A stretch of 64,000 nt of DNA. Origin: Rhizobium sp. L1K21. Its GTDB lineage: Bacteria > Pseudomonadota > Alphaproteobacteria > Rhizobiales > Rhizobiaceae. A program made the position numbers and the translations under genes. The notes under the pieces are model-generated. The model searched no databases, was not told where the DNA came from, and saw nothing but the letters and a program-made list of their open reading frames with translations. The stretch is taken from assembly GCF_024055895.1 (NCBI RefSeq), contig NZ_JAMXLE010000009.1:62001-126000 (forward strand), written 5' to 3'. This document shows, piece by piece, positions 1 through 64,000 of the stretch. How positions within the stretch are numbered: position 1 is the stretch's first letter; every line of letters starts with the position of its first letter.

Positions 1-1108
1 CGGGCTTAACATGGTCTACCAGTGTCGCCTCCACGATGGAGCCGTTTCGATTGCCGCCTGCGACCACCTTGGCACCTTTGCTCGTGGCGTCGGCAATAAT
101 CTTGTCCATCTTTTCCGCCGCCTGCTGTGTGATCAGCGAACCAAGCACCACATGCTCTCGCGGGTTGCCGGCTGGCAGAGCCGCCGCACGCGCCGTCAGC
201 TTCGCGACGAAATCGTCGGCAATGCTGTCATCCACGATGATGCGTTCCGTCGACATGCAGATCTGCCCCTGGTTCATGAAGGCACCGAAGATTGCGGCAT
301 TCACTGCACCGTCGATATCGGCATCGTCGAGCACGATGAGCGGAGCCTTACCACCAAGCTCGAGAAGCGCGGGCTTGAGGTTTTCGCCAGCCAGCCGGCC
401 GATAATGCGTCCCACACGGGAAGAGCCGGTGAAGTTGACATGCTTGACCGCGGGATGTTTGATCAGCGCCTCGACAACCGAATGTGCATCTTCGGGTGCG
501 TTGGTCACCACGTTGACGACGCCTTTGGGCAGACCTGCTTCATGAAAGCATTCGCCGATCAAGCGATGCGTTGCCGGGCAAAGCTCCGAGGCTTTCAGCA
601 CAACCGTATTGCCACAGGCAACCGGCATCGCCACTGCGCGGGTGCCGAGAATAATCGGCGCATTCCAGGGCGCGATGCCGAGGCAGACACCTTTCGGCTT
701 ATATACGCCCATGGCAAGCGTGTTCGGCTTGTCGGAAGGGATAACCTCGCCGCCGATCTGGGTTGTCATGGAAGCGGCTTCCCGGATAACGCCGGCGGCA
801 AGCTTGACGTTAAAGCCGGCCCATGCGCCGGTCGCACCGGTTTCGGCAATCATCGCCTCGGTAAACTGGGCGGCCTTGCCATCCATGATGTCTGCCGCCT
901 TCAGCAAAAGTGCGCGGCGTTCACCAGGACCTGTCTTGGACCATATCTTGAAAGCTTCGGACGACGATACAACCGCGGCTATGGCATCGTCCACGCCGGC
1001 CGCTGCAGCCGTCGAGGCCACGGCGCCGGTCACGGGGTCGACCCGTTCATAGGTGCGGCCCTTGGCGGCGGACCTTGCTTCGCCATCAACAAGCAGGCTG
1101 ATGTTCAT
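1..1108 (-). CDS. NAD(P)-dependent aldehyde dehydrogenase, 3' end cut by window edge
   Basis: Aldehyde dehydrogenase superfamily member that oxidises an aldehyde to the acid in the cytoplasm. Reading from ATG at 1108, 369 codons are visible and the frame is still open at base 1, so the C-terminus lies outside the window. The start is supported by AGGAG about 9 bases upstream. The catalytic Cys is Cys284 in NQGQICMSTERI and the general-base Glu is Glu250 in LELGGK. The overall pattern resembles salicylaldehyde or vanillin dehydrogenases (established family trend; the exact substrate is inferred). It is the last visible gene of the minus-strand operon containing a carotenoid-oxygenase-family enzyme, which would produce aromatic aldehydes, so an aromatic aldehyde substrate fits. 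Aldehyde dehydrogenase is certain; substrate is not. Confidence 0.9.
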   Translation of the reverse strand, partial: MNISLLVDGEARSAAKGRTYERVDPVTGAVASTAAAAGVDDAIAAVVSSSEAFKIWSKTGPGERRALLLKAADIMDGKAAQFTEAMIAETGATGAWAGFNVKLAAGVIREAASMTTQIGGEVIPSDKPNTLAMGVYKPKGVCLGIAPWNAPIILGTRAVAMPVACGNTVVLKASELCPATHRLIGECFHEAGLPKGVVNVVTNAPEDAHSVVEALIKHPAVKHVNFTGSSRVGRIIGRLAGENLKPALLELGGKAPLIVLDDADIDGAVNAAIFGAFMNQGQICMSTERIIVDDSIADDFVAKLTARAAALPAGNPREHVVLGSLITQQAAEKMDKIIADATSKGAKVVAGGNRNGSIVEATLVDHVKP

Positions 1109-1165
1109 GGGGTAGTCTCCTCTTACAGTTTTGTCGTTTGACCCGTCTTCATCTCTGGGGACGGT

Positions 1166-1912
1166 TCATGCCGGATGACGTTCGTATATCGGCACTTCCC
1201 TGGCATAAACGAAAAATGACCGGCTTGGGTCGTAAAACGCTGTTGCAGGATCAGCATTCACTCTCATCAATACCGTCTCGTAATCTCGGAATGCCTCGGC
1301 GGCTTCTGCGCTATCATACCAAAGAGCCGCCGCCCCCTCGTAGATCACCATGTCTTCGCCGCCGAAATAGGCAAGAATCGGGTTGAAGGCGGGAAGGTTT
1401 CGATTTTGGACATAGCGCCGCGGACCGGCTGTGTCCGGGAGGGTTGAAATGGCAATCTCATGCGCCTTGACCCAACGGCTGAAATAGGTTTGCAGGTCGA
1501 TCCCATCAGCCGCCTTGAGGAAGTGAATGACTTTTGCATCGCAACCGGATGCGGGACTGGCCACAGGCAACTCCACCTCTTCGGCAACCATGCTGAGGGT
1601 GGCCTTCTGATCGGCGAAATTTTTCCCGTCTGGTCCGACCTTGGTTTTCACATAATCGTGCGAAAACGTGGTTTTCATGTCCTCCGGGCTGTCCCAGACC
1701 AACTCAACCACGGAATCGCGGGAGACCGGCATGACATGGGTCGTCTCGGCCGCGCTTCCAAAGGCGCTGTCAAAAACGTGGTTCTGTACGTAGCGGCGCA
1801 GCGTAACGGGATTATCGGTCGTCAGCTTGCCGTGCACATTCTGGATATAGGCAATGTATTCCTTGTGTGTCATGCCCGGTTTGCGGCAAGCAGCAGCTAT
1901 CATCTTGATCAT
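1166..1912 (-). CDS. Tandem EthD-domain protein
   Basis: 248-residue protein made of two EthD-like (dimeric alpha/beta barrel) halves. An internal duplication is visible: RRYVQN occurs at about residues 39-44 and again at 165-170, each following a His-containing helix. EthD-fold proteins are small cytoplasmic proteins found in ether-degradation and aromatic pathways. Some act as decarboxylases, dehydratases or oxygenases, while others have no known reaction. It starts at ATG 1912 with AAGG upstream and lies 11 bases after the GlcG-like gene, so the two are almost certainly cotranscribed. The role in this operon is not clear; processing or detoxification of an aromatic intermediate is inferred from neighbours only. 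Confidence 0.8.
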   Translation of the reverse strand: MIKMIAAACRKPGMTHKEYIAYIQNVHGKLTTDNPVTLRRYVQNHVFDSAFGSAAETTHVMPVSRDSVVELVWDSPEDMKTTFSHDYVKTKVGPDGKNFADQKATLSMVAEEVELPVASPASGCDAKVIHFLKAADGIDLQTYFSRWVKAHEIAISTLPDTAGPRRYVQNRNLPAFNPILAYFGGEDMVIYEGAAALWYDSAEAAEAFRDYETVLMRVNADPATAFYDPSRSFFVYAREVPIYERHPA

Positions 1913-1923
1913 CTGAAAACCTT

Positions 1924-2358
1924 CTATTTTTGTACAGTAGATGGGCTTTGCAGACCGGAAGCCTTGATGCCCGCTATGGCGCAGGCCTCGTCTTCGTCGC
2001 CAATGTCGCCGGAGATACCGACCGCCCCGATGACATGGCCTTCATCGTTTTTAATGAGCACGCCGCCCGGTGAGGCGATGAGACGCCCGCCCGATGCCGC
2101 CGATACCATCGTAAAAAAGGTAGGCAGCTTGTTGACCCGCTCTGCCAATTCGCGCGAACCGAAGCCCATGCCAAGCGAGCCCCAGGCCTTGCCGAAAGCG
2201 ATCTCGAAACGCACGATGCCTGCACCGTCTTCGCGTTTATAGGCGACCAGATGGCCGCCTGCGTCGAGCACGGCAACGGCCATGGGTGCTAGGTTTCGCG
2301 AACGGGCTTCCGCAAGAGCCGCATCGATAATGCAGGTGGCGGCGGTAAGTGAGAGCAT
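1924..2358 (-). CDS. GlcG/HbpS family protein (DUF336)
   Basis: 144-residue cytoplasmic protein of the GlcG/HbpS family, recognised by the VAVLDAGGHLVAYKRED segment near residues 28-44 and the C-terminal GAVGISGDIGDEDEACA segment. Members bind haem or cobalamin-like ligands, or act as small accessory proteins in glycolate, diol and aromatic catabolic operons; the exact biochemical role is generally unsettled. ATG at 2358 has AAGGA about 8 bases upstream. It sits between the GST and EthD genes of the same minus-strand operon with short gaps (55 and 11 bases). There is no signal peptide, unlike secreted HbpS. Confidence 0.85.
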   Translation of the reverse strand: MLSLTAATCIIDAALAEARSRNLAPMAVAVLDAGGHLVAYKREDGAGIVRFEIAFGKAWGSLGMGFGSRELAERVNKLPTFFTMVSAASGGRLIASPGGVLIKNDEGHVIGAVGISGDIGDEDEACAIAGIKASGLQSPSTVQK

Positions 2359-2413
2359 TGCATATTCCTTTTCAGCTTAAAGCGGTTTGCGGGCTGCCTT
2401 GGGTGTCGCCCGA

Positions 2414-3079
2414 TCAGACAAACATCGCAAAGATGTCGCGAGAGGATTGCGGACGCGGCACACGAAAGGCGACACTGCGCACGTCAACAGCACCCGGCCG
2501 GCTTAGGCAAGCCTCCAGCCAACGCTGCATCGATGGCCATCTCGAGATATCGACGTCGGCGATCGGAATGAAATGCATGACAGCGGCAAGATTGAGATCG
2601 GCAACGGTAAAGCGATCACCAAGCATAAAGGTCCTGTCCTGCAAATGGGCATCAAGCACCGACCAGGGGCGTTGCAGCTTGCCAAGAGTGATGTCTGTCT
2701 CTTCGGTTCCCGGCAATCTCGGATCGAAGAGATGACGAACGGCTGCAGTCAGCAGCAAGGGCTTTTCCACTTCGGTTGCCACCCAGAACGACCATTGCGC
2801 CATGAGGGCATCTTCTTCCGGCGTGCGCGGTCCGAGCCCGCTTCCTCCATATTTGCGCGCAAGATAGAGGTTGATCGCAAGCGACTCGAAAAGAACGAGG
2901 TCGCCATCCACGAGTGTCGGACACTTTCCGTTCGGGTTCAATGCCAGAAAGTCGGCAGGCTTTTCCTGTCCTGGCCGGAACGCCAATGGCTTGTTTTCGT
3001 ATTCGATGCCGAGTTCGTTCAACATCCAGGTGCATCGGTTGGCGCGTGTGCGGCTCGCATCGCCGTAAAGGGTAATCAT
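2414..3079 (-). CDS. Glutathione S-transferase family protein
   Basis: 221-residue cytosolic GST. The N-terminal thioredoxin-like domain (about residues 1-80) begins MITLYGDASRTRANRC and contains the cis-proline loop NPNGKCPTL and the glutathione gamma-glutamyl-binding FES motif (LVLFESLAI). The helical C-terminal domain follows. GSTs conjugate or remove glutathione, and in lignin-derived aromatic pathways relatives cleave beta-aryl ethers or isomerise ring-cleavage products. Start ATG 3079 has GGGAGG 6 bases upstream. It lies 57 bases downstream of the carotenoid-oxygenase-family gene. An ether-cleaving or isomerising step is inference; a general detoxifying GST is the alternative. Confidence 0.9.
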   Translation of the reverse strand: MITLYGDASRTRANRCTWMLNELGIEYENKPLAFRPGQEKPADFLALNPNGKCPTLVDGDLVLFESLAINLYLARKYGGSGLGPRTPEEDALMAQWSFWVATEVEKPLLLTAAVRHLFDPRLPGTEETDITLGKLQRPWSVLDAHLQDRTFMLGDRFTVADLNLAAVMHFIPIADVDISRWPSMQRWLEACLSRPGAVDVRSVAFRVPRPQSSRDIFAMFV

Positions 3080-3135
3080 GAGTTCCTCCCATTGAAGGCT
3101 GGCCGCGCCAGTCGCGGCCAGCGACGATGTCCCAA

Positions 3136-4620
3136 TCAGATCTTGTCGGAGCCCAGCGCCTCGGCCGGAACCCAGATGCCGTGGAAGCCCTCATGCACGC
3201 GGCAGGGGAACTTCAGAATTGCGACCGGGCCGGCCGACAGGTTGCGGGCGTCCAGAATGACCAGATCTGTGCGGTTTTCGGCGCGCCGACCGACCATGGA
3301 CAGCAGCCAACCGTCGCCCTCCTCGGCATCGGGACTGCGCGGCACGAAATAGGGTTCTTCTGGCGCGGAATCCGGTCCCGCGTAGAAGAAGTCGATCTTG
3401 CCTGTCTCCTCGTCGAAATGGCCAAGGCAGGTGAAGGGCGGCCCTTTGGGGCCGAAGGGCAGCATCGGACCGAGCGCCGGATTGGTCGTGCCGAACCAGA
3501 AATGCCGGGTCTTGCGCATGGCGAAACGCGGATCGATAACCGGCATTTCGCCGATATGGTTGATGAAGCGGCGGATTTCGACCGTTTCACTCTGGCTGGA
3601 CATATCGACGATCCAACGTTCGCCATAGGGCGGCAATTCATGCGCATGTGGGTCGTGGATATCGGGAAACTGGCTGAGCCAGCCGGATTCGGTTACGAAC
3701 TGGTCGAGGATGAGGCGTCCGCCGTCTTCCCATGCATTGAACGTATGCGTCTGCATCGCCAGCTTCGGTACCTTGAACCAGCGGATGCCGGCTACACCCT
3801 TGTCACGAGGGATCACGCAGAGATGGCTCGTGCGCTTGCTGTCCCAATGCCAGTAGGGCTCGCCCTTCTTCACCCGCTCCCAGTCACAGATCATGGGGCC
3901 GAAGGCGAATGCGATGAAGTTTCGCGATACGAGAAAGTCGTGCACCATGGAGCAGTAGGGCGCCTTGAAGCGCTCGGTGCGGGTGAACTGGCCTTCCTTG
4001 TCGATATTGTAGACTTCGATCTCGTCGCTTGCCACACCTTCGCAATTATAGGCGAATGCGATGCATTCCCCGGTGATGGGATCATATTTCGGATGAGCGG
4101 TGAAAGTCTTGCTCTTCAACTGGCCGCCGAAATCGGTTTCGCCACGCGTCGACAGATCGTTCGGATCGAGCTCGTAGGGCCGCCCGGATTCTTTCAGCGC
4201 GTAGAGCTTCCCATGATGCCACATGATCGATGTGTTGGCGGTATTGTTATCCTCGTCCTTCACCTCGGGCAGGTCGGTGAAGCGATTGCGATAGGCGCCG
4301 AAAAGAGCCCTGCGTGCTTCGCGCTCAAGCTGGAACTTGCGGGTGCGGACATAACGCATCGTTAGATCGGCGTGACCGCCCTGGATACGGACCATGTGAA
4401 CCATGCCGTCGCCGTTCAGGAAAATGTCCTTGCCGTGCAGCGGCGGATAGGTGTGGTCGGCGCTGTTGCGGATATACATGCCTTCGAGTTCGGGCGGGAT
4501 GCGACCAATGACCTCGAGGTCATGCACATGGCCTTCAATGCGCACGGGCGCCGCGTAGCCATTGAAGACGATGTCATCCGGAAATTGCATGCCGGGCGGG
4601 ATTTCGACGTATTTATTCAT
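3136..4620 (-). CDS. Carotenoid oxygenase / lignostilbene dioxygenase family protein
   Basis: 494-residue non-haem Fe(II) dioxygenase of the carotenoid cleavage family (RPE65-like seven-bladed propeller). These enzymes split a C=C bond of apocarotenoids, stilbenes, isoeugenol or related phenylpropenoids into carbonyl products. The four iron-binding His are visible at about H176 (TAHPKYD), H227 (MVHDF), H292 (THTFNAWEDGG) and H480 (EGFHGIWVP). I chose ATG 4620 because it has AGGAGG 5 bases upstream; the frame is open further, but that part would be a nonconserved extension. Neighbours are an MFS transporter upstream and GST, GlcG, EthD and an aldehyde dehydrogenase downstream, which favours cleavage of a plant stilbenoid or alkenylbenzene to an aromatic aldehyde over carotenoid metabolism. 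Confidence 0.92.
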   Translation of the reverse strand: MNKYVEIPPGMQFPDDIVFNGYAAPVRIEGHVHDLEVIGRIPPELEGMYIRNSADHTYPPLHGKDIFLNGDGMVHMVRIQGGHADLTMRYVRTRKFQLEREARRALFGAYRNRFTDLPEVKDEDNNTANTSIMWHHGKLYALKESGRPYELDPNDLSTRGETDFGGQLKSKTFTAHPKYDPITGECIAFAYNCEGVASDEIEVYNIDKEGQFTRTERFKAPYCSMVHDFLVSRNFIAFAFGPMICDWERVKKGEPYWHWDSKRTSHLCVIPRDKGVAGIRWFKVPKLAMQTHTFNAWEDGGRLILDQFVTESGWLSQFPDIHDPHAHELPPYGERWIVDMSSQSETVEIRRFINHIGEMPVIDPRFAMRKTRHFWFGTTNPALGPMLPFGPKGPPFTCLGHFDEETGKIDFFYAGPDSAPEEPYFVPRSPDAEEGDGWLLSMVGRRAENRTDLVILDARNLSAGPVAILKFPCRVHEGFHGIWVPAEALGSDKI

Positions 4621-4657
4621 GACTTCCTCCTTGATTGAGATTGAATGCTGGAAACGT

Positions 4658-5830
4658 TCAGGCGGCCTGGAGCTTTGCTTCGGCGGCTGGGAGCTGAGCC
4701 CTGACGGCGACGAGCAGGCTGAGGGCCATGACCGACACAATGGTGGCGGCGACGCCCAGCGCGCCATATCCGAAGCCCGACACAATCGCTCCGCCGACGG
4801 CGGGGCCGGTGCAGGAGCCAATCATCATCATGGCCGGGGTTGCCGATACGGCACGGCCGCTGGTTTCGAGCCGGGCGAGCAAGCCGAAAAGGAATGTGTG
4901 TGTGAAGATCACAATCGATACATAGACCGTGCCTGCAAGCGCATAGGGCAGGAAGACCGGCGAGTTGGACAAGGTGACCGCCAGGATGGCCTGCAGGATT
5001 GGCCCGCAGAAACCTACGAACAGCGGCGACAGTCGCTTCTGCAGAATGGCAGCAAGAGCGCCGGGCAGGAGATTGACGAAGCCGAGCGCCACAAGAACGA
5101 TGTTGACCTGTTCGGTCGCAAAGCCCCTTTCAGCACCGATGCGCTCCAGGAACGAGAAGACCATGGCCTGGTTGAAGGTGAGGCAGATGACCACACCAAT
5201 CAGGAACCAGACTGCGCGGGGCGGGGTGGCCTTCGGCGCTGCGGCCTGCTGGATTGTCTTCGGTGTTGCGGCAGCGGGGAAGAAAAGCGCCGTGCAGACA
5301 GCGGCAAATCCCATGGTGGCCGCGAAAACCACAAACATCATATCAGCACCCATGTGCTCGACGAGTTGGGGCAAGGCGGCGAAGAAGAAAACGCCAAGCA
5401 CCCCGAGCGCCACGTTCACCGTGCCGAACAGACGGTGCGGATTTTCGGTGCGGCCAATATTGCCATGGGTCACGGACAAGGCTATTCCCGTGCCCAGACC
5501 GGCGACAATGTGAAGCCCGACAAGAAGGTTGAGGCTTGAAACATCGACGGGAAGCCGCGAAACAGCGAAAAACGCTGCAGCAGCCACCGCAAAGCCGCCA
5601 GCGACGAAGGCGCGGTGGGGAATGCGGTCAAAAATCGGTGCGATGATCGTGCTGGCCACGACGACGCTGAAAAGAAAAAGGGTCACGGTCAAGCCAGCCT
5701 GAACGGGGCTGAACCCGTAATGCGCCATCAGGTTGCCGATCCACAGCGGCAGGGCCACCATGTCGATCATGCCAGCGACATGGCCGATGCTCAGCACGAC
5801 CTTCCCGCCAAAACTATTGGAATTGCTCAT
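4658..5830 (-). CDS. MFS transporter
   Basis: 390-residue major facilitator with about 12 hydrophobic segments, an inner-membrane secondary transporter. ATG 5830 (MSNSNSFGGKV) is preceded by GGGAGAG. The open frame continues 33 codons upstream but lacks a better signal, and that part is hydrophilic. It begins the downstream half of the aromatic operon, 37 bases before the carotenoid-oxygenase-family gene, so uptake of the operon's substrate (or efflux of a toxic product) is inferred. One copy of the duplicated 82-bp block lies 93 bases upstream of the start. Confidence 0.88.
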   Translation of the reverse strand: MSNSNSFGGKVVLSIGHVAGMIDMVALPLWIGNLMAHYGFSPVQAGLTVTLFLFSVVVASTIIAPIFDRIPHRAFVAGGFAVAAAAFFAVSRLPVDVSSLNLLVGLHIVAGLGTGIALSVTHGNIGRTENPHRLFGTVNVALGVLGVFFFAALPQLVEHMGADMMFVVFAATMGFAAVCTALFFPAAATPKTIQQAAAPKATPPRAVWFLIGVVICLTFNQAMVFSFLERIGAERGFATEQVNIVLVALGFVNLLPGALAAILQKRLSPLFVGFCGPILQAILAVTLSNSPVFLPYALAGTVYVSIVIFTHTFLFGLLARLETSGRAVSATPAMMMIGSCTGPAVGGAIVSGFGYGALGVAATIVSVMALSLLVAVRAQLPAAEAKLQAA

Positions 5831-6194
5831 ATTCTCTCTCCCAGTTTTAGAATTGACAGCGCGGTCCTCATCTGATCGCCAAGCGACCAGCCCGAAGCTG
5901 CCTCCATCCTCCTTTGCCATTCTTGGCACGTGTCAATTTTTAGCGAAGAGTTTGATTACAACAAAACAGATTGAATTCATGGTATCTATTAATCGCATCG
6001 ATACTTATTCGGAGCCCATCGTCCTGTACAGCGAGGGGTGTCGGCAGGCCGCAAACAGCTCGCATCGTCTCGGATGACATGCCATTGCTGGCCGTGTGGC
6101 TTTGGGCATGCTTCCAAATACAACGTCCCAAGCAGCGGCCCGATCAGATCGGACCGCCGCTCAAGGATCACCTTGGGAGGTCTGCATTGGGGGG
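5831..6194 (-). promoter_or_regulatory. Intergenic regulatory region upstream of MFS/dioxygenase operon
   Basis: 364 bases between the racemase-family gene and the MFS gene, with no convincing coding content. It holds one copy (5923-6004) of the 82-bp block that is repeated at 7920-8001, and a perfect inverted repeat TGCCA-TTCT-TGGCA at 5915-5928 overlapping the block's end. This arrangement suggests a second regulated promoter inside the gene cluster for the MFS-to-aldehyde-dehydrogenase genes. I see no convincing sigma-70 pair. Confidence 0.55.
5923..6004. repeat. 82-bp regulatory block, copy A
   Basis: Aligns without gaps to 7920-8001 with 61 of 82 positions identical by hand count. Conserved cores include TTGGCAC, TGTCAATT, AAAACAGATTG, ATTCATGG, ATTAA and ATCGATAC. 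Both copies lie upstream of minus-strand catabolic genes. Likely a duplicated operator/promoter for one regulator; see the LysR remnant beside copy B. Confidence 0.75.
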
Positions 6195-7049
6195 TTAGTG
6201 ACAGTTCCAGAACGCGCCAGATGGCATCGAAGCGTCCGGGTGCTCTACAGAGCCGGACTGACCATGAACCAAGGGCGCGGGGATTACGCCCGTCAGCACG
6301 GCGCGCTCTGCAGCGAGAACAGCTTCGCCGACAACATCGATCACCGGAATTCCATCGACCGCGGTGAGCGGCGCGTCGTTACCGTTGTAGCCCGGTGCAA
6401 CGCGCAACGCAGCCGACATGATCCCGCAGGCCGGGATGAGTGCTCTCGCACCGCTTTCAATAAGTGTTGCGACATCGGACCGGAAGCGTGGGAACAGGCC
6501 GCGTGCGTCGATCAATGCGTGTTCCTGCTCTTCCATCGGCTCGCATGTTGCAACGATTCCGACGAGCCTGTCGGTCAGGCCCAACCGATCGACCTGGCCG
6601 CGGATCGGTTCAACCAGCAGGGGTGAGTTGGCGACGATGCCGAACGGTCCGATGCGGGCGGCGGCAAGGATGGCGGCCTCGCCGAAGCCGATGACGGGGA
6701 TCTGCGACTTGTCGCGAATTTCATCCAGAAAGGGATCGCCGAAACACCCCAGAATGGCAGCGTCATAGCCTTCTTCCTGGGCCCAGGCGACGGCCTCGAC
6801 CATTCCTTTTGGGTTTAGCAGAGGCAGATATTTGAACTTTTCAAACGCGGGATGCGATATGCCCTCGCTTGCAAATCTGAACGTGCATTGCGTGTCCGCC
6901 TGGGCGGCGAGCGCAGCATTCTGCTGCGTTACCGGTACCAAGGCATCGCGAACGTATCGGCCACCGGCGCTGTCTTTCGGGACTGCACCGATATTGGCGA
7001 CGAGCATCTTGATCTCGCGTACCGTTCCACTGTGGTTTGAATGAGACAT
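6195..7049 (-). CDS. Aspartate/glutamate/hydantoin racemase family protein
   Basis: 284-residue member of the Asp/Glu racemase superfamily (also containing hydantoin racemases, maleate isomerases and arylmalonate decarboxylases). The two Cys that act as a base/acid pair in family members are present as C102 (ILGCFGDP) and C208 (PACGIM). ATG 7049 has GGAGG 5 bases upstream; the longer open frame lacks that. It follows the nitroreductase-like gene by 40 bases. In an aromatic operon, cis-trans isomerisation of a ring-cleavage product or decarboxylation is as plausible as racemisation; substrate unknown. Confidence 0.82.
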   Translation of the reverse strand: MSHSNHSGTVREIKMLVANIGAVPKDSAGGRYVRDALVPVTQQNAALAAQADTQCTFRFASEGISHPAFEKFKYLPLLNPKGMVEAVAWAQEEGYDAAILGCFGDPFLDEIRDKSQIPVIGFGEAAILAAARIGPFGIVANSPLLVEPIRGQVDRLGLTDRLVGIVATCEPMEEQEHALIDARGLFPRFRSDVATLIESGARALIPACGIMSAALRVAPGYNGNDAPLTAVDGIPVIDVVGEAVLAAERAVLTGVIPAPLVHGQSGSVEHPDASMPSGAFWNCH

Positions 7050-7089
7050 AGGGCCTCCATGACCGTTGTCTGGCCTTCGCAATTGCCGC

Positions 7090-7716
7090 CTATTTCGCGT
7101 AGCCGATCACCTGGTGCAGGCTCACCATCTGATGTTTCTCGATTTCCAGTTCCTTCGTCAGGGCCGGACGGTCAAACATCGCGCGGCAAACGGTGCCAAG
7201 CCCTTCCGAGGCGCAATAGAGGTAGACATTTTCGACACGCACGCCAGCATTCGCCCACGGAAAAACCGTGCGGTCCCAATCGTCGCAGTGGGGCATGCGA
7301 TTGAAGTCGGTGACGTAGAGCAGACTAACGGGTGCATCCAGGACGAAAGGCTGTATGAGATTGCCCGTAAAGATCCGGATATCCCGATCGTGTACTTTGC
7401 GCAGATGGTGCGCGGCAGGATCGTAGACGTGCACGCCTTGTTCGGTCAGCACATAGACGTCGATTTCCTGCCAGTTGTGGGCACCGGGCGCCGAACCACT
7501 GCCTTCCACGTAGATGCCCACACCGGATTGCGGTCGATTGAGGCCAGCGGCCACCCAAAGCACATTGGATAGCTGCTGCATAGTAATCGGATCGGTCTTG
7601 AAATCACGGGTGGATCGTCGCTTGCTGATCGCCTCCAAAACCGGCATTCCGCCTTGCGTAACGGGTTTCGGTAGTTCGATAATGTCCTGACCTGTGGTCG
7701 GAAGCTGAGTGTGCAT
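7090..7716 (-). CDS. Nitroreductase / SagB-type oxidoreductase family protein
   Basis: 208-residue flavin-binding protein of the nitroreductase fold. The N-terminal ISKRRSTRDF segment (about residues 31-40) is the FMN phosphate-binding RRSxR signature, and the C-terminal GLGTVCRAMF segment matches the family's second conserved block. The length and the SGVGIYVEGSGSAPGAHNWQ region resemble the SagB/ThcOx-like subgroup of dehydrogenases. ATG 7716 has GGAGGAG 8 bases upstream. It is the first gene of the minus-strand aromatic cluster and is divergent from a LysR-type gene remnant. The reaction is not predictable: hydride transfer to an enone, quinone or nitroaromatic are options. Confidence 0.82.
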   Translation of the reverse strand: MHTQLPTTGQDIIELPKPVTQGGMPVLEAISKRRSTRDFKTDPITMQQLSNVLWVAAGLNRPQSGVGIYVEGSGSAPGAHNWQEIDVYVLTEQGVHVYDPAAHHLRKVHDRDIRIFTGNLIQPFVLDAPVSLLYVTDFNRMPHCDDWDRTVFPWANAGVRVENVYLYCASEGLGTVCRAMFDRPALTKELEIEKHQMVSLHQVIGYAK

Positions 7717-7919
7717 TCAATAACTCCTCCATTTGCGGTTGCCGGTAGCGTTTATGCTTGAGCAAATCCGTGCATGCTGCGTCGGCTCAATCGGCCCGGA
7801 GCGTCGCTCCGGCGCCTGCGCGCCACGCCAAACATGTTGTTGCCTGTCTCCATTCCGCGCCGCGACCGTCCGATGGCCTCCCGATCGATGTGGTCGCCAG
7901 CGCCCCTCCTGCACCCAAT

Positions 7920-8001
7920 TTGGCACCTGTCAATTCTTAGTGGAGACCGTTATCCTATCAAAACAGATTGGATTCATGGCGTTCATTAACGCTATCGATA
8001 C
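7920..8001. repeat. 82-bp regulatory block, copy B
   Basis: Ungapped partner of 5923-6004 (61/82 identical by hand count). It lies between the nitroreductase-like gene (start 7716, minus) and the LysR-type remnant (ATG 8016, plus), exactly where a LysR-type operator normally sits in a divergent pair. The segment ATCAAAACA followed by GATTGGATT has some resemblance to binding sites of NodD-class regulators, but this is a weak impression. Confidence 0.75.
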
Positions 8002-8015
8002 CAGGGGTGGATGGC

Positions 8016-8048
8016 ATGAGACTCGATCGTTTCGATCTGAACTTGTGA
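8016..8048 (+). pseudogene. LysR-type regulator, only first ten codons left
   Basis: ATG 8016 opens MRLDRFDLNL followed by TGA at 8046. That decapeptide matches the usual N-terminus of NodD/NahR/LinR-class LysR regulators (MR.. .DLNLL...). A purine-rich AGGGGTGG lies upstream. The helix-turn-helix that should follow is not seen in any forward frame, so the body of the gene has been lost by deletion or replacement. This looks like the former local regulator of the divergent nitroreductase/dioxygenase operon. Confidence 0.6.
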
Positions 8049-8283
8049 CGATGCCAGAAGTGTCGCCCATCGGCCAGCTTCATCATGTTTCCCGCGACAG
8101 AAGTCTGCCCGCATCATACAACGAGGAACTTCGAGAAATCTCGGCAAACCTTGATGCCAGATTGGCTTACCTAAAAGCCTCGAGGGATCAAGCGGCGAAT
8201 TTTTTGATGGCCGACCAAGCGTCACCTTGCGACAGGCCCCTTATGCCTGGATGCGTGTCACCAACGACGACAAGTCGCGCAGA

Positions 8284-9642
8284 TCAGACAGTCAACCTTC
8301 GCCAGGAAGCTGCATAGGAGCGCCAATTGGTATCCCTGCATATTTTCGCATCAGCATTGGAAGACGTTAATGGATTTCCGGGCTGCAGCAGACGCGCCGC
8401 ACCGATGCTGGTTCCCGTTCCTGCAACGGCTTCGACCGGGCGTTGAGTGACTGCCGACAACATAGTCAGATAGATCGAATTATTCGAAAACGGGCCTTCA
8501 ACAAGAACCGGCCCCTCTGCGCCGGAAATATCAAGCCCCGTTGCAGTCATCATCGCGAGATAGAGCGAAATGGCAGCATAGCGTTCGCCTGCCGACATTG
8601 AAGACTCTTCAACCGTCCACCTGGCTTTCCTGCCCTGGAACGGGCCAGACTGTGTCTCCACGGCGGGCAGCAGCATGACCTGCCGTTTAAGCACTCCGGC
8701 TACATCGTCCTCGCTGGCGGTATGCTTCCCCTCACCCATCAACATTTCGAACTCACGCCCGCCCATAAAGCGCGCGGATGGCACAGGATCGCCAAGTGCG
8801 TTTACATTGATCAGCGTATCGCGTGCTGGGTCAAGCTTGACATCCTTTCCACCGACAGCCATCGAAATGACCCACGTTCCGGTAGACACGACAGCAAAGG
8901 GCGGCTTCCGCGAAGCCAGATGTGCGTAAAGCGAAGCGTTGGAATCATGTATGCCGCAGACAACAGGAGTCGCGGGATCAAGCCCGGTTTGCACTACGAT
9001 CTCCGGCAACACCGATCCAAGAATATTGGCAGCCTTGGCGACAGGCGCCATCAGATCGGTCCAACCCTGGTTTTCGACAAGCGAAGAGTAGTAGCCCTCT
9101 CTGGGCACCCACAAGTCCGTGTGACATCCGAGAGACGTCACCTCATTGGCTGCTACGCCGCAAAGCCGCCACGCCCAATATTGCGGATAAGTCAAGATAC
9201 GCTTTGTCCGCAACCGAATTTCCGGAAAAGTTCTAAACTGCCAAAATAGCTGAGCACCGAGATTGAGGCCCATCGGCAGGCGGGGTGAACCGGTTTCAGC
9301 AAAGTCTGGACGAACCGCATCATATTCCGCCGTCAGCCTGTCGGGTCCATCATGCTCGTAATCAAGCACAGGTCCCGCAAGTTGCCCGTTCTCATCCAAC
9401 AGAGCGGCGGAAGCGCCATGGGTCGTGACCGTTATGCCATCCACACCATGCCTCGCCTGAAAATCGCGCAGGCTCACCAGAATGAAATTCCATAGGCCTT
9501 CGACATCATAATGCGGATAAGACGGGCCCAACAGCACCTGATTGGGACGTTTCGTGACGGCAACTTCCGACAGCGTCGCCATATCCACGAGCACGACCTT
9601 GGCATTCGTTTTGCCGATATCAATGACGGCGGCGTGTTTCAT
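8284..9642 (-). CDS. rhaK: RhaK, L-rhamnulose kinase-type FGGY sugar kinase
   Basis: 452-residue FGGY-family carbohydrate kinase. The N-terminal phosphate-binding DIGKTNAKVVLVD segment lies at about residues 8-20, and the second ATPase domain contains GTGTSIGAARLL near the C-terminus. In rhizobial L-rhamnose loci the last gene, rhaK, phosphorylates the sugar and is also needed for transporter activity (established for Rhizobium leguminosarum). It starts at ATG 9642, four bases after rhaU, and closes the seven-gene minus-strand rha operon. The gene order makes the assignment strong even though FGGY kinases are hard to tell apart by motif. Confidence 0.9.
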   Translation of the reverse strand: MKHAAVIDIGKTNAKVVLVDMATLSEVAVTKRPNQVLLGPSYPHYDVEGLWNFILVSLRDFQARHGVDGITVTTHGASAALLDENGQLAGPVLDYEHDGPDRLTAEYDAVRPDFAETGSPRLPMGLNLGAQLFWQFRTFPEIRLRTKRILTYPQYWAWRLCGVAANEVTSLGCHTDLWVPREGYYSSLVENQGWTDLMAPVAKAANILGSVLPEIVVQTGLDPATPVVCGIHDSNASLYAHLASRKPPFAVVSTGTWVISMAVGGKDVKLDPARDTLINVNALGDPVPSARFMGGREFEMLMGEGKHTASEDDVAGVLKRQVMLLPAVETQSGPFQGRKARWTVEESSMSAGERYAAISLYLAMMTATGLDISGAEGPVLVEGPFSNNSIYLTMLSAVTQRPVEAVAGTGTSIGAARLLQPGNPLTSSNADAKICRDTNWRSYAASWRRLTV

Positions 9643-9646
9643 GAAG

Positions 9647-9976
9647 CTATTCCATGTGGAAAACAGGCTTCAGATCGGTCACAAGCGGCTCGTTCTTCGT
9701 GTTGGTCGCCATGATATCACCCATGTAAGCCCACCACTTCTGCATGATAGCGGTATGCGGAAGGTCCGCCATGGTGTGATCCTTGCGCCGCCAAAGAACA
9801 CCAAAAAGAATATTGGTGTCTTCGTCGAGGAAGATGGAGTAGTCGCTTACGCCGGCGTCGCGCAGAAGGTCAACAAGCTCGGGCCAGATGTCGTCATGGC
9901 GGCGTTTGTATTCCTCCGCCATCCCTTCTGTGAGCTTCATCTTGAAGCCGTACTTTTCCAGTCCTTTGTGGTTCAT
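9647..9976 (-). CDS. rhaU: RhaU, L-rhamnose mutarotase
   Basis: 109-residue dimeric alpha/beta-barrel mutarotase interconverting alpha and beta anomers of L-rhamnose in the cytoplasm. Family marks are [20 protein letters not shown] (about residues 23-42) with the conserved His, and the C-terminal WWAYMGDIM block. ATG 9976 overlaps the rhaQ stop by four bases (ATGA), indicating translational coupling. Length equals the usual family length. Confidence 0.95.
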
Positions 9977-10974
9977 GCCCGACGTTCCTTCACTTTCCGG
10001 AAGACGATGGGCAGAGCAATGACGAAAATGAGCAGTGCGCCGATGAAGATCGACATCACGATGCCAGGGATATTAAGAAGACCAAGCCCGAAGGTGACCA
10101 GCCCCATGATGAAGGCTGCAATTACAACACCCTGAATTGTGCCGGCCCCCCCCAGGATCGATACCCCGCCAAGCACCACCATGGTGACCGCGTCAAGCTC
10201 CCAACCGAGCGCAATGGAGGGCCTGGTGGAAGCAAGACGCGAGGTCAAAAGCACGGCTGCAACACCCGACATCAGACCCGTCAGGCAAAAGAGAATGAAT
10301 TTGACGCGCTCCACACGGATGCCGGAAAAGCGCGCAGCGACGGGATTGTTGCCAATGGCAAAAACATGCCGTCCGAAATTGGTTCTGTGAAGCAGCAGGT
10401 AATAGGCAAATGCGCAGAGCAGGAAGAGTACAAATTCAAAGGAAACGACCCACCAGATGTAACCCTGCCCAAAGAACGAGAACGACGGCGGATAACCTTT
10501 GAAAGCCTGATCGCCCAGGACAATGAAGGAAATGCCGCGGAAAAAGCTCATCGTACCGATGGTGACAACGATGGAAGGAAGGCCAAGCTTCGTCACCAGA
10601 AAACCATTGAATATGCCGCAGATAATGCCGGTGACAATACCAATAAGCACAAGCCCCGGCGTCCCCACGCCAAACTGCAAAGCCAGTCCCATCATGGTGG
10701 AGGCAAGTGCAATGATCGACGCCACGGAAAGGTCAATTTCACCGGAAATGATCAAAAGCGCCATAGCCAGAGCAATCAATGCCTTTTCCGTAAAGTTGAA
10801 AGTCGCATCCGAAAGGGACCATGGCGAAAGAAAATATGGCGATGCAAAGGAATTGACGATGAAGAGAACCACCGCCACGACAAAGAGTAGCGTCGGCCAT
10901 GAAAAGACGGCAGTACGCCAGGGTTTTACGAGAGTGTCTGGAATGAAGCGGCTTTCGGAATTAAGATCAGTCAT
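9973..10974 (-). CDS. rhaQ: RhaQ, rhamnose ABC transporter permease
   Basis: 333-residue inner-membrane permease of the ribose/rhamnose type (BPD_transp_2). About eight to ten hydrophobic helices are visible, with the cytoplasmic coupling region around [20 protein letters not shown] typical of sugar permeases. It overlaps rhaP by four bases at its start and rhaU by four at its end. It forms the membrane channel together with RhaP, powered by RhaT. Confidence 0.93.
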
Positions 10975-11951
10975 CGCGTGTGCTCCGCTTCTTTCAGGAT
11001 CAGGCGGGCGCTCTGCTTTCCGCTGCGGCCATTGAGCACGACGGCAAGTATGATGGCGGCGCCCGAAATTGCCATCTGCCAGAACGGCGAAATATTGATG
11101 ACCGGCAGCGCTCCATTGATGACGCCAAGGAAAAGCGCCCCAAGAACCGCGCCGGCGACTGTGCCGACACCACCTGAGATGGAAATGCCGCCAATCACGC
11201 AGGCCGCAACAATCGTGAGCTCATAGCCTTTGGCTACTTCCACGGATCCGATCACATAACGTGACACCCAGAGGTAACCTGCAAACCCGGATAGCATGCC
11301 GGATATACAAAACGCCCAGAATGTCGTCTTGCCGACATTAATGCCCGCATAAACGGCCGCAGTGGGATTGACACCGATCGCGTAGAATGACCGACCCAGA
11401 AACGTGCGCGTCATGATCAGATAAAACGCCGCGACAATGACGATCGCATACCAGGACAGAAGAGGAAGGCCCAGGAAATCAATTCGGGTGAAGGCAACGA
11501 AGCCGGGTGAAAACGCGTCTGCATTTACCCACTGTCCGCCCGCAATCAGGAAGATTACACCGCGATAGATGGTCAGCGTTCCAAGCGTTACGACGATTGC
11601 CGGTATGCCCAGCCGCCAGACAAAAAAGCCGTTGAATCCACCAAGCGCCAAACCGCAAAGGGCTGCAAGCAACATGAGCGCAGGGACGGGAACAGCCGGA
11701 AACGCTTGGTTGACCAGCGCAACGATCATTCCCGACAAGGCCAGGTTAGATGCCATGGAAAGATCAATCGATCGCGAGAGGATCACCACCATCTGGCCGA
11801 GCGCCAGAATGATGAGAATCGAGGAATCGTCGAATATATCGGCAAGCCTGGCCGGTGTGGCAAATCCGGGGGCACGAATATTGGTGGCAAACACCATCAC
11901 CGCCACAACAACGGCCAGCCAGAATTCCCTTGTCCTCAGTATCTTTTTCAT
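10971..11951 (-). CDS. rhaP: RhaP, rhamnose ABC transporter permease
   Basis: 326-residue inner-membrane permease paralogous to RhaQ, with a similar helix pattern and coupling motif (LGRSFYAIGVNPTAAVYAGI). It overlaps the rhaT stop and the rhaQ start by four bases each (ATGA junctions), so T-P-Q-U are tightly coupled. It is the heterodimeric partner of RhaQ in the L-rhamnose importer. Confidence 0.93.
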   Translation of the reverse strand: MKKILRTREFWLAVVVAVMVFATNIRAPGFATPARLADIFDDSSILIILALGQMVVILSRSIDLSMASNLALSGMIVALVNQAFPAVPVPALMLLAALCGLALGGFNGFFVWRLGIPAIVVTLGTLTIYRGVIFLIAGGQWVNADAFSPGFVAFTRIDFLGLPLLSWYAIVIVAAFYLIMTRTFLGRSFYAIGVNPTAAVYAGINVGKTTFWAFCISGMLSGFAGYLWVSRYVIGSVEVAKGYELTIVAACVIGGISISGGVGTVAGAVLGALFLGVINGALPVINISPFWQMAISGAAIILAVVLNGRSGKQSARLILKEAEHTR

Positions 11952-13468
11952 GCCTCTTCTCCGATCCCGGCTGCGGCACGCACAAGAACTTCCGCCTTCA
12001 GATCCTCGTTATTTTCCACCTCAGAAACGATACGTCCCTCACGCATGACAATGATGCGATCGCTCATGCCCATGATTTCGGGAAGCTCGGACGATACCAT
12101 AATGACCGCCAAGCCTTGACCGGCCAGTTCGCTCATGAATTCATGCACCGCCGCCTTGGAGCCGATGTCGATACCCTTGGTCGGTTCATCGAGGATAATG
12201 ACCTTGGGTTTCGTCGCCAACCATTTGGCAATCACGACTTTCTGCTGGTTGCCACCGGAAAGGTTTCCCACATCCTGATCGAGCGAAGCTGCACGCAGGT
12301 CCAGACGTTCGGAATATTCTCGCGCCAGCCTGTACTCTTCGGCAAGACGAAGGAACCCGTTTTTGGATGTCGCCTTAAGGGATGGAAGCGTGACGTTCTG
12401 GAAAATCGGCAAGCCGATGACGGCGCCCTGCTTGCCGCGATCTTCGGGAACATAGACGATACCTTTTTCAATGGCCTCGGCCGGCGAACGGATTACGGCA
12501 ACTTCGCCGTCAACGCGCACCGCGCCCTTGGATGGCTTCGTAATTCCAAATAGTGCTTGCATGATCTCACTGCGGCCGGCGCCAACAAGCCCGTAAAAAC
12601 CCAGGATTTCACCCTTGCGCAGAGAAAAGCCGATATCGGCAAATTCAGTTGGATGGCTGTAGCCCGAAACCTTGAGAACTTCCTCGCCAGCCGTGACTTC
12701 AGTTTTCGGAAACACCTGATCCACCGACCGGCCAACCATCATTTTGACGATCTCATCCTGGCTGATTTCAGAAAGCAGGCCCTTGCCCACCATCTCACCA
12801 TCCCGGAAGACCGTATACCGGTCAGCGATACGATAGATTTCATCAAACTTGTGCGAGATGAACAGGATCGCCTTACCCTGACTTTTCAGCAGTTCAACGA
12901 GTTCAAAAAGGTCGTCGATTTCCTTGTGAGAGAGGGCCGCAGTCGGCTCGTCCATGATGACAATTTCGGCATTGATGGAAAGCGCCCGGGCGACTGCGAC
13001 CAAATGCTTGTTGGCAATGCCAAGATCCTTCAGCCGTGTCTCCGGTGAAATGTGGGCAGCACCGATATCTTCCAAAAGTGTCGTTGCACGCTCCTGCATC
13101 CTGCGCCAGTCAATCATTCCAAAGCGCGACTTCGGGGCGTGACCGATGAAAATATTCTCAGCGACAGACAACTCGTCGAACAGTACCGTTTCCTGGTGAA
13201 TGGCGGTGATTCCAGCCTGAAAGGCATCGTGAGGCGACGGCAAAGTGACCGTATTTCCGCCGACCCGTATTTCCCCTTCGTCGGGCTGGTAAATACCAGT
13301 CATCGTCTTGACGAGTGTTGACTTTCCCGCGCCGTTTTCTCCGATCAGCGCAGTCACCTGACCCGGATAGAGCTCGAGGCTCACCTGATGAAGTGCGCGA
13401 ACGCCGGGAAAGGATTTGGAGATCCCCGACAAGGCAATTTTGGGTTCTTGGCTGACGTGGCTGTTCAT
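11948..13468 (-). CDS. rhaT: RhaT, rhamnose ABC transporter ATPase (double-domain)
   Basis: 506-residue duplicated ABC ATPase of the sugar-import class (RbsA/XylG-like). The first domain has Walker A GENGAGKST at about 43-51 and Walker B IVIMDEPTAALS. The second domain carries the signature LSGGNQQKVVIAKWL and Walker B VIILDEPTKGID. I prefer ATG 13468 (MNSHVSQEPK): the longer frame begins only at a TTG and adds residues before the conserved domain. The ribosome-binding site here is weak. A GC-rich hairpin in the 107-base gap after rhaS precedes it. Confidence 0.93.
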   Translation of the reverse strand: MNSHVSQEPKIALSGISKSFPGVRALHQVSLELYPGQVTALIGENGAGKSTLVKTMTGIYQPDEGEIRVGGNTVTLPSPHDAFQAGITAIHQETVLFDELSVAENIFIGHAPKSRFGMIDWRRMQERATTLLEDIGAAHISPETRLKDLGIANKHLVAVARALSINAEIVIMDEPTAALSHKEIDDLFELVELLKSQGKAILFISHKFDEIYRIADRYTVFRDGEMVGKGLLSEISQDEIVKMMVGRSVDQVFPKTEVTAGEEVLKVSGYSHPTEFADIGFSLRKGEILGFYGLVGAGRSEIMQALFGITKPSKGAVRVDGEVAVIRSPAEAIEKGIVYVPEDRGKQGAVIGLPIFQNVTLPSLKATSKNGFLRLAEEYRLAREYSERLDLRAASLDQDVGNLSGGNQQKVVIAKWLATKPKVIILDEPTKGIDIGSKAAVHEFMSELAGQGLAVIMVSSELPEIMGMSDRIIVMREGRIVSEVENNEDLKAEVLVRAAAGIGEEA

Positions 13469-13535
13469 CGCTTGCTGTTCGATAATTCTGGAGAAGTGCA
13501 AAATAGCGCTCTGGCGCGGAAGGCGCCCGCGGTCT

Positions 13536-13561
13536 CCGGCGGAGCCATTGTGCCCCGCCGG
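13536..13561 (-). terminator. GC-rich hairpin between rhaS and rhaT
   Basis: Perfect 7-bp stem CCGGCGG (13536-13542) paired with CCGCCGG (13555-13561), loop 12 bases, directly after the rhaS stop on the minus strand. There is no following T-run, so it is more likely an mRNA-stabilising or attenuating hairpin that keeps binding protein above ATPase expression than a full terminator. Confidence 0.5.
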
Positions 13562-13575
13562 ATTGTCCTGGGAGA

Positions 13576-14565
13576 TCAGTAGATCTTCGAGAACTCGTCG
13601 ATGTTCGACTTGTCGAACTGGAAAGGTGCCGCCATGGCAGCAGAGTTCGTGTCATCAAGCGTGATTTCGCCGACCTTGCCGATGGAGAAAGTCGCACCCG
13701 GCTTGGCTTCCATGCCGCCGATCAACTGATGAGACAGGTAAACGGCAGAATATCCAAGATCGATCGGGTTCCACAGCGCAACGGCCTGCGAAGCACCATT
13801 GTCGATGAACTGCTTGAACTCGGACGGCAGTGCCAGACCGGTGACATTGATCTTGCCGATCAGGCCCTCATCTGTAACCACCTGAGCAGCCGCAACAACA
13901 CCCACCGTGGTCGGTGCGATGATAGCGTCCAGATCCGGATAGGTCGCAATCAGACCCTTGGCTTCATTGGTCGACTTGACGGAATCGTCGTCGCCGTAGA
14001 CCACCGACACCAGATTGATGTTCGGGAACTTGGTCGGCAGAATTTCCTTTGCGGCATCGATCCAGGCATTCTGGTTGGTCGCCGTGGATGAAGCGGAGAG
14101 AATTGCCACATCGCCACCGTTGGGCAGGTAGTCGGCAGCAAGCTTGATGATTGTTTCGCCAATCAGTCCGGTGTCGGACGGATTGAGGTGGATCATGCGC
14201 CCCTCAGGCGCGACGCCGGAATCCCACGAAATGACCTTGATACCGCGTTCCATTGCCTTCTCGAGGGCTGGAACCAGCGCATCCGGATCGTTGGCGGAGA
14301 TCGCGATGGCGTCCACCTGCTGCGCAATCAGCGAATTGATGATCTCGATCTGACCTTCAGCAGTTGCTGATGTCGGACCCGTGTAGATGACTTCCACATC
14401 ACCCAATTCCTTGGCTGCTTCCTCGGCACCCTTGGCTGCGGCATCAAAGAAGCCGTTCCCAAGCGACTTGACGACAAGCGCGATACGCTCTGCAGCGAAA
14501 CCCGGATTTGCCATCATGGTTGTAGCGAGTGCGGTGGTGACCGCCAGTGTTTTCAAAAATTTCAT
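13576..14565 (-). CDS. rhaS: RhaS, periplasmic rhamnose-binding protein
   Basis: 329-residue periplasmic sugar-binding protein (type 1 periplasmic fold, RbsB-like). The N-terminus MKFLKTLAVTTALATTMMA with a cleavage site near GFAAE is a Sec signal peptide. I chose ATG 14565 because GGAGG lies six bases upstream; the ATG at 14571 abuts the same site too closely. It delivers L-rhamnose to RhaPQ. First structural gene after rhaR, and followed by a hairpin that may raise its expression over rhaT. Confidence 0.93.
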   Translation of the reverse strand: MKFLKTLAVTTALATTMMANPGFAAERIALVVKSLGNGFFDAAAKGAEEAAKELGDVEVIYTGPTSATAEGQIEIINSLIAQQVDAIAISANDPDALVPALEKAMERGIKVISWDSGVAPEGRMIHLNPSDTGLIGETIIKLAADYLPNGGDVAILSASSTATNQNAWIDAAKEILPTKFPNINLVSVVYGDDDSVKSTNEAKGLIATYPDLDAIIAPTTVGVVAAAQVVTDEGLIGKINVTGLALPSEFKQFIDNGASQAVALWNPIDLGYSAVYLSHQLIGGMEAKPGATFSIGKVGEITLDDTNSAAMAAPFQFDKSNIDEFSKIY

Positions 14566-14601
14566 TTCCATTCCTCCCGTTGCTGATCACCCCCGCGGAA
14601 C

Positions 14602-15405
14602 TCATGCCGCTGTCGAGGGCTGCTCCTTTGCAGATTTATCCGCGACGACGAGCGAAATGCCCGCATCTACGAGCATTTGACGATCTTCGTCGCGAATTCC
14701 GTTGTCCGTAATGACGGTTGTAATGCGTTCGAGCGGGCACAGAATAAGACTGGACCGCTTCCTGAATTTCGAAGAATCAACCAGAACGACGAGCTCATCC
14801 GCCTGATCGATAAGCTTTTGCTCCGCCTGGATGAGAAGCGGATCCGCCTCCATCAATCCAAGATGGCTTAAACCCTGAGCCCCCATGAACATGCGCTTCG
14901 CATAGAAATTGCGTGTTACGTCGTTGTCGAAAGGGCTGAGAATGATGTTCTGTTCGCGATAGATCACTCCCCCGGAAAGCATGATCGTATTTTTCGAGTG
15001 CTTGAGCAGGTGCTCTGCAATGGGAAAGGAGTTGGTGAAGATCTGCATCCGGCGCGTCGCCAGCGGGTGCACCATCTGAAATGTCGTGGTTCCACCGTTG
15101 ACGATGATGGGATCACCCTCTTCACACAGCTCAACCGCCTTTAGAGCAATTGCACGCTTTTGAGCGATATTGATCGTTTCGTTGACACTGAAAGGACGAC
15201 CCGCGAGACCGGGAAACTGAGGCGGGTTGATGGCCTCGGCGCCGCCGCGCACCCGGCGCAACTTCTTCTGCACGTGAAGGGTCGCGATGTCCCTGCGGAT
15301 CGTCGCCTCCGAAGAATCAGTCAGTTCAACCATTTCCTGAACGGTCGCTACAGGTTTTTCCTGGACCGCAGACAGAATGATTCTATGGCGTTCTTTCTCG
15401 TGCAT
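14602..15405 (-). CDS. rhaR: RhaR, DeoR-family repressor of rhamnose genes
   Basis: 267-residue DeoR-type regulator. The N-terminal winged helix-turn-helix includes VQEMVELTDSSEATIRRDI (about residues 23-41), and the C-terminal sugar-phosphate-sensing domain has VNGGTTTFQ and DQADELVVLVDSSKF. ATG 15405 has GGGAGG 7 bases upstream; the longer frame starts upstream of this site. In rhizobia RhaR negatively regulates the locus. It is divergent from rhaDI across 180 bases that contain a phased hexamer array, probably its operator. Confidence 0.92.
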   Translation of the reverse strand: MHEKERHRIILSAVQEKPVATVQEMVELTDSSEATIRRDIATLHVQKKLRRVRGGAEAINPPQFPGLAGRPFSVNETINIAQKRAIALKAVELCEEGDPIIVNGGTTTFQMVHPLATRRMQIFTNSFPIAEHLLKHSKNTIMLSGGVIYREQNIILSPFDNDVTRNFYAKRMFMGAQGLSHLGLMEADPLLIQAEQKLIDQADELVVLVDSSKFRKRSSLILCPLERITTVITDNGIRDEDRQMLVDAGISLVVADKSAKEQPSTAA

Positions 15406-15450
15406 GAATTGCCTCCCACGTTTCAAACTTGCACTCTTTTCCCGCATTGT

Positions 15451-15516
15451 CAATCAGCTTCAATCAAAATACATCATTTATCAGGAAATATGATTGTTTT
15501 TGATCGTTTGCGATTG
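15451..15516. promoter_or_regulatory. rhaR-rhaD intergenic hexamer array (candidate RhaR operator)
   Basis: CAATCA occurs at 15451 and 15461; on the other side TGATTG starts at 15491, TGATCG at 15501 and CGATTG at 15511. The units are spaced exactly 10 bp and the two halves are in inverted orientation, about one helical turn per unit. This is the kind of array DeoR-family repressors bind. A TGATAAT at 15525-15531 could be the -10 of rhaDI, so bound repressor would block it. Confidence 0.65.
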
Positions 15517-15585
15517 ACTTGAGCTGATAATTGGAGCAACGGTAGTTTCAAAATTACCCATCTAATGCGCGTAGGGAGGAGCAAT

Positions 15586-17688
15586 ATGTCAACTGAACAA
15601 GCCGGCTCGCGGCTCAAGAACCTGTGGGATAAGTCCCGAGCCGATGGCATGAGTGAATCTCAGCTACTTCTCTATCGTTCAAACCTGCTTGGTTCCGACA
15701 AGCGCGTGACCAATTATGGCGGCGGCAACACCTCAGCCAAGGTTATGGAAAAGGACCCTCTTACCGGTGAAATGGTTGAAGTTCTTTGGGTCAAGGGCTC
15801 CGGCGGCGATGTTGGCACCATAGAGATGAACGGCTTCGCGACCCTCTACATGGAAAAGCTTAACGCCTTGAAGGGCCTCTACCGAGGTGTTGAGTTCGAA
15901 GATGAAATGGTCGGATATCTGCCGCATTGCACCTTCAATCTCAATCCACGCGCGGCCTCCATCGATACGCCCCTTCACGCCTATGTGCCGAAGAAACATG
16001 TCGATCATATGCATCCTGATGCCATTATCGCCATAGCGGCCTCTGCGAATTCGAAAGAACTCACAGCCAGGATTTTCGGCGATGACATCGGCTGGCTTCC
16101 TTGGAAGCGCCCGGGCTACGAACTGGGTTTGTGGCTTGAAAAATTCTGCCTGGAAAACCCGCAGGCAAAGGGCGTGGTTCTGGAGAGCCATGGCCTCTTC
16201 ACCTGGGCAGATACCGCAGAAGACTGCTACAGCCTGACGATCGACATCATCAACAAGGCAATCGGGTGGTTCGAGCAAGAAACTGTCGGCAAACCTGCAT
16301 TCGGAGGCAAGAAGCATGAGACGCTGGCAGCCGACGAACGACGCAAAGTCGCCGCTGCCCTGATGCCCGCCATTCGAGGCATGGTGTCAAAAGATGTCCA
16401 TATGGTGGGTCACTTCGATGACTCGCCCGCAGTTCTCGAATTCGTGTGCGCCAATGATATGGAAAAGCTGGCCGCGCTTGGCACAAGCTGCCCGGACCAC
16501 TTCCTGCGCACCAAGATCCGTCCATTGGTGGTCGCCTTCAATCCCGCCAGCCCGGATGTTGCTGCCACGCTTGAAAGCCTTGCGCCGAGCGTGGCGCAGT
16601 ATCGTGAAGACTATGCCGCCTATTACGAGCGCTGCAAGCATGACAACAGCCCCGCAATGCGCGATCCAAATGCCATCGTTTACCTTGTGCCGGGCGTTGG
16701 TATGATCACATTTGCCAAGGACAAGGCCACCGCGCGCATTTCCGGCGAGTTTTACACCAATGCCATCAACGTGATGCGCGGCTCGTCTTCGGTGTCGGAA
16801 TATTGCGGTCTTCCGGAACAAGAAGCCTTTGACATCGAGTATTGGCTGCTTGAAGAGGCCAAACTTCAACGTATGCCCAAACCGAAGAGCCTTGCAGGCC
16901 GCGTGGCCATCGTCACCGGCGGTGCAGGCGGCATTGGCTCGGCAACAGCCGCGCGCCTCCTGTCAGAAGGTGCCTGTGTTGTGCTGGCAGACATTGACGA
17001 AGGAGCGCTCACCAGAACGGCAGAACAGCTTTCCTCGACCTTTTCCGGCGACGTTGTCCGCTCCGTTGTCATGAACGTGACGGACGAAGCCGCAGTAGCG
17101 GACTCTTACGCCAGGATGGCGGTCGAATTTGGCGGTGTTGACATCGTTGTCTCGAATGCCGGCATCGCGTCGTCGGCTCCCGTCGAGGAAACCTCCCTCG
17201 ACTTGTGGAACAAGAACATGGCGATCCTTTCAACCGGTTATTTCCTGGTCGCCCGTGAAGCCTTCAAGATATTGCGTCAGCAGGATATCGGCGGCTCAAT
17301 GATCTTTATCGCCTCGAAAAACGGTTTGGCCGCCTCGCCCAATGCTTCTGCCTATTGCACGGCAAAGGCCTCCGAAATTCACCTGGCGCGCTGCCTCGCT
17401 CTTGAAGGAGCCGAAGCCGGCATCCGTGTGAATGTCGTCAACCCCGACGCCGTCCTGCGGGGTTCCAAAATCTGGTCCGGCGAGTGGCTGGACCAGCGCG
17501 CCTCGACCTACAAGACAGACAAGGAGGGTCTCGAGGAAATGTATCGCCAGCGCTCCATGTTGAAGCGTTCAGTCCTTCCGGAAGATATTGCAGAGGCCAC
17601 TTACTTCTTTGCATCCGAGGCTTCGGCCAAATCGACCGGCAACATCATCAATGTTGATGCCGGAAACGTTCAGGCCTTTACGCGCTAA
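15586..17688 (+). CDS. rhaD: RhaD, bifunctional rhamnulose-1-phosphate aldolase / lactaldehyde dehydrogenase (SDR)
   Basis: 700-residue fusion. Residues about 1-430 form a class II (zinc) aldolase/epimerase-like domain with the His-containing HMHPDAIIAIAA segment. Residues about 435-700 form a short-chain dehydrogenase with VTGGAGGIG and the SAYCTAKAS active-site block. It splits L-rhamnulose 1-phosphate to dihydroxyacetone phosphate and lactaldehyde and can oxidise or reduce the aldehyde. ATG 15586 has GGGAGGAG upstream; the earlier frame start lacks this. First gene of the plus-strand rhaDI operon. Confidence 0.94.
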   Translation: MSTEQAGSRLKNLWDKSRADGMSESQLLLYRSNLLGSDKRVTNYGGGNTSAKVMEKDPLTGEMVEVLWVKGSGGDVGTIEMNGFATLYMEKLNALKGLYRGVEFEDEMVGYLPHCTFNLNPRAASIDTPLHAYVPKKHVDHMHPDAIIAIAASANSKELTARIFGDDIGWLPWKRPGYELGLWLEKFCLENPQAKGVVLESHGLFTWADTAEDCYSLTIDIINKAIGWFEQETVGKPAFGGKKHETLAADERRKVAAALMPAIRGMVSKDVHMVGHFDDSPAVLEFVCANDMEKLAALGTSCPDHFLRTKIRPLVVAFNPASPDVAATLESLAPSVAQYREDYAAYYERCKHDNSPAMRDPNAIVYLVPGVGMITFAKDKATARISGEFYTNAINVMRGSSSVSEYCGLPEQEAFDIEYWLLEEAKLQRMPKPKSLAGRVAIVTGGAGGIGSATAARLLSEGACVVLADIDEGALTRTAEQLSSTFSGDVVRSVVMNVTDEAAVADSYARMAVEFGGVDIVVSNAGIASSAPVEETSLDLWNKNMAILSTGYFLVAREAFKILRQQDIGGSMIFIASKNGLAASPNASAYCTAKASEIHLARCLALEGAEAGIRVNVVNPDAVLRGSKIWSGEWLDQRASTYKTDKEGLEEMYRQRSMLKRSVLPEDIAEATYFFASEASAKSTGNIINVDAGNVQAFTR

Positions 17689-17712
17689 GAAAAAAAGTTG
17701 GGAGGGGTAGCG

Positions 17713-18993
17713 ATGATCCAAAAAGACGTGATTGAAAGCGCCAACGAAAAGGCACACAGCGCATTGAATGCAGATTATGCGGCACTCGGCGAACACCTCG
17801 CCCGCCGTGGCATCGATATCAACGCGATCAAGGACAAGGTCGCGGCCTACGGCGTTGCCGTCCCCTCTTGGGGTGTAGGAACCGGCGGAACGCGCTTTGC
17901 CCGTTTTCCTGGTAGTGGTGAACCGCGGGACATTTTCGACAAGATGGACGATTGCGGCGTCATTCATCAGCTGACCGGTGCAACGCCTTCAGTCTCGCTG
18001 CACATACCTTGGGACAAGGCCGACCCTGCTTCTCTCAAGGCAAAAGCACAGGAAACGGGTCTTGCCTTCGATGCTGTGAACTCCAACACGTTTCAGGATC
18101 AGGCCAACCAGGCGCATTCCTATAAATTCGGATCGCTGAGCCACAGCGACGCGGCAACCCGCCAGCAGGCGGTGGATCACAACATTGAGTGTATCGAGAT
18201 CGGCAAGACAATCGGTTCGAATGCGCTGACTGTGTGGATCGGCGATGGATCGAACTTCCCCGGCCAGACGAACTTCACCCGACAGTTCGAGCGTTACCTT
18301 GATGCCATGCATTCCGTCTACAAGGCCCTGCCTGAAGACTGGCGCATCTTCACTGAACACAAAATGTATGAGCCGGCTTTCTATTCAACGGTCGTACAGG
18401 ACTGGGGCACCAATTACATGATCGCCCAGGAACTAGGTGAGAAGGCCTTTTGCCTCGTCGATCTCGGCCACCACGCGCCGAATGTGAACATCGAAATGAT
18501 TGTCGCCCGCCTGATCCAGTTCAACAAACTTGGCGGGTTCCATTTCAACGATTCAAAATACGGCGACGACGATCTCGATACCGGTTCCATTGATCCCTAT
18601 CGCCTGTTCCTCGTCTTCAACGAATTGGTCGATGCGGAAGCCCGCAACGCCCCCGGTTTCAATCCTGCCCACATGCTGGATCAGTCGCATAATGTGACGG
18701 ACCCGATCGAAAGCCTCATGGTTTCGGCCATGGAGGTACAGCGCGCCTACGCCGCTGCTCTTTTGGTCGACCGTGAAGCTCTGGAAGGCTATCAGGAAGA
18801 CAACGATGCCCTTATGGCGACATCGACGTTGAAGAAGGCATTCCGCACCGATGTCGAACCAATCCTCGCCATGGCACGCCTCGAAAAGGGTGCCGCGATC
18901 GATCCGGTCACCGCCTATCGTTTATCTGGGTATCGAGCCAGGGTGGCCGGTGAGCGTCCTGCCGTTTCCGGGGCTGGCGGTGGCATCGTCTGA
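17713..18993 (+). CDS. rhaI: RhaI, L-rhamnose isomerase (xylose-isomerase-like type)
   Basis: 426-residue TIM-barrel sugar isomerase converting L-rhamnose to L-rhamnulose with a divalent metal. It belongs to the rhizobial RhaI type rather than the E. coli RhaA type. Metal-ligand regions are visible in FTEHKMYEPAFYS, LVDLGHHAPNVNIE and GGFHFNDSKYGDDDLD. The start at ATG 17713 has GGAGGGG 5 bases upstream; the frame also contains an upstream TTG, which I reject. It follows rhaD by 24 bases. Confidence 0.94.
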   Translation: MIQKDVIESANEKAHSALNADYAALGEHLARRGIDINAIKDKVAAYGVAVPSWGVGTGGTRFARFPGSGEPRDIFDKMDDCGVIHQLTGATPSVSLHIPWDKADPASLKAKAQETGLAFDAVNSNTFQDQANQAHSYKFGSLSHSDAATRQQAVDHNIECIEIGKTIGSNALTVWIGDGSNFPGQTNFTRQFERYLDAMHSVYKALPEDWRIFTEHKMYEPAFYSTVVQDWGTNYMIAQELGEKAFCLVDLGHHAPNVNIEMIVARLIQFNKLGGFHFNDSKYGDDDLDTGSIDPYRLFLVFNELVDAEARNAPGFNPAHMLDQSHNVTDPIESLMVSAMEVQRAYAAALLVDREALEGYQEDNDALMATSTLKKAFRTDVEPILAMARLEKGAAIDPVTAYRLSGYRARVAGERPAVSGAGGGIV

Positions 18994-19198
18994 TTTCTAT
19001 GACTGCGCGGGAAGTTTCAAGGCTAGCCTCTCATAAGAAAATGAAGAGGCGGCTTGACCTGCGTGAACGCGACCTTTGGGTTCAGTATCGTCGTGTTTGC
19101 CATAGAGGCGCTACAAAGCTACGTCGCGCGAAATCGACCATTTGTGATAAAATATGATGCCCACTATCGTGCAGGCCAACGCATCGCCGCGTCACCTG

Positions 19199-19285
19199 CA
19201 GAAGCGATGGGTAAGGACCGGAGCGCGCCATTTGCTGAAGGTTCGTGCCGCCCTGCTCAACGGTGATCTTTCAAAACGGACGAGA
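19199..19285 (+). pseudogene. Possible transposase C-terminal remnant
   Basis: The frame here reads KRWVRTGARHLLKVRAALLN, which resembles the conserved W..kGAh.LL.vR..vlnG stretch near the C-terminus of some transposases (I am reminded of the ISKra4-like group, not certain). No N-terminal part, no inverted repeats and no DDE residues are visible. If real, it is a small remnant of an insertion element. Confidence 0.3.
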
Positions 19286-19329
19286 TATCAACCTGCGCCG
19301 AGCCTGGACCTGGACCTGCGGCGGCTTTG

Positions 19330-19369
19330 TATGAGCCGATCCTACCACGTATGAGCCGATCCTACCACG
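19330..19369. repeat. Two perfect tandem copies of a 20-bp unit
   Basis: The unit TATGAGCCGATCCTACCACG occupies 19330-19349 and again 19350-19369 without mismatch. It lies in non-coding sequence next to a transposase-like scrap. It could be replication slippage or a remnant of a mobile-element end. Confidence 0.9.
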
Positions 19370-19524
19370 ACTGAAAGCAACATGACCCCAATGGATTGAA
19401 CGGTCTCCTTTCATCTCAAGTGGAGACAGCGCACCAGAATAAATTCTTCATGTCCAAGGCGGGCAGAACCGGCGGACGATGGCTGCCGGTTCCACGCCAG
19501 TCGGCATGAGTGGAGAAGAGGATG

Positions 19525-21147
19525 TCACACCGCCCTTTTATCGAAGACCAGATCGGAATAACCGTTGTTTTTGGCCGCCATGCAATGTGCGCGGTAATTG
19601 GCAAAACCGCCGACATACATGGACAAACCGGTGGGCTTGCCCTTGACGTTCGAACCGACCCACCAGGTTTGGGCCTTGCGAATGAGCGAGGGCTCGGCAA
19701 GGCGGAAAACCTCGTCCATCCATCGGTCCTCAGCCTCCTTGGTCACCTCGAAGGCGTCCAGGCCTTGCTTCTTCATATGACCGATCAAATCGGCGGCCCA
19801 TTCCACATCGTTCTCGGCAATGGTGATGAGGTTTGCGAGTGCGGCAGGACCGTTTGGACCACTGGTCGCAATCATGTTTGGAAAGCCCTCGACCAGAATA
19901 CCAAGATAGGAGCGCGGTCCCTCCTTCCACTTGTCTTTCAAAAGCACACCACCGCGTCCCACCACTTCAAAGGCCAACAGCGCGCCAGTCAATGCATCAT
20001 ATCCGGTGGCGAAGATGATGATGTCCAGTTCAACTTCACCTGACTCTGTGCGGATACCGTTTTCGGCGATTTCAACGATCGGGTCTTTCAGGCAATCCTT
20101 GAGATGGACATTGGGCAGATTGTACGTCTCGTAATATTCCGTATCCAGGCAGGGCCTGCGCGCGAAGATCGGATAACCGCGCGGCTTGAGCGCCTCGGCG
20201 ACCTCGGGATCCTCGACGATTTCTCCGATTTTATCGCGCACAAAGTCGGCAACCTGATCATTGGCAGCCTGATTGGACAACAGGTCGGAAAAGCAGGCCA
20301 GAAAGGTGTGCCCACCGTCCAGCCAGGCATGTTCCATCACATCTCTGCGCTGAGACGGCGGCAGGGAGAAAAAGGGCCGCGTCGACACAGGGCGCGTGCC
20401 ACCTGTCGGGTTCATCTTCATTGCCGCGCGCATTGCAGGATAATTGGCCTTCATTTCAGCCAGATACGCTTCATCAAGATCGTGATTACGCATCGGCAAG
20501 GTCCAGCTCGGTGTCCGCTGGAACACGAAAAACTCCCCGGCTTTGCGTCCAACCTCCTGGGTGATCTGGATGCCGGTCGATCCGGTACCAATGAGACCAA
20601 CACGCTTGCCGGTAAAATCGATTTCCTCGTGCGGCCATTTCTGCGCGCGATAAATCGGTCCCTTGAACCGTTCGATGCCTGCGATGTCGGGATCTTTCGG
20701 GATGGACAGCGGGCCGGTCGACATGATGCAGAATGGGGCTTCCAGAACGGCACCGTCATCGGTTGTGCAGCGCCACAGTTTCTCTTCTTCATCCCATCTG
20801 GCGCTGGTGACGCGGGTGTTGAACCGGAAGTTCTTACGCAACTCCAGCCTGTCGGCTACGAAATTGGCATAGGCCAGGATTTCCGGCTGTGCGGCGAACT
20901 GCTCCGACCAGTTCCATTCCTGCTGAATTTCATCTGAGAAGCCGTAAGAGTAATCGACCGACATCAGGTCGCACCGCGCACCCGGATAGCGGTTCCAATA
21001 CCAGACACCACCGACGTCGCCTCCAGCCTCGATGCCGACGACGTTGTACCCTTCCTCACGGAACTTGTAGACGGCATACATGCCGCCGAAACCTGCTCCT
21101 ACCACTATAATATCGACGCGTTCGGCGCTCTGAATAGTCCTGCTCAT
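19525..21147 (-). CDS. Baeyer-Villiger-type flavoprotein monooxygenase
   Basis: 540-residue class B flavoprotein monooxygenase (cyclohexanone/phenylacetone monooxygenase-like), normally inserting oxygen next to a ketone using NADPH and FAD to give an ester or lactone. FAD motif GAGFGG is at 17-22, the conserved GGVWYWNRYPG at about 46-56 and NADPH motif GTGSTG at 187-192. The family fingerprint FxGxxxHxxxW is present as FKGPIYRAQKW (161-171), but its His is Arg167. ATG 21147 has GGAGGAG upstream. It is the last gene of an operon with a flavin reductase, an acyl-CoA ligase and an SMP-30 lactonase, which supports ring oxidation to a lactone. The His replacement may alter coupling or chemistry. 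Confidence 0.88.
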   Translation of the reverse strand: MSRTIQSAERVDIIVVGAGFGGMYAVYKFREEGYNVVGIEAGGDVGGVWYWNRYPGARCDLMSVDYSYGFSDEIQQEWNWSEQFAAQPEILAYANFVADRLELRKNFRFNTRVTSARWDEEEKLWRCTTDDGAVLEAPFCIMSTGPLSIPKDPDIAGIERFKGPIYRAQKWPHEEIDFTGKRVGLIGTGSTGIQITQEVGRKAGEFFVFQRTPSWTLPMRNHDLDEAYLAEMKANYPAMRAAMKMNPTGGTRPVSTRPFFSLPPSQRRDVMEHAWLDGGHTFLACFSDLLSNQAANDQVADFVRDKIGEIVEDPEVAEALKPRGYPIFARRPCLDTEYYETYNLPNVHLKDCLKDPIVEIAENGIRTESGEVELDIIIFATGYDALTGALLAFEVVGRGGVLLKDKWKEGPRSYLGILVEGFPNMIATSGPNGPAALANLITIAENDVEWAADLIGHMKKQGLDAFEVTKEAEDRWMDEVFRLAEPSLIRKAQTWWVGSNVKGKPTGLSMYVGGFANYRAHCMAAKNNGYSDLVFDKRAV

Positions 21148-21189
21148 AAAACCGCTCCTCCGGAATAGAATAAGATGTGCTGCTCGACC

Positions 21190-21714
21190 TCACTCGGGTG
21201 CGACACGACGGAAGAACCCGTCGCGATAGAGCAGTGCGTTGAATTCGGTGCTTGTGACGGCGACGACGCGGCCAAAGAGCACTTCATGCGTGCCATGGAT
21301 GAGCGACTGCTCCAGCACGCAGTCAAAGGAACTGACCGACTCTTCAAGGATCGGGGCTCCAGTCTTGAGGCCAGTCCAACGGCCCAAAGCAAGCCGCGCC
21401 TCACCTTTCAGCTCATGATTGGAAAATGCGCGCGCCAGATCCGATTGCTGCTCACTCAGGAAATTGACCGCGAAAGCTCCATTTTCCCCCACAAGGCTCA
21501 GCATTTTCGCCCGCCGGTTCACACAGACAACAATGGTCGGCGGATTGGTCGTCACCGAACATATCGCTGTTGCTGTCAGGCCGTTGCGGCCACGTGGTGA
21601 GCGCGCCGTGATCACGGCAACCGGCGACACGACACGCCGCATTGCATGTTTGTATTCTGCTTCCGACACTGCGTCCGGCAGGTCTTGAACGTCTTTTGGC
21701 GAAACCAATTCCAC
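21190..21714 (-). CDS. Flavin reductase family protein
   Basis: 174-residue NAD(P)H:flavin oxidoreductase of the HpaC/RutF-like split-barrel type, supplying reduced flavin to a partner oxygenase. The FMN-binding segment RNGLTATAICSVTTNPPTIV and the C-terminal LLYRDGFFRRV block are typical. I prefer GTG 21714 (VELVSPKDV), which overlaps the upstream gene; the longer frame runs back inside that gene. Ribosome-binding site is weak (AGGCGG). It lies 42 bases before the BVMO-like gene. Classic BVMOs need no separate reductase, so the pairing is worth noting. Confidence 0.87.
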   Translation of the reverse strand: MELVSPKDVQDLPDAVSEAEYKHAMRRVVSPVAVITARSPRGRNGLTATAICSVTTNPPTIVVCVNRRAKMLSLVGENGAFAVNFLSEQQSDLARAFSNHELKGEARLALGRWTGLKTGAPILEESVSSFDCVLEQSLIHGTHEVLFGRVVAVTSTEFNALLYRDGFFRRVAPE

Positions 21715-21724
21715 TGAGCGCCGC

Positions 21725-22252
21725 CTATTCGTGCTTGGGAAAAAGTGCGTAGACAGGATCGTGCGGCATGTTTGAGCCGATTGGCGCACGTGGCCCGAAC
21801 CTTTCTGCCTCACTGTCCTTTGGTGGCTCTTGGTGTTCGACCCAGTCGTAAACGACCGTTCGCTTCAGAACGCGCCATTCGTCGCCACGCTTTTCGAAAA
21901 GGTCGCAGTAGCGCCCACACAGCAGCACCTGACGCTCGATCCCGTCGGCACCTGTTCCGCGCTGGAAGGCAATGAAATAGGTCTCGACGGCTGCCTGTCC
22001 ATTATCGAGAAACTCGATCAGGATATTTCCCACATTGTGAATGTTGCGGGGCCCTGTCTTCCAGACAGCCCTCGCCATTTCGAAAAACCCTTCGACAGGC
22101 CCGTCGTAGGCGCCGTGGCAATCATGCGCATCAGGCCAGTAGGAAGAAACGAGTGCTGCCTCGTCGGCCCGGTCAATGCCTCGGCAATACCGGTGAATGC
22201 AGTCGCGGATCGCTTCCTTGTCCAAAAGCGCGTCAAGTTTCGGATCGCTCAT
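21725..22252 (-). CDS. SnoaL/NTF2-like domain protein
   Basis: 175-residue cytoplasmic protein with one NTF2/SnoaL_4-type domain. The N-terminal [23 protein letters not shown] helix and the C-terminal [16 protein letters not shown] strand pair are the family pattern. Members act as small isomerases, dehydratases, hydrolases or oxygenase beta-like subunits. ATG 22252 has GGAGG 4 bases upstream and overlaps the stop of the acyl-CoA ligase gene by four bases (ATGA). Within a ring-oxidation operon it could isomerise or dehydrate an intermediate; no direct evidence. Confidence 0.8.
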
Positions 22253-24366
22253 TGTTCCTCCAGCGTCTTCATTTGCATGAGTGCATCCAGCGCCACGACG
22301 CCTTGTCCTTCCGGCAGCACCCTGACGGGATTAAGATCGATCCCCGATATACGGTCGCGATGGGCCGCGGCGAAACGCGATAGATCACTCAAGAGCCCCG
22401 CCAGCGCATCAACATCAGCTGGCGGTTCGCCGCGCACGCCCTCAAGCATCGGATAGCCGCGGATTTCCCGGATCATGCGGTGCGCCTCCTGAAGCCCGAA
22501 AGGCACCACGCGGAATGTCACATCCTTCAGCACTTCCACGAAAATGCCGCCAAGGCCGAACATCAGGATCGGACCGAAAACGGGATCGTCGTGAACGCCG
22601 ACGATGGTTTCGACGCCGCCCTTGACCATCGGGGCAACCAGCACACCCTCAATACGCGCCTCCGGCATCGCCTTACTGACGCGGGAGAGAATATCGTGCG
22701 TGGCTGAACGCACATCCTCTGGCGAAGTCAAGCCAAGTGCGACTCCCCCAATTTCAGTTTTGTGCGCAATGTCGGGTGAGCAGATTTTCAAAGCGACGGG
22801 GAAGCCGAGTGACTGCGCTGCCGCCGCGGCATCGTCTGCTGTCGTGGCGAGCCGTTCATCAGCAAACTGTAAACCGGCCTTTCTAAGCACCGCCTTTGCC
22901 GAAGCTTCACTGAGCGGCCCGTGAGGCAAGTCCATGGGGGCCATTGGATTGACTTGCCCATCCTTCCTGGCAAAAGCCTCAGCAAAATCGACCAATGCGC
23001 CAAAGGCGCGTGCCAGCTGCGCTCCATCTTCGTAGACCAGGAAGCCGTCCTCTTCATACTGCGCAACAACGTCCCGCGGTGCGGACATCGTCAAACCACG
23101 GATCGCTTCGCTGCGCGATGCCAGTCCAGCCATCAGAGATTCCCGAAGAGGTTTGGCAAAGCTTCGGCTGGACGGCCCTGTCCCCAGGATTGCGGAGAAG
23201 AAATCGTAGCCGCCTTTTTCCATCATCGTCCTGACGAAGGCGGTCAGTATCTCCCAGTCGCTCACAGCCTGCGCGGTGGCATCCACCGGGTTTGCCGGTG
23301 AGGCAAAGGGCAAAAGAGCCTTGAGTTCGGCCTGCGCGGAATCTGGCATGGCTGCGACGTCCAGCCCGGCATCGGTGCAATCGTCCGCAAGCTGGATACC
23401 GAACCCGCCCGACATGGTGAAGATGCCGACCTTGTTGGCAGACGGAAACCGACCGCGGGCGGCCGCATAGGCAATATCGATCTGCTCAGCTGTGGTGCGT
23501 GCACGGTAGACGCCATGCTGCCTGAGCACGGCATCGAAAACAGCGTCGGAACCGGCCAGGGATGCCGTGTGTGACTGCGCCGCCTTGGCGCCCGCCTCCG
23601 TCCTGCCCGTTTTCATGAAGACCACGGCTTTGCCCGCGCGTCGCGCACGCTCCAGCGCTGCCCGGAATCTGTCGCCGTCGCCAATCCCTTCGGCATAGGC
23701 CATCACAACCTGTGTTTCCGGCTGGTCAATGACATATTCCAGAGCCTCAGCCATGCTGATATCCATCTCGTTGCCCGTGGTGATCCACTGGCTGAGACCC
23801 AAGCCCCGAGCGCGCGCCAAATGCGCCAGATGCGAACCGTAAGCACCGCTTTGCGAAACAACGGCCACAGGCCCCGGCTTCAACAACTCGCCATCCAGAA
23901 TGACCGTGAAAGTGCCATAATAGCCGGTCGCGGGGTTCATCACGCCAAGGCAGTTTGGCCCAAGAAGCCGCATTCCGCCTTTTCGCGCAGTCTCCGCGAT
24001 CTGTTCCTGCAGAGCTGCGCCTTCGGCGTCGGCCTCTGCGAAACCGGCTGAGAAGACCACGCCGGATGAAACGCCGCGTGCAACACAGTCTTCGACCGCC
24101 GAAAACGTACCTGCCGCTGGCAGGGCAAGAATGACCGTATCGGGAACCTCGGGAAGATCGGCGATAGAGGGATAGGCCTTCAGCCCCTGCACCTCTGTCC
24201 GCTTCGGGTTGACCGGATAAATCGCCCCCGCATAACCCGCCTCACGCATGAAACGCAGCGGGCGGCCGCCGATACGCCGTACGTCGTCGGATGCCCCAAC
24301 CAATGCAACACTGCGTGGAGCGATGAGCGACGTAAAGGCGTTTGTCTTTGAATGTATCTCAGCCAC
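22249..24366 (-). CDS. ADP-forming acyl-CoA synthetase (acetate-CoA ligase family)
   Basis: 705-residue single-chain nucleoside-diphosphate-forming acyl-CoA synthetase. Order: CoA-binding domain (VALVGASDD near residue 16 onward), succinyl-CoA-ligase-like domain with the phospho-His motif [14 protein letters not shown], then a C-terminal ATP-grasp domain with [19 protein letters not shown]. It activates a carboxylic acid to a CoA thioester. The start is GTG 24366, which overlaps the SMP-30 gene by 8 bases, with GAGG upstream. It probably activates the hydroxyacid released by the lactonase encoded just before it (inferred). It resembles the second copy at 41102-43210 in architecture. Confidence 0.9.
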
Positions 24367-25249
24367 CGAACTTGAACCTCGGTTCCGGAAGACCCTTTAT
24401 GCCAAGGCCCTCAAGTGCAAAAATGTGGCCACCATAGGGGTGGCGGGAAATGGCACGCCCCGAGCCCGAATCCTTGATCGACGTCATGTAAAGCGTATCC
24501 ATGTCCGGGCCGCCGAAGGTAATGCAGCTCGGCATATCCACCGGAGCCTCAACCAGCCGATCCAGCTTGCCATCCGGTGAAAAGCGTCCGATCTTGCCCA
24601 CATGTACCAATGCAACCCAGATGAAGCCTTCGGCATCAACGGTCGCGCCATCGGGGCCGGAGCCATGCTTGCTGGTGTCGATGTGCGCGCGTGGCTCAGT
24701 TAAGGGGTCACTCTCGGGCGAATAGTGGTAGGCTCTGATCTGGCGATCCAGACTGTCAGAGAAATAGAATGTCTCTCCATCTGGGCTGAAGCAAATCGAA
24801 TTCGAAATCCGGATTCCCGATGCGAGCCGCTCAACCTTTTGTTTGCCGGTAATGCGAACAAGTTCAGCGACAGGATCGGCATGAACACCCATGGTGCCAC
24901 AGACAAAACGACCTTGTCTGTCAACCTTGCCGTCGTTGAACCGAACGCGATCATCCTTGGGCTCAGGACGATAAAGTGGTTCCAGTGCGCCGGTTGCCAG
25001 ATCGACCAGATAGATCCCATCGCGCAATCCGGTGATCAACCGCCCCACATCTTCTGTGAGCCCTACACACCCGACCATTGAAGGCATTTCCACTTCGGAG
25101 AGCCGGTCTTCGGCATAGTCGAGATAACGGATCAGGCGTCTTGCACCATCGACCCAATAAAGCCGCCCGATGCGCTCGTCCCATACCGGGCTTTCGCCCA
25201 GCAGGTCCGGCCTGTCGGCAATGCGGGTTGCTATGATTGTAAGTGTCAT
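24359..25249 (-). CDS. SMP-30/gluconolactonase family lactonase
   Basis: 296-residue six-bladed beta-propeller calcium-dependent lactonase. Family features include the N-terminal LLGESPVWDERIGRLYWVDG (metal-ligand Glu) and ISNSICFSPDGETFYFSDS (Asn and Asp ligands). ATG 25249 has GGAG 7 bases upstream; the longer frame overlaps the binding-protein gene and is rejected. It hydrolyses a lactone, which fits a BVMO product from this operon. Sugar lactonase activity is the alternative. Located 56 bases after the ABC binding protein gene. Confidence 0.88.
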   Translation of the reverse strand: MTLTIIATRIADRPDLLGESPVWDERIGRLYWVDGARRLIRYLDYAEDRLSEVEMPSMVGCVGLTEDVGRLITGLRDGIYLVDLATGALEPLYRPEPKDDRVRFNDGKVDRQGRFVCGTMGVHADPVAELVRITGKQKVERLASGIRISNSICFSPDGETFYFSDSLDRQIRAYHYSPESDPLTEPRAHIDTSKHGSGPDGATVDAEGFIWVALVHVGKIGRFSPDGKLDRLVEAPVDMPSCITFGGPDMDTLYMTSIKDSGSGRAISRHPYGGHIFALEGLGIKGLPEPRFKFGG

Positions 25250-25305
25250 GAAAACTCCGGGAATTCTTGATGCATGGCCCGGTTTCCCGGGCCATGCAGC
25301 CGGAT

Positions 25306-26526
25306 TTATTTCTTCACCAGCGGGCAAGCGCTTTCTTCAAGCGGCGGCCAAACATCCTTGGCGTCCAGCTTGCCGATGATCTTGTAGTAGTCCCAATCAC
25401 CGGTGGACTCGGCAGGCGTTTTCACCTGCACCTGCAGCATGTCGCGGAAGACAACACCGTCTTCCCGGATCGATGCCTTTGTGAACAGATCATCGACCGG
25501 CATTTCGCGCATGTTCGACATGACGTCGTCGCCTGCATCAGAGCCAGCTGCTTCAATGGCCTTCAGATAATGATCTACCGCAGAGTAGGTTACGGTCTGG
25601 GACTCGTTTGGTTTGCGGCCGTTCATTGCCTCGCTCCACTTTTCAGAGAAGGCGCGCGTTTCCGGGCTCTGGTCCCAGTAAGCCGGTGCAGCAGCAATCA
25701 GGCCCTGCATGGTTTCCAGGCCGATACCGTCAACGTTGTTTACCTGCATGCCCAAAGGCGCAAGCTTCTGGCCGGCTTCAGCAATACCGAATTCCTTTGC
25801 CTGTTTGAGAACGTTCGCCAGGTCGGATCCCGCATTTGCAATCCCGATCACCTTTGCGCCAGAAGCCTGTGCCTGCAAAAGCTGCGAAGAGAAATCGTTG
25901 GCACCGAGCGGGTGAAGAACCGATCCCAATACCTTACCGCCATTGGCCTCGATGAATTTGGTGGCATCCTCCTGCCACGCCTTCCCGAACGTGTAGTCAA
26001 CGGTAATAAAGTACCACTCGTCCAGCCCTTGGGCGAGCTGCGACATCACGGACCCCTTGGCAAGCGTGTAGGTGTTGTATGCCCAGTTGGTGTTATAGGC
26101 TGTACACTTGGAATTCGTCGTCTCTGTCGTTGCCGTACCGGCGATCAAATACGGCTTCTTATGCGTTGCCATAATATCCGACACAGCAAGCGCGATGGAT
26201 GAAGCAGAGCAGCCGACAATGGCGTCAACGCCTTCATTCTCCACCCACTTCAGCGCTTGGGCCGCACCAATATCCGGCTTGTTCTGGTCGTCTGCGACAA
26301 CCACCTCAATGGGAACCCCATTGATTGCCCCGCCATGGTTTTCAACCGCCATCTTGACCGAAACCACCGAGCCTTGCCCGCAGTTGTCGGCATATGGGCC
26401 AGACTGGTCGTTCATGACCCCGATCCGAATGACCCCGTCCGAAATCTCGGCATGGGCTGGAACTGACGACAAGGACGTAGCCGCCAGGAATGCGGCAGCG
26501 AGGCTGCCTTTCCGGAAATAATTCAT
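25306..26526 (-). CDS. Liv-type ABC transporter substrate-binding protein
   Basis: 406-residue periplasmic binding protein of the branched-chain amino acid/urea type (type 1 periplasmic fold). The N-terminus MNYFRKGSLAAAFLAATSLS with cleavage near AHAEI is a Sec signal peptide, and RIGVMNDQSGPYADNCGQG follows. ATG 26526 has GGGAGG 6 bases upstream. Relatives bind amino acids but also aromatic and alicyclic acids. Its permeases and ATPases are encoded at 28.4-31.7 kb across the IclR gene, which links the two operons into one system. Confidence 0.9.
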   Translation of the reverse strand: MNYFRKGSLAAAFLAATSLSSVPAHAEISDGVIRIGVMNDQSGPYADNCGQGSVVSVKMAVENHGGAINGVPIEVVVADDQNKPDIGAAQALKWVENEGVDAIVGCSASSIALAVSDIMATHKKPYLIAGTATTETTNSKCTAYNTNWAYNTYTLAKGSVMSQLAQGLDEWYFITVDYTFGKAWQEDATKFIEANGGKVLGSVLHPLGANDFSSQLLQAQASGAKVIGIANAGSDLANVLKQAKEFGIAEAGQKLAPLGMQVNNVDGIGLETMQGLIAAAPAYWDQSPETRAFSEKWSEAMNGRKPNESQTVTYSAVDHYLKAIEAAGSDAGDDVMSNMREMPVDDLFTKASIREDGVVFRDMLQVQVKTPAESTGDWDYYKIIGKLDAKDVWPPLEESACPLVKK

Positions 26527-26583
26527 GTTTCACCTCCCGTTATTGTGGGCGAATCCTCTCAAAAATCGCCCGTTTCACCTCGC

Positions 26584-27342
26584 CTAAGAGAAGGCGTAGG
26601 TTATTCCTCCATCCACAAACAGCATATCGCCGGTAATGAACGACGCCTCCTCCGAGGCCAGAAAAACTGCCGCATCTGCCATATCCGATGGTTTGCCCAG
26701 ACGGCGGATCGGAACCCGTTCACGTCTTCGCTCCCAGCCCTCCTCGGTGACAACGCGCAGCGCTCCATCGGTCTGCGTCGGTCCAGGAGCAATCGCGTTC
26801 ACGCGTATATTGTCCGGCCCGAACTCAGCAGCGCCCGAACGGGTCGCCGCCGCAACAGCAGCCTTGACGGCGCTGTACATAATGCCATCCTTCATGGCGA
26901 GGACGGCCGAAGGAGATGCAATATTGACGATCGCACCGCCGCCCGCCTCACGCATTTGCGGCAATACGGCCTGGTAACCCCAGATCACGCCCTTGAAACC
27001 AACATCAATCATCAGCCCGATTGTTTTCTCGTCCTGTTCTTCGAGCGGTCCATAACGGTTGAACATCGCATTGTTCACCAGCAACGTGACCGGTCCGAAC
27101 TCAGCTTTGAGAGTTTCGGCGGCGCTGAAAACATCCGCGCGCTTTGCGGCGTTTCCAGCAACGGCCAGCGCCCTGCCGCCTGCATTGCGAATTGCCTGCG
27201 CAACCTCCTCTGCAGGTTCCTCCTTCAGATCCAAAACGCCGACGGCAGCACCTTCGCGGGCATAGGCTTCACAAATGGCACGGCCAATTCCCATGCCGCC
27301 GCCTGTCACCAGCGCAACCTTGCCGCTCAGCCTCTTGGACAT
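26584..27342 (-). CDS. Short-chain dehydrogenase/reductase
   Basis: 252-residue classical SDR. The cofactor motif GGGMGIG is near residues 14-20, NNA in LLVNNAM, and the active-site Tyr and Lys in MYSAVKAA. These enzymes interconvert alcohols and ketones with NAD(P)H. ATG 27342 has GGGAGG 5 bases upstream. As the first gene of the BVMO operon it could oxidise a secondary alcohol to the ketone substrate of the BVMO, but direction and substrate are inferred. Divergent from the IclR gene. Confidence 0.9.
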   Translation of the reverse strand: MSKRLSGKVALVTGGGMGIGRAICEAYAREGAAVGVLDLKEEPAEEVAQAIRNAGGRALAVAGNAAKRADVFSAAETLKAEFGPVTLLVNNAMFNRYGPLEEQDEKTIGLMIDVGFKGVIWGYQAVLPQMREAGGGAIVNIASPSAVLAMKDGIMYSAVKAAVAAATRSGAAEFGPDNIRVNAIAPGPTQTDGALRVVTEEGWERRRERVPIRRLGKPSDMADAAVFLASEEASFITGDMLFVDGGITYAFS

Positions 27343-27536
27343 ATAGCCTCCCTGCCGCAAAAGCCTGCGCCTCTGCGATCCTTAAAATTCAATTCGCTCT
27401 TGTTCGCGGTAAAGTGCGGACTGTCAGGCTGCAGCTCGGCAACAGCCTAGTTTTACCAAGTCCGGACCTCCTCCAATCCTCTGTTACAGAGTGTGTCACA
27501 GCACGTTGAAAATGACCACGATTTTGTATATATGCA

Positions 27537-27548
27537 GTGAAATTTCAC
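27537..27548. promoter_or_regulatory. 12-bp perfect palindrome, candidate IclR operator
   Basis: GTGAAATTTCAC is perfectly palindromic and is followed at 27553 by the related ATGAAATTC, making a second inverted pair TTTCA-CATTTA-TGAAA (27544-27559). It lies 28 bases upstream of the preferred IclR start and about 195 bases upstream of the divergent SDR start, in an AT-rich stretch. Autoregulation by the IclR protein is likely. Confidence 0.6.
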
Positions 27549-27576
27549 ATTTATGAAATTCAAAGCAAGAGGCACC

Positions 27577-28356
27577 ATGATCGACGCCAAAGTCAAGTCC
27601 GCTGCGCGCGCCTTCGAAATACTTGAACATTTCCGGATTGGTCGCCAACCGCGCTCCATGTCCGAGATTGCCATCAGCCTCGATTATCCACTTTCCAGTA
27701 CAACGGTCCTTCTCAAGACCTTGGTAAAACTTGGGTATCTGAATTACGACCGGCGCGCCCGGGTCTATTTCCCCACCACGAAGGTTTCCGCGCTCGGCGA
27801 ATGGATCCCCAAAGTCCTGTTTGGTTCCGGGCAGGTCCTCGACGCCATTCAAGACCTCCATGCTGAAACCGGGGAGGGTGTCTTTCTCGGCGTCAAAAAC
27901 GATGTTTACCTGCAATATATCGCCACCAAGCCCTCAATCCACGCCCTGCGTTTCCATATTGACGAGGGCACCATCCGTCCGATCACCAAGTCGATAGCCG
28001 GTCTTGTATTGCTTTCCACCATGCCCGCTGAAAAGCTTGAGAATACAGTTCGTCGCGCCAATATCGCCACGCCCAACCCGGCTGAAAAGGTCAAATTGAG
28101 CGCGATACAAGCACAGATTGATACCATCCGGGCAAACGGCTACGGCTATATCGAAGACTTGCCGTTTGAGGGTGGCGCCACCTTCGCCATGCTGGTCCCC
28201 GAGCTGGTGCAAGGCCAGCCGGTAACGCTTGCGCTTGGCGGCGTTACGGAGCGGTTCCGGCGCAACCATGATTTATACCTTGAGGCCCTGCGCAAAGCTG
28301 TCAAATCGATCCGGACTGATCCGGATTTCGACAATCCGGTGCAAATCGAACTCTGA
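27577..28356 (+). CDS. IclR-family transcriptional regulator
   Basis: 259-residue IclR-type regulator with an N-terminal winged helix-turn-helix (about residues 8-70, including MSEIAISLDYPLSSTTVLLKTL) and a C-terminal GAF-like effector domain. The start at ATG 27577 has AGAGG 5 bases upstream; ATG 27553 is in frame but lies within the palindromic operator and lacks a site. IclR proteins commonly control aromatic and acid catabolism in response to a pathway metabolite. It lies between the two halves of the large catabolic system and is convergent with the Liv genes, 18 bases from them. Confidence 0.9.
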   Translation: MIDAKVKSAARAFEILEHFRIGRQPRSMSEIAISLDYPLSSTTVLLKTLVKLGYLNYDRRARVYFPTTKVSALGEWIPKVLFGSGQVLDAIQDLHAETGEGVFLGVKNDVYLQYIATKPSIHALRFHIDEGTIRPITKSIAGLVLLSTMPAEKLENTVRRANIATPNPAEKVKLSAIQAQIDTIRANGYGYIEDLPFEGGATFAMLVPELVQGQPVTLALGGVTERFRRNHDLYLEALRKAVKSIRTDPDFDNPVQIEL

Positions 28357-28374
28357 CGCCCGCAAAGGCACGGT

Positions 28375-29304
28375 TCAGTTCGCCTTTCTGCTGCGGATTC
28401 GCCTGATAAGCGCCCCGGCCTCGCCGACGACGCCGCGCCGCATAAACAGGATGACCAGGATCAAGATAATGCCCTGAGCAATCAAAGCCCACTCGCCGAA
28501 CTGTGCCAGTTCATCATTCATGACAATGATAATCCCCGCGCCGACCATTGGACCACTCAAGGTCCCGAGTCCGCCGAGGAGCGTCATCAATATGACCTCG
28601 CCGGAAACTGTCCAGGAAACATCAGTCAATGTGGCGAAACCGAAGACTGTCGCCTTCAGACCGCCGGCCAATCCCGCCAGCCCCGCCGAAATCGTCATTG
28701 CCAGGATCTTGAAGCGTTCGGGGCGAAACCCGAGCGATTCCACGCGAACCTCGTTATCGCGAATCGCCTGGAGAATTTCACCGAATGGCGAATGCACAAT
28801 GCGGTAGACCAGAAGGATCACCAGAAGCGTCGCCGCCAGCACAAAATAGTAGAAGGTCATGCTGTCGGAGATGTCAAAAATGCCAAACAGGTTCGACCGC
28901 GGAATTCCCTGCATGCCATCCTCGCCCCCCGTGAACTCCGACTGCAGCAACAGGAAGTAGACGAATTGCGCAAACGCAAAGGTGATCATGGCAAATTGAA
29001 TTCCCGATCGCCGGACTGCAACAAAGCCGACAAACGCACCCAGTGCAGCGGAAATCAAAGCCGAAGCCAGAATCGCCAGTTCGATCGACATGCCGGTGGT
29101 CTTCAGCATCAATCCGGTCATATAGGCCGATAGCCCCAGAAACATTGCCTGCCCGAAACAAAGCAGACCGGCATAGCCCAAAAGAAGATTAAACGAGGCT
29201 GCAAAGATCACAAAGCAGAGAATTGTCATCAGCAACACGGGGTAGACAAAAAATGGGGCTGCCAGCGAAAGGGCAATGCCCGTGAGGACCAGAGCGATAC
29301 GCAT
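28375..29304 (-). CDS. Liv-type ABC permease (LivM-like)
   Basis: 309-residue inner-membrane permease of the branched-chain amino acid ABC family, LivM type. Multiple hydrophobic helices are present, with the conserved cytoplasmic loop SPFGEILQAIRDNEVRVESL. Its start at 29304 overlaps the stop of the upstream permease by one base (TGATG). It pairs with the LivH-like permease. Substrate probably differs from amino acids given the surrounding acyl-CoA genes. Confidence 0.92.
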   Translation of the reverse strand: MRIALVLTGIALSLAAPFFVYPVLLMTILCFVIFAASFNLLLGYAGLLCFGQAMFLGLSAYMTGLMLKTTGMSIELAILASALISAALGAFVGFVAVRRSGIQFAMITFAFAQFVYFLLLQSEFTGGEDGMQGIPRSNLFGIFDISDSMTFYYFVLAATLLVILLVYRIVHSPFGEILQAIRDNEVRVESLGFRPERFKILAMTISAGLAGLAGGLKATVFGFATLTDVSWTVSGEVILMTLLGGLGTLSGPMVGAGIIIVMNDELAQFGEWALIAQGIILILVILFMRRGVVGEAGALIRRIRSRKAN

Positions 29305-30188
29305 CAGTTTCCCTTCCCGTTGAGCTGCACACCCGGCCGGAATATCAGAACGACAAGCATGATGAAGAAGATAACGAGGTTTGCACCCTCGGGATAGAAG
29401 ACCTTGGTCAGTCCTTCGAGAATACCAAGGACATAACCGGTCACGATTGCGCCCACGATAGAGCCCATTCCGCCGATAACGACAACTGCGAAAATGGTGA
29501 TCATGAGCGTCGAGCCCATAGAAGGCGACACCTGATAGATTGGCGCTGCCAGCACACCCGACAAGCCTGCAAGACCAACACCGAAAGCATAGGTTAGCGT
29601 GACCATGCGCGGCACATTGATCCCGAAGCTCTCGACGATCTCTGGTGCCTGGTTAGCGGCGCGCAGATAAGCGCCCAGCTTGGTGTGTTCGATCAACAAC
29701 CAGGTCCCCAGGCAGGTTACAGCCGAAAAGAGCACGACCCAAAGCCTGTACCATGGCATGAACATGAAACCGAGATTAACGCCACCGGGCAGCGGTGAGC
29801 TGTAAGGCAAACCGGTTGAACCATAGCGCTGACGGATCAGCCCCTCGATGACCAGTGTTGCCGCATAGGTAATGAGCAACGAATAGAGGTGATCGAGATT
29901 GGCGATTGGCTTCAATATCAGCCGTTCCATCACCAGGCCGAATGCCGCCACCACGACAGGTGCGATAAACAAGGCCCCCCAATATGGCACGCCGAATATA
30001 TTCAAAAGCAGCCAGGCAACGAAAGCGCCGAGCATATATTGCGCACCGTGGGCAAAGTTCACCACACGCATGAGGCCGAAAATAATCGCCAGCCCCATGG
30101 CAAGCATTGCGTAGAAGGAACCGTTGATGAACCCGATCAGAAGCTGTCCGAACAGCAATTGCGGTGTGATCCCGTCGAACATAGTCAC
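29304..30188 (-). CDS. Liv-type ABC permease (LivH-like)
   Basis: 294-residue inner-membrane permease, LivH type. Typical segments are NGSFYAMLAMGLAIIFGLMRVVNFAHG at the N-terminus and LGAYLRAANQAPEIVESFG for the coupling loop. ATG 30188 overlaps the LivF-like stop by four bases. Forms the channel with the adjacent LivM-like protein. Confidence 0.92.
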   Translation of the reverse strand: MTMFDGITPQLLFGQLLIGFINGSFYAMLAMGLAIIFGLMRVVNFAHGAQYMLGAFVAWLLLNIFGVPYWGALFIAPVVVAAFGLVMERLILKPIANLDHLYSLLITYAATLVIEGLIRQRYGSTGLPYSSPLPGGVNLGFMFMPWYRLWVVLFSAVTCLGTWLLIEHTKLGAYLRAANQAPEIVESFGINVPRMVTLTYAFGVGLAGLSGVLAAPIYQVSPSMGSTLMITIFAVVVIGGMGSIVGAIVTGYVLGILEGLTKVFYPEGANLVIFFIMLVVLIFRPGVQLNGKGN

Positions 30189-30901
30189 ACTCCCAGATAG
30201 GTCTTGACGCGGTCGACATTGGCCGCGAGTTCTTCATTGGTAAGCTGATCGACGACCTGCCCATGCTCAATCACCACATGCCGGTCTGCAACGGCCCGCG
30301 CGAAGTTCAGGTTCTGCTCGACCAGAAGGATGGTATAGCCCCTCGCCTTCAGCTGGCGGATCTGGTTGCCGATTTCCTTGACGATGACGGGCGCAAGTCC
30401 TTCACTTGGTTCATCAAGCAACAGAAACTTGCAGCCATTGCGCAGGATCCTGGCAATTGCCAGCATCTGCTGTTCACCCCCGGACAGCTGTGTGCCACCA
30501 GAGGATGCGCGCGCCTTCAGATTGGGGAAGGCCTCCATGAGCTCGTCATCTGTCATGCCGCCTTCAATCAGGTGTGGTGGCAATGTCAGGTTTTCCCTCA
30601 CGGAAAGATCGGAGAATATGCCCCGCTCCTCCGGACACCAGGCAATACCCTTGCGCGCGATCTGGAATGTACGCAGGCCAATAAGCTCCTGGCCCTCAAA
30701 CTTGATAGAACCCTGGCGATTGCGCACAATGCCCATAATCGACCGGAGTGTGGTGCTCTTGCCCGCGCCATTACGGCCAATCAGGGTAACAAGTTCTCCC
30801 TTTTTGACCTTGAAGTTGACGCCGTGCAGCGCCTGGCTTTCAGCATACCACGCCTTGAGGTTATCGACGGCGAGCAGCGTCCCGTCTGCATCATGCGGCA
30901 T
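30185..30901 (-). CDS. Liv-type ABC ATPase (LivF-like)
   Basis: 238-residue cytoplasmic ATPase. Walker A GRNGAGKSTTL, signature LSGGEQQMLAIARI and Walker B FLLLDEPSEGLAP are all intact. Two in-frame ATGs at 30904 and 30901 follow GGGGGAG; 30901 gives the better spacing (6 bases). It overlaps the 3' end of the LivG-like gene. The two ATPases energise the Liv-type importer. Confidence 0.92.
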   Translation of the reverse strand: MPHDADGTLLAVDNLKAWYAESQALHGVNFKVKKGELVTLIGRNGAGKSTTLRSIMGIVRNRQGSIKFEGQELIGLRTFQIARKGIAWCPEERGIFSDLSVRENLTLPPHLIEGGMTDDELMEAFPNLKARASSGGTQLSGGEQQMLAIARILRNGCKFLLLDEPSEGLAPVIVKEIGNQIRQLKARGYTILLVEQNLNFARAVADRHVVIEHGQVVDQLTNEELAANVDRVKTYLGV

Positions 30902-31655
30902 CATCAACTCCCCCAAGGTAAGCGGCGATTACTCTCTCATCGGAAGACACCTCAGCATAATTGCCTTCCATCAGCACCTGCCCTGCCTGCAGCACCGTAA
31001 TGCGATCAGAGAGGGTCGAAACGACGGACAGATTGTGTTCAACAATCACGATCGTGCGATCCCGCGACACCTTGCGGATCAGCTCGGTGATCGGCTCGAT
31101 ATCTTCATGCCCCATACCGGCGGTCGGCTCGTCCAGCAGCATCACCTTCGGCTCCAGCGCAAGCGTTGTTGCAATTTCGAGCGCCCGTTTCTTGCCATAG
31201 GACAGTTCCGCAGCCTTCATATCACGCGCATCGGCGAGGCCAACCTGTTCAAGCAGGTCTTCGGCCCGTTCATTCAGCTTGTAGATTGAGCTGATTGGGC
31301 TCCAGAACCGCCATGCGCTGCCGTGGCTTGACTGGAGCGCAACCCGAACGTTTTGCAGCGCGGTCAGGTCCGTGAAAGTGGCCGATATCTGAAAGGACCG
31401 GACCATCCCCTTTTTCGCCACGTCGCTCGTGCGCAGTCTGGAGATGTCTTCGCCGTCCAGAATGATTTTCCCGGTGGAGGGCTGAAGCGTCTTGGTCAGA
31501 AGATTGAAACACGTCGTCTTGCCCGCGCCATTCGGGCCAATCAACGCATGGATTGCCCCGCGCCGAACCTTCAGATCGACGTTGTTGACTGCCCAAAACT
31601 CGCCAAATCTTTTGCCGATTCCTCGGGCTTCCAGTGCATATTCCGTATCTGCCAC
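30891..31655 (-). CDS. Liv-type ABC ATPase (LivG-like)
   Basis: 254-residue ATPase with Walker A GPNGAGKTTCF and Walker B VMLLDEPTAGMG. The signature is ELSYGKKRALEIA rather than LSGGQ, which is normal for LivG proteins. Start at ATG 31655. It is 23 bases downstream of the acyl-CoA dehydrogenase gene, so transporter and beta-oxidation genes share a transcript. Confidence 0.92.
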   Translation of the reverse strand: MADTEYALEARGIGKRFGEFWAVNNVDLKVRRGAIHALIGPNGAGKTTCFNLLTKTLQPSTGKIILDGEDISRLRTSDVAKKGMVRSFQISATFTDLTALQNVRVALQSSHGSAWRFWSPISSIYKLNERAEDLLEQVGLADARDMKAAELSYGKKRALEIATTLALEPKVMLLDEPTAGMGHEDIEPITELIRKVSRDRTIVIVEHNLSVVSTLSDRITVLQAGQVLMEGNYAEVSSDERVIAAYLGGVDDAA

Positions 31656-31678
31656 AGCGCTCCTCCCGATTGCGCAAC

Positions 31679-32842
31679 CTACCTGGGTAGACCGAGCACA
31701 CCTTTCGCCAGAACCTCTCTTTGAATCTCGTTCGAGCCGCCAAAGATTGCGGGGGCCCGACTATCGAGATAGAGGTTCATCGCATCCACATCGCCCTCTC
31801 CCGTGGGCAAGTCATCCCAGTATCGCGCTTCCTCTCCCGCGACACTCAATGTTTCTTCCGTGATACGCTGGTAGAGTTCGGAACTGAATATCTTCAGCAC
31901 GGAAACATCCGGCCCCAGCGTGCCGCCTGCCCGCAACACCCGCGCAAATCGTTCGAATGCGGAACCGAGATCAAACAGATCAAGCCTGAGCCTGGCATAT
32001 CGCGAAACAAAGCCTGCATCACTGAAGGCACCACGATCCCGGGCAAGGCGTTCCAACCGGCGCAGCGCGTAAGCAGGACGCGACGGCGCACCCAGAAAAA
32101 TACGTTCGTGACCCAGCACCGCCTTGGCCAGCGCCCAGCCCTGATCCACCTCGCCCACAACATTCTCGGAGGGAACATACACATTGTCAAAGAAGACCTC
32201 GCAGAAATCCGCCTCCAGACGCAGGTTCGGGATCGGACGCACCGTAACACCGGGCGTGGTCATGTCGACCAGCATCACGGTGATGCCGTTCTGCCGTTTC
32301 TTGCCGTCATTGCTGGTTCGCACCAGCAATAATATCCAGTTCGCGCAATGGGCCAGCGTCGTCCATATCTTCTGTCCGTTGACAATGAAGCCATCGCCAT
32401 CTGCAACAGCTGACGTCCTCAGCGAGGCCAGATCCGAGCCTGCATTCGGCTCCGAATAACCCTGGCACCAGACATGCTCACCGCTCAGTATCTTGGGCAG
32501 GAAAAAGTCTTTCTGCGCCTGTGTCCCGTATTGGATCAAGAGCGGGCCGGTCAGACCGATTCCGTGGTCGGGAATGCGCGGGCAGCCAAGCCGGGCCCAT
32601 TCCTCGACATAGACGATATGTTTGCCCGCATCCAAGCCCATGCCGCCGTATTCCTGTGGCCATACCGGCGACAACCAGCCTTTTTCGGCAAGGCGATGAT
32701 ACCATACCGATACTTCGTCAAAGAGCGGGCGCTGTTTGCGCATGAAACGCAGTTCGGCCGGGCAGTTTGCGTCTACCCATTCGGCAAATATCGCGCGGAA
32801 TTCTTCGTCGCTCAGCGCGTTCCAATCTTGCTGCTGTGCCAT
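31679..32842 (-). CDS. Acyl-CoA dehydrogenase (subunit 1 of a likely heteromer)
   Basis: 387-residue FAD acyl-CoA dehydrogenase. The FAD/substrate segment WCQGYSEPNAGSDLAS lies at about 125-140 and the C-terminal GGSNEIQREVLAKGVLGLPR at the end. The usual catalytic Glu of the YEG motif is Gly here, but E246 in GHERIFL is in the position used by isovaleryl- and long-chain-type enzymes. Start ATG 32842; the frame also has an upstream TTG. It overlaps no coding sequence but sits 2 bases after the hydratase stop. It probably pairs with the product of 33633-34757, as in heteromeric steroid-type dehydrogenases. Confidence 0.9.
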   Translation of the reverse strand: MAQQQDWNALSDEEFRAIFAEWVDANCPAELRFMRKQRPLFDEVSVWYHRLAEKGWLSPVWPQEYGGMGLDAGKHIVYVEEWARLGCPRIPDHGIGLTGPLLIQYGTQAQKDFFLPKILSGEHVWCQGYSEPNAGSDLASLRTSAVADGDGFIVNGQKIWTTLAHCANWILLLVRTSNDGKKRQNGITVMLVDMTTPGVTVRPIPNLRLEADFCEVFFDNVYVPSENVVGEVDQGWALAKAVLGHERIFLGAPSRPAYALRRLERLARDRGAFSDAGFVSRYARLRLDLFDLGSAFERFARVLRAGGTLGPDVSVLKIFSSELYQRITEETLSVAGEEARYWDDLPTGEGDVDAMNLYLDSRAPAIFGGSNEIQREVLAKGVLGLPR

Positions 32843-32844
32843 GA

Positions 32845-33621
32845 TCAATCGTCCGAAAAAACCGCAGGGCGCTTTTCAAGGAAGGCCGCCATCGCCTCCT
32901 TGCTGTCTGCCGTGCCTGTCATCTCAACTGTCAGGTTCTGCTCAAACCGATAGCCGTCCTTCAGACCCATGGTTTCGACCGTATTCAGCGCGCGTTTGGC
33001 CAGCTTGATTGCCGTCGGCGATTTCGAAGCGATATTGCGTGCCATGTCCATCGCAGTATCCATAAGCTCTTCGGGCTCGACACAGGCCTCGATAAGGCCG
33101 CGACGGTAAAGCTCTTCTGCGGGAACACGGTAGCCTGTCAGCACCATTCTTCGCGTGAGGCCAATCGGGAAAACACGCATCGTGTGGCGCACACCACCCA
33201 TCAGACCGATGTCGATTTCCGGCAGGCCGAAGACGGCGTTCCTGGATGCCACAATGATATCAGAACAAATCGCCAAACCCATGCCCGCACCCAGTGCAGG
33301 ACCGTTCACGGCGGCGATAACGGGAATGTTCATTTCCATGATCACGAAACCCACTTCGCGTGCGCGGCGCAAGTGGCGGTTGACTTCGCCCGGTTCCCAT
33401 TCGCTCTGCTTGGCCCGGTTCTTGATATCCGCACCGGCAGAAAAGACCTTGCCATTGGCAGTCAAGACAACGCAGCGCACGCCCTTTTTGTGGTTCAGTT
33501 CATCGAAGACCCCAATCAGCTCTTCCATGAAGTCCTTTGATTGCGCGTTCACCGGAGGGGCGTCCAGGGTGACGACGGCAATATGGTCTTCGATCACAGT
33601 CTTGATCAGATTGTTTTTCAT
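32845..33621 (-). CDS. Enoyl-CoA hydratase/isomerase family protein
   Basis: 258-residue crotonase-fold enzyme. Oxyanion-hole segments are SAGADIKNRAK and VNGPALGAGMGLA. The second has the usual loop, but the catalytic Glu pair is only partly recognisable (LPEIDIGLMGG). It hydrates enoyl-CoA or catalyses related steps. ATG 33621 has AGGAC upstream, and its open frame overlaps the next dehydrogenase gene; the TTG 33636 alternative is rejected. Lies between the two acyl-CoA dehydrogenase genes. Confidence 0.9.
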   Translation of the reverse strand: MKNNLIKTVIEDHIAVVTLDAPPVNAQSKDFMEELIGVFDELNHKKGVRCVVLTANGKVFSAGADIKNRAKQSEWEPGEVNRHLRRAREVGFVIMEMNIPVIAAVNGPALGAGMGLAICSDIIVASRNAVFGLPEIDIGLMGGVRHTMRVFPIGLTRRMVLTGYRVPAEELYRRGLIEACVEPEELMDTAMDMARNIASKSPTAIKLAKRALNTVETMGLKDGYRFEQNLTVEMTGTADSKEAMAAFLEKRPAVFSDD

Positions 33622-33632
33622 GTCCGGTCCTT

Positions 33633-34757
33633 TCAAGCCGCAACGCCTTCCAGCGCCACGAACTGCAGACGCAGCTCTTCGGGCTGCCCCAGCGTTGCAT
33701 TCAGGGCCACCGCCCGTTTCATAAAGAGTCCAATGTCGCAGGCATCGGTGAAACCCATCGCGCCGTGCAGATGGATTGCCCGCCTTGTGATGTTGACCGC
33801 GGCTTCACCCGCCCTTGCCTTGGCCGCAAGGATTGCCAGACGAGAGGCGTTATTCTGCCCCTCTGACAGCGTCTCCACGGCGTTCACGACAGCAGCAGAA
33901 GCAAATTCGGCTTCGCCCCACATATCCACCAAACGGTGCTGCACGACCTGAAACGAGCCAATAGCCTTGCCGAACTGCACACGCTCTTTCGCATAGGCAA
34001 CCGTCCGTTCGATTGCTGCCGTGGCAATGCCAGCCATCTCGGCTGCAAGAGCAAGCCGCGTCGTTGTAACGGCTGCATCCATGGCCACATCCACTTCACT
34101 GCCAATGGCCAGAAGCGCGTCCTCTTTGACCTTTACATCCGCTAAACTGAGCCTTCCCAACCGCGTTCCGTCCAATGTCGGAGCAGTCTCGATTCTCAAG
34201 CCTTCCGCACTCACAGGAAGCGAGACCAACATCTGTTTACCATCCGCTTCCGCCAGCACGATAAAGTCTGTTGCAGACGTGGGGGCGCTGACGTGTCGCA
34301 TCTCGCCAGACAGGCTGAATTCCTCTCCAACCTTGCGCGCTGAGACCGGCGCAGCTGCACCATCGCGGCCCTGCCATGCCGGAGACACCAGCGCCGTTCC
34401 GGCAATCAGTCCCTCCGCCAGTCTGGCGCACTCACCACCGCTGCAGTGGGACAGCAGCACGCTTGAAAAAATGCTCAGCTGCGCCAACGGCTCTGTCAGT
34501 AGGGCTCGACCAAGTGCCTCGCTCAATACTGCCTGTTCGGCAATGCCAAGACCGGCACCGCCCTTATCCTCAGGCAAAAGAAGACCCAACCATCCAGCCT
34601 CCGCCATCGCAGACCAGACCTCCCGATCGAGGTCACCACCGTTGTCACGCCGCGCCCGGAAAACGTCTGGCCCGGCATGCCGTGCAGAAAACCCCACGAC
34701 ACTGTCGCGCAGCATCTCCAGCGTACCGTCAGGGTCATCAAGGATCAGTCCGTTCAT
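33633..34757 (-). CDS. Acyl-CoA dehydrogenase (subunit 2 of a likely heteromer)
   Basis: 374-residue acyl-CoA dehydrogenase-like protein, diverged from the neighbour at 31679-32842. The [23 protein letters not shown] and [20 protein letters not shown] segments mark the C-terminal FAD-binding part. It ends before the region that carries the catalytic Glu in single-subunit enzymes. In steroid and terpenoid operons such a short partner supplies FAD contacts to a second subunit. ATG 34757 overlaps the ligase stop by four bases. Confidence 0.88.
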
Positions 34758-36406
34758 TCCGCCGCTCTCCCGCTTGTTTCGGCCAATTCAGGCAGTACAT
34801 ACTGTGCGTATTGTTTGCGCAGCTCCATCTTCTGCAGTTTTCCCGTTGCTGTGTGCGGCAGGCTTTCCACAAAGACGACGTCATCAGGCAACCACCATTT
34901 GGCAACAAAACCCATCAGAAATTGACGCAGTTCAGCCCTGTCTGGTGCCTCACCCTTTGGCACCACGACTAACAGCGGGCGCTCCTGCCACTTGGGGTGC
35001 GGCACGCCCACAACGGCGGCCTCGGCCACTTTGGGATGACGCATCGCTGCATCTTCGAGGTCGATGGAGGAAATCCATTCACCGCCCGATTTGATAACGT
35101 CTTTCGCCCGGTCTGTGATCCGCACAAAGCCATCCTCGCTCATCGTCGCGATATCACCGGTTGAGAACCAGCCATCGGCGTCCGGCCCCTTGCCTTCGCC
35201 GCCGAAATAGCCTGATGTGACCCATGGCCCGCGCACCTGCAACTCGCCGGGCGTCACGCCATCCGCCGCCAATTCGCGGCCTTCATCATCCATCAATCGC
35301 AATTCGACACCAAAAACCGGCCGGCCAGCCATACAGCGAAGATCGAAACGTCCATCGTCGCTTAACTCGTTATGCTTGAACAACGGATTGGCAACGGTTG
35401 CCACCGGCCCGGTTTCACTCATCCCCCAGGCCTGACGTGGAACCGCACCGATCGATTCCAATCGCCGCATTAGCGACTTCGGCGCCGCCGAACCGCCAAC
35501 AATCACTCGCTCCATCTTCAACTCCGAGCGCGCATCCAGACCGGAACCTTCAATGTAATCCATGAAACCCATCCAGACCGTTGGAACGCCGAGGGAGAAG
35601 GTGCAGCCCTCGGCCTTGGCAAGGTCGTAGAGGCTCTTCCCGTCGAGATGCGGGCCGGGCAAGACGAGCTTGGCACCGCACAGTGGCGAACCATGCGGCA
35701 CACCCCAGGCATTGACGTGGAACAGCGGCACGCAAAGAAGCGTACTGTCATGGTTTGAGAGCGCCAGGCCGTCGACCTGGCACAACATCATGGCGTGCAG
35801 CAGCGTTGAGCGATGTGAATAGAGCACACCCTTGGGATTGCCCGTGGTGCCCGATGTGTAGCAGAGACCGGAGGCTGTATTTTCATCAAAGACGGGCCAT
35901 TCAAACGCGCTCTGTTCGGGGGCAATCATGTCCTCGTAACAAAGCGACCCGTCGGGCATCCCATCCATATGCCCGCCATCTGTCATGGCGACATAGTTTT
36001 CGACATGCTCCAGCCCCGGGCGCAACTCAGATACCAGCGTGCTGAAGGTGATGTCATACATCAAAACCTTCGCCCCGGCATGGTTGATGATATAATTGAG
36101 TTGCTCGGGGAACAGCCGCGGATTGACCGTGTGAAGCACAGCACCAATTCCAGCAACGGCAAAGTAAAGCTCCAGGTGACGATGCGTATTCCAGGCAAGT
36201 GTCGCCACGCGGTCTCCATGCCCAACGCCCATCCGGATCAAAGCATTGGCAAGCTTGCGCGAGCGCTCCGCCAAGGTACGATAGCTATCCCTGCGCAGAT
36301 CGCCTTCGCACGTCTTCGAAACGATTTCCGTATTGGCGTGATAACGCGCTGCGTGCTCGAGCAAACCCGATATCAGAAGCGGGCGCTCCTGCATCAATCC
36401 AAGCAT
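34754..36406 (-). CDS. AMP-forming acyl-CoA synthetase
   Basis: 550-residue ANL-superfamily acyl-CoA ligase, activating a fatty or cyclic acid via an acyl-adenylate. The P-loop [10 protein letters not shown] is at 184-193, WGMSETGP follows near 335, and the C-terminal GKLQK carries the catalytic Lys. Overall pattern is close to medium-chain and methylthiopropionate-type ligases (family resemblance only). ATG 36406 has GGGAGG 7 bases upstream. First gene of the long minus-strand operon ending with the LivM-like permease; upstream 36407-36560 is the promoter. Confidence 0.92.
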
Positions 36407-36560
36407 CTTGTGACCTCCCGTTTACCGGATCAGCCTCCACTCCGATCCTTGGTGCATCTCGTCATAGCGGACCCACACTGTCAACAAAAACTCTTATGTG
36501 AATACAAACTTCACAGATGTGTAAAATGACGAGTGCAGCATGGGGAGGTCAGGTTCTGGA
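36407..36560 (-). promoter_or_regulatory. Promoter region of ligase/Liv operon with inverted repeats
   Basis: 154 bases between two minus-strand genes. Contains GTGAA-TACAAAC-TTCAC at 36498-36514 and, flanking it, an 8-bp inverted pair CTCGTCAT (36458-36465) and ATGACGAG (36526-36533). On the minus strand TTGACA occurs near 36485. The GTGAA/TTCAC half-sites resemble the palindrome beside the IclR gene, so the same regulator may act at both sites. Confidence 0.45.
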
Positions 36561-37358
36561 TTATGACGGAGAAAAGACCGGCTTGCGCTTTTCAAGAAAG
36601 GCCTGCAAGCCTTCTCCTGCCTCGCTTCCGTATCGCGCTTTGTTGATGTAGCGGCTCTCAAGTTCGATCTGTTCGGCAAGGCCATTAACCTGCGCCTGTG
36701 CGATTTCCCCTTTGATGACCGAAATGGCACCACTTGCGCCGACAGCGCAGGCGCGTGCGAGATCAAGCGCGGCATTCAGGGCTTCACCGTCGTCAGTCAG
36801 CATGTTGATGGCACCGGCTGCATATAATCTGTCTGCAGACGCCGGACGGCCCAGCATACAAAGCTCCGAAACCAGCTGACGCGGCAAACACTCCGACAGA
36901 AAATGCGTCGCACCGCCGTCGGGTGTCAGGCCGATCTTGACATAGGCGGCGGTAAACTTGGCCGAACCGGACGCAGCAATCATATCGCAGGAAAGTGCCA
37001 GCGACAGGCCAAGCCCTGCAGCGCCGCCTTCAACGGCAGCAATCACCGGTTTGGGACAATGTCGGATCGCAAGGATCATGGCTGCAAGAGCATCGGTATT
37101 GCGGCTAACCTCAGACAGCGGCTGGTTGCGCCCTTCTTTCAACGCCGACACATTGCCGCCTGACGAGAAGAAGCCACCGGCTCCCTGCAGTATGATTGCA
37201 CGGATTTGCGGGTCATTGCCCGCATCGACAATCTCGGCCCGCACGGCCTTGTATTGCGCCAGGCCAATGGAATTGCGCGTCCTCTCACCCTTGAGCGTGA
37301 GAAGCTTGATGTTGCTATCGACGACTTCAGAAAGCACCTGCGTTTCATTGTCATTCAT
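36561..37358 (-). CDS. Enoyl-CoA hydratase/isomerase family protein (second copy)
   Basis: 265-residue crotonase-fold protein, distinct from the one at 32845. Oxyanion segments are FFSSGGNVSALKEG and VEGGAAGLGLSLAL. The second catalytic region reads KIGLTPDGGATHFL, where isomerase-like members place Asp/Glu. ATG 37358 follows a GGGG tract. It is separated from the ligase operon by the promoter region, so it may belong to the SDR-fusion transcript. Hydration or isomerisation of a double bond is expected. Confidence 0.88.
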   Translation of the reverse strand: MNDNETQVLSEVVDSNIKLLTLKGERTRNSIGLAQYKAVRAEIVDAGNDPQIRAIILQGAGGFFSSGGNVSALKEGRNQPLSEVSRNTDALAAMILAIRHCPKPVIAAVEGGAAGLGLSLALSCDMIAASGSAKFTAAYVKIGLTPDGGATHFLSECLPRQLVSELCMLGRPASADRLYAAGAINMLTDDGEALNAALDLARACAVGASGAISVIKGEIAQAQVNGLAEQIELESRYINKARYGSEAGEGLQAFLEKRKPVFSPS

Positions 37359-37490
37359 TGAGCATCCCCTTTTTTCAAATTGGAGTGATCCAACAGCTCA
37401 ACCTGCCAATCTCCTGGCGGGACCATGGGCTTTCACAGATCAAAAGTGCTGCAGCTATTTTCGTTCCGGCGGGTGCTGCAACTGCAGCCA

Positions 37491-38729
37491 TCAAGACAAG
37501 CCGCTGGCTTCCAGCACTTGCCCAGTTATGTATGACGCATCATCGCCGATCATAAAGCGGCACAGTTCACCCAGGCCTTCAAGCGTTGGCCCCTGCCACA
37601 AAACCGTATTCACGCGCATACCCGATCCGGCCCACTCCAACGCCAGGGTGCGAGAGAGCATTGACAAAGCAGCGGCAGCAGCACGCGCCGAAGGGCTCTC
37701 CCCCCTGTCGACGACAAAGACCAGATTGAAATCCGGTGTTCGATTGGCAATTGCCGCGCAGGCTTTTGCAGATGAAAGCGCCCATTCCAGCATTTGCGCC
37801 GGTGTCAATGCACGGCCAAGAGCGCCCGCATCCACGACAGCTGCGAGCGGTTCGGCATCGGTCAGCGCATCGAAACGCGGCAATCCAAGCGTGCTCAAAT
37901 CCGACCGGTCATTCTGGCCAAGAAGTACAATATTTCCCTTTGAACTCGTGCCTTTTGGAGGGCCTTCCATTTCAGGCGGCGGCCCCATGGATCCGCCTCC
38001 ATCAACAAGCAGGCTCTGCCCATTGATGGTACGACCATGAGCAGAAGCAGAAAATGCAACCGCAGCAGCAATATCCTGAGGTGCCGCGAGGCGTCCCAAT
38101 GGAATGGTTGCGGAGACCTTTTTGAGATCGACCCGTCCCTCTCTCTCCAGCTCCTCCACAAGAGGCGTCAGCGTATAGCCCGGAGCGATTGCAACAACGC
38201 TGATCTGGCGCTCTTTCAACTGCGCGGCAAGTGCTGCGGTATATTCAACCACCCCGGCCTTGGTGGCGCTATAGGGGCCGCGCAGTGCCAGTGGCCGATA
38301 GGCAGCACCAGAGGCAAGGTTGACGATAGACGCACCGGGCGACAGGATTTTCGCAGCCGCTTCCGAAACACATTGAAGCGCCGTCAGGTTGACCGCGACG
38401 AGACGGTCAAATGCCGCCTGCGGGAGATCAAGCAAGGTGCGCCCGGAACTGTCCGTCACGCCCGCATTGTTGACAACAAGGTCCAGACCGCCAAGAGCAG
38501 CCTCAGCTTTTGCAGGCAAGGCATCGGCAGCTTGCGGATCGGTCAGGTCAACCTGAATGGCGACATGTCCGCCGCCCAACCGCTCAGCAACATGCCGGGC
38601 TTCCTCAATATCGATGTCGGCAACGGCGACACGGAATCCTTCGTTCGCAAGACGCTGGCAGATTGCCTGACCGATGCCTTTAGCGCCACCTGTCACCAAA
38701 GCGCGTCTGCGCTTGTTTTCCGTGTTCAT
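37491..38729 (-). CDS. SDR fused to a degenerate second SDR domain
   Basis: 412-residue protein. The N-terminal half is a complete classical SDR: TGGAKGIG (13-20), NNAG (87-90), Ser140, Tyr153 and Lys157. From about residue 255 a second half ends in an SDR-like tail (LEWAGSGMRVNTVLWQGPTL, SYITGQVLEASG) but has no glycine-rich cofactor motif and no YxxxK (Ala residues occupy that stretch). It is therefore a probable fusion of an active SDR with a non-catalytic SDR domain. ATG 38729 has GGGGAGG 9 bases upstream; an upstream GTG would place that site inside the coding region. Likely regulated from the palindrome at 38761-38776. Confidence 0.88.
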   Translation of the reverse strand: MNTENKRRRALVTGGAKGIGQAICQRLANEGFRVAVADIDIEEARHVAERLGGGHVAIQVDLTDPQAADALPAKAEAALGGLDLVVNNAGVTDSSGRTLLDLPQAAFDRLVAVNLTALQCVSEAAAKILSPGASIVNLASGAAYRPLALRGPYSATKAGVVEYTAALAAQLKERQISVVAIAPGYTLTPLVEELEREGRVDLKKVSATIPLGRLAAPQDIAAAVAFSASAHGRTINGQSLLVDGGGSMGPPPEMEGPPKGTSSKGNIVLLGQNDRSDLSTLGLPRFDALTDAEPLAAVVDAGALGRALTPAQMLEWALSSAKACAAIANRTPDFNLVFVVDRGESPSARAAAAALSMLSRTLALEWAGSGMRVNTVLWQGPTLEGLGELCRFMIGDDASYITGQVLEASGLS

Positions 38730-38760
38730 CTTGATCGCCTCCCCTGCGCTCACGCCTGCC

Positions 38761-38776
38761 GACTGACCGGTCAGTC
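38761..38776. promoter_or_regulatory. 16-bp perfect palindrome, candidate TetR operator
   Basis: GACTGACCGGTCAGTC is perfectly palindromic and lies 32 bases upstream of the SDR-fusion start. A nearly identical site (CTGACCGGTCGGTC, one mismatch over 14) lies upstream of the neighbouring TetR gene. This is the expected arrangement for a TetR repressor controlling itself and the SDR gene. Confidence 0.75.
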
Positions 38777-38927
38777 AGCTCGAGGATAACGCCGCGCATG
38801 CATCTCTGCAATGGATTTTTTGGATGTATCCGTCGAACGGCGCATCAATGACAATACGAGCTGCGTGGTCAGCCAATGATGTTGCTGAATTTGACTTTAT
38901 CTTGGCCCAGGTAGTCTGGCGTTAGCT

Positions 38928-39542
38928 TTATTTCCGGGCAATGCCACAGAGAAGAATGTCGGCATATTGATCGACAATTTCCTCGGCACTCATTGCTTTT
39001 TCAGGATCATACCAGCGGTGCATCCAGTTAATTCCAGAAAGGACCAGGCGGCCCGCCCCTGCAGGATCAACCTCATTGAACTCGCCCGATGCAACACCAT
39101 CGCGGATGATTTCCCTTAGCATGTTTTCAAATTGGCGACGGTAAGCAATTCTCAAGTCCGTCGCTCGTTGATCGGGGTCAGACCAGAAAGCATTGCTGGC
39201 AGCAATCCAGGCTGATCGATGCTCTGAAAAAAACGTGGCCGTGGATACCATGAAGGCACGCAGCTTCTCAGCTGCGGTGCCTTCCGTCGGGATACGCGAT
39301 TTGACGAACGTGTTCAGGTGTTGCGTTGCTGCAAAGGCGATACGCCCGTAAATGTCTTCTTTGCTTTTGAAATGGTGATACAGCAGGGCCTTAGAGACGC
39401 CTGCGGCATCAGAAATGTCGCGCATGGATGTAGCTTCATAACCTTTTTCTGCAAAAAGCCTGGCACCGGTTTCAAGAATTTCGCGCACCCGCGGGCTAGG
39501 CACGTCATCCACCAGCCTTTCGGCGCTCATCTTTCCACTCAT
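38928..39542 (-). CDS. TetR-family transcriptional regulator
   Basis: About 204-residue TetR-type repressor. The helix-turn-helix is ISDAAGVSKALLYHHFKSKEDIY (roughly residues 40-62) after the leading ILETGARLFAEKGYEATSM helix. The C-terminal domain is hydrophobic and suited to an acyl-CoA-like ligand. Two in-frame starts, ATG 39542 and 39560, are plausible and neither has a strong ribosome-binding site; I prefer 39542. The much longer frame upstream is not coding by similarity. It probably binds the palindromes at 38761 and 39587. Confidence 0.87.
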   Translation of the reverse strand: MSGKMSAERLVDDVPSPRVREILETGARLFAEKGYEATSMRDISDAAGVSKALLYHHFKSKEDIYGRIAFAATQHLNTFVKSRIPTEGTAAEKLRAFMVSTATFFSEHRSAWIAASNAFWSDPDQRATDLRIAYRRQFENMLREIIRDGVASGEFNEVDPAGAGRLVLSGINWMHRWYDPEKAMSAEEIVDQYADILLCGIARK

Positions 39543-39586
39543 CAGTCGATTCCCACGCATCTCAATTGCAAACAATTTGCCCCCTA

Positions 39587-39602
39587 CTGACCGGTCGGTC
39601 AA
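39587..39602. promoter_or_regulatory. Second TetR-type operator (imperfect palindrome)
   Basis: CTGACCGGTCGGTCAA region with central ACCGGT; 13 of 14 bases match the palindrome at 38761-38776. It is about 45 bases upstream of the preferred TetR start, consistent with autoregulation. Confidence 0.7.
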
Positions 39603-39770
39603 GCTTCCCCGTGCCCAACGGGGTGACGGACTTGAAGCTCTGTGTGAAGGGCTATTCCTGTGACAAGGCACGTAATTTTGAGGATCGGGCTCTAACGATT
39701 TCAGACACTTCTCGACTTGCCAAAACAACACCGATGATCCCCAACCAATCTTCCGAAGCCAATTGCTGAG

Positions 39771-40163
39771 TTGGCGGATTACATGCCCGAAGTGCGGATC
39801 ACTGTTGCTACATCCACCCAGGATCAGAAGCCCTCGGTTTTCCAGCACTACATCAACGCTGCAATCCGAGGCGAATGCTTGCTGGACGAAGAAGTGCTCG
39901 GTAGGATCATCCCTGGAAACGAGGACACATTAGCTGAGATATGTGTTGATTTCCCAACGCCGCAAAACCCGGTATTACCTTTACACCTGCACCCTGCTCT
40001 TTTGGCCGGCGTCGCCATCGTACACATTGCGGGAGCCGAGATGTTATTCATGTTGCGGCAATCAACATTTGCCACCAACCAAACGCATTTCGACCACAAG
40101 ACGCTCCCATTCCTCTTAAACGCAGAGAAGGAAAGACATAGAAGTCCGATACAATTAATTTGA
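39771..40163 (+). other. Unrecognised open reading frame
   Basis: A 130-codon plus-strand frame beginning MADYMPEVRITVATSTQDQ. I recognise no domain, it has no clear ribosome-binding site, and a comparable frame runs antisense. It may be a decayed gene fragment or chance. Not asserted as a gene. Confidence 0.15.
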
Positions 40164-40376
40164 GAAAATAGCCTCACAGATTCTCAAAATTAGGTGCCAA
40201 AAATTCGATAAATCAGCTCATTCTCACGCTTGAGTGCCAAGCGACAAATCAGATGAGCAATGCCTCCCGACATTCAAACTGCAAACTGTCTCAATTCATT
40301 TGCTGGCGGACAGGTTGGCAGACCCATTTAATGGAGTTATCTTAACTGGGAGAATTCGGAATTTAGGAGCAAACGG

Positions 40377-41096
40377 TTGACTCAGCCGACCGCGATTGAA
40401 AACAACGCCGCTGTGACGAAAAATGGAAAACGTGCGGACACACGCCTCTCATTGATCTTGGCAGCTGAGCGCATTTTCTCTGAAGAGGGCATATCCAACA
40501 CCTCTTTGAGGCGGATCACGCAAGCGGCAGGTCAACGCAATGAAAGCGCGATCCATTATCACTTCGGGTCCCGGGAAGGTGTTGTGCAGGCTATCCTCGA
40601 TCTGCGCACAACGCCCATCAATGCGGCGCGTATTGCCCTTGTTGAGGAAATGCGGGCCGCTGCGGGCGGGGCTCCGCTTGGTTCACGCGACATCGCACGA
40701 TTGCTCGTCATTCCGCTCGCCAACTACTTGCGCAGCTCTGCTGGAAAGAGTCACTACCTTCGCTTTCTCAGCATGCTGTGGATCGACCGACCCATATGGC
40801 GCAAATTTGAAGGCCGCACGCAGGACGCCGGCTTGCGAATGATGCGTGAGGCTTTGATTGAGGCCAAGCCGCATATTCCCGCAGTCGTCATGCGTCAGCG
40901 ATTTGCGATGGCCATGCAAATGGGAAGCTCCATTCTGGCGCGCATGGAGCGGCTCGCCTTTGACCGCAGCGAAACCTACGACTGGTACAAGACAGAGGCA
41001 CAGATTGCAGATTTGATCGATTCAATCGCGGCTGTGTTCGACGCCTCCCTTTCACCCGAAACCGTGCGCGCCCTGCGGCAATGCGGTGAGCTTTGA
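40377..41096 (+). CDS. TetR-family transcriptional regulator
   Basis: 239-residue TetR regulator. HTH region: ILAAERIFSEEGISNTSLRRITQAAGQRNESAIHYHFGSREGVV. I accept TTG 40377 as start because AGGAG lies 8 bases upstream and no ATG precedes the HTH. It is convergent with the ADP-forming ligase gene (ends 5 bases apart). It likely controls the TAXI-TRAP/ligase operon or a CoA-ester pathway, but no operator pair was identified for it. Confidence 0.88.
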   Translation: MTQPTAIENNAAVTKNGKRADTRLSLILAAERIFSEEGISNTSLRRITQAAGQRNESAIHYHFGSREGVVQAILDLRTTPINAARIALVEEMRAAAGGAPLGSRDIARLLVIPLANYLRSSAGKSHYLRFLSMLWIDRPIWRKFEGRTQDAGLRMMREALIEAKPHIPAVVMRQRFAMAMQMGSSILARMERLAFDRSETYDWYKTEAQIADLIDSIAAVFDASLSPETVRALRQCGEL

Positions 41097-41101
41097 AGCG
41101 T

Positions 41102-43210
41102 TCACAGCCCAACCAGCAACGCATCGACGATGATTGCCCCTTCCCCCTGCGCTCCAACAATCACTGGGTTTAGGTCAAGGGTCTCAATCCCATCCGCATT
41201 GGCGGCAGCAAAGCGGGAAACCTGTGCAATCAGCCGGGCAAGAGCAGGCAAATCGGCAGGTTGCGCCCCGCGCGGCTCAGTCAATAGTCGCAGCGCCCGA
41301 ATTTCGCCAATCATGCGCAACGCTTCATCTTCGCTTACGGGTGCTGCGCGGAACGTCACATCACGCAGCGCTTCGACATGAACACCACCCATCCCGAACA
41401 TGACGACGGGGCCGAAAGCTGAATCGTGCTGCACGCCGATGACAACTTCCGCCACCCCGCACGTCATCGGCGCGACCAGGAGGCCGTCGATCTGTGCATT
41501 TGGGGCATAGGCTTTTACAGACCCCAATATAGCTTCGGCAGCCTTGCGAACATTCTCAGCCCCGGCAAGGTTGAGCCGAACACCGCCTGCTTCGGTCTTG
41601 TGCAAGATATCCGGGGAAACCACCTTGACGGCAACGGGGCCACCAAGTGCCTCCGCCGCAAGAACTGCTTCTTCTGACGTAGCCGCAACAGTATATGGCG
41701 TCACCGGCAGGCCAGCATCGCCCAGCAGTTTCAACGCCTCAGGCTCCGTTGTGCTTTGCGGTATTGCAAGAGCAATACCATCCACATCTGCGCCTGTTTC
41801 ACGATCAAGGGATGCAGCGAATGCAGCCAAAGCCGCAACCGCGCGAACCGCCCGGTTCGGATCTTCAAAGACCGGTATTCCAGCAGCCTCGAGCTGTGCG
41901 CGGATCTCAGGTCGAGCGACCGTAACGGCATATTGTGCAATTTCCGGAACCTCTTCGCGCACGGCGGACAGATCGGCAACCACTTCAGGCCCCATCGTCG
42001 GCGATAAACCCGACAATGCGACAAAGCTGATAATCGTGTCGACCGTGCCATCCTTCGCCATCAGTCCCAGCGCCGTGCGGAAGGCACCTTCGATGTTGAC
42101 CACCTGGCCAGTAATGTCGAGCGGATTGCGGGTTCCTGCAAAGGGAACAAGTTGCAAGACCGCATCCTGTGTGCTGCGCGTGAGTTCGGGTACTTCAAGC
42201 CCATTGGCGGCGGCTTCGTCTGCCATCATCACACCGGCACCACCCGAAACGGTATAAAGCCCAGCCCGATTGCCGCGCGGCACACCTGCAATTGCCGCCG
42301 CATAAGCAATATCGAAAACATGTTCGATACTGTCGCCACGTATGACGCCATATTGGCGGAACACGCCATCAAAAATGGCGTCTTCGCCTGCGAGAGCCGC
42401 CGTGTGCGATGCCGCTGCCTGTGCCCCAACAGCAGATCGGCCCACTTTTGCCATCACCAGCGGTTTACCAGCCAGTCGGCAGGCTTCAAAGGCTGCCAGC
42501 AACCGCGCACCATCGCGGGCGCCCTCCATATAACCGACGATCACTTCGGTTTCGGGGTCGCTTGCCAACCATTCGACACATTCCGCAAAGCCAAGATCGG
42601 CTTCATTGCCGGTGGTGATCCAATGGCTGATCCCGATGCCGCGCAGCCTTGCAAGGGTGAGAGCATAAGCACCAAAAGCGCCCGATTGCGATACGATTCC
42701 GACCCCGCCCTTTTTGGGCTTGCCCAGGTGCACGACCGGGCTGAACGTTGCATAAACATCTTCAGCGATGGTCATGAAACCGAGGCAGTTCGGCCCGAGC
42801 AACCGCACACCCGCTTCTGCAGCGCGTGCCGCCAAACGCGCCTGCATTACGGCCCCTTTTTCTCCGGTCTCGGCAAAGTCTGACGAAAAGATCACCAAAG
42901 CTGGAACACCAGCAGCAATGGCATCTTCGAGCGCGGCTTCGACCATGGCTGCGGGAACGGCGACAATGGCCAGGTCAATGGGTCCAGGAGCGGCTACGAG
43001 CGACGGATAGGCTTTCAGCCCCTGGACTTCCGACGCATTGGGATTGATCGGCAAAACCTGGCCGGCAAATCCCTTGGTCTTGAGATAGTCTACCGGCAAG
43101 CCGCCAATCTTGGTGGGCGAAGCCGAAGCGCCAACCACCGCGACCGTCCTTGGCCGGAACATCCGGTTAAGCGCCTCACGTCCTGCCATTGCCGTTCTGC
43201 AATCCATCAT
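41102..43210 (-). CDS. ADP-forming acyl-CoA synthetase (acetate-CoA ligase family), second copy
   Basis: 702-residue single-chain ADP-forming acyl-CoA ligase with the same architecture as 22249-24366: CoA-binding domain (VAVVGASASPTKIGG), SHTAALAGEDAIFD phospho-His motif, C-terminal ATP-grasp with VAVKVVSPDILHKTEAGGVRL. ATG 43210 has GGAGG 5 bases upstream and overlaps the TAXI protein stop by four bases. It probably activates an acid imported by the TRAP system (inferred). The two copies in one window suggest two separate pathways or a recent cluster duplication. Confidence 0.9.
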   Translation of the reverse strand: MMDCRTAMAGREALNRMFRPRTVAVVGASASPTKIGGLPVDYLKTKGFAGQVLPINPNASEVQGLKAYPSLVAAPGPIDLAIVAVPAAMVEAALEDAIAAGVPALVIFSSDFAETGEKGAVMQARLAARAAEAGVRLLGPNCLGFMTIAEDVYATFSPVVHLGKPKKGGVGIVSQSGAFGAYALTLARLRGIGISHWITTGNEADLGFAECVEWLASDPETEVIVGYMEGARDGARLLAAFEACRLAGKPLVMAKVGRSAVGAQAAASHTAALAGEDAIFDGVFRQYGVIRGDSIEHVFDIAYAAAIAGVPRGNRAGLYTVSGGAGVMMADEAAANGLEVPELTRSTQDAVLQLVPFAGTRNPLDITGQVVNIEGAFRTALGLMAKDGTVDTIISFVALSGLSPTMGPEVVADLSAVREEVPEIAQYAVTVARPEIRAQLEAAGIPVFEDPNRAVRAVAALAAFAASLDRETGADVDGIALAIPQSTTEPEALKLLGDAGLPVTPYTVAATSEEAVLAAEALGGPVAVKVVSPDILHKTEAGGVRLNLAGAENVRKAAEAILGSVKAYAPNAQIDGLLVAPMTCGVAEVVIGVQHDSAFGPVVMFGMGGVHVEALRDVTFRAAPVSEDEALRMIGEIRALRLLTEPRGAQPADLPALARLIAQVSRFAAANADGIETLDLNPVIVGAQGEGAIIVDALLVGL

Positions 43211-44238
43211 TTTGCCTCCGGCGGCACGAGCGCTTCAGGTATGTCCACCCCGGCTTCGCGATAGTAGCGCAATGCGCCCGCATGCAGCGGATCGTTCATA
43301 TTTTCAAATGCGGTTTGCAGAGTGATGGCTTTCATCCAGTCTGCGGCGTTGTAAAAGTCGTTGATATTCTCAAACATGGCCTTCGTCATCTCATAGACGA
43401 TATCCGCCTCGAGGTCCTTACGAACGCCAATGCCGATGTAGCTGCCCACCGCCAACACATCTTCCTCATTGACTTGATTGTCGCCGTATATGTCCGGAGG
43501 AATCCTGCTGATCGTTCGGCCAGGCAACGAAATCATGGACTTCAGCGGATCAACCTTGAAGGCCTCTTCAGGAATTGAAATCAGGCGAATTTTGTCCAGA
43601 AGAGCAAATTGCCGAATGGCGGCAGAAGGCAGTTCAGTCGGCATGATGGCAAGATCGATCTGCCGATCCTGAAATGCCTGATTGCCCGAACTCCAGTCGA
43701 GCTTGGCCAATTCATAGTCCACGTCGGGCTTGTAGCCGGTAACACTCTCTATGATCGCCAGGCCAACTGTGGTTGCAGCACCACCGGGTGGGCCTGCAAA
43801 AACACGCTTGCCCTTGATATCCTCCAGCGTGGCAATGCCGGATTCGGCAAATGTTATAATATGATACGGCCCCAGTGGAAAGTTCACCATGCCCCGCAGA
43901 TCACTCGCCAGCTCCTTTGCGTTGGCAATATCCTTGAACATGGAGCTGCCTGTCCGCATGAAATAGCTGACCGCTGGCGATGAAATGTAAAGGTCAACAT
44001 TACCACGCACCACGTCCAACGCTGAGCGGGTAGAGGCCATGCCCGCGGTGACATTCATCCGCACCGGCAATTCACGCTGGACAACCGTCTGCAGCGTCGT
44101 TGTGAAGGCAAAGGCCGAAGAACCCGGACTGGCCGTGTGAACTCTCAGATTTGTGGTTTCCTGCGCTGAAGCCGGCAAAACGGCCGCGGCCGAGGTTGCA
44201 AGTGCAAGGGTGATAGCGTCGCGTCGCGTGAGCATCAT
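43207..44238 (-). CDS. TAXI-type TRAP transporter substrate-binding protein
   Basis: 343-residue periplasmic protein of the TAXI (TRAP-associated extracytoplasmic immunogenic) family. A twin-arginine-like signal MLTRRDAITLALATSAAAVL precedes the mature domain. Binding-fold landmarks are GPPGGAATTVGLAIIESV and PGRTISRIPPDIY. ATG 44238 has GGAG upstream. It captures a carboxylate-type solute for the fused TRAP permease encoded at 45552-47444. Gap of 36 bases to the DUF1254 gene. Confidence 0.88.
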   Translation of the reverse strand: MMLTRRDAITLALATSAAAVLPASAQETTNLRVHTASPGSSAFAFTTTLQTVVQRELPVRMNVTAGMASTRSALDVVRGNVDLYISSPAVSYFMRTGSSMFKDIANAKELASDLRGMVNFPLGPYHIITFAESGIATLEDIKGKRVFAGPPGGAATTVGLAIIESVTGYKPDVDYELAKLDWSSGNQAFQDRQIDLAIMPTELPSAAIRQFALLDKIRLISIPEEAFKVDPLKSMISLPGRTISRIPPDIYGDNQVNEEDVLAVGSYIGIGVRKDLEADIVYEMTKAMFENINDFYNAADWMKAITLQTAFENMNDPLHAGALRYYREAGVDIPEALVPPEAK

Positions 44239-44274
44239 GGTGTTTGTCTCCCAGTGAGGTGTGATCTTTTTGAT

Positions 44275-45555
44275 TTATTGCTGATAGGGTTCGGGGTGTG
44301 GCACGGCGACATGCTTTTCCAGCAGTTCCGTCCTCGGCAGATAGGCTCTGAGAAAAAGATGGAAGGGACCGGGCGGTGCGGGGAGCCAGTTCGCCTCGCG
44401 TTCGGGGCCGGGATTATCTGCGCTTATCCAGATATCCAGGGACCCGTCTGCATTGCGCTTCAGCCCTGGTGTACGGTCGCCGATCGAAAACCGATCAAGT
44501 TCGTTGCGCACGAAGAAAAACTCACCGTCAGGCGTCGGCTCGTACATTGAAAGCGACCAGAACGCGTCGCAGGGCAATTCGCCACCGGGCGGAAAACGCA
44601 TGCGCCACAAACGCCGTCCGTCAAGCGGCTGATCTCTCTCGCCACCTGTGCGCAGATAGCTGGCCTCTTCGAGCGGCAGAGCACCCAGCCCGCCGACGGC
44701 CACCACGGCACGCATAAAATAATCTTGCCCGTAAACACCTAGATTGCGCCTCGGCCAGACCCAGCCGCGCCCACCCTTGGCCATGGAGGTCTGAATACGC
44801 GCCAGCCGCTCGGCTGCAAGCCGGACGCCCGATGCAATGGCCTCGGCCTCCTCAGCCGTGAAAGCTGTCGGATCGAAGGTCTGATCAGGTCCGATCCCAA
44901 GCGGCGCGATCCGGCGCAACAGATTGAGGTCGGTCAGCGGCGGGCGATTGATGCGGATCAGCCGGTTCGCCTCGGCAAAAAATGCGTCCCACGGCGCGTC
45001 GCGCAAAATCCAGTCGCCTTCCACATTGTCATGCTCAGGCGCTTCCAGCTCGATTGCATCCTGCACGGCATGGGCAGCCTCAAGGTCCTCAGGGCCATCG
45101 ACCAATATGCGCGCAAGTGCAAAGACCATATTTGTCGGCGCGCGCACCACTTCGCCCGTTAACCCCTCTGTCGAAGATTCAGGCCCGACAAGGGTAAATT
45201 CCACGGGTTCGGTTCCCGTCGTACGGGTGCCAGGCACGCAGAAATTGTTGGTGTAGTAGTCAAGCATCATTAACGAAAAATAGCGCTCGCCGGGTCCGGG
45301 AATTCGGATCCGCGCCGGGCCGCGGCGCAGATCGAGCCAAAAGTCGGAATAAAGCGTATCGTTGTTAGGTGTCGTGATCTGGCGGCTTTTATGGCTCAAT
45401 AACTTCCGAGTGTGACGCACCTTGTGCATGCCGCCGAATGACATTCTCCGGCGCCGAAAGGTTTCAAGGATCACCAGCGGCAAAGCATAAATATACGCAT
45501 CCTGTGCAAGCGTGTTGAAGTCCTGGATGTCAGATTGAAAAAGGGGACGGTTCAA
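44275..45555 (-). CDS. DUF1254/DUF1214 domain protein
   Basis: 426-residue protein with the N-terminal DUF1254 region (QDAYIYALPLVILE, then TTPNNDTLYSDFWLDL) and a C-terminal DUF1214 region (LPCDAFWSLSMYEPTPDGEF, then FSIGDRTPGL). Function of the family is not established; members occur with transporters and hydrolases. The start is TTG 45555, 7 bases after GGAG and overlapping the TRAP permease stop by four bases, which indicates coupling. No signal peptide is obvious, unlike some homologues. It sits between two transporter genes. Confidence 0.82.
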   Translation of the reverse strand: MNRPLFQSDIQDFNTLAQDAYIYALPLVILETFRRRRMSFGGMHKVRHTRKLLSHKSRQITTPNNDTLYSDFWLDLRRGPARIRIPGPGERYFSLMMLDYYTNNFCVPGTRTTGTEPVEFTLVGPESSTEGLTGEVVRAPTNMVFALARILVDGPEDLEAAHAVQDAIELEAPEHDNVEGDWILRDAPWDAFFAEANRLIRINRPPLTDLNLLRRIAPLGIGPDQTFDPTAFTAEEAEAIASGVRLAAERLARIQTSMAKGGRGWVWPRRNLGVYGQDYFMRAVVAVGGLGALPLEEASYLRTGGERDQPLDGRRLWRMRFPPGGELPCDAFWSLSMYEPTPDGEFFFVRNELDRFSIGDRTPGLKRNADGSLDIWISADNPGPEREANWLPAPPGPFHLFLRAYLPRTELLEKHVAVPHPEPYQQ

Positions 45556-47444
45556 AGCATTTCTCCACTCAGGGTGGCCGACCGCCGCCGCAAGATGAGG
45601 ACGGTCAGCAAGACGACAAGGGCAAGACCGGCAAGGTCAAGACCGGTGTTTCTAAAAAGCAGCAGAAGTGCTGCAAACAGATGCAGTCCGCGCCAGACCG
45701 GCCCAACCGGCCCACCAAAGCCATAGCCGGCAAAACCAACACCAAGCGTCCAGACAAGCGCGATGAGTCTCAAAAGGCCAATGGCGAAATCTGTCGGTTC
45801 GAACCCGACCACCAGCAACAGGGACGGATTGTAGACAAAGACGAAAGGCACGATGAAACCCACAAGCGTGAGCCGCATCGAAACCAGCGCGATCTTCATG
45901 GGATTTGCCCCGGCGATTGGGGCGGCGGCAAAAGCGGCGAGCGCTACTGGCGGCGTGATTGCCGAAAGAACGGCAAAATAAAGCACGAACATGTGGGCTG
46001 CGAGCCTTGGCACGCCGAGCGACTGCAAAGCCGGCCCCATGACAAGCACGATGATTAGATAGGCAGGTAATGTGGGCATGCCCATGCCCAGCACCAGGCA
46101 GGCCAGCCCTGTCAAAATCAGGCTCAACAAGAGATTGTCAGACCCAAGTGCGCTGACAGTCTGTGCAAAACTGAGGCCCACGCCCGTCAGGTTGAACCCG
46201 GCCACAACAATGCCGATTGCGCCGACGGCAACCATGATCTTCGCACCTGAAAGCCCGCCATGCGCGAGTGCTGCCAGCAGAATTTGCGGCCGTTTGCGCA
46301 ACTGCGGGTTCAGGGCAAGACCGAGCGCGATGGCCGATATCGTGGCCCAGAAACCGGCCATTGCCGGGGAACGTCCCATCATCATCACTCCGATCACCAC
46401 GGCAACCGGGATGGCAAACATCAAGGAATGGATCGCGTCTTCGCGGGTGAGGCGCGGAAGCGTCTTGGGATTTTCAGGGCGCATGCCCAGTCTCTGCGCT
46501 TCAAGATAGACGGACACAAAAAGCGACAGGATATAGATGGCGGCCGGCACGATTGCTGCGGCACATACCAGCAGATAGTTTGTGCTGGTGAGCTGTGCCA
46601 GCATGAAGGCAACCGCCCCCATCACCGGCGGAATAAACTGGCCTGCAGTGGAGGCGGCTGCTTCCACCGCACCTGCAAACTCAGGACTGAAGCCCTTCTT
46701 TTTCATCATCGGAATGGTGAATGTGCCGGTACCGGCCACATTGGCCGTCACAGAGCCGGACATCGAACCGAACAGCGCTGAGGCAACCGTGGCCGCATGA
46801 GCGGACCCGCCCGGCACGCGACCGGTCAGACGAACGGCAATCTTGATGAGAGCGGGACCGGCCCCGGTTGCCTCGAGAACAACGCCGAAAATAATGTAAA
46901 TATAGAGAAGCTCGATCACCACCGAGGCGGGCAACCCGAACACGCCCTGAAAACCATACCACATGCCTTCGGTCAGCTGTGCCAGGGTGAAGCCCGCATG
47001 CTGAAGCACACCCGGCAGAGACTGTCCCCACAAGCAATAGGCAAGCATCAGCCCGGCAACGGCAGCGAGACCCAGACCAAATTCGCGCCGTGTCAGTTCA
47101 AGAGTCGCCAGCATCGCAAAAAGCGCCACCCATTGATCAAACACCGGGAGATCCATCAGCATATTGGCAAAATTTGCCTGTCCGGTAACAAACCGTTCGA
47201 TACCCATGGCAATGGCACCAATCAGGACGGCATCCGCCATCCAGGCCGCCGCCGCCGGAAAGCCACTGAGCTTCATGCGTGAGGCAAGCGGATTGGCAAG
47301 CACGACAGCGAGCGCACACAGGCCGAATACCAGCGTGCGATGCAGACCCGGATCATACATTCCCACATAAGACGTCCAAATCGCCTGAACCGCCAGCGCA
47401 AGTCCAAGCGCAATTGCGGTGCGGTTCGCCCATATCTCAACCAT
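45552..47444 (-). CDS. TRAP transporter fused permease subunit (TAXI type)
   Basis: 630-residue multi-span permease in which the small (DctQ-like) and large (DctM-like) TRAP subunits are fused. Long hydrophobic segments run throughout, with SMSGSVTANVAGTGTFTIPMM and GMGMPTLPAYLIIVL landmarks. I chose ATG 47444 because GGGAGG is 5 bases upstream; the open frame extends 18 codons but lacks a site. Secondary import driven by Na+ or H+ with the TAXI binding protein. First gene of the operon, divergent from the MBL gene. Confidence 0.9.
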   Translation of the reverse strand: MVEIWANRTAIALGLALAVQAIWTSYVGMYDPGLHRTLVFGLCALAVVLANPLASRMKLSGFPAAAAWMADAVLIGAIAMGIERFVTGQANFANMLMDLPVFDQWVALFAMLATLELTRREFGLGLAAVAGLMLAYCLWGQSLPGVLQHAGFTLAQLTEGMWYGFQGVFGLPASVVIELLYIYIIFGVVLEATGAGPALIKIAVRLTGRVPGGSAHAATVASALFGSMSGSVTANVAGTGTFTIPMMKKKGFSPEFAGAVEAAASTAGQFIPPVMGAVAFMLAQLTSTNYLLVCAAAIVPAAIYILSLFVSVYLEAQRLGMRPENPKTLPRLTREDAIHSLMFAIPVAVVIGVMMMGRSPAMAGFWATISAIALGLALNPQLRKRPQILLAALAHGGLSGAKIMVAVGAIGIVVAGFNLTGVGLSFAQTVSALGSDNLLLSLILTGLACLVLGMGMPTLPAYLIIVLVMGPALQSLGVPRLAAHMFVLYFAVLSAITPPVALAAFAAAPIAGANPMKIALVSMRLTLVGFIVPFVFVYNPSLLLVVGFEPTDFAIGLLRLIALVWTLGVGFAGYGFGGPVGPVWRGLHLFAALLLLFRNTGLDLAGLALVVLLTVLILRRRSATLSGEML

Positions 47445-47742
47445 GTTTCCTCCCGAAGCGGCACGTGATGCCCTCTTCTCCCACGTTAAATCCGCCATAG
47501 AAATTAATGGATGTCAATCATATTTTCAGACAGGCAGATAGGATTTACTGGCTCGCCCTCGAGGAAGGATTGCTTTTTCTTTGTCGAAAATCATCTGTTT
47601 TTGGCAAAAATAGGCATATTTTCGCTTATTTCTGTCAATTTGGAAGGCCACGCCATTTTTTTGAGAAAGACAAACTCTCAAGCCGCCTTGCGATTTTTTA
47701 ACCCGTATGCATTAATAGAAGAATATCGGAGAGGAGTCCCCA
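47445..47742. promoter_or_regulatory. AT-rich divergent promoter region (TRAP operon / MBL gene)
   Basis: 298 bases, markedly more AT-rich than flanking genes (several poly-T/A runs around 47570-47700). Open frames here are short and without similarity. It should contain both promoters; GGAGAGGAG just before 47743 is the MBL ribosome-binding site. No palindrome stood out by eye. Confidence 0.5.
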
Positions 47743-48984
47743 ATGACAGAAGATGAGGATGCACCAGCCGTGCGGGTTCTCAGCGGCGCGGAAGGCATAC
47801 GTGAACTCGGCTCATATGCCCTGATTTTGCCGGCACAAGGCAATGCTCTGGCGGTTCGCACCGACAGCGGAGTCGTGCTCGTCGATTCCGGTCCTGGCGG
47901 TGGTGTAACAGCGCGCATGATTGCCGCGCTGAGAGCCTGGAGCGACGCACCGGTGCGGGCAATTTGCTATTCGCATGGTCACGCCGGTTACAATGACGGG
48001 GTTCGGGACTGGCTTACCCATGCAGTCGGGCGCGGCGATCCGGCGCCGCTGCTGATCGCCCAGGCCAATCTTCCCCGGCGCTATGCCCGTTATCGCGAGA
48101 CGGAAGGTCTGCAGCGGCATTTGAACAGGATTCAGTTTCCTCAGTTCCCTCAGTGGCGGCCATCAGAGGTTCTGGTCGATCCAAATCTGACGTTCGAAAG
48201 CGTTCTGGAACTTGAGGGCAATCCGGCAATCACCCTATTTGCCGCGCCCTCCGAAACCGACGATGCACTCGCACTCTGGATTCCCAGCGAGGGGCTTCTT
48301 TACGCCGGTGCCGCTTTTCCGGGCACCACTATCGCCAATGTCGGAACGCCGCTCAGAACACAACGGTTTTCAATACGCTGGGCCGAAACGCTGGAGCGTT
48401 TGGCAGCCCTTGAAGCGCAAACGCTTGTCACGGAATTCGGCCGTGTGGTGGAGGGGAAAGATCATGTGCGCGAGCGATTGGTCACCACAGCAGAGGCACT
48501 GCGCTGGTTAAGGTGTGAAGTGGTCAAGCGAATGAACGAAGGAATGACCGAAGCGGAAATTCTGCATGATATCGTGCCTCCACCCGAGCTCTTTGACAAA
48601 CCATGGATGAGCGAGCGTTATGGCGCTGTGGACTATATCGTGCGCGATCTATGGCGGGAAGAAAACGGATGGTGGGACCGCAACCCCACCTCATTGCATC
48701 CGGCTCATCCCGACGACGCCGCCGAAGCCATTCTCTCGGCGCTGACAGATCATACAGCCGTGCTCGCCCGGGCGAAAGAACTGGCCGCGGCTGGCAAGAC
48801 ACAACTGGCGCTCCATGTGATCGACTTGCTGGCGCTGGCACCGGGAGACAGCCCCAACATTGTGGAGGCGCGCCTGTTCAAAGCCGAGTTGTGTCAACGC
48901 CGCGCGGGAGAGGTACGCCCATACGTCTCCAAAGCGCTCTATGGCTCATCGGCGACCTTGTTTCAGGACGGTCGCCGCCGATAG
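47743..48984 (+). CDS. Metallo-beta-lactamase-fold protein, alkylsulfatase-like, degenerate metal motif
   Basis: 413-residue protein with an N-terminal MBL domain and a C-terminal alkylsulfatase-type dimerisation region (LARAKELAAAGKTQLALHVIDLL and AELCQRRAGEVRPYVSKALYG). The canonical HxHxDH motif appears as H78-G-H80-A-G82-Y83: the two leading His are kept but the Asp and His are replaced. A later Glu in SETDDALALW may serve as the third ligand. It either uses a different metal site or is not hydrolytic. ATG 47743 has GAGAGGAG upstream. Divergent from the TRAP operon; a sulfate ester or lactone link to that pathway is speculation. Confidence 0.8.
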   Translation: MTEDEDAPAVRVLSGAEGIRELGSYALILPAQGNALAVRTDSGVVLVDSGPGGGVTARMIAALRAWSDAPVRAICYSHGHAGYNDGVRDWLTHAVGRGDPAPLLIAQANLPRRYARYRETEGLQRHLNRIQFPQFPQWRPSEVLVDPNLTFESVLELEGNPAITLFAAPSETDDALALWIPSEGLLYAGAAFPGTTIANVGTPLRTQRFSIRWAETLERLAALEAQTLVTEFGRVVEGKDHVRERLVTTAEALRWLRCEVVKRMNEGMTEAEILHDIVPPPELFDKPWMSERYGAVDYIVRDLWREENGWWDRNPTSLHPAHPDDAAEAILSALTDHTAVLARAKELAAAGKTQLALHVIDLLALAPGDSPNIVEARLFKAELCQRRAGEVRPYVSKALYGSSATLFQDGRRR

Positions 48985-49034
48985 TCCGATGCTTTGGAAA
49001 AGAGTGTGGGATTCCGTTCAACTGGAGACCGACG

Positions 49035-49184
49035 ATGAGAAGGTACTGTCGCAAACTTTCAGACTTTATCGAGCAGGACCATCGTTTCATCAAGAGGCTA
49101 ACGCGACCGATGAAGGGCTTAAAATACCTCTTAACGACCGGGCTTATCACAAAGTCTTATTGTTTACGCCGCCTTGAGATTTCG
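49035..49184 (+). pseudogene. IS6-family transposase C-terminal fragment
   Basis: The frame reads RKLSDFIEQDHRFIKRLTRP followed by MKGLK, which is the conserved C-terminal EQDHR-IKRR-.RPM.GFK block of IS6/IS240-family transposases. The rest of the transposase and the ends are missing, and the sequence degenerates after about 49135. A remnant of an insertion event between the MBL gene and the hpa operon. Confidence 0.7.
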
Positions 49185-49215
49185 ATGTGCCTGCTGCTTT
49201 CATTGCCGGGTAGAA

Positions 49216-49233
49216 GGTCTCAACGATGAGACC
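49216..49233. terminator. Hairpin downstream of hpaI
   Basis: GGTCTCA (49216-49222), ACGA loop, TGAGACC (49227-49233): perfect 7-bp stem, 58 bases downstream of the hpaI stop on the minus strand, followed by TTCT only. Candidate factor-independent terminator of the hpa operon, but the weak T-run leaves doubt. It could equally come from the IS remnant. Confidence 0.4.
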
Positions 49234-49290
49234 GCCCCATCGGCCTTTTGTCAACAGCAATCAAAGCTACTCAACCGCGCCCGAACGAAA

Positions 49291-50097
49291 TCAATAAACC
49301 TTGGCCTTTGAGCCGTCCTTCGCCGCATCTGTATTGTTGAAGTCATCCAGAAGTTTCCTGGTCGCATTAGCAAAGAGCGTCACGTCGTTGCCAATGCCGA
49401 CGAAGGTCGCGCCGAGTTCCACATAGCGTCTGGCAAGGCCAAGGTCGCCGATCAGGATGCCAGCTGCCTTACCATGTCCCTGAATGCGCTTCAGTGCATC
49501 TTCCACAGCCGCCTGCACCTCGGGATGACCAGGTTTTCCAAGATGGCCCATATCTGCGGCAAGATCGGCCGGACCGATAAAGACACCATCGACGCCTTCG
49601 GTCGATGCGATCGCGTCAAGAGCGGCAAGCCCCACCCGGCTTTCGATTTGCAGCAGAAGGCAAACCTCGTCATTGGCGGTCTGCAGATAATCGGGAATGG
49701 AATTGTAGCGGGATGCGCGTGCAAGGGCCGCACCCACGCCCCTGACGCCTTCAGGCGGATAACGCATCGCCTTAACCATGGCCTGCGCCATTTCAGCGCT
49801 CTCCACCATGGGGATCAGCAGCGTCTGGGCACCGATGTCAAGAAGCTGTTTGACGATCCAGGTCTCGCCGATCGGCGGCCGGATGATGGGATGAGAGTGA
49901 GACCCATTCATGGCCCTGAGCTGCGAGATCAGGAGCGGCAGATCATTGGGGGCGTGTTCTGCGTCGAGCAGCAGCCAGTCGTAACCGACATTGGCCGAAA
50001 TTTCCACGGTTGCCGGGCTGGTGAGCGCCTGCCAGAAACCAATCTGCGCACGGCCCTCTTTCAGCGCTTTCTTGAAGGTATTTTTCGGCGCGGGCAT
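49291..50097 (-). CDS. hpaI: HpaI, 4-hydroxy-2-oxoheptanedioate aldolase
   Basis: 268-residue class II pyruvate aldolase of the HpcH/HpaI family. It splits 4-hydroxy-2-oxoheptane-1,7-dioate to pyruvate and succinic semialdehyde. The LLLDAEHAPND segment (metal/substrate region), PPEGVRGVGAALARASRY and DGVFIGPADLAADMG match the family. ATG 50097 has AGGAA 8 bases upstream; the longer frame overlaps hpaH. Last gene of the hpa operon; its product feeds the succinate-semialdehyde dehydrogenase encoded in the same operon. Confidence 0.94.
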   Translation of the reverse strand: MPAPKNTFKKALKEGRAQIGFWQALTSPATVEISANVGYDWLLLDAEHAPNDLPLLISQLRAMNGSHSHPIIRPPIGETWIVKQLLDIGAQTLLIPMVESAEMAQAMVKAMRYPPEGVRGVGAALARASRYNSIPDYLQTANDEVCLLLQIESRVGLAALDAIASTEGVDGVFIGPADLAADMGHLGKPGHPEVQAAVEDALKRIQGHGKAAGILIGDLGLARRYVELGATFVGIGNDVTLFANATRKLLDDFNNTDAAKDGSKAKVY

Positions 50098-50107
50098 GGG
50101 CGTTTCC

Positions 50108-50914
50108 TTATTCGAAATAGAGGCTGACCGAGCCATAAGGCCCGAAGTCACCGACGATTGTATCTCCGTGGCGGGCCTCGATCGGACGGATGAATGACCC
50201 GGCGAGCACGATTTGACCGGCCTCGATCCCCTCATCTCCATATTGCGCCAGCCGGTTGGCAAGCCAGGCAATACCACGCGCCGGCTGATTGAGCACACCC
50301 GCTCCGAGACCAGTTTCCTCAACCTCGGCATTGCGCGAAACAATGGCGCCCATCCAGCGCATATCGATATCGTCTGGACGCACAGCACGCCCGCCGGTGA
50401 CGATGCCCGCATTGGCGGCATTGTCGGAGATGGTATCGAAGACCGTGCGGGTCTTCTTCGTCTCCGGGTCGATGCGCAGGATGCGCGTGTCGAGAATTTC
50501 CAGCGCCGGTGTCACGTAATCGGTGGCGTTCAGCACGTCGAACACCGTGACATTGGGGCCTCTGAGCGGCGTTTTCATCACGAAAGCGATCTCGGCCTCG
50601 ATGCGAGGCTGAATGAAACGGTCCTTCGGTACCGTGGCCCCGTCCTCAAACACCATATCGTCAAACAACACGCCGGAATCGGGGATGTTGATATTCAGCG
50701 CATATTGCATCGCCTTGGAGGTCAGGCCGATCTTCCAGCCGATGACTTTGCGGCCATCAGCAATCTTCTTGTTCACCCATGCGCCCTGGATGGCATAGGC
50801 ATCGTCCATGTCGATGCCGGGATATTTCAGAGATAAGAGACCTGTCTGCACCCGCGTCCGTTCGGCTTCATCGAGCATGAGCGCGGCTGCCTGAATATCC
50901 TTTTTGTCCGGCAT
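50108..50914 (-). CDS. hpaH: HpaH, 2-oxo-hept-4-ene-1,7-dioate hydratase
   Basis: 268-residue hydratase of the MhpD/HpaH (FAH-like) family that adds water to 2-oxohept-4-ene-1,7-dioate. GRKVIGWKIGLTSKAMQ and RIEAEIAFVMKTPL (metal ligand Glu) are diagnostic. ATG 50914 has GAGG 7 bases upstream and shares one base with the hpaG stop (TGATG). Ten bases separate it from hpaI. Confidence 0.93.
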   Translation of the reverse strand: MPDKKDIQAAALMLDEAERTRVQTGLLSLKYPGIDMDDAYAIQGAWVNKKIADGRKVIGWKIGLTSKAMQYALNINIPDSGVLFDDMVFEDGATVPKDRFIQPRIEAEIAFVMKTPLRGPNVTVFDVLNATDYVTPALEILDTRILRIDPETKKTRTVFDTISDNAANAGIVTGGRAVRPDDIDMRWMGAIVSRNAEVEETGLGAGVLNQPARGIAWLANRLAQYGDEGIEAGQIVLAGSFIRPIEARHGDTIVGDFGPYGSVSLYFE

Positions 50915-51783
50915 CAAAGCACCTCGTCGGCGATCGTGTTACTCAGAATGCCGATACCATCGGCCTCGACTTCGACAACATCACCCGGCTTCAGCCAGAT
51001 TGGCGGATCAAAGCGCGCACCGGCGCCGGTCGGTGTGCCGCACACGATGATATCGCCCGGCACAAGCGTTGCGAAGGTTGAAACGTAATTGATGATCTTG
51101 CGGAAGGAGAAGATCATGCGACTGGTGCGATCCGACTGGCGGACCTCACCGTTAACGCGGGTTTCCAGCTTGATGTCGGCGAGCTGGTTTTCGTCCTTAT
51201 AGGGTATGATCCAGGGACCGATGGAGCCTGTGCGGTCGAAATTCTTGCCCTGCGTCACATTGAACTTGGCATGACGAACCCAGTCACGGATCGTGCCTTC
51301 GTTGCAGAGCGAGAGGGCAGCAATGTGATCCAGCGCTTCGGATTCAGGAATGCGGCGGCCACCCTTCCCGATGACTATAGCGATTTCGCCTTCATAATCC
51401 AGCTGCGGGCTTTCCGGCGGACGGATCAGCGGCTGATTATGACCGGTGAAAGAACGCGGGAAACGGATGAACAGCGATGGGTTCGGGGGGGCCGCCTGTC
51501 CGTCCTTGTATTCCTCGTTGCGGTCGGGAAAGTTTACACCGACGCAGATGATCTTTTCCGGATGTGGCAGCGGAATTTCGAACTTGATTTCCGAGACCGG
51601 AAAATCCGCCTTTTGCCCTTCGAATTCTTTGGCAAGCTTCTCCAGCGCACCGTCTACGACCACTTCGAGAAGTGTCGGCCAGTTCGGGTAACGCGCCGAA
51701 ATATCAATCACGCCATCCTCCATGAGCAGGCCGTAGCCGTGGCGGCTGCCATTGGAAAAGCTGATAAATTTGGGATGAACCAT
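50914..51783 (-). CDS. hpaG: HpaG-type isomerase/decarboxylase (single FAH domain)
   Basis: 289-residue fumarylacetoacetate hydrolase-fold protein. Metal-binding residues lie in DYEGEIAIVIGKGGR, and the C-terminal GDIIVCGTPTGAGARFDPP is typical. In E. coli HpaG is about 430 residues with two such domains; here there is one, and no second FAH gene apart from hpaH. It should carry out 5-oxopent-3-ene-1,2,5-tricarboxylate decarboxylation and/or the isomerisation that follows. ATG 51783 start. The single-domain form implies a different division of labour from the enterobacterial pathway. Confidence 0.87.
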   Translation of the reverse strand: MVHPKFISFSNGSRHGYGLLMEDGVIDISARYPNWPTLLEVVVDGALEKLAKEFEGQKADFPVSEIKFEIPLPHPEKIICVGVNFPDRNEEYKDGQAAPPNPSLFIRFPRSFTGHNQPLIRPPESPQLDYEGEIAIVIGKGGRRIPESEALDHIAALSLCNEGTIRDWVRHAKFNVTQGKNFDRTGSIGPWIIPYKDENQLADIKLETRVNGEVRQSDRTSRMIFSFRKIINYVSTFATLVPGDIIVCGTPTGAGARFDPPIWLKPGDVVEVEADGIGILSNTIADEVL

Positions 51784-51800
51784 GATCGTTTCCTCTATTC

Positions 51801-53255
51801 TCAGGCAATGCCGCCAAGGCAGACATATTTGATTTCCATGAATTCCTCGATGCCATATTTCGAACCTTCGCGGCCAAGGCCGGAAAGCTTGACGCCGCCA
51901 AAGGGCGCTTCGGCGGTGGAGATCAAACCGGTATTCACACCAACCATGCCGTATTCCAGTGCCTCGGCGACACGAAATACACGAGAAAGGTCATTGGCGT
52001 AAAAATAAGAGGCCAGACCGAATTCGGTGTCGTTGGCCTGCGTAATTACATCGGCCTCGTCGGTGAAACGGAAAAGCGGGGCCAGAGGACCAAAGGTCTC
52101 TTCCCTCGCCACAGCCATATCAGGGGTGACGTCGGCAATCACCGTTGCCTCGAAAAATGTGCCCCCCAGCGCATGACGATTACCGCCGCGAACGATCTTG
52201 CCGCCTTTGGACACCGCGTCGGAAATATGTTCCTCGACCTTTTCCAGAGCGGCAACATCGATCAATGGTCCAAGGATCACGCCCTCGTCAAAACCATTGC
52301 CGGTCTTCAGATTGCCAACGGCAGCAGCCAACTTTGCCGCGAAAGCCCCATAGACGCCGTCCTGAACATAAAGGCGGTTGGCACAAACGCAGGTCTGACC
52401 GTTATTGCGGAATTTGGCGATCAGTGCGCCCTCGACAGCTGCGTCGAGATCGGCATCGTCAAACACTATGAAGGGTGCATTGCCGCCAAGCTCAAGACCG
52501 AGCTTTTTCACCGTCGGCGCACATTGCTTGTAGAGTTCCGAGCCGATTTCGGTCGAGCCTGTGAAAGTCAGCTTGCGCACGATCGGGTTTGATGTCATTT
52601 CGCCGCCGATTTCACGCGCCGAGCCAGTGATCACCGAAAAGAGGCCGGAAGGAAGGCCCGCGCGCTCACCTAGAATGGCAAGGGCAATTGCCGAGAAGGG
52701 CGTCTGTGAGGCTGGTTTCAGGACCATGGCGCAACCGGCTGCAAGTGCCGGCCCGGCCTTGCGGGTGATCATCGCATTGGGAAAATTCCAAGGCGTGATG
52801 GCCGCAACGACACCAATAGGCTGTTTCATTACGAGGATGCGCTTGTCCACCTGGTGGCCCGGAATGATGTCGCCGTAAACGCGGCGGGCTTCTTCGGCAA
52901 ACCATTCAATGAAGCTTGCGCCATAGGCAATTTCGCCCTTGGCCTCGGCCAATGGCTTGCCCTGTTCGAGGGTCAAAATAGCGCCCAGATCATCCTGGTT
53001 CACCATCATCAGCTCAAACCATTTGCGCAGGATCTGCGACCGCTCTTTGGCTGTGCGCTTGGCCCATGCCTTTTGTGCGACCTCGGCGGCTTCGATTGCC
53101 GTACGGGCTTCTTCAGCACCGAGATTGGGCACGATACCGATGAGATCGCCGGTGGCAGGGTTGGTTACCTTGATCGCGGTCGCCAGTTCGGCTTCTACCC
53201 ATTGGCCTCCAATGAGGGCCGCTTCGCGAAAAAGGGAAGGGTCTTTCAGTTTCAT
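51801..53255 (-). CDS. gabD: Succinate-semialdehyde dehydrogenase
   Basis: 484-residue aldehyde dehydrogenase of the GabD/SSADH group. The catalytic Cys is in FRNNGQTCVCANRLYV and the Glu in LELGGNAPFIVF. It oxidises the succinic semialdehyde released by HpaI to succinate, which completes the pathway into the TCA cycle within one operon (the substrate is inferred from context and family). Start ATG 53255. A related 4-aminobutyrate role is the alternative. Confidence 0.88.
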   Translation of the reverse strand: MKLKDPSLFREAALIGGQWVEAELATAIKVTNPATGDLIGIVPNLGAEEARTAIEAAEVAQKAWAKRTAKERSQILRKWFELMMVNQDDLGAILTLEQGKPLAEAKGEIAYGASFIEWFAEEARRVYGDIIPGHQVDKRILVMKQPIGVVAAITPWNFPNAMITRKAGPALAAGCAMVLKPASQTPFSAIALAILGERAGLPSGLFSVITGSAREIGGEMTSNPIVRKLTFTGSTEIGSELYKQCAPTVKKLGLELGGNAPFIVFDDADLDAAVEGALIAKFRNNGQTCVCANRLYVQDGVYGAFAAKLAAAVGNLKTGNGFDEGVILGPLIDVAALEKVEEHISDAVSKGGKIVRGGNRHALGGTFFEATVIADVTPDMAVAREETFGPLAPLFRFTDEADVITQANDTEFGLASYFYANDLSRVFRVAEALEYGMVGVNTGLISTAEAPFGGVKLSGLGREGSKYGIEEFMEIKYVCLGGIA

Positions 53256-53318
53256 TTCAGGCTTCCGGCAAATCTCAATTTTCAGAATGGGCGGTCGATC
53301 AGCCGCCGCCCGATTTTG

Positions 53319-53804
53319 TTACTTACCGACTGTCGGATCCGGATCTTCCGAATACCAATGTTCTGCCAGTTTGCCGTTTTCGCAACGGAAGATGTCATAG
53401 TAGTGGAAATCGAAAGCCTTGCCTTTGTCAGGACCGGCATCCCAGTGACCGGTATCGTGAGCGCGCAATGCGGCGAACATCTCGTCGCCCACAATGCTGA
53501 CAATCTCGGTTTTGTAGTCCGACTGGGCTTCCGGGAAATCCTTACCCGGGCCTGTCGGTGGCGTCGCAAACACGCCACGCCACGTGTCTACCCATTCGGA
53601 AATGGGCGGCTGTGGCGGAGCAACGTGCTGGATGTAGTTCGGCGAGAGATAATCCATCGCCACATCAGCATTGCGTTTATCAAAGACGTTGATCCAGAAG
53701 GCACGTGTCAACGCGACGCAGGACGCTTCATCAGCGGCCTGAGCTACGGCAAACGAATTCAGAAGTGCGGCGAATGCAGCACCCAAAGAAAGATATTTTT
53801 TCAC
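53319..53804 (-). CDS. Secreted SnoaL/NTF2-like protein
   Basis: 161-residue protein. After GTG 53804 (GAGGA 6 bases upstream) the N-terminus VKKYLSLGAAFAALLNSFAV is a Sec signal peptide with cleavage near AQAAD. The mature part is one NTF2/SnoaL domain (ALTRAFWINVFDKRNADVAMDYLS, then WYSEDPDPTVGK). An exported SnoaL-like protein in an otherwise cytoplasmic degradation operon is unexpected. Role unknown; a periplasmic hydrolase or ligand-binding function is possible. It lies between the type I extradiol dioxygenase and the SSADH genes. Confidence 0.8.
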   Translation of the reverse strand: MKKYLSLGAAFAALLNSFAVAQAADEASCVALTRAFWINVFDKRNADVAMDYLSPNYIQHVAPPQPPISEWVDTWRGVFATPPTGPGKDFPEAQSDYKTEIVSIVGDEMFAALRAHDTGHWDAGPDKGKAFDFHYYDIFRCENGKLAEHWYSEDPDPTVGK

Positions 53805-53839
53805 GCTAGTCCTCACGGTTTCAAGTTGAAGCAGCTTTA

Positions 53840-54820
53840 TCAAGGCGCGATGATCGGCTGCGCCTTGAGATCGGATTCGCGTGCCGGCGTGCCTGCAAAG
53901 AGGCTGCCATGCTCAAACCATGAACGCGGTGCAGGCGCGCCCCAAAGCGTCTGGCGCTGCGGGTCCTTGAGATCCCACTTGATTGGTTCCAGATCCGGGT
54001 CGACGGTCTGGTAATCCGAGCAGTAGATTTCGATGCGATGACCATCCGGATCCAGGATATAAAGGAAAAAGGCGTTGGAAATGCCATGACGGCCCGGTCC
54101 ACGCTCGATATTTGCCACCCAACCCGTCGTCGACATCAGGTCGAGAAGGTCGATGATGTTGAGCGGGGTCGGAACCCAGAACGCGGTGTGGTGCAGGCGC
54201 GGACCGGTGCCATTGGTAAAGGCGATATCGTGAACGCCACCCTTGCGGTGCGTCCATGCTGCCCAGAGGCGGCCGGTTTCCTCATCTGCTGTGTATTCCG
54301 TCACGCGGAAGCCGATCTCATTATAGAAAGCAACCGATTCATCGACATTCGGTGAGAAGCAGTTGAAGTGGTCGATGCGCAGCGGCTTTACGCCCCGGTA
54401 GAGCGCATATTGCTGATGAATCGGCGGCAGGCGATCCATCTTGGAATAAAATTCCAGCGGCGTACCATGCGGGTCGCACGTGCGGAAGGTGCGCGCCTGA
54501 TAGGGACGCTCGACCCACTCCACACCGAGACCCTTCCCGTCGAAGAAATGTGCGGCCTTGTCGAGGTCTTCTTCAGAGTAGACCTTGAAGCCCAGATCGC
54601 GGGCTTCTGACACTTCGGATTTGCGCAAGACAATGCAGTGGTGACCACGTTCTTCCATGGCGCGCAGATAAATAGCATCGGATGTTTCATCCGTTACCTG
54701 CAGTCCGAGTGTATCAACATAGAAGGCACGGGATCTGGCAAGATCCTTTACGCCAAACTCGACATGGCTCAAACGAACAATATTGAATGGCGGATATAGG
54801 TTGGGAGCTGGCAGGGGCAT
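53840..54820 (-). CDS. Type I (VOC-fold) extradiol dioxygenase, homoprotocatechuate 2,3-dioxygenase-like
   Basis: 326-residue extradiol dioxygenase with two vicinal-oxygen-chelate modules. Fe(II) ligands by alignment to the Brevibacterium-type homoprotocatechuate 2,3-dioxygenase are H151 (RIDHFNC), H210 (RLHHTAF) and E264 (HRIEIY). It cleaves 3,4-dihydroxyphenylacetate proximal to OH to the carboxymethyl-muconic semialdehyde. ATG 54820 has GGAAAG upstream; the longer frame overlaps the next gene. It sits beside a second, unrelated extradiol dioxygenase gene. Confidence 0.88.
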   Translation of the reverse strand: MPLPAPNLYPPFNIVRLSHVEFGVKDLARSRAFYVDTLGLQVTDETSDAIYLRAMEERGHHCIVLRKSEVSEARDLGFKVYSEEDLDKAAHFFDGKGLGVEWVERPYQARTFRTCDPHGTPLEFYSKMDRLPPIHQQYALYRGVKPLRIDHFNCFSPNVDESVAFYNEIGFRVTEYTADEETGRLWAAWTHRKGGVHDIAFTNGTGPRLHHTAFWVPTPLNIIDLLDLMSTTGWVANIERGPGRHGISNAFFLYILDPDGHRIEIYCSDYQTVDPDLEPIKWDLKDPQRQTLWGAPAPRSWFEHGSLFAGTPARESDLKAQPIIAP

Positions 54821-54882
54821 TTTCTTTCCAATTCGGTTATTTTGGCGAGAGCCCATATCCCTCGCCATTTTCATTTTCCGTT

Positions 54883-55737
54883 TTATTGAACAGGGAAAAT
54901 CACGTTGGTCTGCCCGGTGCCGGACGAGGGGAAATATTCGGTGACGACTTCGCACTTCTGGCGATAGTTGTCCCAGCCAAGCGCCCCGTAGAGCATCGCA
55001 GTATCATGCATGGAGCCTTCACCGCAGCAAAAGCTGGCATATTCCGGCAGCATCTTCAGGAAGGTTGCGTGGTCGCCATTCTTCCACATTTCCAGCACGT
55101 GCAGGTCCATCTGACGGTTGAATTCCGAGCTGATCGTGAAAGTGCCGTTGTTGGCTGCATAGTCCTTGTTCGGCCAGATCTTGTGCGAAAGCGAGCCGGA
55201 CGCAACGAGGAGAACCTTGCTGTCGCTCGCCTCAACCGCCTTGCGGATCGCCTCGCCGATCACCCGGCTTTCGTCATGGCTGTGCACCGTGCACCATGCG
55301 GCGACAGACACGACCTTCATGTTGTGCTCGCGGCTCATGAAGCGCATGGGCACCAATGTGCCGTACTCCATTTCGAGGCTGTCGAGATGATGAGCGAGCG
55401 TATAAACGCCCATATCCGATGCAGTCTTTGCGATTGCATCACCGAGCTGAGGATTACCTACGTATTCGTATTCCATGTCCCTGATAAACTGGGGAAACTC
55501 ATTCGAAGTGAAAAGACCTTTAAAATGGTCATTCGCGTTGATGTGAAAGCCGGCATTGATCACCCAATGGGTGTCGCAGATTACCACGGTATCGGCACCG
55601 AGCGCTTTGGCGCGGCGAGCGATCTCGAGATGACCATCGATAGCGGCCTGGCGCTTGCCTTTGACAGGCCCGTCCTGCTCCGACATCAACATGGTCGGCA
55701 CATGCGTGCATTTTGCAGCTAGAACAATCTCACCCAT
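54883..55737 (-). CDS. hpaD: Type III (LigB-fold) extradiol dioxygenase, HpaD-like
   Basis: 284-residue extradiol dioxygenase of the LigB superfamily, matching the E. coli-type 3,4-dihydroxyphenylacetate 2,3-dioxygenase. Candidate Fe ligands are His12 (CTHVPTM) and His57 (DTHWVIN), with a conserved C-terminal Glu region. ATG 55737 has AAGGAGG about 7 bases upstream. Placed directly behind hpaE, as in classical hpa operons. The operon therefore encodes two structurally unrelated enzymes for the same step, or this one acts on a related catechol. Confidence 0.9.
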   Translation of the reverse strand: MGEIVLAAKCTHVPTMLMSEQDGPVKGKRQAAIDGHLEIARRAKALGADTVVICDTHWVINAGFHINANDHFKGLFTSNEFPQFIRDMEYEYVGNPQLGDAIAKTASDMGVYTLAHHLDSLEMEYGTLVPMRFMSREHNMKVVSVAAWCTVHSHDESRVIGEAIRKAVEASDSKVLLVASGSLSHKIWPNKDYAANNGTFTISSEFNRQMDLHVLEMWKNGDHATFLKMLPEYASFCCGEGSMHDTAMLYGALGWDNYRQKCEVVTEYFPSSGTGQTNVIFPVQ

Positions 55738-55821
55738 AGTCTTCCTCCTTGGGGCCTCCATCATGGTGCAGGTCACGGACTGTCCTGCACCCTTGCCGGT
55801 AAATCGTGTTCGATGCGACGC

Positions 55822-57336
55822 TCAGCCACCAAGTTTGAGAATGTGATGAGCGCTTGTCGCGAACGCGACGTTCTTCGTTTCCATGTAGAAATCGAATGAC
55901 CAGTCACCGCCGTCGCGGCCGATGCCAGAATTCTTCACCCCACCGAACGGTGTCGGTAGATGACGTACATTTTCGGAATTAACCCAGATCATCCCAGCTT
56001 CAAGATGCTCGGTGAAGCGGAACGAGCGGGTGACATCCGACGTCCACAGATAGCCGGTCAGGCCGTATTGAACGTCGTTTGCAAGGGCCAGAGCCTCATC
56101 TTCATCCTTGAACGGAATTGCCGTCAGCACAGGGCCGAAGATTTCTTCCTGGGCAATGCGCATCTTGTTGTTTGCGCCGGTGAAGAGGGTCGGCGAAACG
56201 TAGCAGCCGCCGCCGGGACCATCGAACTTCGCGCCACCTGCGGCAATTGTTGCACCTTCGGATTGGCCAATGCCGATATATTCCAGAACCTTTTTCTCAT
56301 GAACCGGATGAACCAGCGGACCGACGACCGTTTCGGGATCGAGCGGATGGCCAACCTTGATGCGCTTGGCGCGCTCGGCCACCATGGCGGTGAACTTGTC
56401 ATAGATCGTTTCTTCGACCAGAAGCCGCGATGAGGAGGTGCAACGCTCGCCATTCAGCGAATAGATCATGAAGACGGCAGCGTCAGCAGCGCGCTCCAGA
56501 TCGGCATCGGCAAAGACGATGCAGGGATTCTTGCCGCCAAGCTCGAAGTGAACCCGCTTCAGCGTGTCGGCGCCCTGCTTCATGATCATCGAACCGGTGC
56601 GGCTTTCGCCAACAAAGCCTATGGCCTTGATCAACGGGTGCTCGGTCAGCGCGCGGCCAGCATCCTCGCCCATGCCATTGACGAGGTTCCAAACCCCCTT
56701 CGGCAAACCGGCATCCTCGGCGATTTCAACCAGCAAACGCGCCGTCAACGGCGAAAATTCGGCCGGCTTGTGAACAATCGTGCAGCCAGCCGCCAGCGCA
56801 GGCGCAATCTTCCAGGTTGACAGCATGAAGGGCGTGTTCCACGGCGTGATCACGCCGACAGGGCCAATTGGCCCACGCGACGTTATGTTAACCTGACCCG
56901 GCGCGCGGATGGCCTTGCCATCGCGAGCTTCCGGCGCGCGGTCAGCAAAGAAACGGAAATTTTCAGCGCCGCGAAGGGCGGCTTTGGCCATGAACTTCAG
57001 CGACTGTCCCGTGTCCATGCATTCAACGAAGGCAATTTCCTCGGCGCGTGCGACAATCGCGTCAGCAACCTTGTGGAGGATCTTCTTGCGCTCTTCACCG
57101 GGCATTGCCGCCCATGCCGGAAACGCGGACTTGGCTGCCTTCGCAGCCCGGTCGATATCCTCGCCCTTGCCGCGCGCGATGGTCGCAAGCGTCTTGAGGT
57201 CGACCGGAGAAATCGTCTCGAATGTAGAACCATCAGCAGCAGGCACGTCTTCACCGCCAATACGGTTCATGACGACGCCTTCGAATTGCTTCAGATAGGC
57301 CTTGGCCTTTTCGATATTCTCTGCGAGTTTTGACAT
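55822..57336 (-). CDS. hpaE: HpaE, 5-carboxymethyl-2-hydroxymuconic-semialdehyde dehydrogenase
   Basis: 504-residue aldehyde dehydrogenase. Cys in NGERCTSSSRLLV and Glu in HFELGGKNPCIVF are the catalytic pair. It oxidises the ring-cleavage semialdehyde to the dicarboxylate. ATG 57336 has AAGGAGA upstream; the frame is slightly longer but lacks a site. Second gene of the operon, between hpaF and hpaD. Confidence 0.93.
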   Translation of the reverse strand: MSKLAENIEKAKAYLKQFEGVVMNRIGGEDVPAADGSTFETISPVDLKTLATIARGKGEDIDRAAKAAKSAFPAWAAMPGEERKKILHKVADAIVARAEEIAFVECMDTGQSLKFMAKAALRGAENFRFFADRAPEARDGKAIRAPGQVNITSRGPIGPVGVITPWNTPFMLSTWKIAPALAAGCTIVHKPAEFSPLTARLLVEIAEDAGLPKGVWNLVNGMGEDAGRALTEHPLIKAIGFVGESRTGSMIMKQGADTLKRVHFELGGKNPCIVFADADLERAADAAVFMIYSLNGERCTSSSRLLVEETIYDKFTAMVAERAKRIKVGHPLDPETVVGPLVHPVHEKKVLEYIGIGQSEGATIAAGGAKFDGPGGGCYVSPTLFTGANNKMRIAQEEIFGPVLTAIPFKDEDEALALANDVQYGLTGYLWTSDVTRSFRFTEHLEAGMIWVNSENVRHLPTPFGGVKNSGIGRDGGDWSFDFYMETKNVAFATSAHHILKLGG

Positions 57337-57398
57337 GTCATTCTCCTTGAGCGGGCGCGGCGGCATCAAGCCCGCATATTCAGTTTCTGATCGTTTCG

Positions 57399-57788
57399 TT
57401 ATTTCTGCCCGCGTATTCGCGGATGAATGGCATTCATTTTCCAGCTGAGCGCCGGATCGATCTCGCGGACCTCCAGCGAAAGCATGAAATGCGGCGTTTC
57501 GAACAACTTGGCCAAATGCGTGCGGACTGCGGCAAAAATTGCCTCACCCGCCTGTTTTTTCTCTGCGGCGCTACGCCCGTGACCAATGCGGAAGGACATG
57601 TCGATGAACGCATTTTCCGGCAGAAGATCGGCAATTGCGTAGGCTTCGGAGCGGAGAGCCCGCACCCGCACAGCACCCAATTCAAACAGGCCAGTCGATA
57701 AAATCGATTCCTGCACTACCCTTGCCAGAACCTGAAAATCGACCAAGCCGTCGAGATTAGCCGAATATTCCATACTGAGATGAGGCAT
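57399..57788 (-). CDS. hpaF: HpaF, 5-carboxymethyl-2-hydroxymuconate delta-isomerase
   Basis: 129-residue tautomerase-superfamily isomerase. The catalytic N-terminal Pro follows Met (MPHLSMEYSANLD). Length and the C-terminal LSLEVREIDPALSWKMNAIHPR are typical. ATG 57788 abuts a polypurine GGAGGGGGAGG. First gene of the hpa operon, with the 16-bp palindrome about 25-40 bases upstream. Confidence 0.94.
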   Translation of the reverse strand: MPHLSMEYSANLDGLVDFQVLARVVQESILSTGLFELGAVRVRALRSEAYAIADLLPENAFIDMSFRIGHGRSAAEKKQAGEAIFAAVRTHLAKLFETPHFMLSLEVREIDPALSWKMNAIHPRIRGQK

Positions 57789-57810
57789 CCTCCCCCTCCT
57801 CTGTGCCTTT

Positions 57811-57826
57811 ATTTAACATGTTAAAT
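57811..57826. promoter_or_regulatory. 16-bp perfect palindrome, candidate HpaR operator
   Basis: ATTTAACATGTTAAAT is perfectly palindromic and sits between hpaF (minus) and hpaR (plus), in AT-rich sequence. MarR-type repressors such as HpaR bind inverted repeats of this kind, so it is the likely site controlling both directions. Confidence 0.8.
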
Positions 57827-57890
57827 TGTTATTGGTTGATGTCAAGGAGAATATCTGGGATTTTTGAGATGCATTGCATTCGCCGAATAC

Positions 57891-58373
57891 ATGACGCATA
57901 GAGCAAGCATGAATGAGAACGCGAAAAAGGCCGGCATGGCGCCTGACGCACTGCTGCCACGCAACACAAAGCGGTCGTTACCTATTGCGCTCTTGCGGGC
58001 GCGGGAAGCTGTGATGGAAAGCTTCCGCCCTATGCTCGCCGCGCATGACGTGACTGAGCAGCAATGGCGCGTGATCCGAATTCTCGGAGAGCAAGGTGTC
58101 ATTGACGCATCTGAAATGGCCGACAGGGCCTTCATTCTGGCTCCAAGCCTCACCCGTATTATCCGTACTCTGGAAGAGCGTGGCTTGATCCATAAGCGGA
58201 AGGACCATAAGGACGGCCGCCGTGTTCTTCTCGAGATCACGCCCGCAGGCATTGACATCATCTATAAGGTGATGCCGGAAAGCCGTGTTATCTACGAGCG
58301 GCTGGAACAACGGTATGGGCATGACAAACTCGAGTTGTTGCTCGACATGCTTAATGAGCTGGCAAACGGCTGA
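57891..58373 (+). CDS. hpaR: HpaR, MarR-family regulator of homoprotocatechuate genes
   Basis: 160-residue MarR-type repressor. Winged-helix segment VTEQQWRVIRILGEQGVIDA with ASEMADRAFILAPSLTRIIRTLEERGLI, and the wing HKRKDHKDGRRVLLEI. Divergent from hpaF. Start is uncertain: ATG 57891 or 57909 are in frame with weak sites, and the longer TTG frame is rejected. HpaR homologues repress the meta operon and respond to the aromatic acid. Confidence 0.9.
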   Translation: MTHRASMNENAKKAGMAPDALLPRNTKRSLPIALLRAREAVMESFRPMLAAHDVTEQQWRVIRILGEQGVIDASEMADRAFILAPSLTRIIRTLEERGLIHKRKDHKDGRRVLLEITPAGIDIIYKVMPESRVIYERLEQRYGHDKLELLLDMLNELANG

Positions 58374-58412
58374 ACAAAGAGCTCCGCGGCAGCAGGATTG
58401 CCAGGCACCCGG

Positions 58413-58769
58413 CCTTTCCTGGGTCAGGAAAACGACCCCGCCGTATTGGCCATGGCCGCCACGCTTCTATGGTTTGCCATTGCGCATCAGTATTTCAAAG
58501 GCTCGCAAAATATTTGCGTTGGCCTGCTATGCGGGCTTGGCAACACCAAGGCGGGTTTCACAAACACGCTGGTTGGCTATTGGATGATTGGCATACCCGC
58601 GATGGCCTTATGTGCCTACGTGCTCAACTGGCAAAGCTATGGCGTCTGGTTTGGTCTATGCCTTGGCTTCGGCGCAACCAGCCTGCTTTTGTGGCGGCGG
58701 TTTATTACCGAGCTGCATTCAAGTCGGACTGTTCACGATCAAGCCGCCGTTTCGCGTATAGCATCATAA
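58413..58769 (+). pseudogene. MATE (NorM-like) efflux pump, C-terminal fragment
   Basis: The frame has VLAMAATLLWFAIAHQYFKG, SQNICVGLLCGLGNTKAGFT and GYWMIGIPAMALCAYVLNW, all typical of the last third of a MATE pump, then a stop. About two thirds of the protein, including the N-terminal half, is missing, with no start or ribosome-binding site. It abuts the 3' end of hpaR, so a deletion joined the two regions. Confidence 0.8.
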
Positions 58770-58851
58770 CAGCCAGCAGGTGCCGGTTTGCACCCAATGA
58801 ACCCGGCTCCTGAAACAGATATTCCTCCTTTGTGAAAAACCTTCTTGAAAT

Positions 58852-58869
58852 TATCAAGTTTAATTGATA
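58852..58869. promoter_or_regulatory. Inverted repeat upstream of iron-uptake operon
   Basis: TATCAA (58852-58857), GTTTAA, TTGATA (58864-58869): a 6-bp perfect inverted repeat with a 6-bp spacer, about 115 bases upstream of the binding-protein start. Could be an iron-responsive site (Fur, RirA or Irr type), but it does not clearly match any consensus. Confidence 0.35.
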
Positions 58870-58983
58870 GGCATCCGACACCTATATTGAGTTGTCTACT
58901 CCACTTTTCCTAATGGATGAGGGGCAGAGGCCAACACCAATGTTTTGATACCGTTTCAGCAAGCACTTGAGGAGATTTCGATC

Positions 58984-59946
58984 ATGAACCGCCGCCAATT
59001 TCTGATGCGCGCCCTTGCCGGAACCGCGCTTGCAATCACCCCACTTTCAGCATTTGCCGCCAACGTGGTGACTGTGGAAGATGACCGAGGCGTGAGCGTC
59101 GATGTCCCCGCCAAGCCTCAGCGCATTGCCAGCATTTCCTATTTTGCAACCGACGTTGCGCTTGCCTTGGGCCTGAAGCCCGTTGCGACCACCTATATGG
59201 TCGCCGACCGCCACCCGGATTTCCTTCTCGGCCTGACGGCGGATATGACCCAGCTTGGCCAGCGCGCGAAGCCAAATCTGGAACTGCTTTCCGAAGCCAA
59301 GCCGGACCTGATCGTAGCCATGCGCCGCTACACCGAAGCCAATGCTGATCAACTCAACGCCATTGCACCATACCTTGCCTACAACATGGAGCTTTTGGAA
59401 AAGAGCTATGAGGATGTGGCCGAACTTTCCAAAATCCTCGGACAACCAGAGCGCGGCGTAGAACTGAACGAAGCCTTCAAGGCGCAGCTTGCGAAATATG
59501 TTGAAGAGGCCCCGAAAGGCTCCCATCCCCGCTTTGTTGTGATGTGGGGTGGCGAAGTGCCGTTTGCGTTCCATACTGAAAACACAACAGCCTCTATCGT
59601 GGCAGCCCTTGGCGGCGAAAACATCGCGGGCACCATGCAGACCAACGGCAAGTTCGGCATGGAACTGAGCCTGGAGGCCATGCTGGAAAAAGACCCGGAA
59701 GTGATCTTCGTTTACGATTATGGGCCGGATCGCCCGCATGAAAGCAACCCGATCTGGAGCCAGCTATCTGCCGTGAAGAATGGCCGCGTTCACTATGTGG
59801 GCGACCAATGGGTTGAAGCCAACGGACCCATTGGCCGCGAGATCGTGCTGCGTGAAGCTGCTCACTATCTCTTCCCGAAAACATTCCCGGAAGTCGATGT
59901 GCGGGCTGAAGCGGCCAAGATCATTCCAGCCACCCTTCAAAACTAA
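58984..59946 (+). CDS. Fe(III)-siderophore ABC transporter, periplasmic binding protein
   Basis: 320-residue iron-complex binding protein (TroA/FepB-like fold). The N-terminus MNRRQFLMRALAGTALAITP has a twin-arginine-like motif (RRQFL) and a hydrophobic core, suggesting Tat or Sec export with cleavage near AFAAN. Domain landmarks are PQRIASISYFATDVALALG and DPEVIFVYDYGP. ATG 58984 has GAGGAG upstream. It overlaps the following permease gene (TAATG) by one base. Delivers a ferric siderophore to the two permeases. Confidence 0.9.
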   Translation: MNRRQFLMRALAGTALAITPLSAFAANVVTVEDDRGVSVDVPAKPQRIASISYFATDVALALGLKPVATTYMVADRHPDFLLGLTADMTQLGQRAKPNLELLSEAKPDLIVAMRRYTEANADQLNAIAPYLAYNMELLEKSYEDVAELSKILGQPERGVELNEAFKAQLAKYVEEAPKGSHPRFVVMWGGEVPFAFHTENTTASIVAALGGENIAGTMQTNGKFGMELSLEAMLEKDPEVIFVYDYGPDRPHESNPIWSQLSAVKNGRVHYVGDQWVEANGPIGREIVLREAAHYLFPKTFPEVDVRAEAAKIIPATLQN

Positions 59947-60980
59947 TGAGTGGCAGGGCAAACGCCTTGCCGGGAAGCCGCGCACGGTCGCTGACAATGA
60001 CCGTCATAGCCATTGTCGTTGCCGTGCTGGTGATCCTCTTTGGGCTGCAAGCGGGTTCTAAACCGCTTGCAGCCGCAGACGTTTTTGCTGCGCTCATCGC
60101 GCCCGACGGTAAGTTCAATTCCATTCTCGTTTGGGTCTTGCGCCTACCCCGCAGCATCATCGCCTATTGTGCAGGCGCGGGCCTCGCGATATCCGGCTAT
60201 CTTCTGCAAAGCCTCACGCGCAACCCGCTCGCAGGTCCGGGACTTACGGGCGTTACCTCCGGTGCGGTTGTTCCAATCGTCTTCTCACTCGTTTATCTGC
60301 CCTGGCTCTCCACCCTGTATTATCCGCTGATCGGCCTCACAGGCGGGCTGAGTGCAGTGGCCGTCACCTTTTGGGTTGCTGGTGGTGGTTCTGCACGTCC
60401 GCTGCATCTGGCACTAGGCGGCATCACCGTTTCCCTTTTCCTCGGCGCCATCACCACCGCCATTTTACTGGTCAGTGGTCCGCAGGCTGCAACGCTGACC
60501 TTCTGGCTATCTGGCGGCTTTCAGGGTCGCTCATGGGCGCATCTTTACAGCATGTTGCCATGGGTGATGATTGGCTCTGTAGCGGCCATGATCTGTCAGC
60601 GCGCAATTGGACTTCTCTCGCTCAGCGATGAGGCGGCTGCAGGCATGGGCCTGCGCATTTCGCTTTGGCGTCCTGTCCTAGTATTTATAGCGGCACTCCC
60701 CGTTGCAGGCATCGCACCTGTGGCTGGACCTGTTGCTTTTGTCGGCATGGCTGCCCCGCATATTGCGCGACTTTTGAAGCCCTATGGTCCGGGCTGGGCG
60801 CTTGCTCTTTCCGCCGCCATTGGAGGCTTGATGACGGCTGCCTCAGACATCGTATCACGCAGCATAGCCGCACCTCAGGAATTGCCCGTTGGCATGATCA
60901 CTGCACTCATCGGTGGCCCCGTCTTCATCTATCTTGTGCAGCGACCCGGCTTTTCTGCAGGTCAAAGGCAGGGCGCATGA
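59946..60980 (+). CDS. FecCD-family siderophore ABC permease
   Basis: 344-residue inner-membrane permease with about nine to ten hydrophobic segments. Typical elements: LRLPRSIIAYCAGAGLAISGYLLQSLTRNPLAGP and, near the end, APVAGPVAFVGMAAPHIARLL. Start ATG 59946 overlaps the binding-protein stop by one base; it overlaps the next permease by four (ATGA). Confidence 0.93.
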   Translation: MSGRANALPGSRARSLTMTVIAIVVAVLVILFGLQAGSKPLAAADVFAALIAPDGKFNSILVWVLRLPRSIIAYCAGAGLAISGYLLQSLTRNPLAGPGLTGVTSGAVVPIVFSLVYLPWLSTLYYPLIGLTGGLSAVAVTFWVAGGGSARPLHLALGGITVSLFLGAITTAILLVSGPQAATLTFWLSGGFQGRSWAHLYSMLPWVMIGSVAAMICQRAIGLLSLSDEAAAGMGLRISLWRPVLVFIAALPVAGIAPVAGPVAFVGMAAPHIARLLKPYGPGWALALSAAIGGLMTAASDIVSRSIAAPQELPVGMITALIGGPVFIYLVQRPGFSAGQRQGA

Positions 60981-62011
60981 CAACGGCTCAAAACCTCCGC
61001 CTCACCGTTTCACCATGGTTTTGGATTGTCTCGCTTTCGCTGGCGATGCTTTCCGTGGCGCTTTCCATTTTCCTTGGCGTCGTCGATATTCCCCCACAAC
61101 AGGTGATTGACGCCTTGCTGGGCAATGGAGCGGCGTCCGCCCATTCGATCATCATTGATATTCGCCTACCCCGCATTGCAACAGGCGTGCTGGCTGGCAT
61201 TCACTTCGCCGTTGCGGGGCTGCTTTTGCAATCCATTACCCGCAACCCACTTGCCGATCCGTCCATCATGGGCATTTTGCAAGGGGCGACCCTCACCGTC
61301 ACACTCTTCCTCCTGTTCACTGTTTATCTGCAAAATTCAGGGTCGCACGCCCTTCCAGCCCTCCCGCTGGAATGGTTGCCCTTCATCGGAATGCTGGGCG
61401 GTTTGGCCGCCGGCGGCGTCATTTACGCGCTGGCTTTCATGCGCAACATCGGCCCGCTGCGCATCACGCTCTGCGGCATTGCCGTGGGGGCAGTACTTCA
61501 CGCGCTGGCCATCGGTCTTATCGCCGGTTGGGGTTCGGCCCGCATTGAAGTGCTGCTGGAATGGCTGTCAGGCAGCCTTTATGCGCGTAACTGGCAACAC
61601 GCCCTGTTTCTGCTGCCCTTCACCATTGTAGGGCTCGTCGCCCTGCCATTCATTCGCAGGCCGCTTGAGCTTCTGCGTTTTGATGAAGCCGTGTCCCAGT
61701 CATTCGGCCTGTCCTACCGCCGCCAGTTTTCCTTTGCATTGTTCCTCTCATGCCTGCTGGCGGCAAGTGCGGTTGGGGTCGTCGGGCCAATTGTTTTTGT
61801 CGGCCTGATCGTGCCGCATCTGGCACGCTTTTTCTGCCGGGGCGCAACTGCGCTCGTGCTTCCCATGACCATCACGCTCGGCGCTGTCATTGTCACACTG
61901 GGCGATCTTGCCGGGCGGCTGTTCGGCCAGGCGGAAGAAATTCCGATTGGTGTCGTCACCGCCATTTGCGGCGCGCCCCTTCTCATCCTTCTTTTACGCA
62001 AAATCCCGTGA
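60977..62011 (+). CDS. FecCD-family siderophore ABC permease, second subunit
   Basis: 344-residue permease paralogous to its neighbour. It has IRLPRIATGVLAGIHFAVAGLLLQSITRNPLADPS and AVGVVGPIVFVGLIVPHLARFF. ATG 60977 overlaps the first permease gene's stop (ATGA). The longer frame upstream is a shadow of that gene. Heterodimeric partner for the importer. Confidence 0.92.
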   Translation: MTTAQNLRLTVSPWFWIVSLSLAMLSVALSIFLGVVDIPPQQVIDALLGNGAASAHSIIIDIRLPRIATGVLAGIHFAVAGLLLQSITRNPLADPSIMGILQGATLTVTLFLLFTVYLQNSGSHALPALPLEWLPFIGMLGGLAAGGVIYALAFMRNIGPLRITLCGIAVGAVLHALAIGLIAGWGSARIEVLLEWLSGSLYARNWQHALFLLPFTIVGLVALPFIRRPLELLRFDEAVSQSFGLSYRRQFSFALFLSCLLAASAVGVVGPIVFVGLIVPHLARFFCRGATALVLPMTITLGAVIVTLGDLAGRLFGQAEEIPIGVVTAICGAPLLILLLRKIP

Positions 62012-62019
62012 GACTACCC

Positions 62020-62832
62020 ATGCTGTCCTGTTCCTCCCTCACAGTAACCTATGGCCAGCGCAAAGCGCTCGACGGCTTTGATCTGTCACTGCAACCCGGT
62101 GAAGTGCGTGCTCTCATCGGCCCCAATGGCTCTGGCAAAAGCACGGCCCTGCAAGCCATTGCGGGCCTGACCAAGCCGACAAAGGGCAGCATTACAATTA
62201 ACGGCAAGTCGATTGCCAAATTGTCCCGTCGACAGATCGCCAAGGAGCTGGCCTTTCTGCCCCAACAGCCGGTCGCTCCCGATGAAATCAGCGTTATTGA
62301 ACTGGTGCGTCAGGGCCGCTTTGCCCATGTCGGCCTCTTGGGCCGCTATACAAGCCGCGATGAAGATGCGATCCACTGGGCGCTGGAAAACACCGGCTTG
62401 TCAGACTTTGCCACACGTCCTCTGCGCGAACTTTCAGGCGGCGAACGGCAACGCGCATGGATTGCTGCAGCGCTGGCGCAAGAGGCTGAAATCCTGCTTC
62501 TGGACGAACCGACAACCTATCTCGATATTGGCTTTCAAGTTGAAGTCATCGATCTCGTCTACCGCCTCAGCCGTGAAAAAAACGTCGCCGTGGTTATGTC
62601 GATCCACGACCTCAACCAGGCTATGGCCATCTGCGACCGGATTTCTCTCCTGAAACACGGCCAGCTGATGTTTGACGGCGAACCGAACGATCTTGCACAA
62701 TCAGACCTGATTGAAGAGGTCTTCCGGGTGAAAGGTCATTTCGTTCCCATCACCCCGTACGCACCACCGCATTTTGACGTGGAACTGGCGCGACGCGGCA
62801 CGGTGATCACAACAGAGCTTCGGTCTTGCTGA
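62020..62832 (+). CDS. Siderophore ABC transporter ATPase
   Basis: 270-residue ATPase of the FepC/FecE class. Walker A GPNGSGKSTALQ (about 33-44), signature LSGGERQRAWIAAALAQ and Walker B ILLLDEPTTYLDIG, where the TTYLDIG form is characteristic of iron-siderophore systems. Start ATG 62020; a GTG at 62008 overlapping the permease stop is a plausible alternative. Closes the four-gene operon. Confidence 0.93.
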   Translation: MLSCSSLTVTYGQRKALDGFDLSLQPGEVRALIGPNGSGKSTALQAIAGLTKPTKGSITINGKSIAKLSRRQIAKELAFLPQQPVAPDEISVIELVRQGRFAHVGLLGRYTSRDEDAIHWALENTGLSDFATRPLRELSGGERQRAWIAAALAQEAEILLLDEPTTYLDIGFQVEVIDLVYRLSREKNVAVVMSIHDLNQAMAICDRISLLKHGQLMFDGEPNDLAQSDLIEEVFRVKGHFVPITPYAPPHFDVELARRGTVITTELRSC

Positions 62833-63087
62833 ATGAAGGTCTGCTTTTCAGCGGGGAAGCTGGCAGCTTGAACGTCCGCAAAGATGAAGGGTTCGGGTGC
62901 CTTTAGGCGTACGAAAGCCCCTCTTGCAGGAACCCGCGGGCGGAATACTCCGAGCTATGGGGATTTGTGTTTTGGTGCGTCTGGGCGGCGGTCCGCGTGC
63001 AATATTACGGTGTGAGGGTATGAACCAGCTTTGCCAGGCCACCTCCATGGTGCCCAGCCTTTTTGCCATTCATCACCTGAGCCTCGA

Positions 63088-63411
63088 TTACGTCAGACGC
63101 CGCAAATGGCACTCGATATCCATGCGTTCGTGGAAAATCTCCACCACATCCAGGATGTCGGCACGTTCGCGCAGGATCAGGACGTGGCTCCCCTCACGGT
63201 AATAGCAGAGATTGGTGGCCTCCTGATCGCCTCCCATCAGCACGCCGCAGGGCCGCGCAGCAGGGCCTTCTCCGGCCGCCAGTGTATCAACTCGAAGCGT
63301 CAGACGACGCACATAGGCTTCGGCCTGCGCCTCCCCAAATTGCTCAAAGGTATAATCGGCAATGTCTTCCAGGCGCGCCAAGGCGGCAGGCGAATAGACG
63401 ACCGTCTTCAC
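63088..63411 (-). CDS. parE: ParE/RelE-superfamily toxin
   Basis: 107-residue toxin. SPAALARLEDIADYTFEQFG and the C-terminal REGSHVLILRERADILDVVEIFHERMD match ParE toxins, which poison gyrase. ATG 63411 overlaps the antitoxin stop by four bases. A typical antitoxin-first operon. Target and activity inferred from family. Confidence 0.87.
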   Translation of the reverse strand: MKTVVYSPAALARLEDIADYTFEQFGEAQAEAYVRRLTLRVDTLAAGEGPAARPCGVLMGGDQEATNLCYYREGSHVLILRERADILDVVEIFHERMDIECHLRRLT

Positions 63412-63698
63412 GCCGGTGCCGTCCGCTTCCTGACCACATTCGCCATGATCCTGGCCGTCGCCTGCTCAGCCGTGAGCGCAACGCCCTCACCCCGATCAAG
63501 CTGATCAACACCGATGGCAATCCTTGTGCGAATTTCCGTGAGTTCAGCCAGTTGAACTTCACGGCGTTCCTTCAGGACGCGCAGTCCTTCGCGTAAGACC
63601 TCGCTGGCATTGGCGTATTCGCCGGAAGCTACGAGATCATCGACAAAGGACGACAATTGCGGTGTCAGGGCGACGTTACGGGCGTGCGCGGCAGGCAT
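63408..63698 (-). CDS. parD: ParD-family antitoxin
   Basis: 96-residue antitoxin with an N-terminal ribbon-helix-helix (VALTPQLSSFVDDLVASGEYANASEVLREGL) and a C-terminal toxin-binding tail. ATG 63698 has GGAG 8 bases upstream; the longer frame upstream has no site. It neutralises the downstream ParE and represses the pair's promoter. Confidence 0.88.
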   Translation of the reverse strand: MPAAHARNVALTPQLSSFVDDLVASGEYANASEVLREGLRVLKERREVQLAELTEIRTRIAIGVDQLDRGEGVALTAEQATARIMANVVRKRTAPA

Positions 63699-64000
63699 AG
63701 GTTCACTCCGTTTAGAGAATCCATCAGATCGCACTATAGCAAAGGGTGGCCAATATTGACACCCTCAATCGGCTCCAAATGTGAGAACCGGCACTGCCCG
63801 CCCGAGAATACCCCCATTGTCGGTCATGTCGTAGCGCCTTGTTTCGCATTGCCGATCGACGCTAAAGACGGCCAGCACCAGAGAGGCTTGCACCCGAAGG
63901 GTCGAAACGAAGTGGAGAACCGCAAGCCGTAGCGATTTTGCTTCGCGCAAGGAATGGCGCGGAACGCGACAGGGGAAAATCGTTGCGGGCAAGGTTGCCG
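63699..64000. other. Window end, no gene recognised
   Basis: 302 bases up to the edge. A minus-strand frame (63765-63992) exists but has no recognisable domain and no ribosome-binding site. The parDE promoter and its RHH operator should lie just beyond 63698; no palindrome was picked out by eye. Confidence 0.4.

Follow-up and report, generated by a model that had tools for sequence, protein, structure and literature searches.

Do the two operons flanking an IclR-family regulator gene in Rhizobium sp. L1K21 encode one catabolic system, and on which class of compound would it act? This was examined in a 64,000-nt stretch of the genome (GCF_024055895.1, contig NZ_JAMXLE010000009.1, positions 62,001-126,000 of the forward strand), referred to here as the window, whose numbering is used for all coordinates. 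A sequence-only reading of positions 19525-38729, which run from the stop codon of a Baeyer-Villiger monooxygenase (BVMO)-type gene to an ATG within a 420-aa short-chain dehydrogenase (SDR) frame, had proposed one co-regulated system for import, Baeyer-Villiger oxidation, lactone hydrolysis, CoA activation and beta-oxidation. Gene set, conservation, an operator-like motif and active-site residues were computed, and we regard it as fairly probable that a single IclR-controlled system imports a ring compound, converts it to a lactone by Baeyer-Villiger oxidation, hydrolyses the lactone and degrades the product as a CoA ester by beta-oxidation. Families were assigned by Pfam and NCBIfam profile matches, which bore out the proposed inventory: a BVMO-type flavoprotein, an SMP-30-type protein, an ADP-forming ligase, LivK, an SDR, IclR and LivM, LivH, LivF and LivG, together with two acyl-CoA dehydrogenases, two crotonases, an AMP-forming ligase and a second SDR. 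That list had lacked two further products, a SnoaL-fold protein and a flavin reductase. All genes described below lie on the minus strand except that of IclR.

The monooxygenase (19525..21147) belongs to the PAMO/STMO branch of flavin monooxygenases (PAMO, 1w4x, E 2e-170). In a tree, its clade of 60 rows separated from 25 outgroup rows with an SH-aLRT of 100; identity in the clade was 57-81%, and members were present on plasmids as well as at 55 loci in genomes. The window protein contains both Rossmann motifs GxGxx[GA] (GAGFGG and GTGSTG), and it matches the fingerprint [AG]GxWxxxx[FY]P[GM]xxxD (GGVWYWNRYPGARCD), whose Asp was found in 60/60 clade rows. It also retains Arg331 and Asp60, the counterparts of PAMO Arg337 and Asp66. 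The fingerprint FxGxxxHxxxW[PD] was not matched (FKGPIYRAQKWP), Arg167 replacing the His. This His was retained in 7/60 clade members as compared to 25/25 outgroup members, and was replaced by Arg (40), Leu (8), Tyr (3) or Met (2) in the other 53. Since the fingerprint His is replaced, we call the product a BVMO-clade protein, which probably works like a BVMO. Alternatively, the replacement could mark a switch of the clade from Baeyer-Villiger chemistry to a different reaction, for instance N- or S-oxygenation or an NADPH oxidase function. This explanation appears highly improbable: the other fingerprint, the Arg/Asp pair and both Rossmann motifs are intact, and a lactonase and CoA enzymes frequently accompany the clade BVMO. 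The departure from the motif is not wholly new, given that fungal sequences close to the BVMO clade and without the typical motifs are already described in PMC10682829.

Operon A begins with SDR1 (26584..27360; PF13561), whose orthologues (at least 71% identity) lie beside IclR in relatives, and a LivK-like periplasmic binding protein of the Liv type is encoded at 25306..26526 (PF13458; 3i09, E 1e-102). The SMP-30/gluconolactonase-type protein (24359..25327; PF08450, E 9e-80) has the metal residues Glu, Asn, Asn and Asp, at positions matched to what we take to be the regucalcin numbering, and each was kept in 41/41 or 42/42 sequences, the window included. The protein is a probable lactonase, and it may act on other esters. 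His266 of the ADP-forming acyl-CoA ligase (22249..24366; Pfam/NCBIfam) was kept in 25/25 sequences and the Asp-His dyad of the SnoaL/LinA-like protein (21725..22252; PF13577, weak LinA match) in 33/33, again including the window. The HpaC/RutF-like flavin reductase (about 21190..21711; PF01613) has a longest ORF reaching 21813; comparison with relatives favours a start near 21711, the homologue at locus L034 being 522 bp. No obvious partner for it was found in this genome.

From the AMP-forming acyl-CoA ligase (34754..36406; PF00501; 6ihk, E 5e-176), which heads the conserved part of operon B, to LivM (28375), neighbouring genes overlap or lie at most ca. 25 bp apart. The LivM-like (28375..29304) and LivH-like (29304..30188) permeases (both PF02653) and the LivF-like (30185..30916; PF00005) and LivG-like (30891..31655; PF00005 and PF12399) ATPases make up, with the binding protein of operon A, a complete Liv-type ABC importer according to Pfam. 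Two features raised the question of whether an acyclic or aryl ketone could be the substrate of the same regulon, in which case the BVMO would form an ester, the SMP-30 protein would be an esterase and the remainder would degrade a branched acid: among solved BVMOs, phenylacetone and steroid monooxygenases come closest, and the AMP-forming ligase resembles a methylthiopropionate-type ligase, below the cut-off of that family. We consider such a substrate unlikely. The SMP-30 protein retains all four metal-site residues, and SMP-30 proteins with a full metal site fit lactones best; no aromatic ring-cleavage gene was found among the cluster domains. An operator-bearing ene-reductase in relatives, described below, and the acyl-CoA dehydrogenases also argue against it, the latter matching heteromers that we take to act on bulky cyclic CoA esters.

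The PimC/ChsE4-like ACAD1 (31679..32848) had 4x28_A and 6wy9 as best PDB matches, and ACAD2 (33633..34757) is a PimD/IpdE2/Tcur3481-like partner subunit (6wy8, E 3e-30). These two unlike acyl-CoA dehydrogenases thus match both chain kinds of solved heteromers with the catalytic Glu on one of them; the corresponding Glu248 of ACAD1 was Glu in 42/43 sequences, the window included. In a Variovorax plasmid, ACAD1 and ACAD2 are fused in one gene, which is the sole pointer to their assembly as one enzyme. Both genes of the earlier reading are present, and their products probably form one heteromer. Since the best PDB matches are chains of 4x28, presumably ChsE4-ChsE5, and of Tcur3483-Tcur3481, the system might instead carry out partial breakdown of a steroid-like or polycyclic-terpenoid-like acid, in which the BVMO would open one ring and the heteromer would act on a side chain or ring acid. 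The match of ACAD2 to IpdE2 and the closeness of the BVMO to steroid monooxygenase are in line with this idea, which we nevertheless hold to be quite improbable: the similarity is distant, the NCBIfam rows listed contain no steroid-specific family at the curated cut-off, and a Liv-type importer would be unusual for steroids.

The sequence-only reading had counted two hydratases. This is doubtful because neither crotonase keeps both catalytic Glu residues of classical enoyl-CoA hydratase, for which we assume the numbering 144 and 164. ECH1 (32845..33636; crotonase fold by Pfam) had Gly or Ala at the Glu144-equivalent in 31/31 sequences, the window included, and kept only the Glu164-equivalent; it is more likely of the isomerase or hydrolase type than a hydratase. 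The PaaG-like ECH2 (36561..37358; Pfam/NCBIfam) has Ser at the Glu144-equivalent and a single PaaG-like Asp147, as checked in the window sequence alone. In L189 a homologue (59%) lies at the same position, and in L188 one (66%) lies ca. 2.5 kb away from the head of the operon. SDR2 (37491..38753; Pfam/NCBIfam) carries a second SDR domain that is decayed in the window and in L040. A tandem of an active and a pseudo-enzyme, as we presume BbsCD to be, was considered and rejected, since 8/9 relatives examined encode two SDR domains, both with intact motifs, in a single frame.

Beyond SDR2, a TetR-family regulator (longest ORF 38928..39848, true start probably ca. 100 residues in) is a less certain member of the cluster; homologues (57-64%) occur in L034, L045 and L046. 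A possible extension (41102..47498) comprises a second ADP-forming ligase, an NMT1-like binding protein, a DUF1254/DUF1214 protein and DctM, and DUF1254 or ADP-ligase genes related to these were found near some clade BVMOs. Matches to repC (n = 3) were on contigs C9, C3 and C2 with none on C4, which gives no evidence that the window is plasmid-borne.

Whether the halves belong together was assessed by comparing neighbourhoods. At 35 of the 55 clade loci, both halves were represented by one or more genes within 10 kb of the BVMO; 13 loci had one half only, and seven had no scored partner within this distance. The halves therefore do not occur independently in most relatives. Partners within 10 kb at the 55 clade loci and at 25 outgroup BVMO loci serving as controls, counted with cut-offs chosen after seeing the data, were SMP-30 (32 versus 0), IclR (28 versus 0), AMP ligase (26 versus 0), ECH1 (26 versus 0), SnoaL (23 versus 0) and LivK (21 versus 0). 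An IclR of at least 45% identity was found at 17/55 loci; its immediate neighbours were SDR1 and an operon-B gene in eight of these, and SDR1 and the BVMO in five. An SMP-30 search gave matches in 12/12 hand-picked genomes, and in six the best match was 59-66% identical and adjoined LivK. Cultivated relatives that carry the cluster include Hoeflea alexandrii DSM 16655 and Pararhodobacter marinus. Whole-genome co-occurrence was uninformative for the BVMO because the samples hold no close match: in the remaining 384 genomes of the class no match with E 1e-150 or better exceeded 48%, and the other members of a 199-genome sample of the order gave at most 47%. ACAD1 homologues (47-59%) were present in nine other genomes of 385 sampled, which lack the clade BVMO.

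The IclR gene (27553..28356, plus strand, longest ORF; PF09339 and PF01614) is separated from operon A by the palindrome TTTCACANNTGTGAAA in 20 loci, which served as the training set; the operator matrix was trained on these IclR/SDR1 gaps, so that the 20/20 score there is circular. With a matrix built without the window, L034 and L039, the top site of the window was predicted operator 1 (27543..27558, TTTCATAAATGTGAAA on the minus strand; score 24.7), between IclR and SDR1. IclR may actually start at an internal Met (27577), in which case this operator would be free. The second-best site was predicted operator 2 (36509..36524, TTACACATCTGTGAAG on the minus strand), ca. 110 bp before the AMP ligase; its score of 17.5 is not significant alone, 2/10 shuffled windows having a higher top score, and sites in relatives occupy the same place. 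Counting sites with scores of at least 15 after leaving out seven loci fetched because of a site, the palindrome preceded 7/20 AMP ligases, 17/58 BVMOs, 3/7 Old Yellow Enzyme ene-reductases and 3/11 ACAD2 genes, the last in L049-L051, where the AMP ligase is located elsewhere. In this set, no such site preceded LivG, LivF, LivH, LivM, ACAD1 or SMP-30, and 13/20 AMP ligases and 41/58 BVMOs, including most Comamonadaceae and sphingomonad copies, had none. Sites also occurred before LivK (1/29), ECH1 (1/15), ADP ligase (2/17) and SnoaL (3/29). Permuted matrices gave a mean of at most 0.10 sites per set, the largest value being 2. A promoter scan of 27300-28450 gave no signal exceeding shuffles. 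Since the same palindrome stands ahead of both halves, it supports one IclR regulon across both operons, with the direction of IclR control left as an assumption of the model. Together, gene content conserved relative to the control loci and the shared operator-like motif argue for more than chance co-location, and the proposal of one co-regulated system is well supported by comparison.

From the enzyme types, we infer the following reactions and their order. LivKHMGF would import a small organic ring compound, SDR1 would oxidise a ring alcohol to the ketone, and the BVMO would insert oxygen to give a lactone (or ester), which the SMP-30 protein would hydrolyse to a hydroxy-acid. The AMP-forming and/or ADP-forming ligase would then form the CoA ester, the putative ACAD1-ACAD2 heteromer would desaturate it, the crotonases, SnoaL and SDR2 could shift the double bond or hydrate it and oxidise the hydroxyl group, and beta-oxidation would shorten the chain. 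In some relatives the ene-reductase carries the operator, as does a luciferase-like monooxygenase in one retrieved locus, pointing to cyclic enones as some of the substrates in those relatives. The window genome holds no close homologue of the ene-reductase (best 30%, elsewhere in the genome), and the best matches to the luciferase-like protein were 28% and 39% (partial) identical and lay on a different contig. This protein was rejected as a camphor-type BVMO, its match to 3,6-diketocamphane monooxygenase being weak (E 2e-6). Enzyme types and the relatives' ene-reductase together point to an inferred substrate class of alicyclic ketones or alcohols, possibly terpenoid-derived. More tentatively, and with less than even confidence, the locus could represent a widespread, horizontally moving regulon by which marine and soil Proteobacteria degrade some common alicyclic natural product (an enone or alcohol of terpenoid or carotenoid origin) via a BVMO clade that has given up the canonical fingerprint His and that fingerprint-based mining would miss or discard.

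For most BVMOs neither the physiological substrate nor the role is known, according to the abstract of PMC4498894. The present locus ties a PAMO-branch BVMO both to a predicted pathway that is complete and to a single transcription factor, whose predicted 16-bp operator offers a handle for finding the substrate. If the proposal is true, an unassigned BVMO clade gains a native role, the fingerprint His used in curating BVMO sets is dispensable and a Liv importer is tied to ring-opening catabolism. The system, which looks widespread among bacteria, had been called undescribed, and this holds for the literature searched (Baeyer-Villiger with lactonase, Liv, CoA ligase, IclR, carvone and related terms), in which no title or abstract start described the cluster.

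Several known systems resemble parts of the locus. Phenylacetone and steroid monooxygenases, which are type I BVMOs, are homologous to the window BVMO end to end, although it is 46% identical to the Thermobifida fusca locus and its fingerprint His is substituted. The heteromeric acyl-CoA dehydrogenases of 4x28 and 6wy8/6wy9 correspond to the window subunits in both chain types, the two genes being adjacent, and fused in Variovorax, but the sequences are distant and no steroid genes were seen among the cluster domains. The Sphingobium AntQ-1 gene cluster for anthraquinone was not taken as a counterpart, because PMC9836352 describes the first BVMO there as luciferase-like and reports the type I BVMO with the standard fingerprint. 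As outlined in PMC4097962, the plasmid-borne camphor pathway of Pseudomonas putida (camABCDEFG) shares Baeyer-Villiger lactonisation, a CoA ligase and further oxidation, whereas no P450 or diketocamphane-type monooxygenase is among the domains of the window cluster. PMC4097962 also describes the carveol/dihydrocarvone route of Rhodococcus erythropolis DCL14, in which a dehydrogenase, carvone reductase, monocyclic monoterpene ketone monooxygenase, epsilon-lactone hydrolase and CoA/beta-oxidation follow one another in an order of chemistry like that proposed here. The carvone reductase has a parallel in the operator-bearing ene-reductase of some relatives, while the window genome lacks a close ene-reductase and its cluster differs from that of DCL14 in having an SMP-30-type lactonase, a PAMO-branch BVMO with an altered fingerprint, Liv import and an IclR regulator.

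The region at 19525-38753 consists of two minus-strand gene runs with a plus-strand IclR gene between them. Read leftwards from its head, operon A carries SDR1, LivK, SMP-30, ADP-forming ligase, SnoaL-fold protein, flavin reductase and BVMO genes, and operon B carries, in the listed order, SDR2, ECH2, AMP ligase, ACAD2, ECH1, ACAD1, LivG, LivF, LivH and LivM; gene spacing suggests that each is a single transcript. Families were assigned with Pfam and NCBIfam. Among the NCBIfam matches listed, the curated cut-off was reached by ECH2 (alternative oxepin-CoA hydrolase, 306.8 vs 300), ECH1 (PRK06495), the AMP ligase (PRK06187) and SDR1 (general SDR subfamily); names finer than the domain level are therefore our inference. 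Strong AT-skew peaks at 10001-12000 and 28001-30000 fall on permease genes, probably a coding effect. Elsewhere in the window are a sugar cluster (8284-18993; ABC importer, FGGY kinase, DeoR regulator, fused aldolase-SDR and rhamnose-isomerase-like protein) and a minus-strand cluster resembling an aromatic ring-cleavage pathway (49291-57369; LigB dioxygenase, aldehyde dehydrogenases, fumarylacetoacetate hydrolase and HpcH aldolase).

Genome contigs were scanned once with a five-sequence BVMO alignment, and the best 80 loci were taken, so that all counts are lower bounds. At least 55 loci matched the BVMO at 57-81%, and 25 control loci matched at 43-47%. In a quick tree of 85 rows, a branch with SH-aLRT 100 set the 60 clade members (55 genome loci, four plasmid copies and the window) apart from the other rows. 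With identity cut-offs chosen after the data were seen, the partners lying up to 10 kb from the 55 clade BVMOs were SMP-30 (32), IclR (28), AMP ligase and ECH1 (26 each), SnoaL (23), LivK (21), LivM (20), LivH and LivG (17 each), LivF (16), ACAD1 (14), SDR1 (13), ADP ligase (12), ACAD2 (11) and flavin reductase (9), these counts being lowered by several loci that stop at contig ends. None was found near the 25 control BVMOs at identical cut-offs; weaker matches were present there (e.g. SDR1 in 16/25 and ECH1 in 5/25). Both halves were represented by one or more genes at 35 of the 55 clade loci, a single half at 13 and neither at 7, which supports the claim of the sequence-only reading that the halves belong together. 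The BVMO of L092, whose locus title reads Pantoea sp. 18069, clustered with the Comamonas plasmid copy and had similar partners, which may reflect transfer or a mixed assembly. A DUF1254/DUF1214 protein encoded at 44275-45555 (minus strand) has 38-41% homologues by the clade BVMO at four loci (L046, L068, L076 and L077) and one 24% homologue near a control BVMO.

The SMP-30 protein served as query against twelve hand-picked genomes in which all or much of operon A is absent near the BVMO. Each of the 12 had a match: six genomes had a best match of 59-66%, five one of 44-46% and the last one of 35%. The 59-66% matches adjoin LivK in all six genomes (L161-L166), in the arrangement SnoaL/(ADP ligase)/SMP-30/LivK/SDR1 with IclR divergent; operon-B genes were on the same or an extending stretch in five of these six. 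In Gemmobacter, operon-B genes begin ~65 kb off, preceded by sites of the predicted 16-bp IclR operator. The halves thus travel as a pair, and the BVMO gene is mobile relative to them.

Plasmid relatives were sought by tblastn against PLSDB. Among the best 20 of 128 records, the BVMO matched plasmids of Pseudosulfitobacter pseudonitzschiae (80%), Variovorax PBL-E5, Variovorax SRS16 and Comamonas antarctica (63%) and Novosphingobium RL4 (57%), the remainder being below 48%. LivK matches also led to Pseudosulfitobacter, Variovorax and Comamonas plasmids, the second-best (56%) being Bradyrhizobium plasmids, and the top ACAD2 matches were Pseudosulfitobacter and Variovorax records. When the window genes were mapped onto four of the five BVMO records (Variovorax SRS16 left out), gene content overlapped that of the window in shuffled order, with no Liv genes in the Novosphingobium stretch. 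The importer type varies between relatives: the 16 loci of sphingomonad or Caulobacterales type that were checked had no Liv genes at the cut-offs (one had 28-29% matches), and several of them carry TonB receptors or MFS transporters.

Among 20 divergent IclR/SDR1 gaps extracted for motif search, the exact dyad TTCAC-N4-GTGAA occurred in nine, while the commonest dyad reached at most 2 in each of 100 mononucleotide shuffles; upstream of 23 AMP ligases, the top dyads were TCACA-N2 (6) and TTCAC-N4 (5), with GC-rich dyads up to 4. A weight matrix built from the IclR/SDR1 gaps, and hence trained on part of the evidence, placed predicted operator 1 (27543-27558) first in the window (24.7 with the window and relatives L034 and L039 left out) and predicted operator 2 (36509-36524, ~110 bp upstream of the AMP ligase) second (17.5). 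Ten shuffled windows gave top scores of 11.5-22.8, two of them above 17.5, so predicted operator 2 is not significant by itself; the case for it rests on sites in relatives. A first count (score ≥14) placed sites upstream of 10/31 AMP ligases and 17/58 BVMOs; the rate in 3000 random 360-bp stretches of the same loci was 1.4%. A second count (≥15, stricter identity) gave AMP ligase 11/24, BVMO 17/58, OYE 4/8 and ACAD2 4/15, with permuted matrices averaging ≤0.10 (largest single value 2). As this count took in stretches fetched for having a site, a reduced set without them was used: AMP ligase 7/20, BVMO 17/58, OYE 3/7, ACAD2 3/11, SnoaL 3/29, ADP ligase 2/17, ECH1 1/15 and LivK 1/29, with none at LivG (13), LivF, LivH and LivM (15 each), ACAD1 (14), SMP-30 (20) or flavin reductase (5). 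The ACAD2 sites all came from L049-L051, loci with the AMP ligase elsewhere, so that predicted operators stand mainly at unit heads. Sites also lay upstream of BVMOs remote from the operons (~12 kb or more in L043, L045 and L046; another contig in L042), and these putative sites are the strongest argument for the BVMO's membership of the system. Genome-wide, 51 sites with ≤2 mismatches were found in seven genomes (18 in all for a reversed control pattern); 19, read off coordinates, were at cluster genes, including 2 of 15 in the own genome. The operator-like motif at the IclR/SDR1 gap, AMP ligase and BVMO across relatives thus favours the proposed co-regulation of both halves.

The BVMO aligned with phenylacetone monooxygenase (PAMO) over its full length; its second fingerprint is FKGPIYRAQKWP, with Arg167 at the position of PAMO His173 (PAMO numbering from this alignment). 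This position was R in 40, L in 8, H in 7, Y in 3 and M in 2 of the 60 clade members and H in 25/25 outgroup sequences, and the equivalents of PAMO Arg337 and Asp66, which we take to be catalytic, were invariant. According to the available text of two papers, a set of 121 BVMOs was curated by both fingerprints (PMC4498894) and mining used the same motif (PMC6058054); most of this clade would therefore be left out by screens of that kind.

ACAD1 and ACAD2 matched the two kinds of chain of solved heteromers (4x28 and Tcur3483-Tcur3481). On a Variovorax plasmid (stretch L036, 15525-17855), ACAD2 and ACAD1 form a single fused gene, which supports a putative working pair. The two supposed hydratases are both crotonases, but their activity is less certain: the first hydratase Glu of ECH1 is replaced by Gly (29) or Ala (2), the second being kept in 32/32, window included, and the ECH2 sequence of the window has a PaaG-type Asp. 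SDR2 is an SDR followed by ~145 residues lacking TGxxxGxG or YxxxK motifs; in eight of the nine relatives examined, two SDR domains with intact motifs share one frame, and the L040 locus has a decayed second domain like the window's.

A luciferase-like monooxygenase (57-59%) lies in or beside the cluster in relatives (L161, L166 and L190); in Gemmobacter its gene and the AMP ligase gene diverge, and predicted operator sites lie between the two. The own genome has only distant homologues, so the flavin reductase of the window may lack a partner. At least seven of the best 80 loci encode an ene-reductase (OYE; 61-69%, with L044 supplying the query) no more than 10 kb from the BVMO, and in six of the seven it adjoins the BVMO or is one gene off. 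Predicted operators accompany three of the seven, plus L186; control BVMOs gave matches at 2/25 loci (32-37%). Since the own genome holds only a 30% homologue, located elsewhere, the gene content suggests that some strains use enones and that the substrates here are saturated ketones or alcohols. A carotenoid-oxygenase-family (RPE65) gene (3136-4821, minus strand) adjoining an MFS transporter, ~15 kb from the BVMO, could provide ring-ketone substrates or could work on stilbenes.

Judged from the encoded proteins, the cluster probably works as follows, from import to chain shortening. The substrate would be imported first, SDR1 would make a ketone, the BVMO would turn it into a lactone, and the SMP-30 protein would yield a hydroxy-acid, to be activated as a CoA ester. 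The putative ACAD heteromer would desaturate this ester, crotonases and/or SnoaL would isomerise or hydrate, SDR2 would oxidise next, and chain shortening would come last. The nearest known logic, in the available text of PMC4097962, is the Rhodococcus erythropolis DCL14 route (carveol, carvone, dihydrocarvone, lactone, hydroxy-acid and CoA ester), and the camphor route, as far as the source text goes, shares the lactonisation and ligase steps. The Liv importer and ADP-forming ligase belong to the present cluster, whereas the same text makes no mention of them for either route. The cluster may be regarded as a functional analogue of the DCL14 and camphor routes rather than a member of either.
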